A stretch of 64,000 nucleotides of DNA from Sipunculus nudus. Lineage: Eukaryota > Annelida > Sipuncula > Golfingiida > Sipunculidae. The first letter of the stretch is position 1; every line of letters starts with the position of its first letter. The translations under genes were made by a program, and so were the position numbers. The notes under the pieces were generated by a model. It was not told the DNA's origin. It did not search any database and saw only the letters and a list, made by a program, of their open reading frames with translations. Where the stretch lies: assembly GCA_026874595.1 (NCBI GenBank), contig CM049307.1, positions 18,827,079 through 18,891,078 of the forward strand. The letters are read 5' to 3'. Below, in pieces: positions 1 through 64,000 of this stretch.

Positions 1-1754
1 CCAGAGTTAACCCGTGGTTTGTTAATTTGTTTATTGAGTATCAGGGAAAGATGAAACTCTACGTAGCTTGTTTTCTTCGTAATTCAAAATACTAGCTACA
101 TTAGCGGTCGTGCGTGCAGAAGGGTGAAAGTGGGTCCGTTCGGCCATACAATCTTGCAACATTGTGTCCTCTACATCGAAAAAATGTTCATTGTTAAAAG
201 TAAATGTATCTACCACATGTATATATACCATTGTAATAAGTTGTATTTTAAAGGTTCATGTAAGCATTCAATGGAAGTGTGCAGGTGTGTGTTTCTGGAG
301 GATTGTTTGATAAGTTAACCCCTTTTGTAATAAATTGATTCCATCTGCCAAAAATGTTTGAAATGTCATGAATTTGAAACAGAAGACCTTTCAAAACACA
401 TTTTGCCAAACCACAAACAACACTTTATTTGTCATATTATTTCATCAGTCAACCTGATTCAACAAATAACCACATAAACTGAGTGGAGACATTTCTTCTC
501 CAGCACATTCATCATTCAATATGAAACATTTACTTATATCTAATAACGCTTTTACTAATGTTAGGTTTCATCAGAGGTATAACACTCACGATGAGTTCTT
601 TTCATTGATCTTATACACTATCCATTTTTTATTCTAATTTATCGCAGTTTTTCTACTAAAACTTAAAAGCGGAATATAGACTGATTTGGGATTGACCTAC
701 AGGGCAGATCAAGCGACTGTGCCTTTAACATTTAAAATGTAGATAATTAATGGCATTTATTTAATGAATGACATATGACATGTTATATGACACACACACA
801 TATATAATATTATTAAAATTGATAATTAATAAACATTTTATTTATGTAATAAATGATTGCAACCAGATCCATCCAAATTCTCCCCTGATTCACCCAAACA
901 TTTAATTACTTCGTCCTTATACAGATGCTTCCTGTTTTCACTGTACTTAGTGTAAATTAGTGTCTAGTGTTAAGTTAAAATTGAAATATTATCAAAAAAG
1001 GAAAAGGGTCCACGGAGGTTAAGCAACACGCAGCCATTAGTCATTGATTACAGAATAAAATTAAAATGATTTGACTGTCAAGGTTTTAATTAACAGTTAC
1101 ATTAGCATGCATCTACCGTCAAAGAGGGTGATAAGGTCCTTATGGTATTGTAATGGAAGTCCATACATCAAACTGTTTAAAACATACTAATTCAACTGTT
1201 CAACGTTATAAGTAAAGTATAACTGTAGTAGTCTGTCAATTAAAAGTTTCTTCCAAGGAATTTTAATTTAAAAATGTACCACAAATAGAATGGGGAATTG
1301 CCTGCTCGTTTGGCATTTCTGTTTAACGTTCTTGGGTTGATATCATAACTCTTACTGTACAGAAGAAGTGTCATACATCATTGTCACGAATCCAGTATAA
1401 ATAACTATTTCAATGTAGTTGCATATTCATTCTGCGGGTTTTATTCTTCCTTTTGTCTAGTGAGGTTATGTGAACAACTCTCACCATCAAATGAAAGTGA
1501 AAGAGGGAAAATAAACTAGCTTCTGATGATGTTTGTTTTTATAAAAGTTAATAATGTTAGTTTCACCTGGTATCTGTAATTTATGGAGCCCAAATCATTC
1601 CTCAAGGGAGCAAAGTTATTTTCTGAATTGTAATTAGTTTAACCTTTTAAAGAAATTAAATTATATTAGACAAACAGAAATATTTTATTGATTGCATATG
1701 AATTGATTTTGACATAACAAAATGGCTTTCAAGTTTATTGTATATATTGTATGT
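1..1754. other. AT-rich non-coding flank
   Basis: I see no gene, RNA or recognisable transposon here. Open frames are short (under 70 codons), occur on both strands and resemble nothing known. A short CA/TA-rich stretch lies at about 788-815. The segment reads as ordinary AT-rich intergenic DNA of a eukaryote. Confidence 0.6.
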
Positions 1755-1873
1755 TTTTAGCTTGTTGAAAGAAAAGTCGTCTTGTGGATTTTGTATTGTT
1801 GGATCTGTCAGCAGCATTCGACACTTTTAGTCATCAGGGTTTTTGTTTACTTTATACACTCCATCAGTAATAC
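1755..1873 (+). mobile_element. CR1/L2-like LINE, upstream fragment (RT motif)
   Basis: From 1781 the + strand reads LVDFVLLDLSAAFDTFSHQ. This is the conserved motif of non-LTR reverse transcriptases of the CR1/L2/Jockey group that carries the first catalytic Asp (AFDT). A short frameshifted stretch at about 1842-1870 reads FTLYTPSVI. It resembles the segment just after the family's VPQGSVLGP motif, so there seems to be an internal deletion between the two. No earlier RT or endonuclease sequence is visible upstream, as expected for a 5'-truncated LINE insertion. The fragment stops exactly where the BEL LTR begins, and the same LINE resumes in the same orientation at about 8128. It is dead: frame-broken and lacking most of the RT domain. 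Confidence 0.75.
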
Positions 1874-2152
1874 TTTAGCGGGTTCTCGTTCTTGCCTACA
1901 AATAGATAGCTCGTCCTCTATTTGTGCCTCAAAAAAACTGTATCACAAACAAACACCCTCCTCAAACGACTTCAACGGTCCATAGACATTTCCGGAAGAC
2001 GTTTTATCAGGCTCCAGCAATAGAGCACGGCATGAACAAAACAAATAATTACATATTAACATGGATTTATTACCAATGCACATTTGCATGATAATAATAA
2101 ATGACACTTATTAATGAATTAATAAATCGGTTTAACATCGGAGTCTACAGCA
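1874..2152 (-). repeat. 3' LTR of the BEL/Pao element
   Basis: The segment at about 1874-2040 is a diverged direct repeat of 7975-8127. Shared blocks include TTCTCGTTCTTGCC near the left end, ACATTTCCGGAAG in the middle and AATAGAGCAC. The - strand LTR starts with TG at 2152, immediately after a polypurine tract, which gives a length of about 279 bp. The other end reads TTTAGC where the 5' copy has TGTAGT, so the terminal dinucleotide is probably mutated here. The AATAAA polyadenylation signal of the other copy is GATAAA in this one (about 2002-2007). Confidence 0.7.
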
Positions 2153-2166
2153 TTCTCCCACCTCTT
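2153..2166 (-). other. Polypurine tract of the BEL/Pao element
   Basis: The - strand reads AAGAGGTGGGAGAA directly before TG of the 3' LTR. A G-rich purine run ending in GGGAGAA before the LTR is typical of the plus-strand priming site of BEL elements. Position, orientation and composition all agree. Confidence 0.65.
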
Positions 2167-2388
2167 GGAGTGTTACAATCCAACACTAATATAATTATTA
2201 TTGAGAGTAAACATAGCACAACATACTTTCATTAAATATACATATCATACATTAAATAAAAGAACAATATAATGTGGAGTGGGTAGATAATGCTCCTTAA
2301 AAGCCCAGCCTTTGTCTGCCATATCTAGTTATGGGGATAGGATTTTTATCAGCACCGCTAGCAGAAAGGGCATCTTAAAATCATTGAT

Positions 2389-2868
2389 TCACGAGGACTG
2401 ATCAGGTGGGTTATTCTGACCTGTCCCTGGGACAAGGATTTGGGTACATTCATGTATTGCATGAGGCTGCGATGTCATGTCAACCGGCTCAGTTGTAACC
2501 TCTAACTTGTGTAGCAATTGAATGGGTCTAATGAAATTACCTTTGGCTGTTTTGACGCTATCAGCTCTTATATTTCCATCTCTACCAAGGAACACCTCAT
2601 TCAACATGCCTGGAGGCCACTGTGATCGAGGTCTATCCTCATCCCGGATAAGCACCACAGAATCCTCTTTCAACTTACCTTTGGCCTCAGATCCCTTCCA
2701 AGGAGGCAGCTTTCTGATATAGTTATTGCTCCATAACAACCAGAAATGATCTAATATATAATTGCTTCCTTGCTTTGTCCCTACTAACAAAGTCAATATC
2801 CCCAGATATAACTTTCCACTTATCTTTGCAGACTTGGAACAAGAGTCAAAAGCATGGTACCTGATCAT
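2389..2868 (-). pseudogene. BEL/Pao pol C-terminal DUF5641-like domain
   Basis: This is the longest intact frame of the element, 159 codons on the - strand. It is the domain that follows the integrase in BEL/Pao polyproteins, thought to be involved in integration or chromatin contact. Recognisable blocks in order are FWLLWSNNYIRKLPPW (the usual W..WS.EYL.. stretch), DSVVLIRDEDRPRSQWPPG, then EVFLGRDGNIRADSVKTAKG and FIRPIQLLHKLEV. These match the family pattern of a valine-rich strand, a P(R/K).WP.G turn, a GRDG turn and a terminal RPI.KL. The domain has survived without a stop while the integrase before it is broken. About 220 bp of spacer separate it from the polypurine tract. Confidence 0.85.
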
Positions 2869-3570
2869 AATCTACAAATGTCAAGGGCCTAGAATTTATG
2901 CTTGCTTCAGAGTTGTTTCTAATTCGCACCTTGTTAGAGCCATTATACCAAGTGTCTTTCTGAGTGCCGACATGATTGTTCCTATCCATCTCTCCCATCA
3001 TCCTCCCCCCAGGGGGCTCTAGGCACTATGTACTTCCACTTGGGACTACGTGTCCCCTATATACTGATAATTTCACATATAGCTGCTTTGAATGATCTGG
3101 CGTTTTCTGAATACAATACAGAAGGTATTCCGCGACGGGAAATGAATCGTCTCAACACTGATATGCAATCATCTGATGAGAGTGAATTCACCAGCTCAAT
3201 ATGCAGAGCCCTCACCAACCCACTTGTGAATAATAACACATGGAACTTTTGTCTTGGGTGATCACACATAGAAGCCCTGCGTGGTCCAAACCATTCACTC
3301 TAAAGGGGAAAGATTTTGTCACTCTGTCTCCCGGTAAAGGAGCCATGACTTGGATACGTAGCTTGGAATCATACCTTTTACATTTAGCTTTTGCCCGATT
3401 AGCAAAACGGCGAGCTCCTACAATCCAATAATGACACAGAAACCACCATTCTGTCAACCCTTGTATGCTTTACAACATATGATAAAATCTATCTACCAGA
3501 GGCGACAAATGCCCCTTTTGGCAGTATGATGGGGGAATTTCTCATAATATAACAAATCAGCAAATTATAG
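2869..3570 (-). pseudogene. BEL/Pao integrase remnant
   Basis: Integrase would have joined the cDNA to the host chromosome. On the - strand the zinc-binding region (about 3570-3370) reads SPIILPKGAFVA, then a His-rich stretch, HYWIVGARRFA and a Cys. The catalytic core follows: FRVNGLDHAGLL carries the first Asp, then FTSGLVRALHIELVNSLSSD, and RRGIPSVLYSENARSF. The second catalytic residue, normally YSDN, is YSEN here (Asp to Glu). At about 3030-2985 RAPWGGG is followed by an in-frame TGA and then WERWIGTIMSALRK, which keeps the catalytic Glu (WER). At least two frame changes and one stop show it is dead. The family match is clear from these motifs in order. Confidence 0.88.
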
Positions 3571-3939
3571 CCTACTCCTTACTATCAGAAGACCACCTTG
3601 ACCAATAAAAGGATTGAATTTCCGTATGGAAGATGACTTCGGTACTGAACTACCATCTTTAACAGCAGATATCTCATCTCTATAATTCCGTGACTGAATG
3701 AATTTGGAAAACGGTATGCTTATCTGTACTCAGTTTATCAAATGTGAGACCAGCAGTAGGACGTAATTGAGATTCTGAAATCTAAAAAAAAAGAATGTGC
3801 AGGAAACTTAGAACCTAGCCAAGAAAGCTGAAGCACTTTCAAATGTGCCTCATCTAGTTGCATCAAACACTGGTGACTAAGGGCTACTACTTGAAACCAA
3901 ATTTGGGCGTTGTTGCTTGTTTACATTATTCAGCACTGA
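3571..3939 (-). other. BEL/Pao pol linker, nothing recognisable
   Basis: This interval lies between the RNase H end and the integrase zinc-binding region. BEL/Pao elements have a poorly conserved connector here. Stops occur in all frames and I could not match any motif. Confidence 0.45.
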
Positions 3940-4800
3940 CCGACTCATTCATAGTATCAACAGGTTCACAGTCATTCGTAAAGTGTTCTTGTCCCTCAGC
4001 AAGAAACACAGGGCCAGACAACCACATTGGGGAATTCATCAGCTCATCAGCAGAAATTCCTCTTGTTTACAAATCGGCAGGATTTTTTAAAACTTGACAG
4101 TGACACCAAAATGAAGAATATGTAAGTTTCTGTGTCTCAGTGACCCTGTTTCTGATATAGACCTTCTATCTATGGGTTTCGGCTCTGGACAGTGCTATAG
4201 CTTCCATCGAATCTGCCAACATCGGTAACACATGATGGGGAACCGTAACGCCTCCTTAACAAACACGATGAGTCTACAAGAAGTTCAAGCCTGGGCAAGA
4301 AAATCTGTTTCAGAGGTGTAACTTTAGCCTCTGATAGGACTAAACAGGATTTCTTAGTCCCGTCCTTGCACTTGGCAAGAATGTACACACGTGCCCCATA
4401 AGCCTTCTCACTGGCATCCCCGAAAGCATGAAGGGTGATATCATCAATGTCTTTCCAACCCTCATTTGAGTATGTTCTCTGAATATACTAGAGCATTTCT
4501 AGGTCCTTAATCCATTGAAGGAGTTGTCTCGTCAAGTTGTCTTTAAGTTCATTATCACAGACACAGGCAATTCTCCAGATATCTTGGGATAAACATTTCC
4601 CTTGTATATCAAAGGGAGCAATGAGCCCAAAGTGTGTCGTATACCCTTGACACAATACTCAAGACCACCCTCTTGGTAACTAGCGTATGTTTTTGATGCC
4701 GTCAAAGGAAAAGCTACCTTTTCCTGCCGTCCACTGAAGACCCAATAGCTTAGTCTCTCAGCTTTTGCCCTTGAATTTAGGTTCAAAATTTCAGACACTT
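3940..4800 (-). pseudogene. BEL/Pao RNase H / Pao 'A17' region remnant
   Basis: On the - strand the connection region (about 4798-4532) contains a stretch like the FDPLGLLAP.IYKGK motif (TLGSLLPLIYKGNVYPKI). Next, QLLQWIKDLEML leads into ITLHAFGDASEKAYGARVYI (about 4433-4376), the hallmark of the BEL/Pao RNase H with its first acidic residue intact. VTPLKQIFLPRLELL follows, the standard (V/T)PLK..SIPRLEL block. After a frame change, NPADL (about 4084-4070), TRGISADELMNSPMWLSGP and FLAEG match the usual end of the domain. The domain would have degraded the RNA strand during reverse transcription. Several frameshifts make it a pseudogene. Confidence 0.88.
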
Positions 4801-5640
4801 CTTCACTGTTAGAACATTATTTTGAAAATGAAATACCAGTTTTCCCCATGATATGGGAAGCTTCTGAAACTTTGCCACAGGCTTCCAAATCGTCATCAAC
4901 CCCTGACAGCCAGTCATCAACGTACATATTATCCTTTAGTTCCTGCTCAACACGTGTATCTGGAACAGTCTTGAGGTGATACATGACAGTTGCATTTAAG
5001 AAGAAAGGACTGGCTCGATTCCCGAATGGGAATCTGACAAACCTAATAATTACTCTGAATTATCAACCTTCAACAGGAATTAATGCACATCTAAGTCCAA
5101 TTTCTTTACCTTGATCTGTGAGAAAGCCTTTGTAATATTTGCAGTAATGGCTACTTTCAATCTTTAATAACGAATTAGAATACTGACCAGGTTTGGTGTC
5201 AAGCTAGGTCCTGTTTCCGTACAATCGTTCAGAGATATGCCATTATGTCCCCTATGCGTAAAAGACAGGTCTAACGGTAGTATTACATCATCTGCCCCTA
5301 CGACAGGTCTAGGGGGCAAGTAAAATGTAGGATCGGGGGTAACCAACTCGCCTGCACGAAATAATGATACCAAAATTCTCCATATTTGTAATAACGTCCT
5401 GATAGCAAAGCTCTAAACCAGGGGTTCTAGCTAACTGCTGAGGCGTTTCCTGGCTCACTTCTCATTATTCATGACTTTACCTTTGACCTCACCTGATTTC
5501 AATGGCAATGGAACCTCATAACGGCCATCTGAAAAGCTCACCTGCTGTGAGAATTCTAAAAGTACCTGATAAGAATATTGAGATATGTCATCTGTAATGC
5601 CAATGGATTCAAGTTCCCAGACTCGATGCAATGTTTGTCA
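4801..5640 (-). pseudogene. BEL/Pao reverse transcriptase remnant
   Basis: The start is marked by VWELESIGITDD (about 5625-5585), the FW.LE.IGI motif opening BEL pol, then FSDGRYEVPLPLK. Next come LPPRPVVGADDV and SLNDCTETGPSLTPNLVSIL (about 5235-5170), a strong BEL/Pao fingerprint. Motif A reads VAITANITKAF (about 5154-5122); the family has ADIEKAF, so the catalytic Asp is Asn here. RFPFGNRASPFFLNATVMYHL matches motif B, and motif C is an intact YVDD (4924-4913) followed by WLSGVDDD. The region is frame-broken in at least two places. It is unmistakably RT, but it cannot be active. Confidence 0.92.
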
Positions 5641-6180
5641 GAGACATTACTTAAACATTACAGCTGATGCCCTGAGCTTCATACAGCAGGTGCCTTGTTT
5701 ATGGATTCATCACAAGTGCCGGAAAGAATCCACCAAACAGTCCTCTACGCAGCAAAACCTGGCCTAGTGTATCTTGTGTATGAAGTTAACAGGTTCAGTT
5801 ACACATCCAACCAAGTATAATATCTACATTTACTTGCTTACTTTCGTTGTGCTCAAAAGTAAATTGACCAAAGGGTTGTAGTACCCCCACACGGGACCAT
5901 TGGGCAATATATATAGGGAACAACGCTTAGGTTCTCTGTGGCCAAAACATTAACTAAACAGTCATTAACATCGTTAAAATTGTGACTGAAGTTTGACTCA
6001 CCAGTTTTAGAACCAAAGAGACAATAAGAGTAAGTTGAAACCCATTCCGGACAAACTTTGTCAATCAAGGCGGAAGACGCATATAACCTTTCAGAACCCA
6101 CGTAAAACAACACTGTTACCTCATGGACCCCCTTAGTGCCAGAAAGCAGTACACGGGTTGTCTGTGGTAAAAAAAAAAAC
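5641..6180 (-). pseudogene. BEL/Pao aspartic protease (DUF1758-like) remnant
   Basis: On the - strand TTRVLLSGTKGVHEVTVLF leads into YVGSERLYASSALIDKVCPE, then FGSKTGE. This follows the retropepsin-like pattern of BEL elements: a beta-rich entry, DSGS.R.(Y/F)I, and TFGS. At 6112-6097 the catalytic triplet D(S/T)G is YVG, so the active-site Asp has become Tyr by a single base change. A run of ten or more A bases on the + strand (about 6169-6179) coincides with a frame change just upstream. Downstream VDIILG (about 5840-5820) matches the VDILIG block between protease and RT. The protease would have cut the polyprotein. Confidence 0.82.
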
Positions 6181-6369
6181 GCTTTCCAAGGGAAGCGTTC
6201 AACAAATTAACATTACTAGCTGCTCTCTGCTGCTCAGTAGTTTGGTCAAGGTCAGGGGTATAGGTTGGTGCATTAGAATTCGATTGAGAACTCACAGGAG
6301 ATCCCAGTTTGTTAGGGACATAAATTCTACACAATACAAGGTGATATCGCCGAATAAATTTAGCACATA

Positions 6370-7330
6370 TTTTTTTCAGTTACCCTGTTCAATTACTTTT
6401 TTGCAAACTTACACTTTTCAAAACATCTAAAACAGAGTTCAGCTTGTTGTATTTTGTCCCTGCGTTCTTCAAGGGACAACCGTTTAAGATCCCAGCAGCG
6501 CTCAGGTCTTTTCTTAGAGTCCAGCGGCGTAACACGTAATGTCTGGGACCGCTCTCGGCTCTCGTTTTCGCTACGAAGATAGTCCAGTAAAACTGCAAGT
6601 CTGACTCATGACCTTCAACTTGCCCACCCTCACCTTAAACGAGTCTTATTGTAAATGCGATAAAATAAGCGGAATCAAAATCACCCCATACTGCTCACCC
6701 TAATCACCAAGAGTATCTATGCTGCGAATATGACTCAGTAACTCTCAAAAGATTACTTACAGATGATCTTGAAATAACATATATATTCAATAGTTCTTGA
6801 ATACGATGAAAGGTATTTTTTCTTTCTACCATACCTGTTCTTGAGCAGATCAATTGCTATCTGATGGCAGTAAGATGGCTGTTCTTGAACAGCCAGCTTA
6901 GCCTCACCCTTAAGTTAAGAGAGTAAACAGAAAAAAAAACAGGCCATTCAGTCGGTTATCAACTGACAGTAGGGAAGTCTAATTTTGGCAATTTCGCGTC
7001 GACTGACAGACATCCGTGATAAATTACTACTATCACTAGCTACTTTAGACTCCGTTTAAAGCTAGTATTTGCGGTATTGGGTACTCTTCCCTGAAATCAG
7101 CAGCCTCCACAATGTCCACGGACAATTCTTCCTTGGTAACTGCATTTCCACATTAAACTGGGCATTATATCCAAGCCTTTATCAAACTCCTTAAGAGCAT
7201 CCTTTGTCCGCTGTTTTAGCGAGCTGTTTCAGATTTTTGGGAGCAATTTTGGAGGCACGTTTAGCCCAACCATTGGTACCTGCACGCACTCTTTTCACGC
7301 CAGCGATTATGGTTGATTGGTCACATGGAA
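6370..7330 (-). pseudogene. BEL/Pao gag remnant (DUF1759-like plus zinc knuckle)
   Basis: Gag forms the particle shell. The N-terminal part (about 7310-7040) reads KRVRAGTNGWAKRASKI and, after a frame change, VTKEELSVDIVEAADFREEY, a coiled-coil-like stretch as in BEL gag starts. AKLPKLDFPTVS (about 6997-6960) is the LPKL.LP.F motif. GEAKLAVQ and, further on, IAIDLLKNRYGRKK (about 6910-6810) match the DUF1759 pattern ending in L..RFG. The zinc-knuckle region (about 6520-6400) reads RCWDLKRLSLEERRDKIQQA then ELCFRCFEKCKFA, close to the family's CW.L..L...ER....GLCFRCL. Several frameshifts and stops are present. The blocks are short, but they occur in the correct order and place. Confidence 0.8.
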
Positions 7331-7958
7331 AACATAACGTCCACATGAATCTTCAAAGTGTGCCTACACAATGTACCCTCAATGACACCTAATGATTACA
7401 ACAAATGGTCCTGTACTAGAACTACTCACCCTGAATAGTTCCTCAAGACACATATTCTCTATAAGATTTCTGTTACTGTGGTGACAAATCACACGCCAGT
7501 AATGTTGACAGAAGTTCCAAAAAGTGTATCAGCATACAAAGGCTGTAAAATTCACAATACTCTCAGTTCTGAAGTGTGTATGACGTACACAGAGGGTACA
7601 AACATAACTTGAGTCTCTTACCGAATGAATAGCCTCCGCCAATCACAACAAGGCGCACGGACGACTACAGTCTCAAACCAATTACGTAGCCTCCACTTAT
7701 CATAGCAATCTGCAGGGACGACTACAAACGATATAATACTCATATGAAAAGTTCAGTATTGACTACAATGCCAGTACTAATGGATATAATACCCTCGACT
7801 TCTTAAGTTCTCTTCATTGACACACAAACCACTGCCCGACGGTTCCCCATGCGTATTGCGGGACGATGAAAATCACATTATCGCCCACGACATCGAGGCA
7901 ATTGAGGAGCTAAGCAAAAAAGGCAATTTGACTAAATAAACTGATATTCTTGCCATTT
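7331..7958 (-). other. BEL/Pao 5' leader region
   Basis: This is the untranslated stretch between the primer-binding site and the first recognisable gag block. No coding motif is seen. It contains a degenerate 57-bp tandem repeat at about 7613-7730. The first gag codons may lie inside, but I could not identify a start. Confidence 0.5.
7613..7730. repeat. Degenerate 57-bp tandem repeat in the BEL leader
   Basis: The blocks TAGCCTCC, TCA.A.CAA, GCA.GGACGACTACA occur at 7630-7671 and again at 7687-7727, a spacing of 57 bp. The preceding AGTCTC....CCAA also recurs. Two copies, clearly diverged. Confidence 0.65.
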
Positions 7959-7974
7959 TCTGGTCTCGACACCA
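7959..7974 (-). other. Primer-binding site of the BEL/Pao element
   Basis: Directly inside the 5' LTR the - strand reads TGGTGTCGAGACCAGA. A retroelement primer-binding site starts with TGG, complementary to the CCA end of a tRNA, so the matching tRNA would end in TCTGGTCTCGACACCA. I did not assign the tRNA. Position and TGG start support the call. Confidence 0.65.
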
Positions 7975-8127
7975 TGTAGTGGTTTCTCGTTCTTGCCCAT
8001 TACTAGATTATTCTCTATTTATTTCTGACCAAAAAAAACACGCTCCTCCAAAGACATCAAGGGCTCATTGACATTTCCGGAAGTCGTTTTATTAAGCTTA
8101 AACAATAGAGCACCACATAGGAAAACT
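7975..8127 (-). repeat. 5' LTR remnant of the BEL/Pao element
   Basis: Diverged direct copy of 1874-2040. On the + strand it begins TGTAGTGG where the left copy has TTTAGCGG, so the LTR end (CA on the - strand) is intact here. Homology stops near 8127, where LINE sequence begins. About 110 bp at the U3 end, present in the left LTR (2041-2152), are therefore missing. Confidence 0.7.
8088..8093 (-). promoter_or_regulatory. AATAAA polyadenylation signal in the 5' LTR copy
   Basis: The - strand has AATAAA within the LTR, followed by ACGACTTCCGG. The equivalent site of the other LTR is GATAAA, so the copy that would have ended the transcript has lost it. Confidence 0.45.
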
Positions 8128-8880
8128 ACACCCAGTTTGTCAAAGAATGGATGAATACGTTTATCCTGAAGTTGAATAAGTCTTTAACTTAGTCTTGGTA
8201 ATTTCTTCCAAAACATCATAATTCTACCAGTCCCCTCACTTAAGGTCGGTAAACCTATAGCTGATGGGTCTCTGCAAGATATATACATAGGCGTCATTGT
8301 TGGCTCAATTTTAAGTATGAAATCACATCTTCAGAATATCTTTAAGCGTGCATATTTACAACTTGGGAGCATTGCGACACTTAAAAAGTTTCTGAACGAG
8401 AACTGTCTACTGAAGCTGGTGCATGCCTTTATAACATAACAAAAACTAGATTATTGTAATTCTTTACTATTTGGCCTGCCTCAGTCCAGTCTTTACCCAC
8501 GGCAACAAGCTCAGAAATTAGCCGCATGGGTCACCAGTGGCACCGAACCAGGGGATCATAACAATCCTGTATTGAAATCTCTCCAGAGGCTCCCTGTACG
8601 CCAACATATAGAGTACTAGGTCTTAGTGATGGTATTAAATGTATTAATGGTGAGACCCCTGGATACTAAGATGAGCTGATCGTTCCATATGAACGACAAG
8701 GTCTCTCAGGTCAGCAGATCTGCACCAAGTGGTATTACCATTCACACGGTCGACTTTGGCTATGGAACAAGCTTTCAGTTTTCAGGGCATAGATTATGCT
8801 AGGTGATACTCCTGAGTTGCTTCACTTTGTTTTTCATTTCGACTGATGGTACTTCCTTAATCAGTAGACATTTGTAAAGT
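8128..8880 (+). mobile_element. CR1/L2-like LINE, downstream fragment (ORF2 C-terminus)
   Basis: On the + strand, TQFVKEWMNT and LKLN (from about 8131) match the region after the YADD motif of CR1/L2-type RTs. Next come HLQNIFKRAYLQLGSIATLK, LVHAFIT, then LDYCNSLLFGLPQSSLYP (8446-8499), a signature of this LINE group. PVLKSLQRLPVRQHIEY (about 8570-8620) and a VDFGYGTSFQFSG-like tail (about 8750-8790) follow. In-frame stops and frame changes are frequent. This is the continuation of the fragment ending at 1873. The part with the catalytic YADD is missing, so about 200 bp or more was lost at the right-hand junction together with the end of the BEL LTR. The 3' end is not sharply defined. Confidence 0.85.
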
Positions 8881-11800
8881 AAGTATACTGTTGACCCAGA
8901 ACCAGAAAATCTAACATAGTTGGACAGTATTATGTTCAGTATGTCATCAACATGTAGATCAAAGCTTGGCCATCAAGATCAGTAGATAATACTGGACTGT
9001 AATACTTGCAGCATACCGTGACAGAACAATCACTGCCTCTTGATATATATTGCCTGGGAATCAACTAGTGATATCATTTTTAGATAGGTCTATTATCCAC
9101 TGTGTCTATTGGCTCTCTTCGAGGTCGATAACTAGAGTAGGAAACAGCTATTATTCTTGAAATATCCATAACCTTTAGTGGTGAAGAAATCATAAGGCGG
9201 TTACATTATATTTTGTGTCCGACACGCTTGTGACAGATTCGTTTGTGTCGACAAAAATTCCTGACAAAACTCAGAACAATTTATTTGACGATTTATTAAA
9301 TTTACAATTTAATGGAGACTTGCGTTTCACATTTAAAATATGAAATTATGTCATTTAACAGAAATAAATGTTCGTCAGGAGCCCACTATAAAGGAAGAAT
9401 CACTTCCGTAGCGCAGTGGCCACCCATATCGCAGCGGAAAGTTTCAACAAAAATTCCTCATACTTTAAGGTTATTCGATTGATTTCAATACATATATGAA
9501 TAAACACAAATCTGATTTTGATCTGCTTATTATGAGTAATAACATGTTCAAGATGAAAAAACAACGTAATACAGCCTAGGCAGAGTCGTAACTGTGCAGC
9601 CACAAATTCAACTACCTTATTTAGATAAAGGGTAAAAAGTCTACAAACAGGGAATATTTTGTAGGCTCATCTGAGGGTCGACAGACTTATTTAACTCTAC
9701 TAAACTGCTGATTAAGTTGCATGGTTTTCAGTTATTCTGTTTTGACTTTGATCAACATATATAAAAAATCAAGGAGCATTGTACATTGTGAGGAAGATTT
9801 ATAAAGAATATACAGATGTAGATGGTACGGTGTAATGAAATTTTATAAGTATGCAAATATGAGAGGAAAGTAAGAAACAATCTTATATTTGTTTCTCGAG
9901 TAATGTGTACTTTAACCAAAATAAATTTTAAGCTGAAGGAAGTTATACTTTGTAGGAAGGAGGAATTATATAAGTATTTGGAAAAAAAAGAGTAAGATTT
10001 TATCATAAAATTTGCATATATTTGCTAGAGCATATGTAAATTAAGAATTGTCACATAATATATATATAAACTTGCTACATTTTAGGGTTATTTCAATGTT
10101 TAACGTTTAAAACTAACAAAGTTATAGCCATTTATTTAAACATCAGAATTACTGGATAAAAAACACTGGTTGCTATGGACACAACCAATATTGAAGCATT
10201 TTGGTGCATTTACAAACAGGAGTAACAGGACATACAGCAGATTTGGAATCAGCACCTTTCATTGCCCCTGAATAGACTGTATGCCATGTATTAACATGAT
10301 TTGCCTTCAGGACTTTAAATATGCACATTTTCTAATATTCTGTCTAGTCTAGATACTGTTTCGTAAACAATCAAGTAAAAAATTTTAAAATGCTATATAA
10401 TACAGAAGACTAGGAGCAGAGATCCTGATCAATGTGTCACGTTAACAATTACTTTAAAAACAAATACTGACTTTATTTACACAAAGTCAGTTATATGTCA
10501 TATACTTTCACTGGCCAACGTTTAAAACGCTTAGACCGCATAGCCTAGCCAATTAATTAAAATGTTTTCATCACTAATACAATCTCTGTCATTTCGGATT
10601 AATAAAGAGAGGGAATGATCAAAATGAACGTCAAAACATTTTCATGTTATTCGTTTGTAGTGAAGATAAGTGCCTTCGCTGGCGATTGTAAAGTGCTACG
10701 TTTTGCAGGGTGATTAGATTTGTACACACAATTTAAACTAATGGTAGGACATAAATCACACACTTGGACGCTTTTCTGAACGACAGGCAATCAGATCAGT
10801 TCTACAAAAGCCAATCTACCAGAAAAGGCATTTCCTTAGTCCAGGTATTGCTTGACAGAATTGAATAAATAGTCCGTCTTGTGATATATCTAGAGCTAAC
10901 GCGGGAACGCTGGTATTATCGTCAGAGGCTCGTAAAAAGCGGGTATCCACACTCAGGTTCCGATAAATCAGTTGTTACAGCTAGGTTGGTAATTAGGAAA
11001 ATGTGGCCTGCTTTACATCCAGGCGAACAAAGATCTGCTTTATTTAAGAGACATTGATGTAGATGATTTATTTCTCAAGTCATCGGTCTGTACGGCTTCT
11101 CATGGACGCGACATGATATTCAACAGCTGCACACTTTCATCTTCTTCATTGTTTAAATCTGACCCTGATAACAATTTCATTTTGAATTTTTAATTAAATT
11201 AAAGAGTTTTTAAATATAAAACCTCCTCTATTTGGGTAAATCTGAAAAAGTTGCTATCTGGAATGTTCTTTTCTCTAAACAGTTCACTAGTTATTAAACG
11301 GTCTTTTTCTTTTTGCATAATAAGCAGATAACATTACGGTCGTCTCATTATAACGAATAGAACGAATGTGTTTCATGGGAATTCGCTCTTTCTATTATAT
11401 TTCGATGTATAGTTATTTACCTACGCTCCACACACAGCGGTTTCACACTCAGGCCGTTGAGAATAGATGTTGGATATCTGAATTTGTCGCTGGATGCACA
11501 ATGCGATCCCAAGTTCCCATTGGTCTGATTACAATTCTTTACTTTGTGCCCACCCTGGTGGTCATGCCCAGAGAACCGTGTAATACAAAGCATCGGCTAA
11601 ATCTGAAAGGAAACCTTTGACTGCAATGTACAACCTCTGCTTGAGGAGCGTATAATTTACCTGGAAATATCATTGGTAATTATTATTACCGGTCTTGATA
11701 TCGATGGCTTAATAAAGACATATCATGTAGTTTCTTAAAAATGAAACGCAGGAGAAATTAATTTTATTTAAAACAAATGTACAGCATGAAAAAAAGAACA

Positions 11801-13076
11801 CTGTGAGCCTTTTCCGTTAGCATTTTATCATGTATTACTCGACCTTGAGCTTGCATATTTTTGACCAATATAAACAAGACTCCTATTCTCAGGTGATACA
11901 ACGCACGAAAACGGATCACTTGACGTAAATCTACAGTCATGCCTTACCTCTTGTCGTTGACTGTACAGGATGTACATATTGCATACACAAATATACATTT
12001 ATATATTTGTAATATCGACAAAAAAACACTATCATCAGCATTCACCATTTACAGAATTACGTTTTTAGTTGTTAAATTGATCGCGTGCTCGATAAAGGAT
12101 CACCGAGGCGGCACGGGTTGTAGGCCATGTCGGATTGCAGATCTCTAACCTAAAGTTGTAACATAATTGGGGTGATTGTCGAAGAACCGAGCACTCCAGT
12201 ATCGATCGTGACTCAGTTTTAACCGGAAATATGGTTGGATACATTGATATATGACTGAAGATGTCAGACTGTATAACAAGCAGAGATGGTCACTCGCTTG
12301 ATGAGTCAGTGACCTACCTGCATGTATAAACAAGCTTGGCGGGCCATTAATACTACCTGATAAAAATTACGAGAACGTAAAAAGTGGGACAATTGCGAGA
12401 GGTTCCTATAAAACTAAGTTATAGTTCAGCTTAAGTATCGGGTTAGATTAACAACACGCGTGAGACAAGAAAAGCAAACGTATGGAATTACGTCCGTCAT
12501 TTTGCATCCTTTCCATTTAATATTTGAGTATTATGATTCAATGACCAGGAATCAAGCATGATGGTGAATAAAAGTGAAACAATACAACAGTAGAATTTAA
12601 AATAAATACCTTTTAGTCTGTAGTAACCAAAAATATGATATGTGGTACTACATATTGCTACATATAACATAGATCCCCATACAAGTCTATACGATCCTTT
12701 TATATCTGCTACTTTTAGCGTCTGTGATACTTGAAGTATCTGGTAACAGACGATATAATATATGTGAAAAATCACCATTTTGTGCTATATTGATCAACAA
12801 CAAAATTTATTATCATTAAACTCAATAAATTCAAGGTATTTAATTTCATTTGTATCAACCTATTAATTTCTCTTTGCCAGAACAGGCATCCATTATCTTA
12901 AGAGTACTCTAACCATTTTTTAACTTAAATGGGGAATTTTCGTCGATTTGTTTTACTATGATTTTCTGATTTTGTTAACTTTATCAAAGCAGAAAAGACA
13001 TTTTGCATGAATGAAAAATGTTAATATACAACATGAAAATATACAATATTTTTTTCTCTAAATTTGTAGTGGTAAA
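8881..13076. other. Non-coding region, no recognisable gene
   Basis: AT-rich sequence with only short open frames (none above 93 codons), none resembling a known protein. Small features noted: an AT-rich hairpin at 11987-12010 (ACAAATATA paired with TATATTTGT, 6-nt loop), a GGTAAT/ATTACC inverted repeat at 11675-11690, and TA-rich runs near 10057-10072. I could not define terminal repeats of a further transposon. Confidence 0.55.
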
Positions 13077-13541
13077 ATGGCCTTGCACAAGGATGCTAGT
13101 TATAAACTGTTAAATATAATTGAATCTGAAAACGAAAGTTACAGCATAAAATTTGCCGTGTCATACCAACTGAAACCTCGTTTTATATATATTATGTTTC
13201 GTAACATTGTACTTGCCTCGAAAGCTTTACTTAAACAGCTTACAAAACATGCCAGCTCTGTCTCTCTGTTATTGTATGTTCTTTCAGAATTGAAAAGAAA
13301 GACCTTACTACTCTTCCGCCAGAGGTCGTTTCTATTCGAGGTCGTTTCTATTCGAAACGAATCTCTTTTGTGTGGGCACTGTGGGACGACCGGGATTCCT
13401 TGTCTCAATTGTCAAACTTTAAAATTAAAATTTGTTACATCTCAAGAAAAGACCTTCCGCTTACATTCGATATGCGTATACTTACAAATATTTTGTAAGT
13501 CCTCTTCACTACTTTTATACCTATGCCGTTGGTGTATTTAG
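13077..13541 (+). other. Unexplained 154-codon open frame, probably not a gene
   Basis: This is the longest non-satellite open frame on the + strand. It starts at ATG 13077 and ends before 13541. I recognise no family. It contains CGHCGTTGIPCLNC, a C-x2-C-x6-C-x2-C spacing like a small zinc-binding knuckle, about residues 98-112. The rest is rich in Leu, Ser and Lys, and an 89-codon open frame runs antisense to it. It also contains a 16-bp tandem duplication (13322-13353). No splice or promoter context supports expression, so chance or an eroded exon is more likely than a gene. Confidence 0.15.
13322..13360. repeat. 16-bp tandem duplication with overlapping hairpin
   Basis: The unit GAGGTCGTTTCTATTC occurs twice back to back (13322-13353) without a mismatch. 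TCGTTTC (13342-13348) and GAAACGA (13354-13360) form a 7-bp inverted repeat around a 5-nt loop. Confidence 0.8.
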
Positions 13542-13583
13542 CATTGTGTGGGTCAGATTTCAACTCCAACAATCACCAAACAG

Positions 13584-13607
13584 CGGACTCGTACATTTGT
13601 GAGTCCG
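13584..13607. repeat. 7-bp stem hairpin (CGGACTC/GAGTCCG)
   Basis: CGGACTC at 13584-13590 and GAGTCCG at 13601-13607 are perfect inverted repeats around a 10-nt loop. They lie in a small GC-richer island (about 13580-13665) within AT-rich DNA. Confidence 0.7.
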
Positions 13608-14072
13608 AGTCTGCGCAGTAGGAGACCTTACCTCGAGCAGAGAGGCTGACCGCACTAAGACGATAATAGCCTTAAAATCTGATAGGGCAGACACTCATCC
13701 TTTATCGTTAAATGTTTTTACATCGTTTTAGAAACTTCGTCAAAGAATAAACATACTTGGTTACAGTTATACCTCGTGTGAAGTAATGCTGCATTCGATA
13801 CCTCTGGCTAATATGGTAATTACAAGTTGACAAGACGAAATAAGCGTTCGACACATGGTCTAATTGGTATTTACCACTGGCGAAATGGGGCTTGTTGGAG
13901 CAACCCATTTGTTATACTTGACGACCTTCGCCTTCATCTACGACAATGACGGCATCCAAGGAGCAAACCCAAGATTTTCTTGTGAAAATAATACTTATTA
14001 TACAGTTATTATAAATGACTTTAACAAATGAGACATGAAACATATAATAAACGAGACTAAATCCTTGTTTTG

Positions 14073-14086
14073 GTTACTATGGCAAC
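14073..14086. promoter_or_regulatory. RFX X-box-like motif
   Basis: GTTACTATGGCAAC is near-palindromic and differs at one position from the RFX-type pattern GTTRCCATGGYAAC. RFX factors use such sites in animals, for example upstream of ciliary genes. No gene start is visible nearby, so a function is unproven. Confidence 0.25.
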
Positions 14087-14189
14087 CTAAATATCCAGTC
14101 AATGGACCTTTTGTTCTTATAATTGAGTACCGAAATTTCCTTTGCACCTCTTGACATCTTGTGTTCACCATAAATTCTAGAGGTAACGA

Positions 14190-14228
14190 ATGTCTTTTCT
14201 CTGTCTTTCTCTCTGTGTCTCTCTCACC
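14190..14228. repeat. Pyrimidine-rich tract
   Basis: A run of almost only C and T on the + strand (TCTTTTCTCTGTCTTTCTC and following), with a few interrupting G bases. It looks like simple low-complexity sequence. Confidence 0.6.
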
Positions 14229-14358
14229 TTGCAAACATATCGCGATTTATCGTTTACCAAAAATATCCATAAGAAAGGCCACTTTAAATCGTCGCCAATT
14301 TTAAGAATTTATAAAAAGAAGGGGCTTTGGAGTTGAACGGACATGACCCCTCATGGAA

Positions 14359-14400
14359 GACTTGGAAATAATGAAAGATGACTTGGAAATACTGAAAGAT
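14359..14400 (+). repeat. 21-bp tandem duplication inside a 43-codon frame
   Basis: Two adjacent 21-bp copies (14359-14379 and 14380-14400) differ at one base. They keep the frame of a small open frame that starts at 14353 (MEDLEIMKDDLEILKDVRRW) and stops at 14482-14484. No family is recognised, and the open frame alone is too short to call a gene. Confidence 0.7.
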
Positions 14401-14484
14401 GTCCGACGCTGGTGCTCTTTTTGGTATTTGGTCAGGATGGTACTTCTATATTTAGAAAAAAAAGTAAAGATAGAACACGCTTAA

Positions 14485-14916
14485 TTTTCCTCAAGCTTCT
14501 TACATGTTACGAATTTAATGGCAGATCTTTCTGAATTTGACAACAAAATCACAATAATGAGAAGTCATGTTTTCACAAACACTTTTATGTTTGTTCCAAA
14601 CCGCTTATAGGTGCCTATTCCGAAATTAGACGACGTATATTATCCAAAGATAATGCCCCACACCTTACAGATAAGCCAGAAAACGGATTTCTTACTTTAC
14701 ACTAGCTCCCATTTTGTTAATATCCTTATATTTTTAATATGTGGGGGTCCGCCAAATAATGAAAAAAACATTCAACAAGGACATCTGGCGGCAGGTTAGA
14801 CGAACCATTTTCGCAAACGGCGTTTTGCCCATATACCACTAAGCCCCTTCATTTTTCCCTTTAATGGCACATCCGAGATTACTCACAGCTTGTAGATGAA
14901 CAGCTCATACATATAC
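14485..14916. other. Non-coding DNA to the left of the satellite
   Basis: AT-rich sequence with a 62-codon frame at 14611-14799 that resembles nothing known. No repeat or transposon terminus is visible at the satellite border. Confidence 0.5.
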
Positions 14917-15789
14917 GTCATTACGACCATATCAGGATGTACGTACAGTTAATTAAAATGTACACAGAATGAGAGAGAAATCTCAAGTCACTACGACCTT
15001 AGCAGGAAGTACGTACAGTTCATTAAAATGTACACAGAATGAGAGAGAAATCTCAAGTCACTACGACCATAGCAGGAAGTACATACAGTTCATTAACCTG
15101 TACACAGAAGGAGAGAGAAATCTCAAGTCACTACGACCATAGCAGGAAGTACGTACAGTTCATTAAAATGTACACAGAATGAGAGAGAAATCTCAAGTCA
15201 CTACGACCATAGCAGGAAGTACGTACAGTTCATTAATATGTACACAGAATGAGAGAGAAATCTCACGTCACTACGACCTTAGCAGGAAGTACGTACAGTT
15301 CATTAAAATGTACACAGAACGAGAGAGAAATCTCAAGTCACTACGACCATAGCAGGAAGTACGTACAGTTCATTAATATGTGCACAGAATGAGAGAGAAA
15401 TCTCAAGTCACTACGACCTTAGCATGAAGTACGTACAGTTCATTAAAATGTACACAGAATGAGAGAGAAATCTCAAGTCACTACGACCATAGCAGGAAGT
15501 ACGTACAGTTCATTAATATGTACACAGAATGAGAGAGAAATCTCAAGTCACTACGACCTTAGCAGGAAGTACGTACAGTTAATTAAAATGTACACAGAAT
15601 GAGAGAGAAATCTCAAGTCACTACGACCATAGCAGGAAGTACGTACAGTTCATTAATATGTACACAGAATGAGAGAGAAATCTCAAGTCACTACGACCTT
15701 AGCAGGAAGTACGTACAGTTCATTAAAATGTACACAGAACGAGAGAGAAATCTCAAGTCACTACGACCATAGCAGGAAGTACGTACAGT

Positions 15790-18700
15790 TCATTAATATG
15801 TACACAGAAGGAGAGAAAAATCTCAAGTCACTACGACCATAGCAGGAAGTACATACAGTTCATTAACCTGTACACAGAAGGAGAGAGAAATCTCAAGTCA
15901 CTACGACCATAGCAGGAAGTACGTACAGTTCATTCAAATGTACACAGAATGAGAGAGAAATCTCAAGTCACTACGACCATAGCAGGAAGTACGTACAGTT
16001 CATTAATATGTACACAGAATGAGAGAGAAATCTCAAGTCACTACGACCTTAGCAGGAAGTACGTACAGTTCATTAAAATGTACACAGAATGAGAGAGAAA
16101 TCTCAAGTCACTACGACCATAGCAGGAAGTACGTACAGTTCATTAATATGTACACAGAATGAGAGAGAAATCTCAAGTCACTACGACCATAGCAGGAAGT
16201 ACATACAGTTCATTAACCTGTACAACACAGAAGGAGAGAGAAATCTCAAGTCACTACGACCATAGCAGGAAGTACGTACAGTTCATTAAAATGTACACAG
16301 AAGGAGAGAGAAATCTCAAGTCACTACGACCATAGCAGGAAGTACGTACAGTTCATTAATATGTACACAGAATGAGAGAGAAATCTCAAGTCACTACGAC
16401 CTTAGCAGGAAGTACGTACAGTTCATTAAAATGTACACAGAACGAGAGAGAAATCTCAAGTCACTACGACCATAGCAGGAAGTACGTACAGTTCATTAAT
16501 ATGTACACAGAATGAGAGAGAAATCTCAAGTCACTACGACCTTAGCAGGAAGTACGTACAGTTCATTAAAATGTACACAGAATGAGAGAGAAATCTCAAG
16601 TCACTACGACCATAGCAGGAAGTACGTACAGTTCATTAATATGTACACAGAATGAGAGAGAAATCTCAAGTCACTACGACCTTAGCAGGAAGTACGTACA
16701 GTTCATTAAAATGTACACAGAACGAGAGAGAAATCTCAAGTCACTACAACCATAGCAGGAAGTACGTACAGTTCGTTAAAATGTACACAGAACGAGAGAG
16801 AAATCTCAAGTCACTACGACAATAGCAGGAAGTACGTACAGTTCATTAATATGTACACAGAATGAGAGAGAAATCTCAAGTCACTACGACCATAGCAGGA
16901 AGTACGTACAGTTCATTAAAATGTACACAGAATGAGAGAGAAATCTCAAGTCACTACGACCATAGCAGGAAGTACGTACAGTTCATTAATATGTACACAG
17001 AATGAGAGAGAAATCTCAAGTCACTACGACCTTAGCAGGAAGTACGTACAGTTCATTAAAATGTACACAGAACGAGAGAGAAATCTCAAGTCACTACGAC
17101 CATAGCAGGAAGTACGTACAGTTCATTAATATGTACACAGAATGAGAGAGAAATCTCAAGTCACTACGACCTTTGCAGGAAGTACGTACAGTTCATTAAA
17201 ATGTACACAGAATGAGAGAGAAATCTCAAGTCACCACGACCATAGCAGGAAGTACGTACAGTTCATTAATATGTACACAGAATGAGAGAGAAATCTCAAG
17301 TCACTACGACCTTAGCAGGAAGTACGTACAGTTCATTAAAATGTACACAGAATGAGAGAGAAATCTCAAGTCACTACGACCATAGCAGGAAGTACGTACA
17401 GTTCATTAATATGTACACAGAATGAGAGAGAAATCTCAAGTCACTACGACCTTAGCAGGAAGTACGTACAGTTAATTAAAATGTACACAGAATGAGAGAG
17501 AAATCTCAAGTCACTACGACCATAGCAGGAAGTACGTACAGTTCATTAATATGTACACAGAATGAGAGAGAAATCTCAAGTCACTACGACCTTAGCAGGA
17601 AGTACGTACAGTTCATTAAAATGTACACAGAACGAGAGAGAAATCTCAAGTCACTACGACCATAGCAGGAAGTACGTACAGTTCATTAATATGTACACAG
17701 AACGAGAGAGAAATCTCAAGTCACTACGACCATAGCAGGAAGTACATACAGTTCATTAACCTGTACACAGAAGGAGAGAGAAATCTCAAGTCACTACGAC
17801 CATAGCAGGAAGTACGTACAGTTCATTCAAATGTACACAGAATGAGAGAGAAATCTCAAGTCACTACGACCATAGCAGGAAGTACGTACAGTTCATTAAT
17901 ATGTACACAGAATGAGAGAGAAATCTCAAGTCACTACGACCTTAGCAGGAAGTACGTACAGTTCATTAAAATGTACACAGAATGAGAGAGAAATCTCAAG
18001 TCACTACGACCATAGCAGGAAGTACGTACAGTTCATTAATATGTACACAGAATGAGAGAGAAATCTCAAGTCACTACGACCATAGCAGGAAGTACGTACA
18101 GTTCATTATCCTGTACACAGAAGGAGAGAGAAATCTCAAGTCACTACGACCATAGCAGGAAGTACGTACAGTTCATTAAAATGTACACAGAATGAGAGAG
18201 AAATCTCAAGTCACTACGACCATAGCAGGAAGTACGTACAGTTCATTAATATGTACACAGAATGAGAGAGAAATCTCAAGTCACTACGACCTTAGCAGGA
18301 AGTACGTACAGTTCATTAAAATGTACACAGAACGAGAGAGAAATCTCAAGTCACTACGACCATAGCAGGAAGTACGTACAGTTCATTAATATGTACACAG
18401 AATGAGAGAGAAATCTCAAGTCACTACGACCTTAGCAGGAAGTACGTACAGTTCATTAAAATGTACACAGAATGAGAGAGAAATCTCAAGTCACTACGAC
18501 CATAGCAGGAAGTACGTACAGTTCATTAATATGTACACAGAATGAGAGAGAAATCTCAAGTCACTACGACCTTAGCAGGAAGTACGTACAGTTCATTAAA
18601 ATGTACACAGAACGAGAGAGAAATCTCAAGTCACTACGACCATAGCAGGAAGTACGTACAGTTCGTTAAAATGTACACAGAACGAGAGAGAAATCTCAAG

Positions 18701-19350
18701 TCACTACGACCATAGCAGGAAGTACGTACAGTTCATTAATATGTACACAGAATGAGAGAGAAATCTCAAGTCACTACGACCATAGCAGGAAGTACGTACA
18801 GTTCATTAAAATGTACACAGAATGAGAGAGAAATCTCAAGTCACTACGACCATAACAGGAAGTACGTACAGTTCATTAATATGTACACAGAATGAGAGAG
18901 AAATCTCAAGTCACTACGACCTTAGCAGGAAGTACGTACAGTTCATTAAAATGTACACAGAACGAGAGAGAAATCTCAAGTCACTACGACCATAGCAGGA
19001 AGTACGTACAGTTCATTAATATGTACACAGAATGAGAGAGAAATCTCAAGTCACTACGACCTTTGCAGGAAGTACGTACAGTTCATTAAAATGTACACAG
19101 AATGAGAGAGAAATCTCAAGTCACCACGACCATAGCAGGAAGTACGTACAGTTCATTAATATGTACACAGAATGAGAGAGAAATCTCAAGTCACTACGAC
19201 CCTAGCAGGAAGTACGTACAGTTCATTAAAATGTACACAGAATGAGAGAGAAATCTCAAGTCACTACGACCATAGCAGGAAGTACGTACAGTTCATTAAT
19301 ATGTACACAGAATGAGAGAGAAATCTCAAGTCACTACGACCTTAGCAGGA
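15790..19350 (+). repeat. 27-monomer (about 1.89-kb) higher-order repeat, two copies
   Basis: Rare monomer variants recur at a spacing of 1,890 bp (27 x 70). CTTTGCAGGA is at 17171 and 19061, GTTCGTTAAA at 16771 and 18661, and CATTCAAATG at 15931 and 17824 (+3 bp, caused by a 73-bp monomer at about 16217). Outer borders are approximate. Confidence 0.8.
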
Positions 19351-22300
19351 AGTACGTACAGTTCATTAAAATGTACACAGAATGAGAGAGAAATCTCAAG
19401 TCACTACGACCATAACAGGAAGTACGTACAGTTCATTAATATGTCCACAGAATGAGAGAGAAATCTCAAGTCACTTCGACCTTAGCAGGAAGTACGTACA
19501 GTTCATTAATATGTACACAGAATGAGAGAGAAATCTCAAGTCATTACGACCATAGCAGGAAGTACGTACAGTTCATTAATATGTACACAGAATGAGAGAT
19601 AAATCTCAAGTCACTACGACCATAGCAGGAATTACGTACAGTTCATTAAAATGTACACAGAATGAGAGAGAAATCTCAAGTCACTACGACCATAGCAGGA
19701 AGTACCTACAGTTCATTAATATGTACACAGAATGAGAGAGAAAACTCAAGTCACTACGACCATAGCAGGAAGAACGTACAGTTCATTAAAATGTACACAG
19801 TTAGAGAGAGAAATCGCAAGTCACTACGACCATAGCAAGAAGTACGTACAGTTTATAAAAATGTACACATAATGAGAGAGAAATCTCAAGTCACTACGAC
19901 CATAGCAGGAAGTACGTACAGTTCATTAATATGTATACAGAACGAGAGCGAAATCTGAAGTCACTACGACCATAGCTGGAAGTACGTGCAGTTCATTAAT
20001 ATGTACACAGAACGACAGCGAAATCTCAAGTCACTACGACCATAGTAGGAAGTACGTACAGTTCATTAATATGTACACAGAATGAGAGAGAAATCTCAAG
20101 TCACTACAACCTTAGCAGGAAGTACGTACAGTTCATTAAAATGTACACAGAACGAGAGAGAAATCTCAAGTCACTACGACCATAGCAGGAAGTACGTACA
20201 GTTCATTAATATGTACACAGAATGAGAGAGAAATCTCAAGTCACTACGACCTTAGCAGGAAGTACGTACAGTTCATTAAAATGTACACAGAATGAGAGAG
20301 AAATCTCAAGTCACTACGACCATAGCAGGAAGTACGTACAGTTCATTAATATGTACACAGAATGAGAGAGAAATCTCAAGTCACTACGACCTTAGCAGGA
20401 AGTACGTACAGTTCATTAAAATGTACACAGAATGAGAGAGAAATCTCAAGTCACTACGACCATAGCAGGAAGTACGTACAGTTCATTAATATGTACACAG
20501 AATGAGAGAGAAATCTCAAGTCACTACGACCTTAGCAGGAAGTACGTACAGTTCATTAAAATGTACACAGAACGAGAGAGAAATCTCAAGTCACTACGAC
20601 CATAGCAGGAAGTACGTACAGTTCGTTAAAATGTACACAGAACGAGAGAGAAATCTCAAGTCACTACGACCATAGCAGGAAGTACGTACAGTTCATTAAT
20701 ATGTACACAGAATGAGAGAGAAATCTCAAGTCACTACGACCATGGCAGGAAGTACGTACAGTTCATTAAAATGTACACAGAATGAGAGAGAAATCTCAAG
20801 TCACTACGACCATAGCAGGAAGTACGTACAGTTCATTAATATGTACACAGAATGAGAGAGAAATCTCAAGTCACTACGACCTTAGCAGGAAGTACGTACA
20901 GTTCATTAAAATGTACACAGAACGAGAGCGAAAAATCTAGTCACTACGACCATAGCAGGAAGTACATACAGTTCATTATCCTGTACACAGAAGGAGAGAG
21001 AAATCTCAAGTCACTACGACCATAGCAGGAAGTACGTACAGTTCATTAAAATGTACACAGAATGAGAGAGAAATCTCAAGTCACTACGACCATAGCAGGA
21101 AGTACGTACAGTTCATTAATATGTACACAGAATGAGAGAGAAATCTCAAGTCACTACGACCTTAGCAGGAAGTACGTACAGTTCATTAAAATGTACACAG
21201 AACGAGAGAGAAATCTCAAGTCACTACGACCATAGCAGGAAGTACGTACAGTTCATTAATATGTACACAGAATGAGAGAGAAATCTCAAGTCACTACGAC
21301 CTTAGCAGGAAGTACGTACAGTTCATTAAAATGTACACAGAATGAGAGAGAAATCTCAAGTCACTACGACCATAGCAGGAAGTACGTACAGTTCATTAAT
21401 ATGTACACAGAATGAGAGAGAAATCTCAAGTCACTACGACCTTAGCAGGAAGTACGTACAGTTCATTAAAATGTACACAGAACGAGAGAGAAATCTCAAG
21501 TCACTACGACCATAGCAGGAAGTACGTACAGTTCGTTAAAATGTACACAGAACGAGAGAGAAATCTCAAGTCACTACGACCATAGCAGGAAGTACGTACA
21601 GTTCATTAATATGTACACAGAATGAGAGAGAAATCTCAAGTCACTACGACCATAGCAGGAAGTACGTACAGTTCATTAAAATGTACACAGAATGAGAGAG
21701 AAATCTCAAGTCACTACGACCATAGCAGGAAGTACGTACAGTTCATTAATATGTACACAGAATGAGAGAGAAATCTCAAGTCACTACGACCTTAGCAGGA
21801 AGTACGTACAGTTCATTAAAATGTACACAGAACGAGAGAGAAATCTCAAGTCACTACGACCATAGCAGGAAGTACGTACAGTTCATTAATATGTACACAG
21901 AATGAGAGAGAAATCTCAAGTCACTACGACCTTTGCAGGAAGTACGTACAGTTCATTAAAATGTACACAGAATGAGAGAGAAATCTCAAGTCACCACGAC
22001 CATAGCAGGAAGTACGTACAGTTCATTAATATGTACACAGAATGAGAGAGAAATCTCAAGTCACTACGACCCTAGCAGGAAGTACGTACAGTTCATTAAA
22101 ATGTACACAGAATGAGAGAGAAATCTCAAGTCACTACGACCATAGCAGGAAGTACGTACAGTTCATTAATATGTACACAGAATGAGAGAGAAATCTCAAG
22201 TCACTACGACCTTAGCAGGAAGTACGTACAGTTCATTAAAATGTACACAGAATGAGAGAGAAATCTCAAGTCACTACGACCATAACAGGAAGTACGTACA

Positions 22301-23840
22301 GTTCATTAATATGTCCACAGAATGAGAGAGAAATCTCAAGTCACTTCGACCTTAGCAGGAAGTACGTACAGTTCATTAATATGTACACAGAATGAGAGAG
22401 AAATCTCAAGTCATTACGACCATAGCAGGAAGTACGTACAGTTCATTAATATGTACACAGAATGAGAGAGAAATCTCAAGTCACTACGACCATAGCAGGA
22501 ATTACGTACAGTTCATTAAAATGTACACAGAATGAGAGAGAAATCTCAAGTCACTACGACCATAGCAGGAAGTACGTACAGTTCATTAATATGTACACAG
22601 AATGAGAGAGAAAACTCAAGTCACTACGACCATAGCAGGAAGAACGTACAGTTCATTAAAATGTACACAGTTAGAGAGAGAAATCGCAAGTCACTACGAC
22701 CATAGCAAGAAGTACGTACAGTTTATAAAAATGTACACATAATGAGAGAGAAATCTCAAGTCACTACGACCACAGCAGGAAGTACGTACAGTTCATTAAT
22801 ATGTATACAGAACGAGAGCGAAATCTGAAGTCACTACGACCATAGCTGGAAGTACGTGCAGTTCATTAATATGTACACAGAACGACAGCGAAATCTCAAG
22901 TCACTACGACCATAGTAGGAAGTACGTACAGTTCATTAATATGTACACAGAATGAGAGAGAAATCTCAGGTCACTACAACCTTAGCAGGAAGTACGTACA
23001 GTTCATTAAAATGTACACAGAACGAGAGAGAAATCTCAAGTCACTACGACCATAGCAGGAAGTACGTACAGTTCATTAATATGTACACAGAATGAGAGAG
23101 AAATCTCAAGTCACTACGACCTTAGCAGGAAGTACGTACAGTTCATTAAAATGTACACAGAATGAGAGAGAAATCTCAAGTCACTACGACCATAGCAGGA
23201 AGTACGTACAGTTCATTAATATGTACACAGAATGAGAGAGAAATCTCAAGTCACTACGACCTTAGCAGGAAGTACGTACAGTTCATTAAAATGTACACAG
23301 AATGAGAGAGAAATCTCAAGTCACTACGACCATAGCAGGAAGTACGTACAGTTCATTAATATGTACACAGAATGAGAGAGAAATCTCAAGTCACTACGAC
23401 CTTAGCAGGAAGTACGTACAGTTCATTAAAATGTACACAGAACGAGAGAGAAATCTCAAGTCACTACGACCATAGCAGGAAGTACGTACAGTTCGTTAAA
23501 ATGTACACAGAACGAGAGAGAAATCTCAAGTCACTACGACCATAGCAGGAAGTACGTACAGTTCATTAACCTGTACACAGAATGAGAGAGAAATCTCAAG
23601 TCACTACGACCATGGCAGGAAGTACGTACAGTTCATTAAAATGTACACAGAATGAGAGAGAAATCTCAAGTCACTACGACCATAGCAGGAAGTACGTACA
23701 GTTCATTAATATGTACACAGAATGAGAGAGAAATCTCAAGTCACTACGACCTTAGCAGGAAGTACGTACAGTTCATTAAAATGTACACAGAACGAGAGCG
23801 AAAAATCTAGTCACTACGACCATAGCAGGAAGTACGTACA
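18100..23840 (+). repeat. 41-monomer (2,870-bp) higher-order repeat, two copies
   Basis: Markers recur exactly 2,870 bp apart: CATTATCCTG at 18104 and 20974, CTTTGCAGGA at 19061 and 21931, TTAGAGAGAG at 19801 and 22671, GTTCGTTAAA at 20621 and 23491, and GAGCGAAAAATCTAG at about 20925 and 23795. A further partial copy continues to about 26000 with the spacing changed to 2,660 bp (38 monomers), after part of the block was replaced. Confidence 0.85.
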
Positions 23841-26800
23841 GTTCATTAATATGTACACAGAATGAGAGAGAAATCTCAAGTCACTACGACCTTAGCAGGA
23901 AGTACGTACAGTTCATTAAAATGTACACAGAATGAGAGAGAAATCTCAAGTCACCACGACCATAGCAGGAAGTACGTACAGTTCATTAATATGTACACAG
24001 AATGAGAGAGAAATCTCAAGTCACTACGACCATAGCAGGAAGTACGTACAGTTCATTAATATGTCCACAGTATGAGAGAGAAATCTCAAGTCACTTCGAC
24101 CTTAGCAGGAAGTACGAACAGTTCATTAATATGTACACAGAATGAGAGAGAAATCTGAAGTCACTACGACCATAGCAGGAAGTACGTACAGTTCATTAAA
24201 ATGTACACAGAATGAGAGAGAAATCTCAAGTCACTACGACCTTAGCAGGAAGTACGTACAGTTCATTAAAATGTACACAGAATGAGAGAGAAATCTCAAG
24301 TCACTACGACCATAGCAGGAAGTACGTACAGTTCATTAATATGTACACAGAATGAGAGAGAAATCTCAAGTCACTACGACCTTAGCAGGAAGTACGTACA
24401 GTTCGTTAAAATGTACACAGAACGAGAGAGAAATCTCAAGTCACTACGACCATAGCAGGAAGTACGTACAGTTCATTAAAATGTACACAGAACGAGAGAG
24501 AAATCTCAAGTCACTACGACCATAGCAGGAAGTACGTACAGTTCATTAATATGTACACAGAATGAGAGAGAAATCTCAAGTCACTACGACCTTTGCAGGA
24601 AGTACGTACAGTTCATTAAAATGTACACAGAATGAGAGAGAAATCTCAAGTCACCACGACCATAGCAGGAAGTACGTACAGTTCATTAATATGTACACAG
24701 AATGAGAGAGAAATCTCAAGTCACTACGACCCTAGCAGGAAGTACGTACAGTTCATTAAAATGTACACAGAATGAGAGAGAAATCTCAAGTCACTACGAC
24801 CATAGCAGGAAGTACGTACAGTTCATTAATATGTACACAGAATGAGAGAGAAATCTCAAGTCACTACGACCTTAGCAGGAAATACGTACAGTTCATTAAA
24901 ATGTACACAGAATGAGAGAGAAATCTCAAGTCACTACGACCATAACAGGAAGTACGTACAGTTCATTAATATGTCCACAGAATGAGAGAGAAATCTCAAG
25001 TCACTTCGACCTTAGCAGGAAGTACGTACAGTTCATTAATATGTACACAGAATGAGAGAGAAATCTCAAGTCATTACGACCACAGCAGGAAGTACGTACA
25101 GTTCATTAATATGTACACAGAATGAGAGATAAATCTCAAGTCACTACGACCATAGCAGGAAGTACGTACAGTTCATTAAAATGTACACAGAATGAGAGAG
25201 AAATCTCAAGTCACTACGACCATAGCAGGAAGTACGTACAGTTCATTAATATGTACACAGAATGAGAGAGAAAACTCAAGTCACTACGACCATAGCAGGA
25301 AGAACGTACAGTTCATTAAAATGTACACAGTTAGAGAGAGAAATCGCAAGTCACTACGACCATAGCAAGAAGTACGTACAGTTTATAAAAATGTACACAT
25401 AATGAGAGAGAAATCTCAAGTCACTTCGACCATAGCAGGAAGTACGTACAGTTCATTAATCTGTATACAGAACGAGAGCGAAATCTGAAGTCACTACGAC
25501 CATAGCTGGAAGTACGTGCAGTTCATTAATATGTACACAGAACGACAGCGAAATCTCAAGTCACTACGACCATAGTAGGAAGTACGTACAGTTCATTAAT
25601 ATGTACACAGAATGAGAGAGAAATCTCAAGTCACTACGACCTTAGCAGGAAGTACGTACAGTTCATTAAAATGTACACAGAACGAGAGAGAAATCTCAAG
25701 TCACTACGACCATAGCAGGAAGTACGTACAGTTCATTAATGTGTACACAGAATGAGAGAGAAATCTCAAGTCACTACGACCTTAGCAGGAAGAACGTACA
25801 GTTCATTAAAATGTACACAGAATGAGAGAGAAATCTCAAGTCACTACGACCATAGCAGGAAGTACGTACAGTTCATTAATATGTACACAGAATGAGAGAG
25901 AAATCTCAAGTCACTACGACCTTAGCAGGAAGTACGTACAGTTCATTAAAATGTACACAGAATGAGAGAGAAATCTCAAGTCACTACGACCATAGCAGGA
26001 AGTACGTACAGTTCATTAATATGTACACAGAATGAGAGAGAAATCTCAAGTCACTACGACCTTAGCAGGAAGTACGTACAGTTCATTAAAATGTACACAG
26101 AACGAGAGAGAAATCTCAAGTCACTACGACCATAGCATCAAGTACGTACAGTTCGTTAAAATGTACACAGAACGAGAGAGAAATCTCAAGTCACTACGAC
26201 CATAGCAGGAAGTACGTACAGTTCATTAATATGTACACAGAATGAGAGAGAAATCTCAAGTCACTACGACCATGGCAGGAAGTACGTACAGTTCATTAAA
26301 ATGTACACAGAATGAGAGAGAAATCTCAAGTCACTACGACCATAGCAGGAAGTACGTACAGTTCATTAATATGTACACAGAATGAGAGAGAAATCTCAAG
26401 TCACTACGACCTTAGCAGGAAGTACGTACAGTTCATTAAAATGTACACAGAACGAGAGAGAAATCTCAAGTCACTACGACCATAGCAGGAAGTACGTACA
26501 GTTCATTAATATGTACACAGAATGAGAGAGAAATCTCAAGTCACTACGACCTTAGCAGGAAGTACGTACAGTTCATTAAAATGTACACAGAATGAGAGAG
26601 AAATCTCAAGTCACCACGACCATAGCAGGAAGTACGTACAGTTCATTAATATGTACACAGAATGAGAGAGAAATCTCAAGTCACTACGACCATAGCAGGA
26701 AGTACGTACAGTTCATTAATATGTCCACAGTATGAGAGAGAAATCTCAAGTCACTTCGACCTTAGCAGGAAGTACGAACAGTTCATTAATATGTACACAG

Positions 26801-27429
26801 AATGAGAGAGAAATCTGAAGTCACTACGACCATAGCAGGAAGTACGTACAGTTCATTAAAATGTACACAGAATGAGAGAGAAATCTCAAGTCACTACGAC
26901 CTTAGCAGGAAGTACGTACAGTTCATTAAAATGTACACAGAATGAGAGAGAAATCTCAAGTCACTACGACCATAGCAGGAAGTACGTACAGTTCATTAAT
27001 ATGTACACAGAATGAGAGAGAAATCTCAAGTCACTACGACCTTAGCAGGAAGTACGTACAGTTCGTTAAAATGTACACAGAACGAGAGAGAAATCTCAAG
27101 TCACTACGACCATAGCAGGAAGTACGTACAGTTCATTAATATGTACAAAGAATGAGAGAGAAATCTCAAGTCACTACGACCATAGCAGGAAGTACGTACA
27201 GTTCATTAAAATGTACACAGAATGAGAGAGAAATCTCAAGTCACTACGACCATAGCAGGAAGTACGTACAGTTCATTAATATGTACACAGAATGAGAGAG
27301 AAATCTCAAGTCACTACGACCTTAGCAGGAAGTACGTACAGTTCATTAATATGTACACAGAATGAGAGAGAAATCTCAAGTCACTACGACCTTAGCAGGA
27401 AGTACGTACAGTTCATTAAAATGTACACA

Positions 27430-28690
27430 GAACGAGAGAGAAATCTCAAGTCACTACGACCATAGCAGGAACTACGTACAGTTCATTAATATGTACACAG
27501 AATGAGAGAGAAATCTCAAGTCACTACGACCTTAGCAGGAAGTACGTACAGTTCATTAAAATGTACACAGAATGAGAGAGAAATCTCAAGTCACCACGAC
27601 CATAGCAGGAAGTACGTACAGTTCATTAATATGTACACAGAATGAGAGAGAAATCTCAAGTCACTACGGCCATAGCAGGAAGTACGTACAGTTCATTAAT
27701 ATGTCCACAGTATGAGAGAGAAATCTCAAGTCACTTCGACCTTAGCAGGAAGTACGAACAGTTCATTAATATGTACACAGAATGAGAGAGAAATCTGAAG
27801 TCACTACGACCATAGCAGGAAGTACGTACAGTTCATTAAAATGTACACAGAATGAGAGAGAAATCTCAAGTCACTACGACCTTAGCAGGAAGTACGTACA
27901 GTTCATTAAAATGTACACAGAATGAGAGAGAAATCTCAAGTCACTACGACCATAGCAGGAAGTACGTACAGTTCATTAATATGTACACAGAATGAGAGAG
28001 AAATCTCAAGTCACTACGACCTTAGCAGGAAGTACGTACAGTTCATTAAAATGTACACAGAACGAGGGAGAAATCTCAAGTCACTACGACCATAGCAGGA
28101 ACTACGTACAGTTCATTAATATGTACACAGAATGAGAGAGAAATCTCAAGTCACTACGACCTTAGCAGGAAGTACGTACAGTTCATTAAAATGTACACAG
28201 AATGAGAGAGAAATCTCAAGTCACCACGACCATAGCAGGAAGTACGTACAGTTCATTAATATGTACACAGAATGAGAGAGAAATCTCAAGTCACTACGGC
28301 CATAGCAGGAAGTACGTACAGTTCATTAATATGTCCACAGTATGAGAGAGAAATCTCAAGTCACTTCGACCTTAGCAGGAAGTACGAACAGTTCATTAAT
28401 ATGTACACAGAATGAGAGAGAAATCTGAAGTCACTACGACCATAGCAGGAAGTACGTACAGTTCATTAAAATGTACACAGAATGAGAGAGAAATCTCAAG
28501 TCACTACGACCTTAGCAGGAAGTACGTACAGTTCATTAAAATGTACACAGAATGAGAGAGAAATCTCAAGTCACTACGACCATAGCAGGAAGTACGTACA
28601 GTTCATTAATATGTACACAGAATGAGAGAGAAATCTCAAGTCACTACGACCTTAGCAGGAAGTACGTACAGTTCGTTAAAATGTACACAG
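27430..28690 (+). repeat. 9-monomer (630-bp) tandem duplication within unit I
   Basis: GGAACTACG recurs at 27471 and 28101, TACGGCC at about 27666 and 28296, and TGTCCACAGTATGAG at 27702 and 28332, each 630 bp apart. In unit II the same pair is 840 bp apart (12 monomers). Confidence 0.8.
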
Positions 28691-31600
28691 AACGAGAGAG
28701 AAATCTCAAGTCACTACGACCATAGCAGGAAGTACGTACAGTTCATTAATATGTACAAAGAATGAGAGAGAAATCTCAAGTCACTACGACCATAGCAGGA
28801 AGTACGTACAGTTCATTAAAATGTACACAGAATGAGAGAGAAATCTCAAGTCACTACGACCATAGCAGGAAGTACGTACAGTTCATTAATATGTACACAG
28901 AATGAGAGAGAAATCTCAAGTCACTACGACCTTAGCAGGAAGTACGTACAGTTCATTAAAATGTACACAGAACGAGAGAGAAATCTCAAGTCACTACGAC
29001 CATAGCAGGAAGTACGTACAGTTCATTAATATGTACACAGAATGAGAGAGAAATCTCAAGTCACTACGACCTTAGCAGGAAGTACGTACAGTTCAGTAAT
29101 ATGTACACAGAATGAGAGAGATCTCTCAAGTCACTACGACCTTAGCAGGAAGTACGTACAGTTTATTAAAATGTACACAGAATGAGAGAGAAATCTCAAG
29201 TCACTACGACCATAGCAGGAAGTACGTACAGTTCATTAATATGTACACAGAATGAGAGAGAAATCTCAAGTCACTACGACCTTAGCAGGAAGTACGTACA
29301 GTTCATTAAAATGTACACAGAATGAGAGAGAAATCTCAAGTCACTACGACCATAGCAGGAAGTACGTACAGTTCATTAATATGTCCACAGTATGAGAGAG
29401 ATATCTCAAGTCACTTCGACCTTAGCAGGAAGTACGAACAGTTCATTAATATGTACACAGAATGAGAGAGAAATCTGAAGTCACTACGACCATAGCAGGA
29501 AGTACGTACAGTTCATTAAAATGTACACAGAACGAGAGAGAAATCTCAAGTCACTACGACCATAGCAGGAAGTACGTACAGTTCATTAATATGTACACAG
29601 AATGAGAGATAAATCTCAAGTCACTACGACCATAGCAGGAAGTACGTACAGTTCATTAAAATGTACACAGAATGAGAGAGAAATCTCAAGTCACTACGAC
29701 CATAGCAGGAAGTACGTACAGTTCATTAATATGTACACAGAATGAGAGAGAAATCTCAAGTCACTACGACCATAGCAGGAAGTTCGTACAGTTCATTAAA
29801 ATGTACACAGATCGAGAGAGAAATCGCAAGTCACTACGACCATAGCAAGAAGTACGTACAGTTTATAAAAATGTACACATAATGAGAGAGAAATTTCAAG
29901 TCACTACGACCATAGCAGGAAGTACGTACAGTTCATTAATATGTATACAGAACGAGAGCGAAATCTCAAGTCACTACGACCATAGCTGGAAGTACGTACA
30001 GTTCATTAATATGTACACAGAACGACAGCGAAATCTCAAGTCACTACGACCATAGCTGGAAGTACGAACAGTTCATTAATATGTACACGGAATGAGAGAG
30101 AAATATCAAGTCACTACGACCTTAGCAGGAAGTACGTATAGTTCATTAATATGTACACAGAATGAGAGAGAAATCTCAAGTCACTATGACCATAGCAGGA
30201 AGTACGTACAGTTCATTAAAATGTACACAGAGCGAGAGAAATCTCAAGTCACTACGACCATAGCAGGAAGTACGTACAGTTCATTAAAATGTACACAGAA
30301 CGAGAGAGAAATCTCAAGTCACTACGACCATAGCAGGAAGTACGTACAGTTCATTAATATGTACACAGAATAAGAGAGAAATCTGAAGTCACTACGACCA
30401 TAGCAGGAAGTACGTACAGTTCATTAATATGTACACAGAATGAGAGAGAAATCTCAAGTCACTACGACCTTAGCAGGAAGTACGTACAGTTCATTAATCT
30501 GTACACAGAAGGAGAGAGAAATCTCAAGTCACTACGACCATAGCAGGAAGTACGTACAGTTCATTAATCTGTACACAGAAGGAGAGAGAAATCTCAAGTC
30601 ACTTCGACCATAGCAGGAAGTACGTACAGTTCATTAATATGTACACAGAATGAGAGAGAAATCTCAGGTCACTACGACCATAGCAGGAAGTACGTACAGT
30701 TCATTAAAATGTACACAGAACGAGAGAGAAATCTCAAGTGACCACGACCATAGCAGGAAGTACGTACAGTTCATTAAAATGTACACAGAACGAGAGAGAA
30801 ATCTCAAGTCACTACGACCATAGCAGGAAGTACCTACAGTTCATTAATATGTACACAGAATGAGAGAGAAATCTCAGGTCAGTACGACCATAGCAGGAAG
30901 TACGTACAGTTCATTAATATGTACACAGAACGAGAGAGAAATCTCAGGTCACTACGACCATAGCAGGAAGTACGTACAGTTCATTAATATGTACACAGAA
31001 TGAGAGAGAAATCTCAGGTCACTACGACCATAGCAGGAAGACGTACAGTTCATTAATATGTACACAGAATGAGAGAGAAATCTCAAGTCACTACGACCAT
31101 AGCAGGAAGTACGTACAGTTCATTAATATGTACACAGAATGAGAGAGAAATCTCAAGTCACTACGACCTTAGCAGGAATCTCGTACAGTTCATTAAAATG
31201 TACACAGAATGAGAAAGAAATCTCATGTCACTACGACCATAGCAGGAAGTACGTACAGTTCATTAAAATGTACACAGAATGAGAGAGAAATCTCAAGTCA
31301 CTACGACCATAGCAGGAAGTACGTACAGTTCATTAATATGTACACAGAATGAGAGAGAAATCTCAAGTCACTACGACCATAGCAGGAAGTACGTACAGTT
31401 CATTAATCTGTACACAGAAGGAGAGAGAAATCTCAAGTCACTACGACCATAGCAGGAAGTACGTACAGTTCATTAATATGTACACAGAATGAGAGAGAAA
31501 TCTCAGGTCACTACGACCATAGCAGGAAGTACGTACAGTTCATTAAAATGTACACAGAACGAGAGAGAAATCTCAAGTGACCACGACCATAGCAGGAAGT

Positions 31601-34600
31601 ACGTACAGTTCATTAATATGTACACAGAACGAGAGAGAAATCTCAAGTCACTACGACCATAGCAGGAAGTACCTACAGTTCATTAATATGTCCACAGAAT
31701 ATAGAGAGAAATCTCAGGTCACTACAACCATAGCAGGAAGTACGTACAATTCATTAATATGTACACAGAACGAGAGAGAAATCTCAAGTCACTACGACCA
31801 TTGCAGGAAGTACGTACAGTTCATTAATATGTACACAGAATGAGAGAGAAATCTCAGGTCACTACGACCATAGCAGGAAGACGTACAGTTCATTAATATG
31901 TCCACAGAATGAGAGAGAAATCTCAAGTCACTACGACCATAGCAGGAAGTACGTACAGTTTAAATATGTACACAGAATGAGAGAGAAATCTCAAGTCTCT
32001 ACGACCTTAGCAGGAATCTCGTACAGTTCATTAAAATGTACACAGAATGAGAAAGAAATCTCAAGTCACTACGACCATAGCAGAAAGTACGTACAGTTCA
32101 TTAATATGTCCACAGAAGGAGAGAGAAATCTCAAGTCACTTCGACCTTAGCAGGAAGTACGTACAGTTCATTAATATGTACACAGAATGAGAGAGAAATC
32201 TCAAGTCACTACGACCATAGCAGGAAGTACGTACAGTTCATTAAAATGTACACAGAACGAGAGAGAAATCTCAAGTCACTACGACCATATCAGGAAGTAC
32301 GTACAGTTCATTAATATGTACACAGAATGAGAGAGAAATCTCAAGTCACTACGACCTTAGCAGGAAGTACGTACAGTTTATTAAAATGTACACAGAATGA
32401 GAGAGAAATCTCAAGTCACTACGACCATAGCAGGAAGTACGTATAGTTCATTAATATGTACACAGAATGAGAGAGAAATCTCAAGTCACTACGACCTTAG
32501 CAGGAAGTACGTACAGTTCATTAAAATGTACACAGAATGAGAGAGAAATCTCAAGTCACTACGACCATAGCAGGAAGTACGTACAGTTCATTAATATGTA
32601 CACAGAATGAGAGAGAAATCTCAAGTCACTACGACCTTAGCAGGAAGTACGTACAGTTTATTAAAATGTACACAGAATGAGAGAGAAATCTCAAGTCACT
32701 ACGACCATAGCAGGAAGTACGTACAGTTCATTAATATGTACACAGAATGAGAGAGAAATCTCAAGTCACTACGACCTTAGCAGGAAGTACGTACAGTTCA
32801 TTAAAATGTACACAGAATGAGAGAGAAATCTCAAGTCACTACGACCATAGCAGGAAGTACGTACAGTTCATTAATATGTCCACAGTATGAGAGAGAAATC
32901 TCAAGTCACTTCGACCTTAGCAGGAAGTACGAACAGTTCATTAATATGTACACAGAATGAGAGAGAAATCTGAAGTCACTACGACCATAGCAGGAAGTAC
33001 GTACAGTTCATTAAAATGTACACAGAATGAGAGAGAAATCTCAAGTCACTACGACCTTAGCAGGAAGTACGTACAGTTCATTAAAATGTACACAGAATGA
33101 GAGAGAAATCTCAAGTCACTACGACCATAGCAGGAAGTACGTACAGTTCATTAATATGTACACAGAATGAGAGAGAAATCTCAAGTCACTACGACCTTAC
33201 CAGGAAGTACGTACAGTTCATTAAAATGTACACAGAACGAGAGAGAAATCTCAAGTCACTACGACCATAGCAGGAAGTACGTACAGTTCGTTAAAATGTA
33301 CACAGAACGAGAGAGAAATCTCAAGTCACTACGACCATAGCAGGAAGTAAGTACAGTTCATTAATATGTACAGAGAATGAGAGAGAAATCTCAAGTCACT
33401 ACGACCATAGCAGGAAGTACGTACAGTTCATTAAAATGTACACAGAATGAGAGAGAAATCTCAAGTCACTACGACCATAGCAGGAAGTACGTACAGTTCA
33501 TTAATATGTACACAGAATGAGAGAGAAATCTCAAGTCACAACGACCTTAGCAGGAAGTACGTACAGTTCATTAAAATGTACACAGAATGAGAGAGAAATC
33601 TCAAGTCACAACGACCTTAGCAGGAAGTACGTACAGTTCATTAAAATGTACACAGAACGAGAGAGAAATCTCAAGTCACTACGACCATAGCAGGAAGTAC
33701 GTACAGTTCATTAATATGTACACAGAATGAGAGAGAAATCTCAAGTCACTACGACCTTAGCAGGAAGTACGTACAGTTCATTAAAATGTACACAGAATGA
33801 GAGAGAAATCTCAAGTCACCACGACCATAGCAGGAAGTACGTACAGTTCATTAATATGTACACAGAATGAGAGAGAAATCTCAAGTCACTACGACCTTAG
33901 CAGGAAGTACGTACAGTTTATTAAAATGTACACAGAATGAGAGAGAAATCTCAAGTCACTACGACCATAGCAGGAAGTACGTACAGTTCATTAATATGTA
34001 CACAGAATGAGAGAGAAATCTCAAGTCACTACGACCTTAGCAGGAAGTACGTACAGTTCATTAAAATGTACACAGAATGAGAGAGAAATCTCAAGTCACT
34101 ACGACCATAGCAGGAAGTACGTACAGTTCATTAATATGTCCACAGTATGAGAGAGAAATCTCAAGTCACTTCGACCTTAGCAGGAAGTACGAACAGTTCT
34201 TTAATATGTACACAGAATGAGAGAGAAATCTGAAGTCACTACGACCATAGCAGGAAGTACGTACAGTTCATTAAAATGTACACAGAACGAGAGAGAAATC
34301 TCAAGTCACTACGACCATAGCAGGAAGTAGGTACAGTTCATTAATATGTACACAGAATGAGAGATAAATCTCAAGTCACTACGACCATAGCAGGAAGTAC
34401 GTACAGTTCATTAAAATGTACACAGAATGAGAGAGAAATCTCAAGTCACTACGACCATAGCAAGAAGTACGTACAGTTCATTAATATGTACACAGAATGA
34501 GAGAGAAATCTCAAGTCACTACGACCATAGCAGGAAGTTCGTACAGTTCATTAAAATGTACACAGATCGAGAGAGAAATCGCAAGTCACTACGACCATAG

Positions 34601-37600
34601 CAAGAAGTACGTACAGTTTATAAAAATGTACACATAATGAGAGAGAAATCTCAAGTCACTACGACCATAGCAGGAAGTACGTACAGTTCATTAATATGTA
34701 TACAGAACGAGAGCGAAATCTCAAGTCACTACGACCATAGCTGGAAGTACGTACAGTTCATTAATATGTACACAGAACGACAGCGAAATCTCATGTCACT
34801 ACGACCATAGCAGGAAGTACGAACAGTTCATTAATATGTACACGGAATGAGAGAGAAATCTCAAGTCACTACGACCATAGCAGGAAGTACGTACAGTTCA
34901 TTAATATGTACACAGAATGAGAGAGAAATCTCAAGTCACTATGACCATAGCAGGAAGTACGTACAGTTCATTAAAATGTACACAGAACGAGAGAAATCTC
35001 AAGTCACTACGACCATAGCAGGAAGTACGTACAGTTCATTAAAATGTACACAGAACGAGAGAGAAATCTCAAGTCACTACGACCATAGCAGGAAGTACGT
35101 ACAGTTCATTAATCTGTACACAGAAGGAGAGAGAAATCTCAAGTCACTACGACCATAGCAGGAAGTACGTACAGTTCATTAATATGTACACAGAATGAGA
35201 GAGAAATCTCAGGTCACTACGACCATAGCAGGAAGTACGTACAGTTCATTAAAATGTACACAGAATGAGAGAGAAATCTCAGGTCACTACGACCATGGCA
35301 GGAAGACGTACAGTTCATTAATATGTCCACAGAATGAGAGAGAAATCTCAAGTCACTACGACCATAGCAGGAAGTACGTACAGTTCATTAATATGTACAC
35401 AGAATGAGAGAGAAATCTCAAGTCACTACGACCTTAGCAGGAATATCGTACAGTTCATTAAAATGTACACAGAATGAGAAAGAAATCTCAAGTCACTACG
35501 ACCATAGCAGAAAGTACGTACAGTTCATTAATATGTACACAGAACGAGAGAGAAATCTCAAGTCACTACGACCATAGCAGGAAGTACGTACAGTTCATTA
35601 ATATGTACACAGAATGAGAGAGAAATCTCAAGTGACCACGACCATAGCAGGAAGTACGTATAGTTCATTAATATGTACACAGAACGAGAGAGAAATCTCA
35701 AGTCACTACGACCATAGCAGGAAGTACGTACAGTTCATTAAAATGTACACAGAACGAGAAAGAAATCTCAAGTCACTACGACCATAGCAGGAAGTACGTA
35801 CAGTTCATTAATATGTACACAGAACGAGAGAGAAATCTCAAGTCACTACGACCATAGCAGGAAGTACGTACAGTTCATTAATATGTACACAGAATGAGAG
35901 AGAAATCTCAAGTGACCACGACCATAGCAGGAAGTACGTACAGTTCATTAATATGTCCACAGAATGAGAGAGAAATCTCAAGTCACTACGACCATAGCAG
36001 GAAGTACGTACAGTTCATTAATATGTCCACAGAATGAGAGAGAAATCTCAAGTCACTACGACCATAGCAGGAAGTACGTACAGTTCATTAATATGTACAC
36101 AGAACGAGAGAGAAATCTCAAGTCACTACGACCATAGCAGGAAGTACGTACAGTTCATAAATATGTACACAGAATGAGAGAGAAATCTCAAGTCACTACG
36201 ACCATAGCAGGAAGTACGTACAGTTCATTAATATGTCCACAGAATGAGAGAGAAATCTCAAGTCACTACGACCATAGCAGGAAATACGTACAGTTCATTA
36301 ATATGTACACAGAACGAGAGAGAAATCTCAAGTCACTACGACCATAGCAGGAAGTACGTACAGTTCATTAAAATGTACACATAACGAGAGAGAAATCTCA
36401 AGTCACTACGACCATAGCAGGAAGTACGTACAGTTTATTAATATGTACACAGAATGAGAGAGAAATCTCAAGTCACTACGACCATAGCAGGAAGTACGTA
36501 CAGTTCATTAATATGTACACAGAATGAGAGAGAAATCTCAGGTCAATACGACCATAGCAGGAAGTACGTACAGTTCATTAATATGTTCACAGAATGAGAG
36601 AGAAAGCTCAAGTCACTACGACCATAGCAGGAAGTACGTACAGTTCATTAATATGTACACAGAACGAGAGAGAAATCTCAAGTCACTACGACCATTGCAG
36701 GAAGTACGTACAGTTCATTAATATTTACACAGAATGAGAGAGAAATCTCAAGTCACTACGACCATAGCAGGAAGTACGTACAGTTCATTAATATGTACAC
36801 AGAACGAGAGAGAAATATCAGGTCACTACGACCATTGCAGGAAGTATGTACAGTTCATTAATATTTACACAGAATGAGAGAGAAATCTCAAGTCACTACG
36901 ACCATAGCAGGAAGTACGTACATTTCATTAATATGTACACAGAATGAGAGAGAAATCTCAAGTCACTACGACCTTAGCAGGAAGTACGTACAGTTCATTA
37001 AAATGTACACAGAATGAGAGAGAAATCTCAGGTCACTACGACCATAGCAGGAAGTACGTAAAAATCATTAATATGTACACAGAACGAGAGAGAAATCTCA
37101 AGTCACTACGACCATAGCAAGAAGTACGTACAGTTTATAAAAATGTACATATAATGAGAGAGAAATCTCAAGTCACTACGACCATAACAGGAAGTACGTA
37201 CATTTCATTAATATGTATATAGAACGAGAGCGAAATCTGAAGTCACTACGACCATAGCTGGAAGTACGTACAGTTCATTAAAATTTACACAGAACGAGAA
37301 AGAAATCTCAAGTCACTACGACCATAGCAGGAAGTACGTACAGTTCATTAATATGTACACAGAATGAGAGAGAAATCTCAAGTCACTACGACCTTAGCAG
37401 GAAGTACGTACAGTTCATTAAAATGTACACAGAATGAGAGAGAAATCTCAGGTCACTACGACCATAGCAGGAAGTACGTAAAAATCATTAATATGTACAC
37501 AGAACGAGAGAGAAATCTCAAGTCACTACGACCATAGCAAGAAGTACGTACAGTTTATAAAAATGTACACATAATGAGAGAGAAATCTCAAGTCACTACG

Positions 37601-37719
37601 ACCATAACAGGAAGTACGTACATTTCATTAATATGTATATAGAACGAGAGCGAAATCTGAAGTCACTACGACCATAGCTGGAAGTACATACAGTTCATTA
37701 AAATGTACACAGAACGAGA

Positions 37720-40230
37720 GCGAAATCTCAAGTCACTACGACCATAGCAGGAAGTACGTACACTTCATTAAAATTTACACAGAACGAGAAAGAAATCTCA
37801 AGTCACTACGACCATAGCAGGAAGTACGTACAGTTCATTAATATGTACACAGAATGAGAGAGATATCTCAAGTCACTACGACCATAGCAGGAAGTACGTG
37901 CAGTTCATTATTATGTACACAGAACGAGAGAGAAATCTCAAGTCACTACGACCATTGCAGGAAGTACGTACAGTTCAATAAAATGTACACAGAACGAGAA
38001 AGAAATCTCAAGTCACTACGACCATAGCAGGTAGTACGTACAGTTCATTAATATGTACACAGAATGAGAGAGAAATCTCAAGTCACCACGACCATAGCAG
38101 GAAGTACGTAAAAATCATTAATATGTACACAGAACGAGAGAGAAATCTCAAGTCACTACGACCATAGCAGGAAGTACCTACAGTTCATTAATTTGTCCAC
38201 AGAATGAGAGAGAAATCTCAGGTCACTACGACCATAGCAGGAAGTACGTACAGTTCATTAATATGTACACAGAACGAGAGAGAAATCTCAAGTCACTACG
38301 ACCATAGCAGGAAGTACGTACAGTTCATTAATATGTACACAGAATGAGAGAGAAATCTCAGGTCACTACGACCATGGCAGGAAGACGTACAGTTCATTAA
38401 TATGTCCACAGAATGAGAGAGAAATCTCAAGTCACTACGACCATAGCAGGAAGTACGTACAGTTCATTAATATGTACACAGAATGAGAGAGAAATCTCAA
38501 GTCACTACGACCTTAGCAGGAATATCGTACAGTTCATTAAAATGTACACAGAATGAGAAAGAAATCTCAAGTCACTACGACCATAGCAGAAAGTACGTAC
38601 AGTTCATTAATATGTACACAGAATGAGAGAGAAATCTCAAGTCACTTCGACCTTAGCAGGAAGTACGTACAGTTCATTAATATGTACACAGAATGAGAGA
38701 GAAATCTCAAGTCACTACGACCATAGCAGGAAGTACGTACAGTTCATTAAAATGTACACAGAACGAGAGAGAAATCTCAAGTCACTACGACCATATCAGG
38801 AAGTACGTACAGTTCATTAATATGTACACAGAATGAGAGAGAAATTTCAAGTCACTACGACCATAGCAGGAAGCACGTACAGTTCATTAAAATGTACACA
38901 GAATGAGAGAGAAATCTCAAGTCACTACGACCATAGCAGGAAGTACGTACAGTTCATTAAAATGTACACATAACGAGAGCGAAATCTCAAGTCACTACGA
39001 CCATAGCAGGAAGTACGTACAGTTCATTAAAATTTACACAGAACGAGAAAGAAATCTCAAGTCACTACGACCATAGCAGGAAGTACGTACAGTTCATTAA
39101 TATGTACACAGAATGAGAGAGATATCTCAAGTCACTACGACCATAGCAGGAAGTACGTGCAGTTCATTATTATGTACACAGAACGAGAGAGAAATCTCAA
39201 GTCACTACGACCATTGCAGGAAGTACGTACAGTTCAATAAAATGTACACAGAACGAGAAAGAAATCTCAAGTCACTACGACCATAGCAGGTAGTACGTAC
39301 AGTTCATTAATATGTACACAGAATGAGAGAGAAATCTCAAGTCACCACGACCATAGCAGGAAGTACGTAAAAATCATTAATATGTACACAGAACGAGAGA
39401 GAAATCTCAAGTCACTACGACCATAGCAGGAAGTACCTACAGTTCATTAATTTGTCCACAGAATGAGAGAGAAATCTCAGGTCACTACGACCATAGCAGG
39501 AAGTACGTACAGTTCATTAATATGTACACAGAACGAGAGAGAAATCTCAAGTCACTACGACCATAGCAGGAAGTACGTACAGTTCATTAATATGTACACA
39601 GAATGAGAGAGAAATCTCAGGTCACTACGACCATGGCAGGAAGACGTACAGTTCATTAATATGTCCACAGAATGAGAGAGAAATCTCAAGTCACTACGAC
39701 CATAGCAGGAAGTACGTACAGTTCATTAATATGTACACAGAATGAGAGAGAAATCTCAAGTCACTACGACCTTAGCAGGAATATCGTACAGTTCATTAAA
39801 ATGTACACAGAATGAGAAAGAAATCTCAAGTCACTACGACCATAGCAGAAAGTACGTACAGTTCATTAATATGTACACAGAATGAGAGAGAAATCTCAAG
39901 TCACTTCGACCTTAGCAGGAAGTACGTACAGTTCATTAATATGTACACAGAATGAGAGAGAAATCTCAAGTCACTACGACCATAGCAGGAAGTACGTAAA
40001 GTTCATTAAAATGTACACAGAACGAGAGAGAAATCTCAAGTCACTACGACCATATCAGGAAGTACGTACAGTTCATTAATATGTACACAGAATGAGAGAG
40101 AAATTTCAAGTCACTACGACCATAGCAGGAAGCACGTACAGTTCATTAAAATGTACACAGAATGAGAGAGAAATCTCAAGTCACTACGACCATAGCAGGA
40201 AGTACGTACAGTTCATTAAAATGTACACAT
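37720..40230 (+). repeat. 18-monomer (1,259-bp) tandem duplication, unit I only
   Basis: Landmarks AAAATTTACACAGAACGAGA, the CAGTTCATTATTATG monomer, GTAGTACGTAC, GTAAAAATCATT and the 69-bp monomer occur in the same order twice, 1,259-1,260 bp apart (for example about 37770 and 39030). Unit II has the block only once (about 53865-55000). A chimeric monomer at 38968-38985 marks the junction. Confidence 0.88.
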
Positions 40231-41650
40231 AACGAGAGAGAAATCTCAAGTCACTACGACCATAGCAGGAAGTACGTACAGTTTATTAATATGTACACAG
40301 AATGAGAGAGAAATCTCAAGTCACTACGACCATAGCAGGAAGTACGTACAGTTCATTAATATGTACACAGAATGAGAGAGAAATCTCAGGTCAATACGAC
40401 CATAGCAGGAAGTACGTACAGTTCATTAATATGTATACAGAATGAGAGAGAAATCTCAAGTCACTACGACCTTAGCCGGAAGTACGTACAGTTCATTAAA
40501 ATGTACACAGAATGAGAGAGAAATCTCAGGTCACTACGACCTTAGCCGGAAGTACGTACAGTTCATTAAAATGTACACAGAATGAGAGAGAAATCTCAAG
40601 TCACTACGACCATAGCAGGAAGTACGTACAGTTCATTAATATGTACACAGAACGAGAGAGAAATCTCAAGTCACTACGACCATAGCAGGAAGTACGAACA
40701 GTTCATTAATATGTACACAGAATGAGAGAGAAATCTCAAGTCACTACGACCTTAGCAGGAAGTACGTACAGTTCATTAATATGTACACAGAATGAGAGAG
40801 AAATCTCAAGTCTACTACGACCTTAGCAGGAAGTACGTACAGTTCATTAATATGTACACAGAATGAGAGAAAAATCTCAAGTCTACTACGACCATAGCAG
40901 GAAGTACGTACAGTTCATTAAAATGTACACAGAACGAGAGAGAAATCTCAAGTCACTACGACCATAGCAGGAAGTACGTACAGTTCATTAAAATGTACGC
41001 AGAACGAGAAAGAAATCTCAAGTCGCTACGACCATAGCAGGAAGTACGTACAGTTCATTAATATGTACACAGAATGAGAGAGAAATCTCAAGTCACTACG
41101 ACCATAGCAGGAAGTACGTACAGTTCATTAATATGTACACAGAACGAGAGAGAAATCACAAGTCACTACGACCATAGCAGGAAGTACGTACAGTTCATTA
41201 ATATGTACACAGAATGAGAGAGAAATCTCAAGTGACCACGACCATAGCAGGAAGTACGTACAGTTCATTAATATGTACACAGAATGAGAGAGAAATCTCA
41301 AGTCACTACGACCATAGCAGGAAGTACGTACAGTTCATTAATATGTACACAGAATGAGAGAGAAATCTCAAGTCACTACGACCAAAGCAGGAAGTACGTA
41401 CAGTTCATTAATATGTCCACAGAATGAGAGAGTAATCTCAAGTCACTACGACCATAGCAGGAAGTACGTACAGTTCATTAATATGTCCACAGAATGAGAG
41501 AGAAATCTCAAGTCACTACGACCATAGCAGGAAGTACGTACAGTTCATTAATATGTACACAGAACGAGAGAGAAATCTCAAGTCACTACGACCATAGCAG
41601 GAAGTACGTACAGTTCATTAATATGTACACAGAATGAGAGAGAAATCTCG

Positions 41651-44600
41651 AACGACCATAGCAGGAAGTACGTACAGTTCATTAATATGTACACAGAATG
41701 AGAGAGAAATCTCAAGTCACTACGACCTTAGCAGGAAGTACGTACAGTTCATTAAAATGTACACAGAACGAGAGAGAAATCTCAAGTCACTACGACCATA
41801 GCAGGAAGTACGTACAGTTCGTTAAAATGTACACAGAACGAGAGAGAAATCTCAAGTCACTACGACCATAGCAGGAAGTACGTACAGTTCATTAATATGT
41901 ACACAGAATGAGAGAGAAATCTCAAGTCACTACGACCATGGCAGGAAGTACGTACAGTTCATTAAAATGTACACAGAATGAGAGAGAAATCTCAAGTCAC
42001 TACGACCATAGCAGGAAGTACGTACAGTTCATTAATATGTACACAGAATGAGAGAGAAATCTCAAGTCACTACGACCTTAGCAGGAAGTACGTACAGTTC
42101 ATTAAAATGTACACAGAACGAGAGAGAAATCTCAAGTCACTACGACCATAGCAGGAAGTACGTACAGTTCATTAATATGTACACAGAATGAGAGAGAAAT
42201 CTCAAGTCACTACGACCTTAGCAGGAAGTACGTACAGTTCATTAAAATGTACACAGAATGAGAGAGAAATCTCAAGTCACCACGACCATAGCAGGAAGTA
42301 CGTACAGTTCATTAATATGTACACAGAATGAGAGAGAAATCTCAAGTCACTACGACCATAGCAGGAAGTACGTACAGTTCATTAATATGTCCACAGTATG
42401 AGAGAGAAATCTCAAGTCACTTCGACCTTAGCAGGAAGTACGAACAGTTCATTAATATGTACACAGAATGAGAGAGAAATCTGAAGTCACTACGACCATA
42501 GCAGGAAGTACGTACAGTTCATTAAAATGTACACAGAATGAGAGAGAAATCTCAAGTCACTACGACCTTAGCAGGAAGTACGTACAGTTCATTAAAATGT
42601 ACACAGAATGAGAGAGAAATCTCAAGTCACTACGACCATAGCAGGAAGTACGTACAGTTCATTAATATGTACACAGAATGAGAGAGAAATCTCAAGTCAC
42701 TACGACCTTAGCAGGAAGTACGTACAGTTCGTTAAAATGTACACAGAACGAGAGAGAAATCTCAAGTCACTACGACCATAGCAGGAAGTACGTACAGTTC
42801 ATTAATATGTACAAAGAATGAGAGAGAAATCTCAAGTCACTACGACCATAGCAGGAAGTACGTACAGTTCATTAAAATGTACACAGAATGAGAGAGAAAT
42901 CTCAAGTCACTACGACCATAGCAGGAAGTACGTACAGTTCATTAATATGTACACAGAATGAGAGAGAAATCTCAAGTCACTACGACCTTAGCAGGAAGTA
43001 CGTACAGTTCATTAATATGTACACAGAATGAGAGAGAAATCTCAAGTCACTACGACCTTAGCAGGAAGTACGTACAGTTCATTAAAATGTACACAGAACG
43101 AGAGAGAAATCTCAAGTCACTACGACCATAGCAGGAACTACGTACAGTTCATTAATATGTACACAGAATGAGAGAGAAATCTCAAGTCACTACGACCTTA
43201 GCAGGAAGTACGTACAGTTCATTAAAATGTACACAGAATGAGAGAGAAATCTCAAGTCACCACGACCATAGCAGGAAGTACGTACAGTTCATTAATATGT
43301 ACACAGAATGAGAGAGAAATCTCAAGTCACTACGGCCATAGCAGGAAGTACGTACAGTTCATTAATATGTCCACAGTATGAGAGAGAAATCTCAAGTCAC
43401 TTCGACCTTAGCAGGAAGTACGAACAGTTCATTAATATGTACACAGAATGAGAGAGAAATCTGAAGTCACTACGACCATAGCAGGAAGTACGTACAGTTC
43501 ATTAAAATGTACACAGAATGAGAGAGAAATCTCAAGTCACTACGACCTTAGCAGGAAGTACGTACAGTTCATTAAAATGTACACAGAATGAGAGAGAAAT
43601 CTCAAGTCACTACGACCATAGCAGGAAGTACGTACAGTTCATTAATATGTACACAGAATGAGAGAGAAATCTCAAGTCACTACGACCTTAGCAGGAAGTA
43701 CGTACAGTTCGTTAAAATGTACACAGAACGAGAGAGAAATCTCAAGTCACTACGACCATAGCAGGAAGTACGTACAGTTCATTAATATGTACACAGAATG
43801 AGAGAGAAATCTCAAGTCACTACGACCTTAGCAGGAAGTACGTACAGTTCATTAATATGTACACAGAATGAGAGAGAAATCTCAAGTCACTACGACCTTA
43901 GCAGGAAGTACGTACAGTTCATTAAAATGTACACAGAACGAGGGAGAAATCTCAAGTCACTACGACCATAGCAGGAACTACGTACAGTTCATTAATATGT
44001 ACACAGAATGAGAGAGAAATCTCAAGTCACTACGACCTTAGCAGGAAGTACGTACAGTTCATTAAAATGTACACAGAATGAGAGAGAAATCTCAAGTCAC
44101 CACGACCATAGCAGGAAGTACGTACAGTTCATTAATATGTACACAGAATGAGAGAGAAATCTCAAGTCACTACGGCCATAGCAGGAAGTACGTACAGTTC
44201 ATTAATATGTCCACAGTATGAGAGAGAAATCTCAAGTCACTTCGACCTTAGCAGGAAGTACGAACAGTTCATTAATATGTACACAGAATGAGAGAGAAAT
44301 CTGAAGTCACTACGACCATAGCAGGAAGTACGTACAGTTCATTAAAATGTACACAGAATGAGAGAGAAATCTCAAGTCACTACGACCTTAGCAGGAAGTA
44401 CGTACAGTTCATTAAAATGTACACAGAATGAGAGAGAAATCTCAAGTCACTACGACCATAGCAGGAAGTACGTACAGTTCATTAATATGTACACAGAATG
44501 AGAGAGAAATCTCAAGTCACTACGACCTTAGCAGGAAGTACGTACAGTTCGTTAAAATGTACACAGAACGAGAGAGAAATCTCAAGTCACTACGACCATA

Positions 44601-47600
44601 GCAGGAAGTACGTACAGTTCATTAATATGTACAAAGAATGAGAGAGAAATCTCAAGTCACTACGACCATAGCAGGAAGTACGTACAGTTCATTAAAATGT
44701 ACACAGAATGAGAGAGAAATCTCAAGTCACTACGACCATAGCAGGAAGTACGTACAGTTCATTAATATGTACACAGAATGAGAGAGAAATCTCAAGTCAC
44801 TACGACCTTAGCAGGAAGTACGTACAGTTCATTAAAATGTACACAGAACGAGAGAGAAATCTCAAGTCACTACGACCATAGCAGGAAGTACGTACAGTTC
44901 ATTAATATGTACACAGAATGAGAGAGAAATCTCAAGTCACTACGACCTTAGCAGGAAGTACGTACAGTTCATTAATATGTACACAGAATGAGAGAGATCT
45001 CTCAAGTCACTACGACCTTAGCAGGAAGTACGTACAGTTTATTAAAATGTACACAGAATGAGAGAGAAATCTCAAGTCACTACGACCATAGCAGGAAGTA
45101 CGTACAGTTCATTAATATGTACACAGAATGAGAGAGAAATCTCAAGTCACTACGACCTTAGCAGGAAGTACGTACAGTTCATTAAAATGTACACAGAATG
45201 AGAGAGAAATCTCAAGTCACTACGACCATAGCAGGAAGTACGTACAGTTCATTAATATGTCCACAGTATGAGAGAGATATCTCAAGTCACTTCGACCTTA
45301 GCAGGAAGTACGAACAGTTCATTAATATGTACACAGAATGAGAGAGAAATCTGAAGTCACTACGACCATAGCAGGAAGTACGTACAGTTCATTAAAATGT
45401 ACACAGAACGAGAGAGAAATCTCAAGTCACTACGACCATAGCAGGAAGTACGTACAGTTCATTAATATGTACACAGAATGAGAGATAAATCTCAAGTCAC
45501 TACGACCATAGCAGGAAGTACGTACAGTTCATTAAAATGTACACAGAATGAGAGAGAAATCTCAAGTCACTACGACCATAGCAGGAAGTACGTACAGTTC
45601 ATTAATATGTACACAGAATGAGAGAGAAATCTCAAGTCACTACGACCATAGCAGGAAGTTCGTACAGTTCATTAAAATGTACACAGATCGAGAGAGAAAT
45701 CGCAAGTCACTACGACCATAGCAAGAAGTACGTACAGTTTATAAAAATGTACACATAATGAGAGAGAAATTTCAAGTCACTACGACCATAGCAGGAAGTA
45801 CGTACAGTTCATTAATATGTATACAGAACGAGAGCGAAATCTCAAGTCACTACGACCATAGCTGGAAGTACGTACAGTTCATTAATATGTACACAGAACG
45901 ACAGCGAAATCTCAAGTCACTACGACCATAGCTGGAAGTACGAACAGTTCATTAATATGTACACGGAATGAGAGAGAAATATCAAGTCACTACGACCTTA
46001 GCAGGAAGTACGTATAGTTCATTAATATGTACACAGAATGAGAGAGAAATCTCAAGTCACTATGACCATAGCAGGAAGTACGTACAGTTCATTAAAATGT
46101 ACACAGAGCGAGAGAAATCTCAAGTCACTACGACCTTAGCAGGAAGTACGTACAGTTCATTAAAATGTACACAGAACGAGAGAGAAATCTCAAGTCACTA
46201 CGACCATAGCAGGAAGTACGTACAGTTCATTAATATGTACACAGAATAAGAGAGAAATCTGAAGTCACTACGACCATAGCAGGAAGTACGTACAGTTCAT
46301 TAATATGTACACAGAATGAGAGAGAAATCTCAAGTCACTACGACCTTAGCAGGAAGTACGTACAGTTCATTAATCTGTACACAGAAGGAGAGAGAAATCT
46401 CAAGTCACTACGACCATAGCAGGAAGTACGTACAGTTCATTAATCTGTACACAGAAAGAGAGAGAAATCTCAAGTCACTTCGACCATAGCAGGAAGTACG
46501 TACAGTTCATTAATATGTACACAGAATGAGAGAGAAATCTCAGGTCACTACGACCATAGCAGGAAGTACGTACAGTTCATTAAAATGTACACAGAACGAG
46601 AGAGAAATCTCAAGTGACCACGACCATAGCAGGAAGTACGTACAGTTCATTAAAATGTACACAGAACGAGAGAGAAATCTCAAGTCACTACGACCATAGC
46701 AGGAAGTACCTACAGTTCATTAATATGTACACAGAATGAGAGAGAAATCTCAGGTCAGTACGACCATAGCAGGAAGTACGTACAGTTCATTAATATGTAC
46801 ACAGAACGAGAGAGAAATCTCAGGTCACTACGACCATAGCAGGAAGTACGTACAGTTCATTAATATGTACACAGAATGAGAGAGAAATCTCAGGTCACTA
46901 CGACCATAGCAGGAAGACGTACAGTTCATTAATATGTACACAGAATGAGAGAGAAATCTCAAGTCACTACGACCATAGCAGGAAGTACGTACAGTTCATT
47001 AATATGTACACAGAATGAGAGAGAAATCTCAAGTCACTACGACCTTAGCAGGAATCTCGTACAGTTCATTAAAATGTACACAGAATGAGAAAGAAATCTC
47101 ATGTCACTACGACCATAGCAGGAAGTACGTACAGTTCATTAAAATGTACACAGAATGAGAGAGAAATCTCAAGTCACTACGACCATAGCAGGAAGTACGT
47201 ACAGTTCATTAATATGTACACAGAATGAGAGAGAAATCTCAAGTCACTACGACCATAGCAGGAAGTACGTACAGTTCATTAATCTGTACACAGAAGGAGA
47301 GAGAAATCTCAAGTCACTACGACCATAGCAGGAAGTACGTACAGTTCATTAATATGTACACAGAATGAGAGAGAAATCTCAGGTCACTACGACCATAGCA
47401 GGAAGTACGTACAGTTCATTAAAATGTACACAGAACGAGAGAGAAATCTCAAGTGACCACGACCATAGCAGGAAGTACGTACAGTTCATTAATATGTACA
47501 CAGAACGAGAGAGAAATCTCAAGTCACTACGACTATAGCAGGAAGTACCTACAGTTCATTAATATGTCCACAGAATGAGAGAGAAATCTCAGGTCACTAC

Positions 47601-50600
47601 AACCATAGCAGGAAGTACGTACAATTCATTAATATGTACACAGAACGAGAGAGAAATCTCAAGTCACTACGACCATAGCAGGAAGTACGTACAGTTCATT
47701 AATATGTACACAGAATGAGAGAGAAATCTCAGGTCACTACGACCATAGCAGGAAGACGTACAGTTCATTAATATGTCCACAGAATGAGAGAGAAATCTCA
47801 AGTCACTACGACCATAGCAGGAAGTACGTACAGTTTAAATATGTACACAGAATGAGAGAGAAATCTCAAGTCTCTACGACCTTAGCAGGAATCTCGTACA
47901 GTTCATTAAAATGTACACAGAATGAGAAAGAAATCTCAAGTCACTACGACCATAGCAGAAAGTACGTACAGTTCATTAATATGTCCACAGAAGGAGAGAG
48001 AAATCTCAAGTCACTTCGACCTTAGCAGGAAGTACGTACAGTTCATTAATATGTACACAGAATGAGAGAGAAATCTCAAGTCACTACGACCATAGCAGGA
48101 AGTACGTACAGTTCATTAAAATGTACACAGAACGAGAGAGAAATCTCAAGTCACTACGACCATATCAGGAAGTACGTACAGTTCATTAATATGTACACAG
48201 AATGAGAGAGAAATCTCAAGTCACTACGACCTTAGCAGGAAGTACGTACAGTTTATTAAAATGTACACAGAATGAGAGAGAAATCTCAAGTCACTACGAC
48301 CATAGCAGGAAGTACGTACAGTTCATTAATATGTACACAGAATGAGAGAGAAATCTCAAGTCACTACGACCTTAGCAGGAAGTACGTACAGTTCATTAAA
48401 ATGTACACAGAATGAGAGAGAAATCTCAAGTCACTACGACCATAGCAGGAAGTACGTACAGTTCATTAATATGTACACAGAATGAGAGAGAAATCTCAAG
48501 TCACTACGACCTTAGCAGGAAGTACGTACAGTTTATTAAAATGTACACAGAATGAGAGAGAAATCTCAAGTCACTACGACCATAGCAGGAAGTACGTACA
48601 GTTCATTAATATGTACACAGAATGAGAGAGAAATCTCAAGTCACTACGACCTTAGCAGGAAGTACGTACAGTTCATTAAAATGTACACAGAATGAGAGAG
48701 AAATCTCAAGTCACTACGACCATAGCAGGAAGTACGTACAGTTCATTAATATGTCCACAGTATGAGAGAGAAATCTCAAGTCACTTCGACCTTAGCAGGA
48801 AGTACGAACAGTTCATTAATATGTACACAGAATGAGAGAGAAATCTGAAGTCACTACGACCATAGCAGGAAGTACGTACAGTTCATTAAAATGTACACAG
48901 AATGAGAGAGAAATCTCAAGTCACTACGACCTTAGCAGGAAGTACGTACAGTTCATTAAAATGTACACAGAATGAGAGAGAAATCTCAAGTCACTACGAC
49001 CATAGCAGGAAGTACGTACAGTTCATTAATATGTACACAGAATGAGAGAGAAATCTCAAGTCACTACGACCTTACCAGGAAGTACGTACAGTTCATTAAA
49101 ATGTACACAGAACGAGAGAGAAATCTCAAGTCACTACGACCATAGCAGGAAGTACGTACAGTTCGTTAAAATGTACACAGAACGAGAGAGAAATCTCAAG
49201 TCACTACGACCATAGCAGGAAGTAAGTACAGTTCATTAATATGTACAGAGAATGAGAGAGAAATCTCAAGTCACTACGACCATAGCAGGAAGTACGTACA
49301 GTTCATTAAAATGTACACAGAATGAGAGAGAAATCTCAAGTCACTACGACCATAGCAGGAAGTACGTACAGTTCATTAATATGTACACAGAATGAGAGAG
49401 AAATCTCAAGTCACAACGACCTTAGCAGGAAGTACGTACAGTTCATTAAAATGTACACAGAATGAGAGAGAAATCTCAAGTCACAACGACCTTAGCAGGA
49501 AGTACGTACAGTTCATTAAAATGTACACAGAACGAGAGAGAAATCTCAAGTCACTACGACCATAGCAGGAAGTACGTACAGTTCATTAATATGTACACAG
49601 AATGAGAGAGAAATCTCAAGTCACTACGACCTTAGCAGGAAGTACGTACAGTTCATTAAAATGTACACAGAATGAGAGAGAAATCTCAAGTCACCACGAC
49701 CATAGCAGGAAGTACGTACAGTTCATTAATATGTACACAGAATGAGAGAGAAATCTCAAGTCACTACGACCTTAGCAGGAAGTACGTACAGTTTATTAAA
49801 ATGTACACAGAATGAGAGAGAAATCTCAAGTCACTACGACCATAGCAGGAAGTACGTACAGTTCATTAATATGTACACAGAATGAGAGAGAAATCTCAAG
49901 TCACTACGACCTTAGCAGGAAGTACGTACAGTTCATTAAAATGTACACAGAATGAGAGAGAAATCTCAAGTCACTACGACCATAGCAGGAAGTACGTACA
50001 GTTCATTAGTATGTCCACAGTATGAGAGAGAAATCTCAAGTCACTTCGACCTTAGCAGGAAGTACGAACAGTTCTTTAATATGTACACAGAATGAGAGAG
50101 AAATCTGAAGTCACTACGACCATAGCAGGAAGTACGTACAGTTCATTAAAATGTACACAGAACGAGAGAGAAATCTCAAGTCACTACGACCATAGCAGGA
50201 AGTAGGTACAGTTCATTAATATGTACACAGAATGAGAGATAAATCTCAAGTCACTACGACCATAGCAGGAAGTACGTACAGTTCATTAAAATGTACACAG
50301 AATGAGAGAGAAATCTCAAGTCACTACGACCATAGCAAGAAGTACGTACAGTTCATTAATATGTACACAGAATGAGAGAGAAATCTCAAGTCACTACGAC
50401 CATAGCAGGAAGTTCGTACAGTTCATTAAAATGTACACAGATCGAGAGAGAAATCGCAAGTCACTACGACCATAGCAAGAAGTACGTACAGTTTATAAAA
50501 ATGTACACATAATGAGAGAGAAATCTCAAGTCACTACGACCATAGCAGGAAGTACGTACAGTTCATTAATATGTATACAGAACGAGAGCGAAATCTCAAG

Positions 50601-53600
50601 TCACTACGACCATAGCTGGAAGTACGTACAGTTCATTAATATGTACACAGAACGACAGCGAAATCTCATGTCACTACGACCATAGCAGGAAGTACGAACA
50701 GTTCATTAATATGTACACGGAATGAGAGAGAAATCTCAAGTCACTACGACCATAGCAGGAAGTACGTACAGTTCATTAATATGTACACAGAATGAGAGAG
50801 AAATCTCAAGTCACTATGACCATAGCAGGAAGTACGTACAGTTCATTAAAATGTACACAGAACGAGAGAAATCTCAAGTCACTACGACCATAGCAGGAAG
50901 TACGTACAGTTCATTAAAATGTACACAGAACGAGAGAGAAATCTCAAGTCACTACGACCATAGCAGGAAGTACGTACAGTTCATTAATATGTACACAGAA
51001 TAAGAGAGAAATCTCAAGTCACTACGACCATAGCAGGAAGTACGTACAGTTCATTAATATGTACACAGAATGAGAGAGAAATCTCAAGTCACTACGACCT
51101 TAGCAGGAAGTACGTACAGTTCATTAATCTGTACACAGAAGGAGAGAGAAATCTCAAGTCACTACGACCATAGCAGGAAGTACGTACAGTTCATTAATCT
51201 GTACACAGAAGGAGAGAGAAATCTCAAGTCACTACGACCATAGCAGGAAGTACGTACAGTTCATTAATATGTACACAGAATGAGAGAGAAATCTCAGGTC
51301 ACTACGACCATAGCAGGAAGTACGTACAGTTCATTAAAATGTACACAGAATGAGAGAGAAATCTCAGGTCACTACGACCATGGCAGGAAGACGTACAGTT
51401 CATTAATATGTCCACAGAATGAGAGAGAAATCTCAAGTCACTACGACCATAGCAGGAAGTACGTACAGTTCATTAATATGTACACAGAATGAGAGAGAAA
51501 TCTCAAGTCACTACGACCTTAGCAGGAATATCGTACAGTTCATTAAAATGTACACAGAATGAGAAAGAAATCTCAAGTCACTACGACCATAGCAGAAAGT
51601 ACGTACAGTTCATTAATATGTACACAGAACGAGAGAGAAATCTCAAGTCACTACGACCATAGCAGGAAGTACGTACAGTTCATTAATATGTACACAGAAT
51701 GAGAGAGAAATCTCAAGTGACCACGACCATAGCAGGAAGTACGTATAGTTCATTAATATGTACACAGAACGAGAGAGAAATCTCAAGTCACTACGACCAT
51801 AGCAGGAAGTACGTACAGTTCATTAAAATGTACACAGAACGAGAAAGAAATCTCAAGTCACTACGACCATAGCAGGAAGTACGTACAGTTCATTAATATG
51901 TACACAGAACGAGAGAGAAATCTCAAGTCACTACGACCATAGCAGGAAGTACGTACAGTTCATTAATATGTACACAGAATGAGAGAGAAATCTCAAGTGA
52001 CCACGACCATAGCAGGAAGTACGTACAGTTCATTAATATGTCCACAGAATGAGAGAGAAATCTCAAGTCACTACGACCATAGCAGGAAGTACGTACAGTT
52101 CATTAATATGTCCACAGAATGAGAGAGAAATCTCAAGTCACTACGACCATAGCAGGAAGTACGTACAGTTCATTAATATGTACACAGAACGAGAGAGAAA
52201 TCTCAAGTCACTACGACCATAGCAGGAAGTACGTACAGTTCATAAATATGTACACAGAATGAGAGAGAAATCTCAAGTCACTACGACCATAGCAGGAAGT
52301 ACGTACAGTTCATTAATATGTCCACAGAATGAGAGAGAAATCTCAAGTCACTACGACCATAGCAGGAAATACGTACAGTTCATTAATATGTACACAGAAC
52401 GAGAGAGAAATCTCAAGTCACTACGACCATAGCAGGAAGTACGTACAGTTCATTAAAATGTACACATAACGAGAGAGAAATCTCAAGTCACTACGACCAT
52501 AGCAGGAAGTACGTACAGTTTATTAATATGTACACAGAATGAGAGAGAAATCTCAAGTCACTACGACCATAGCAGGAAGTACGTACAGTTCATTAATATG
52601 TACACAGAATGAGAGAGAAATCTCAGGTCAATACGACCATAGCAGGAAGTACGTACAGTTCATTAATATGTTCACAGAATGAGAGAGAAAGCTCAAGTCA
52701 CTACGACCATAGCAGGAAGTACGTACAGTTCATTAATATGTACACAGAACGAGAGAGAAATCTCAAGTCACTACGACCATTGCAGGAAGTACGTACAGTT
52801 CATTAATATTTACACAGAATGAGAGAGAAATCTCAAGTCACTACGACCATAGCAGGAAGTACGTACAGTTCATTAATATGTACACAGAACGAGAGAGAAA
52901 TCTCAGGTCACTACGACCATTGCAGGAAGTATGTACAGTTCATTAATATTTACACAGAATGAGAGAGAAATCTCAAGTCACTACGACCATAGCAGGAAGT
53001 ACGTACATTTCATTAATATGTACACAGAATGAGAGAGAAATCTCAAGTCACTACGACCTTAGCAGGAAGTACGTACAGTTCATTAAAATGTACACAGAAT
53101 GAGAGAGAAATCTCAGGTCACTACGACCATAGCAGGAAGTACGTAAAAATCATTAATATGTACACAGAACGAGAGAGAAATCTCAAGTCACTACGACCAT
53201 AGCAAGAAGTACGTACAGTTTATAAAAATGTACATATAATGAGAGAGAAATCTCAAGTCACTACGACCATAACAGGAAGTACGTACATTTCATTAATATG
53301 TATATAGAACGAGAGCGAAATCTGAAGTCACTACGACCATAGCTGGAAGTACGTACAGTTCATTAAAATTTACACAGAACGAGAAAGAAATCTCAAGTCA
53401 CTACGACCATAGCAGGAAGTACGTACAGTTCATTAATATGTACACAGAATGAGAGAGAAATCTCAAGTCACTACGACCTTAGCAGGAAGTACGTACAGTT
53501 CATTAAAATGTACACAGAATGAGAGAGAAATCTCAGGTCACTACGACCATAGCAGGAAGTACGTAAAAATCATTAATATGTACACAGAACGAGAGAGAAA

Positions 53601-56600
53601 TCTCAAGTCACTACGACCATAGCAAGAAGTACGTACAGTTTATAAAAATGTACACATAATGAGAGAGAAATCTCAAGTCACTACGACCATAACAGGAAGT
53701 ACGTACATTTCATTAATATGTATATAGAACGAGAGCGAAATCTGAAGTCACTACGACCATAGCTGGAAGTACATACAGTTCATTAAAATGTACACAGAAC
53801 GAGAGCGAAATCTCAAGTCACTACGACCATAGCAGGAAGTACGTACAGTTCATTAAAATTTACACAGAACGAGAAAGAAATCTCAAGTCACTACGACCAT
53901 AGCAGGAAGTACGTACAGTTCATTAATATGTACACAGAATGAGAGAGATATCTCAAGTCACTACGACCATAGCAGGAAGTACGTGCAGTTCATTATTATG
54001 TACACAGAACGAGAGAGAAATCTCAAGTCACTACGACCATTGCAGGAAGTACGTACAGTTCAATAAAATGTACACAGAACGAGAAAGAAATCTCAAGTCA
54101 CTACGACCATAGCAGGTAGTACGTACAGTTCATTAATATGTACACAGAATGAGAGAGAAATCTCAAGTCATCACGACCATAGCAGGAAGTACGTAAAAAT
54201 CATTAATATGTACACAGAACGAGAGAGAAATCTCAAGTCACTACGACCATAGCAGGAAGTACCTACAGTTCATTAATTTGTCCACAGAATGAGAGAGAAA
54301 TCTCAGGTCACTACGACCATAGCAGGAAGTACGTACAGTTCATTAATATGTACACAGAACGAGAGAGAAATCTCAAGTCACTACGACCATAGCAGGAAGT
54401 ACGTACAGTTCATTAATATGTACACAGAATGAGAGAGAAATCTCAGGTCACTACGACCATGGCAGGAAGACGTACAGTTCATTAATATGTCCACAGAATG
54501 AGAGAGAAATCTCAAGTCACTACGACCATAGCAGGAAGTACGTACAGTTCATTAATATGTACACAGAATGAGAGAGAAATCTCAAGTCACTACGACCTTA
54601 GCAGGAATATCGTACAGTTCATTAAAATGTACACAGAATGAGAAAGAAATCTCAAGTCACTACGACCATAGCAGAAAGTACGTACAGTTCATTAATATGT
54701 ACACAGAATGAGAGAGAAATCTCAAGTCACTTCGACCTTAGCAGGAAGTACGTACAGTTCATTAATATGTACACAGAATGAGAGAGAAATCTCAAGTCAC
54801 TACGACCATAGCAGGAAGTACGTACAGTTCATTAAAATGTACACAGAACGAGAGAGAAATCTCAAGTCACTACGACCATATCAGGAAGTACGTACAGTTC
54901 ATTAATATGTACACAGAATGAGAGAGAAATTTCAAGTCACTACGACCATAGCAGGAAGCACGTACAGTTCATTAAAATGTACACAGAATGAGAGAGAAAT
55001 CTCAAGTCACTACGACCATAGCAGGAAGTACGTACAGTTCATTAAAATGTACACATAACGAGAGAGAAATCTCAAGTCACTACGACCATAGCAGGAAGTA
55101 CGTACAGTTTATTAATATGTACACAGAATGAGAGAGAAATCTCAAGTCACTACGACCATAGCAGGAAGTACGTACAGTTCATTAATATGTACACAGAATG
55201 AGAGAGAAATCTCAGGTCAATACGACCATAGCAGGAAGTACGTACAGTTCATTAATATGTACACAGAATGAGAGAGAAATCTCAAGTCACTACGACCTTA
55301 GCCGGAAGTACGTACAGTTCATTAAAATGTACACAGAATGAGAGAGAAATCTCAGGTCACTACGACCTTAGCCGGAAGTACGTACAGTTCATTAAAATGT
55401 ACACAGAATGAGAGAGAAATCTCAAGTCACTACGACCATAGCAGGAAGTACGTACAGTTCATTAATATGTACACAGAACGAGAGAGAAATCTCAAGTCAC
55501 TACGACCATAGCAGGAAGTACGAACAGTTCATTAATATGTACACAGAATGAGAGAGAAATCTCAAGTCACTACGACCTTAGCAGGAAGTACGTACAGTTC
55601 ATTAATATGTACACAGAATGAGAGAGAAATCTCAAGTCTACTACGACCTTAGCAGGAAGTACGTACAGTTCATTAATATGTACACAGAATGAGAGAAAAA
55701 TCTCAAGTCTACTACGACCATAGCAGGAAGTACGTACAGTTCATTAAAATGTACACAGAACGAGAGAGAAATCTCAAGTCACTACGACCATAGCAGGAAG
55801 TATGTACAGTTCATTAATATTTACACAGAATGAGAGAGAAATCTCAAGTCACTACGACCATAGCAGGAAGTACGTACATTTCATTAATATGTACACAGAA
55901 TGAGAGAGAAATCTCAAGTCACTACGACCTTAGCAGGAAGTACGTACAGTTCATTAATATGTACACAGAACGAGAGAGAAATCTCAAGTCACTACGACCA
56001 TAGCAGGAAGTACGTACAGTTCATTAAAATGTACGCAGAACGAGAAAGAAATCTCAAGTCGCTACGACCATAGCAGGAAGTACGTACAGTTCATTAATAT
56101 GTACACAGAATGAGAGAGAAATCTCAAGTCACTACGACCATAGCAGGAAGTACGTACAGTTCATTAATATGTACACAGAACGAGAGAGAAATCACAAGTC
56201 ACTACGACCATAGCAGGAAGTACGTACAGTTCATTAATATGTACACAGAATGAGAGAGAAATCTCAAGTGACCACGACCATAGCAGGAAGTACGTACAGT
56301 TCATTAATATGTACACAGAATGAGAGAGAAATCTCAAGTCACTACGACCATAGCAGGAAGTACGTACAGTTCATTAATATGTACACAGAATGAGAGAGAA
56401 ATCTCAAGTCACTACGACCAAAGCAGGAAGTACGTACAGTTCATTAATATGTCCACAGAATGAGAGAGTAATCTCAAGTCACTACGACCATAGCAGGAAG
56501 TACGTACAGTTCATTAATATGTCCACAGAATGAGAGAGAAATCTCAAGTCACTACGACCATAGCAGGAAGTACGTACAGTTCATTAATATGTACACAGAA

Positions 56601-56690
56601 CGAGAGAGAAATCTCAAGTCACTACGACCATAGCAGGAAGTACGTACAGTTCATTAATATGTACACAGAATGAGAGAGAAATCTCGAACG
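41651..56690 (+). repeat. Large tandem unit II of the satellite (about 15.0 kb)
   Basis: Near-identical copy of unit I. Differences I could see are scattered single bases (for example about 26138, 30571/46451 and 31801/47681), three 210-bp gains relative to unit I (near 43.8, 51.1 and 55.8 kb), and the lack of the 1,259-bp duplication. To its right the sequence changes to another mix of variants at about 56700. Confidence 0.9.
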
Positions 56691-59600
56691 ACCATAGCAG
56701 GAAGTACGTACAGTTCATTAATATGTCCACAGAATGAGAGAGAAATCTCAGGTCACTACGACCATAGCCGGAAGTACGTAAAAATCATTAATATGTACAC
56801 AGAACGAGAGAGAAATCTCAAGTCACTTCGACCATAGCAGGAAGTATGTTCAGTTCATTAAAATGTACACAGAACGAGAGAGAAATCTCAAGTCACTACG
56901 ACCATAGCAGGAAGTACGTACAGTTCATAAATATGTACACAGAACGAGAGAGAAATCTCAAGTCACTACGACCATAGCAGGAAGTACGTACAGTTCATTA
57001 AAATGTCCACAGAACGAGAGAGAAATCTCAAGTCACTACGACCATAGCAGGAAGTACGTACAGTTCATTAATATGTACACAGAATGAGAGAGAAATCTCA
57101 AGTCACTACGACCTTAGCAGGAATTACGTACAGTTCATTAAAATGTACACAGAATGAGAGAGAAATCTCAAGTCACCACGACCATAGCAGGAAGTACGTA
57201 CAGTTCATTAATATGTACACAGAATGAGAGAGAAATCTCAAGTCACTACGACCTGAGCAGGAAGTACGTACAGTTTATTAAAATGTACACAGAATGAGAG
57301 AGAAATCTCAAGTCACTACGACCATAGCAGGAAGTACGTACAGTTCATTAATATGTACACAGAATGAGAGAGAAATCTCAAGTCACTACGACCTTAGCAG
57401 GAAGTACGTACAGTTCATTAAAATGTACACAGAATGAGAGAGAAATCTCAAGTCACTACGACCATAGCAGGAAGTACGTACAGTTCATTAATATGTCCAC
57501 AGTATGAGAGAGAAATCTCAAGTCACTTCGACCTTAGCAGGAAGTACGTACAGTTTATTAAAATGTACACAGAATGAGAGAGAAATCTCAAGTCACTACG
57601 ACCATAGCAGGAAGTACGTACAGTTCATTAATATGTACACAGAATGAGAGAGAAATCTCAAGTCACTACGACCTTAGCAGGAAGTACGTACAGTTCATTA
57701 AAATGTACACAGAATGAGAGAGAAATCTCAAGTCACTACGACCATAGCAGGAAGTACGTACAGTTCATTAATATGTCCACAGTATGAGAGAGAAATCTCA
57801 AGTCACTTCGACCTTAGCAGGAAGTACGAACAGTTCTTTAATATGTACACAGAATGAGAGAGAAATCTGAAGTCACTACGACCATAGCAGGAAGTACGTA
57901 CAGTTCATTAAAATGTACACAGAACGAGAGAGAAATCTCAAGTCACTACGACCATAGCAGGAAGTACGTACAGTTCATTAATATGTACACAGAATGAGAG
58001 ATAAATCTCAAGTCACTACGACCATAGCAGGAAGTACGTACAGTTCATTAAAATGTACACAGAATGAGAGAGAAATCTCAAGTCACTACGACCATAGCAG
58101 GAAGTACGTACAGTTCATTAATATGTACACAGAATGAGAGAGAAATCTCAAGTCACTACGACCATAGCAGGAAGTTCGTACAGTTCATTAAAATGTACAC
58201 AGATCGAGAGAGAAATCTCAAGTCACTACGACCATAGCAAGAAGTACGTACAGTTTATAAAAATGTACACATAATGAGAGAGAAATCTCAAGTCACTACG
58301 ACCATAGCAGGAAGTACGTACAGTTCATTAATATGTATACAGAACGAGAACGAAATCTCAGGTCACTACGACCATAGCAGGAAGTACGTACAGTTCATTA
58401 ATATGTACAAAGAACGACAGCGAAATCTCAAGTGACCACGACCATAACAGGAAGTACGTACAGTTCATTAATATGTACACAGAACGAGAGAGAAATCTCA
58501 AGTCACTACGACCATAGCAGGAAGTACCTACAGTTCATTAATATGTCCACAGAATGAGAGAGAAATCTCAGGTCACTACGACCATAGCAGGAAGTACGTA
58601 CAGTTCATTAATATGTACACAGAACGAGAGAGAAATCTCAAGTCACTACGACCATAGCAGGAAGTACGTACAGTTCATTAATATGTACACAGAATGAGAG
58701 AGAAATCTCAGGTCACTACGACCATAGCAGGAAGACGTACAGTTCATTAATATGTCCACAGAATGAGAGAGAAATCTCAAGTCACTACGACCATAGCAGG
58801 AAGTATGTACAGTTCATTAATATGTACACAGAATGAGAGAGAAATCTCAAGTCACTACGACCTTAGCAGGAATCTCGTACAGTTCATTAAAATGTACACA
58901 GAATGAGAAAGAAATCTCAAGTCACTACGACCATAGCAGAAAGTACGTACAGTTCATTAATATGTCCACAGAATGAGAGAGAAATCTCAAGTCACTTCGA
59001 CCTTAGCAGGAAGTACGTACAGTTCATTAATATGTACACAGAATGAGAGAGAAATCTCAAGTCACTACGACCATAGCAGGAAGTACGTACAGTTCATTAA
59101 AATGTACACAGAACGAGAGAGAAATCTCAAGTGACCACGACCATAGCAGGAAGTACGTACAATTCATTAATATGTACACAGAACGAGAGAGAAATCTCAA
59201 GTCACTACGACCATAGCAGGAAGTACCTACAGTTCATTAATATGTCCACAGAATGAGAGAGAAATCTCAGGTCACTACGACCATAGCAGGAAGTACGTAC
59301 AGTTCATTAATATGTACACAGAACGAGAGAGAAATCTCAAGTCACTACGACCATAGCAGGAAGTACGTACAGTTCATTAATATGTACACAGAATGAGAGA
59401 GAAATCTCAGGTCACTACGACCATAGCAGGAAGACGTACAGTTCATTAATATGTCCACAGAATGAGAGAGAAATCTCAAGTCACTACGACCATAGCAGGA
59501 AGTACGTACAGTTTATTAATATGTCCACAGAATGAGAGAGAAATCTCAAGTCACTACGACCATAGCAGGAAGTACGTACAGTTCATTAATATGTACACAG

Positions 59601-62600
59601 AACGAGAGAGAAATCTCAAGTCACTACGACCATTGCAGGAAGTATGTACAGTTCATTAATATTTACACAGAATGAGAGAGAAATCTCAAGTCACTACGAC
59701 CATAGCAGGAAGTACGTACAGTTCATTAATATGTACACAGAATGAGAGAGAAATCTCAAGTCACTACGACCTTAGCAGGAAGTACGTACAGTTCATTAAA
59801 ATGTACACAGAATGAGAGAGAAATCTCAGGTCACTACGACCATAGCAGGAAGTACGTAAAAATCATTAATATGTACACAGAACGAGAGAGAAATCTCAAG
59901 TCACTACGACCATAGCAAGAAGTACGTACAGTTTATAAAAATGTACACATAATGAGAGAGAAATCTCAAGTCACTACGACCATAACAGGAAGTACGTACA
60001 TTTCATTAATATGTATATAGAACGAGAGCGAAATCTGAAGTCACTACGACCATAGCTGGAAGTACATACAGTTCATTAAAATGTACACAGAACGAGAGAG
60101 AAATCTCAAGTCACTACGACCATAGCAGGAAGTACGTACAGTTCATTAAAATTTACACAGAACGAGAAAGAAATCTCAAGTCACTACGACCATAGCAGGA
60201 AGTACGTACAGTTCATTAATATGTACACAGAATGAGAGAGAAATCTCAAGTCACTACGACCATAGCAGGAAGTACGTACAGTTCATTAATATGTACACAG
60301 AATGAGAGAGAAATCTCAAGTCACTACGACCATAGCAGGAAGTACGTACAGTTCATTAATATGTCCACAGAATGAGAGAGAAATCTCAAGTCACTACGAC
60401 CATAGCAGGAAGTACGTACAGTTCATTAATATGTCCACAGAATGAGAGAGAAATCTCAAGTCACTACGACCATAGCTGGAAGTACGTACAGTTCATTAAT
60501 ATGTACACAGAACGAGAGAGAAATCTCAAGTCACTACGACCATAGCAGGAAGTACGTACAGTTCATAAATATGTACACAGAATGAGAGAGAAATCTCAAG
60601 TCACTACGACCATAGCAGGAAGTACGTACAGTTCATTAATATGTCCACAGAATGAGAGAGAAATCTCAAGTCACTACGACCATAGCAGGAAATACGTACA
60701 GTTCATTAATATGTACACAGAACGAGAGAGAAATCTCAAGTCACTACGACCATAGTAGGAAGTACGTACAGTTCATTAAAATGTACACAGAACGAGAGAG
60801 AAATCTCAAGTCACTACGACCATAGCAGGAAGTACCTACAGTTTATTAATATGTACACAGAATGAGAGAGAAATCTCAAGTCACTACGACCATAGCAGGA
60901 AGTACGTACAGTTCATTAATATGTCCACAGAATGAGAGAGTAATCTCAAGTCACTACGACCATAGCAGGAAGTACGTACAGTTCATTAATATGTCCACAG
61001 AATGAGAGAGTAATCTCAAGTCACTACGACCATAGCAGGAAGTACGTACAGTTCATTAATATGTACACAGAACGAGAGAGAAATCTCAAGTCACTACGAC
61101 CATAGCAGGAAGTACGTACAGTTCATTAATATGTACACAGAATGAGAGAAATCTCAAGTCACTACGACCATAGCAGGAAGTACGTACAGTTCATTAATAT
61201 GTACACAGAATGAGAGAGAAATCTCAGGTCACTACGACCATAGCCGGAAGTACGTAAAAATCATTAATATGTACACAGAACGAGAGAGAAATCTCAAGTC
61301 ACTTCGACCATAGCAGGAAGTATGTTCAGTTCATTAAAATGTACACAGAACGAGAGAGAAATCTCAAGTCACTACGACCATAGCAGGAAGTACGTACAGT
61401 TCATAAATATGTACACAGAACGAGAGAGAAATCTCAAGTCACTACGACCATAGCAGGAAGTACGTACAGTTCATTAAAATGTACACAGAACGAGAGAGAA
61501 ATCTCAAGTCACTACGACCATAGCAGGAAGTACGTACAGTTCATTAATATGTACACAGAATGAGAGAGAAATCTCAAGTCACTACGACCATAGCAGGAAG
61601 TACGTACAGTTCATTAATATGTACACAGAATGAGAGAGAAATCTCAGGTCACTACGACCATAGCAGGAAGTACGTACAGTTCATTAATATGTACACAGAA
61701 TGGGAGAGAAATCTCAGGTCACTACGACCATAGCAGGAAGTACGTACAGTTCATTAATATGTACACAGAACGAGAGAGAAATCTCAAGTCACTACGACCA
61801 TTGCAGGAAGTACGTACAGTTCATTAATATTTACACAGAATTCGAGAGAAATCTCAAGTCACTACGACCATAGCAGGAAGTACGTACAGTTCATTAATAT
61901 GTACACAGAATGAGAGAGAAATCTCAAGTCACTACGACCTTAGCAGGAAGTACGTACAGTTCATTAAAATGTACACATAATGAGAGAGAAATCTCAGGTC
62001 ACTACGACCATAGCAGGAAGTACGTACAGTTCAATAATATGTACACAGAACGAGAGAGAAATCTCAAGTCACTACGACCATAGCAGGAAGTACGTACAGT
62101 TCATTAATATGTACACAGAATGAGAGAGAAATCTCAAGTCACTACGACCATAGCAGGAAGTACGAACAGTTCATTAACATGTACACAGAATGAGAGAGAA
62201 ATCTCAAGTCACTACGACCTTAGCAGGAAGTACGTACAGTTCATTAATATGTACACAGAATGAGAGAGAAATCTCAAGTCACTACGACCATAGCAGGAAG
62301 TACGTACAGTTCATTAAAATGTACACAGAATGAGAGAGAAATCTCAAGTCACTACGACCATAGCAGGAAGTACGTACAGTTCATTAATATGTACACAGAA
62401 TGAGAGAGAAATCTCAAGTCACTACGACCATAGCAGGAAGTACCTACAGTTCATTAATATGTACACAGAATGAGAGAGAAATCTCAAGTCACTACGACCA
62501 TAGCAGGAAGTACCTACAGTTCATTAATATGTACACAGAATGAGAGAGAAATCTCAAGTCACTACGACCATAGCAGGAAGTACCTACAGTTCATTAATAT

Positions 62601-63746
62601 GTACACAGAATGAGAGAGAAATCTCAAGTCACTACGACCATAGCAGGAAGTACCTACAGTTCATTAATATGTACACAGAATGAGAGAGAAATCTCAAGTC
62701 ACTACGACCATAGCAGGAAGTACGTACAGTTCATTAAAATGTACACAGAACGAAAGAGAAATCTCAAGTCACTACGACCATAGCAGGAAGTACGTACAGT
62801 TCATTAATATGTAAACAGAATGAGAGAGAAATCTCAAGTCACTACGACCATAGCAGGAAGTACGTACAGTTCATTAATATGTACACAGAATGAGAGAGAA
62901 ATCTCAAGTCACTTCGACCATAGCAGGAAGTATGTTCAGTTCATTAATATGTCCACAGAATGAGAGAGAAATCTCAAGTCACTTCGACCATAGCAGGAAG
63001 TACGTACAGTTCATTAATATGTACACAGAATGAGAGAGAAATCTCAAGTCACTACGACCATAGCAGGAAGTACGTACAGTTCATTAATATGTTCACAGAA
63101 TGAGAGAGAAATCTCAAGTCACTACGACCATAGCAGGAAGTACCTACAGTTCATTAATATGTCCACAGAATGAGAGAGAAATCTCAAGTCACTACGACCA
63201 TAGCAGGAAGTACGTACAGTTCATTAATATGTCCACAGAATGAGTGAGAAATCTCAAGTCACTTCGACCATAGCAGGAAGTATGTTCAGTTCATCAATAT
63301 GTCCACAGAATGAGAGAGAAATCTCAAGTCACTTCGACCATAGCAGGAAGTACGTACAGTTCATTAATATGTACACCGAATGAGAGAGAAATCTCAAGTC
63401 ACTTCGACCATAGCAGGAAGTACGTACAGTTCATTAATATGTACACAGAATGAGAGAGAAATCTCAAGTCACTACGACCATAGCAGGAAGTACGTACAGT
63501 TCATTAATATGTCCACAGAATGAGAGAGAAATCTCAAGTCACTACGACCATAGCAGGAAGTACGTACAGTTCATTAATATGTCCACAGAATGAGAGAGAA
63601 ATCTCAAGTCACTTCGACCATAGCAGGAAGTATGTTCAGTTCATTAATATGTCCACAGAATGAGAGAGAAATCTCAAGTCACTACGACCATAGCAGGAAG
63701 TACGTGCAGTTCATTAATATGTCCACAGAATGAGAAAGAAATCTCA

Positions 63747-64000
63747 TACATGATCATGAACACGATTAAGTAACATGGAGGCAAAATATATCGGTATTTG
63801 AACTGTCACCTTGGAAAAAGGCCAATGCCAATACCCATATTTTCACATTACTACTTAATCGTTTCCAATAAACTTGATTTTCTTTGCGAATCATGTGGTG
63901 GGACGAGGTGTTCCATTATGTCATACACAGCCAGACTTTGCAAAGTACGTAGGTCGAAACCAATATACTTATTCAGCCATACATATTTATTGATATTTAC
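63747..64000. other. Unique AT-rich flank right of the satellite
   Basis: Sequence changes abruptly from satellite to non-repetitive DNA after ATCTCA at 63746. No gene or transposon end is recognisable in the 254 bases available. Confidence 0.6.

What the first reader, a model, noticed from the sequence alone, without database searches (positions are those of the whole stretch)
14917..63746. About 700-copy, 70-bp satellite running uninterrupted for 48.8 kb
The monomer is unusually short and its phase is kept for almost 49 kb, in one orientation and without a single transposon insertion, although the left flank is full of transposon fossils. That suggests active homogenisation. I do not recognise the monomer as a named satellite. 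Two monomers make 140 bp, close to the DNA wrapped in a nucleosome core, which fits a chromatin role, but that is inference.
Basis: partly seen in the sequence, partly recalled or inferred. Interest (0 to 1): 0.7.

Follow-up and report, generated by a model that had tools for sequence, protein, structure and literature searches.

The report
Young 70-bp satellite DNA array
This is a real but ordinary block of animal satellite DNA, 698 copies of a 70-base unit, which looks as if it grew by copying long stretches of many units at once, with no sign in the sequence of a special chromatin job.

Summary
Window 14,917-63,746 is one head-to-tail array of 698 monomers of 70 bp (669 of 698 exactly 70 bp), mean 96.9% identity to the consensus, largest insertion 3 bp. 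Both ends lie in the window, so as assembled it is a bounded 48.8-kb block.

The array is zoned. Monomers 0-159 form a loose 140-bp alternating dimer. A ~15-kb stretch is present twice, nearly head to tail (26,190-41,649 and 41,856-56,685; 11 substitutions in 14,201 aligned bp, plus copy-number differences of 3, 3, 18 and 3 monomers). The last 100 monomers show no such order. In monomers 0-597, 0 of 597 neighbouring pairs are identical, where local shuffling predicts about 28. Simulation fits growth by blocks averaging ten or more monomers with few single-unit steps. Recent block turnover would itself explain the missing transposons.

The chromatin idea gets no support from sequence: no 10-bp phasing in the consensus, no protected motif, no CENP-B box, no compensatory hairpin changes.

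I file it as a new member of a known kind. Precedent: the 72-bp satellite of the beetle Palorus subdepressus, in 144-bp dimers. Host species, genome-wide abundance and Repbase/Dfam match were not testable. The 15-kb duplication might be an assembly artefact.

The parts
14917..63746 (+). Satellite array, 698 head-to-tail 70-bp monomers (strand as given by TRF; no coding or transcription strand known)
14917..26119 (.). Zone 1, monomers 0-159: loose 140-bp dimer alternation; 64 of 160 monomers are the 'ATT' type (columns 13/41/54) and only 1 adjacent pair is ATT-ATT, against 25.2 expected by shuffling (lowest of 2000 shuffles 15)
18140..23809 (.). Nested duplication of 40 monomers (46-85 and 87-126), 99.75% identical
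26190..41649 (.). First copy of the large internal duplication (monomers 161-381)
41856..56685 (.). Second copy (monomers 385-596); 203 aligned monomers, 14,201 bp, 11 substitutions and one 1-bp indel, plus copy-number differences of 3, 3, 18 and 3 monomers
37732..40249 (.). 18-monomer tandem duplication in the first copy only (monomers 326-343 and 344-361; 3 differences)
56752..63746 (.). Zone 3, monomers 598-697: monomeric, 7 of 99 neighbouring pairs identical, no alternation
14904..14912 (+). CTCATACAT, left copy of a 9-bp direct repeat that brackets the array; possible insertion footprint, weak
63743..63751 (+). CTCATACAT, right copy; its first four bases are also the end of the last monomer

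Best explanation
A non-coding satellite DNA array in an animal genome that is kept homogeneous by repeated out-of-register duplication and deletion of long blocks of monomers (around ten or more at a time, occasionally hundreds). Shown: near-identical blocks at many spacings, a ~15-kb near-tandem duplication in the assembly, and no identical neighbours in the first 598 monomers. Inferred: the enzymatic route is unequal sister-chromatid exchange or break-induced replication. Fast turnover would also remove or outrun transposon insertions, so no chromatin function is needed to explain the clean 49 kb. My best guess for function is none beyond being passive satellite DNA.
For: Array and monomers. 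197 distinct monomer sequences in 698. One search lists 32 pairs of runs of six or more consecutive identical monomers, the three longest at spacings of 224, 230 and 227 monomers. The 15-kb copies differ by 11 substitutions in 14,201 bp but by four whole-monomer-number changes. 0 of 597 identical neighbours in monomers 0-597; local-shuffle means of 14.0, 6.5 and 7.4 for the three zones, none of 500 shuffles as low in any of them. In forward simulation, mean blocks of 10, 20 or 40 monomers with 0% or 5% single-monomer events reach whole-array lag-1 identity of 0.010 or less in 3 to 21 of 30 runs per setting; the eight settings with 20% or 50% single events reach it in 1 of 240 runs, and the four settings with mean block 5 in 0 of 120. 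The first eight and last eight monomers are little degraded (93-99% identity to consensus).
Against: Zero identical neighbours in 597 is rarer than the model gives: exactly zero occurred in 3 of 480 runs of 600 monomers and 2 of 144 runs of 400 monomers. The simulation is simple: infinite alleles, equal gain and loss, no similarity-dependent pairing, limited run length, and lag 11-30 identity only roughly matched (0.034-0.048 against 0.045 observed). In the settings with mean block 20 or 40 it gives less identity at lag 2 (0.020-0.039) than observed (0.052). None of the 32 listed run pairs lies in the last 100 monomers, so zone 3 has another history. The duplication could be an assembly error, which would remove the strongest single exhibit though not the smaller blocks or the neighbour statistic.
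Confidence: 0.8

Rival explanations
1. The ~15-kb duplication is a false duplication: two haplotypes (or a mis-resolved repeat graph) joined head to tail by the assembler. The satellite is real but about a third shorter.
For: The copies lie nearly end to end and differ as two alleles of an unstable array might, few substitutions but several monomer-number indels.
Against: 0.08% substitution difference is low for two haplotypes of a typical invertebrate (recalled expectation). Smaller near-identical blocks of about 8 to 40 monomers at spacings of 9 to 68 monomers exist in the first 600 monomers, so block duplication is needed anyway.
Confidence: 0.25
2. Centromeric or heterochromatic satellite under selection for chromatin packaging (two monomers per nucleosome core).
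For: 140-bp dimer zone at the left; an A/B dimer is also the simplest centromeric alpha-satellite arrangement (PMC8997354 passages).
Against: No AA/TT/TA periodicity near 10 bp in the consensus (power below the shuffle mean at 10.0 and 11.67 bp). No CENP-B box in the array (motif recalled). 7 columns without a substitution among the distinct monomers, where Poisson scatter of the 113 variant states would give about 14, so no protected motif. The array is 48.8 kb with other sequence on both sides, though only 254 bases of it on the right. The clear dimer zone is 160 of 698 monomers. Chromatin marks were not testable.
Confidence: 0.12
3. Transposon-borne repeats: the array grew from tandem units inside a mobile element (as with oyster Helentron repeats) or from a circular DNA that inserted with a 9-bp target duplication.
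For: CTCATACAT on both sides, 14,904-14,912 and 63,743-63,751; a shared 9-mer or longer turned up in 0.65% of random left-flank pairs of the same sizes.
Against: The 9-mer was looked for after seeing the sequence, and four of its bases belong to the last monomer. Otherwise left 13,900-14,930 and the right flank share only short matches of chance level, direct or inverted (best E 0.40). No significant monomer-like fragment in the flanks (best E 2.9). In the oyster passage the longest element-borne array has 89 monomers (PMC8268682). No search for Helitron-specific end motifs was made.
Confidence: 0.15
4. A transcribed RNA or ribozyme repeat, or a coding repeat.
For: Consensus monomer folds slightly better than shuffles as RNA (z -2.04, 7 of 200 shuffles as good).
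Against: Of 236 changed cells at the 15 predicted pairs, 215 break the pair, 21 keep it by a one-sided change and 0 are compensatory. No Rfam family at gathering score in 1-20,000, and the best of two matches in 15,192-15,900 has E 1.3. No hammerhead core motif (motif recalled). At least 642 stops in each of six frames, longest open stretch 130 codons.
Confidence: 0.03

Closest known systems
72-bp pericentromeric satellite of Palorus subdepressus
   Same: Monomer of nearly the same length; two variant clades alternating as a dimer (144 bp there, 140 bp here in zone 1). Source: passage in PMC8122249.
   Different: That satellite is 20% of the genome, on all 20 chromosomes, with T2A5T octanucleotides and 22-bp inverted-repeat units; no sequence was compared here, the dimer here is regional, and the genome share is unknown.
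Alpha-satellite A/B dimers and higher-order repeats
   Same: Neighbours differ while units further apart match; nested block duplications (PMC8122249 and PMC8997354 passages).
   Different: Longer monomers (171 bp, recalled), far greater monomer divergence, CENP-B boxes, much larger arrays; here 70 bp, 95% mean identity, no CENP-B box.
Oyster (Crassostrea gigas) satellites, e.g. CgiSat01 standalone array of 232 monomers, about 40 kb
   Same: Standalone array of similar length in an invertebrate (PMC8268682 passage).
   Different: 164-166 bp monomers tied to Helitron elements, and that array held an assembly gap; no element ends seen here.
Trypanosoma brucei 70-bp repeats (recalled, no call)
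   Same: Unit length only.
   Different: Different sequence character and host (recalled); the BEL/Pao element in the flank points to an animal.

Membership tests
Satellite DNA (as a class) | Long uninterrupted head-to-tail array of a non-coding unit | tested here: met
   698 units over 48,830 bp, stops in all six frames
Satellite DNA (as a class) | Concerted evolution: high monomer identity with variants shared across the array | tested here: met
   94.7% mean pairwise identity; 197 distinct forms, 77 of them seen once
Satellite DNA (as a class) | High genome-wide abundance, several arrays | not testable with these tools
   No genome held for the window
Higher-order-repeat satellite | Regular multimer repeated along the whole array | tested here: not met
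   Dimer alternation strong in monomers 0-159, weaker in 160-597 (27 against 41.5 and 27 against 40.8 adjacent ATT pairs, no clear lag-2 excess), absent in 598-697
Centromeric satellite | CENP-A chromatin / primary constriction | not testable with these tools
   Needs ChIP or FISH
Centromeric satellite of the CENP-B type | CENP-B box | tested here: not met
   0 matches on either strand of the array; motif recalled
Known named satellite family | Sequence match to Repbase/Dfam | not testable with these tools
   Libraries not on hand; six monomer strings in the paper library gave 0 papers
Hammerhead-ribozyme satellite | Hammerhead core / Rfam match | tested here: not met
   Motif absent from the array; Rfam tested on 1-20,000 at gathering score and 15,192-15,900 by E-value
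Helitron/Helentron-borne repeat | Element ends flanking the repeats | tested here: inconclusive
   Only 254 bp of right flank; flanks compared with each other only, best E 0.40; no search for Helitron end motifs

The most novel reading that the evidence does not exclude
The absence of identical neighbours (0 of 597) is more than a by-product of block copying: pairs of identical adjacent 70-bp units are actively lost, or a two-unit (140-bp) functional dimer like the alpha-satellite A/B pair was selected, and the array preserves this zone, its 15-kb amplified descendants and a separate monomeric edge in order.
Probability: 0.1. Interest if true: 0.5.

Novelty: new member of a known kind. Interest (0 to 1): 0.25.

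Why it matters
As a satellite it is ordinary. Its value is as a complete, bounded array in which the size of the copying steps can be estimated: by monomer order, growth went mainly by blocks of many units, not one unit at a time. If reads confirm the 15-kb duplication, the ratio of four copy-number changes to 11 substitutions gives a direct relative rate of array turnover.

Tried and rejected
Monomer looked for in print: six strings from both strands, 0 papers. Exact 26-base pattern in viral contigs and prokaryote genome contigs, 0; phages and plasmids by distant blastn with a 420-base query, no match. These collections are not animal genomes, so the misses say little.

'70-bp' plus mollusc plus satellite plus monomer: 0 papers. 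The crayfish paper that came up for 70 bp concerns ~70-bp sub-repeats inside a 664-bp satellite (PMC7859515 passages): not a match in kind; sequences not compared.

A 35-bp period reported by TRF at 25,071-25,178 (57% matches) was not taken up. tRNA search: none, bacterial settings.

Nucleosome phasing, a protected box, hairpin conservation, coding potential and ribozyme were tested and not supported. The RNA fold alone leaned weakly the other way (z -2.04).

Local homogenisation by distance: weak. Mean monomer distance is lowest at lag 2 (3.44), 3.65 at lags 5-10 and again 3.65 at lags above 400, so homogenisation is not simply local.

The idea that the three 3-monomer differences (210 bp, 20 helical turns at 10.5 bp) reflect nucleosome spacing was dropped: lag 3 shows no excess similarity. 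The extra triples in the second copy are not exact copies of their neighbours, so they look more like losses from the first copy.

A first simulation with 12 runs per setting was badly calibrated for the 8-monomer setting and was replaced.

Full report
OBSERVATION. A cyclic alignment to the consensus split it into 698 monomers. Of these, 669 are exactly 70 bp and mean identity to the consensus is 96.9%, lowest 90%; 34 carry any indel and the largest insertion is 3 bp, so no transposon sits in it. Both boundaries are sharp: the first eight and last eight monomers are 93-99% like the consensus, with other DNA on both sides, 14,916 bases on the left and 254 on the right. No whole genome is held for this window, so copy number elsewhere is unknown.

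INTERNAL STRUCTURE. The 698 monomers comprise 197 distinct sequences, the commonest with 113 copies and 77 seen once. Two stretches of about 15 kb, monomers 161-381 (26,190-41,649) and 385-596 (41,856-56,685), are near-copies (coordinates). Over 203 aligned monomers and 14,201 bp they show 10 single-base differences, plus one monomer pair (239/466) that I read as one substitution and a 1-bp indel (the script counted that pair as 9, giving its printed total of 19). They also differ by four whole-monomer-number changes: 3, 3, 18 and 3. The 18-monomer difference is an in-register tandem duplication inside the first copy with 3 differences; the three triples are not exact copies of their neighbours. 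Smaller near-identical blocks exist at other spacings, for example monomers 46-85 against 87-126 at 99.75%. None of the 32 run pairs listed lies in the last 100 monomers.

NEIGHBOURS. In monomers 0-597 not one of 597 adjacent pairs is identical. Shuffling monomers within blocks of 20 predicts means of 14.0, 6.5 and 7.4 for the three zones, and none of 500 shuffles in any of the three was as low. In monomers 598-697, 7 of 99 adjacent pairs are identical, above the shuffle mean of 3.4. Because the middle zones are copies of each other, these are not 597 independent pairs; in monomers 0-383 alone the count is 0 of 383 with a local-shuffle mean of 20.3. In monomers 0-159 the commonest three-site type alternates: adjacent pairs of that type number 1 against 25.2 expected, and pairs two apart 47 against 25.1 (2000 shuffles). 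In the two middle zones adjacent pairs of the type are fewer than expected (27 against 41.5, 27 against 40.8) without a clear excess two apart; in the last 100 monomers there is no deficit (32 against 29.8). So the first quarter is a loose 140-bp dimer, the middle keeps a weaker trace, and the right end has none.

MECHANISM. A forward simulation of block duplication, deletion and mutation, roughly calibrated to the observed identity at lags 11-30, was run 30 times at each of 16 settings. Whole-array lag-1 identity of 0.010 or less, the observed value, was reached in 15, 18 and 21 of 30 runs with mean blocks of 10, 20 and 40 and no single-monomer events; in 3, 5 and 9 of 30 with 5% single events. 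Over all four block sizes it was reached in 1 of 120 runs with 20% single events and 0 of 120 with 50%. Mean blocks of 5 never reached it (0 of 120). Exact zero, as in monomers 0-597, occurred in 3 of 480. The array therefore most likely grew mainly by multi-monomer blocks. Unequal exchange and break-induced replication are both in print as models, the second proposed for nested higher-order repeats (PMC8997354, passages). I cannot separate the two. A recently re-copied array is expected to be free of transposons without any special protection (inference).

FUNCTION TESTS. The consensus has no excess AA/TT/TA power near 10 bp. The distinct monomers carry 113 variant states spread over the unit and 7 columns without any, where Poisson scatter would leave about 14; each of the 13 ten-base windows examined has 8-10 variable columns. 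There is no CENP-B box and no hammerhead core (both motifs recalled). The RNA fold of the consensus is slightly better than shuffles (z -2.04), the DNA fold is not (z -1.00), and of 236 changed cells at predicted pairs over 195 distinct aligned rows none is compensatory. CpG is less depleted in the array (observed/expected 0.863) than in the left flank (0.67). A specific chromatin, RNA or coding role has no clear sequence support, though chromatin marks themselves were not testable.

SURROUNDINGS. The left flank holds remains of a BEL/Pao retrotransposon on the minus strand: DUF5641 at 2,389-2,871 (E 4.1e-17) and Peptidase_A17 at 4,170-4,487 (E 1.7e-14). These were 2 matches among 20 of the 32 open stretches scanned. 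A pair of direct repeats near 1,876-2,033 and 7,977-8,118, 71-82% alike, fits its long terminal repeats. BEL/Pao elements are known from animals (recalled), which makes the host an animal; I could not name it. A 9-bp direct repeat CTCATACAT brackets the array; random flank pairs share 9 or more bases in 0.65% of draws, but I found it after looking, and part of it is monomer sequence.

COMPARISON. Review passages say most satellite units are either nucleosome-sized or 5-10 bp, but also describe a 72-bp satellite in 144-bp alternating dimers in Palorus subdepressus (PMC8122249, passages). Oyster satellites range from 21 to 3,287 bp and include a standalone array of 232 monomers, about 40 kb, with an assembly gap (PMC8268682, passages). 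So neither unit size nor array size is exceptional.

VERDICT. Real, cleanly delimited, and ordinary: a young satellite array with a readable history of block copying. The chief caution is that the 15-kb duplication may be an assembly artefact.

Noticed in passing
window 1876-8118: Decayed BEL/Pao LTR retrotransposon, minus strand, with DUF5641 and Peptidase_A17 matches in separate open stretches and a 71-82% identical direct-repeat pair as likely LTRs.
   Followed up: partly
window 8188-8760: Reads like the end of a CR1-like LINE reverse transcriptase (motif recalled); the open stretch 8188-8439 gave no Pfam match.
   Followed up: partly
window 14904-14912 and 63743-63751: CTCATACAT on both sides of the array, a possible target-site duplication.
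   Followed up: partly
window 40810-41715 and 55636-56751: Both 15-kb copies share rare indel monomers (extra T in two neighbours, and a 6-bp loss around a monomer junction), good markers for checking the duplication in reads.
   Followed up: no
window 13322-13353: Exact tandem pair of a 16-bp unit, GAGGTCGTTTCTATTC.
   Followed up: no
window 14917-63746: CpG is less depleted in the array (observed/expected 0.863 against 0.67 in the left flank), which may hint at low germline methylation or simply youth.
   Followed up: no
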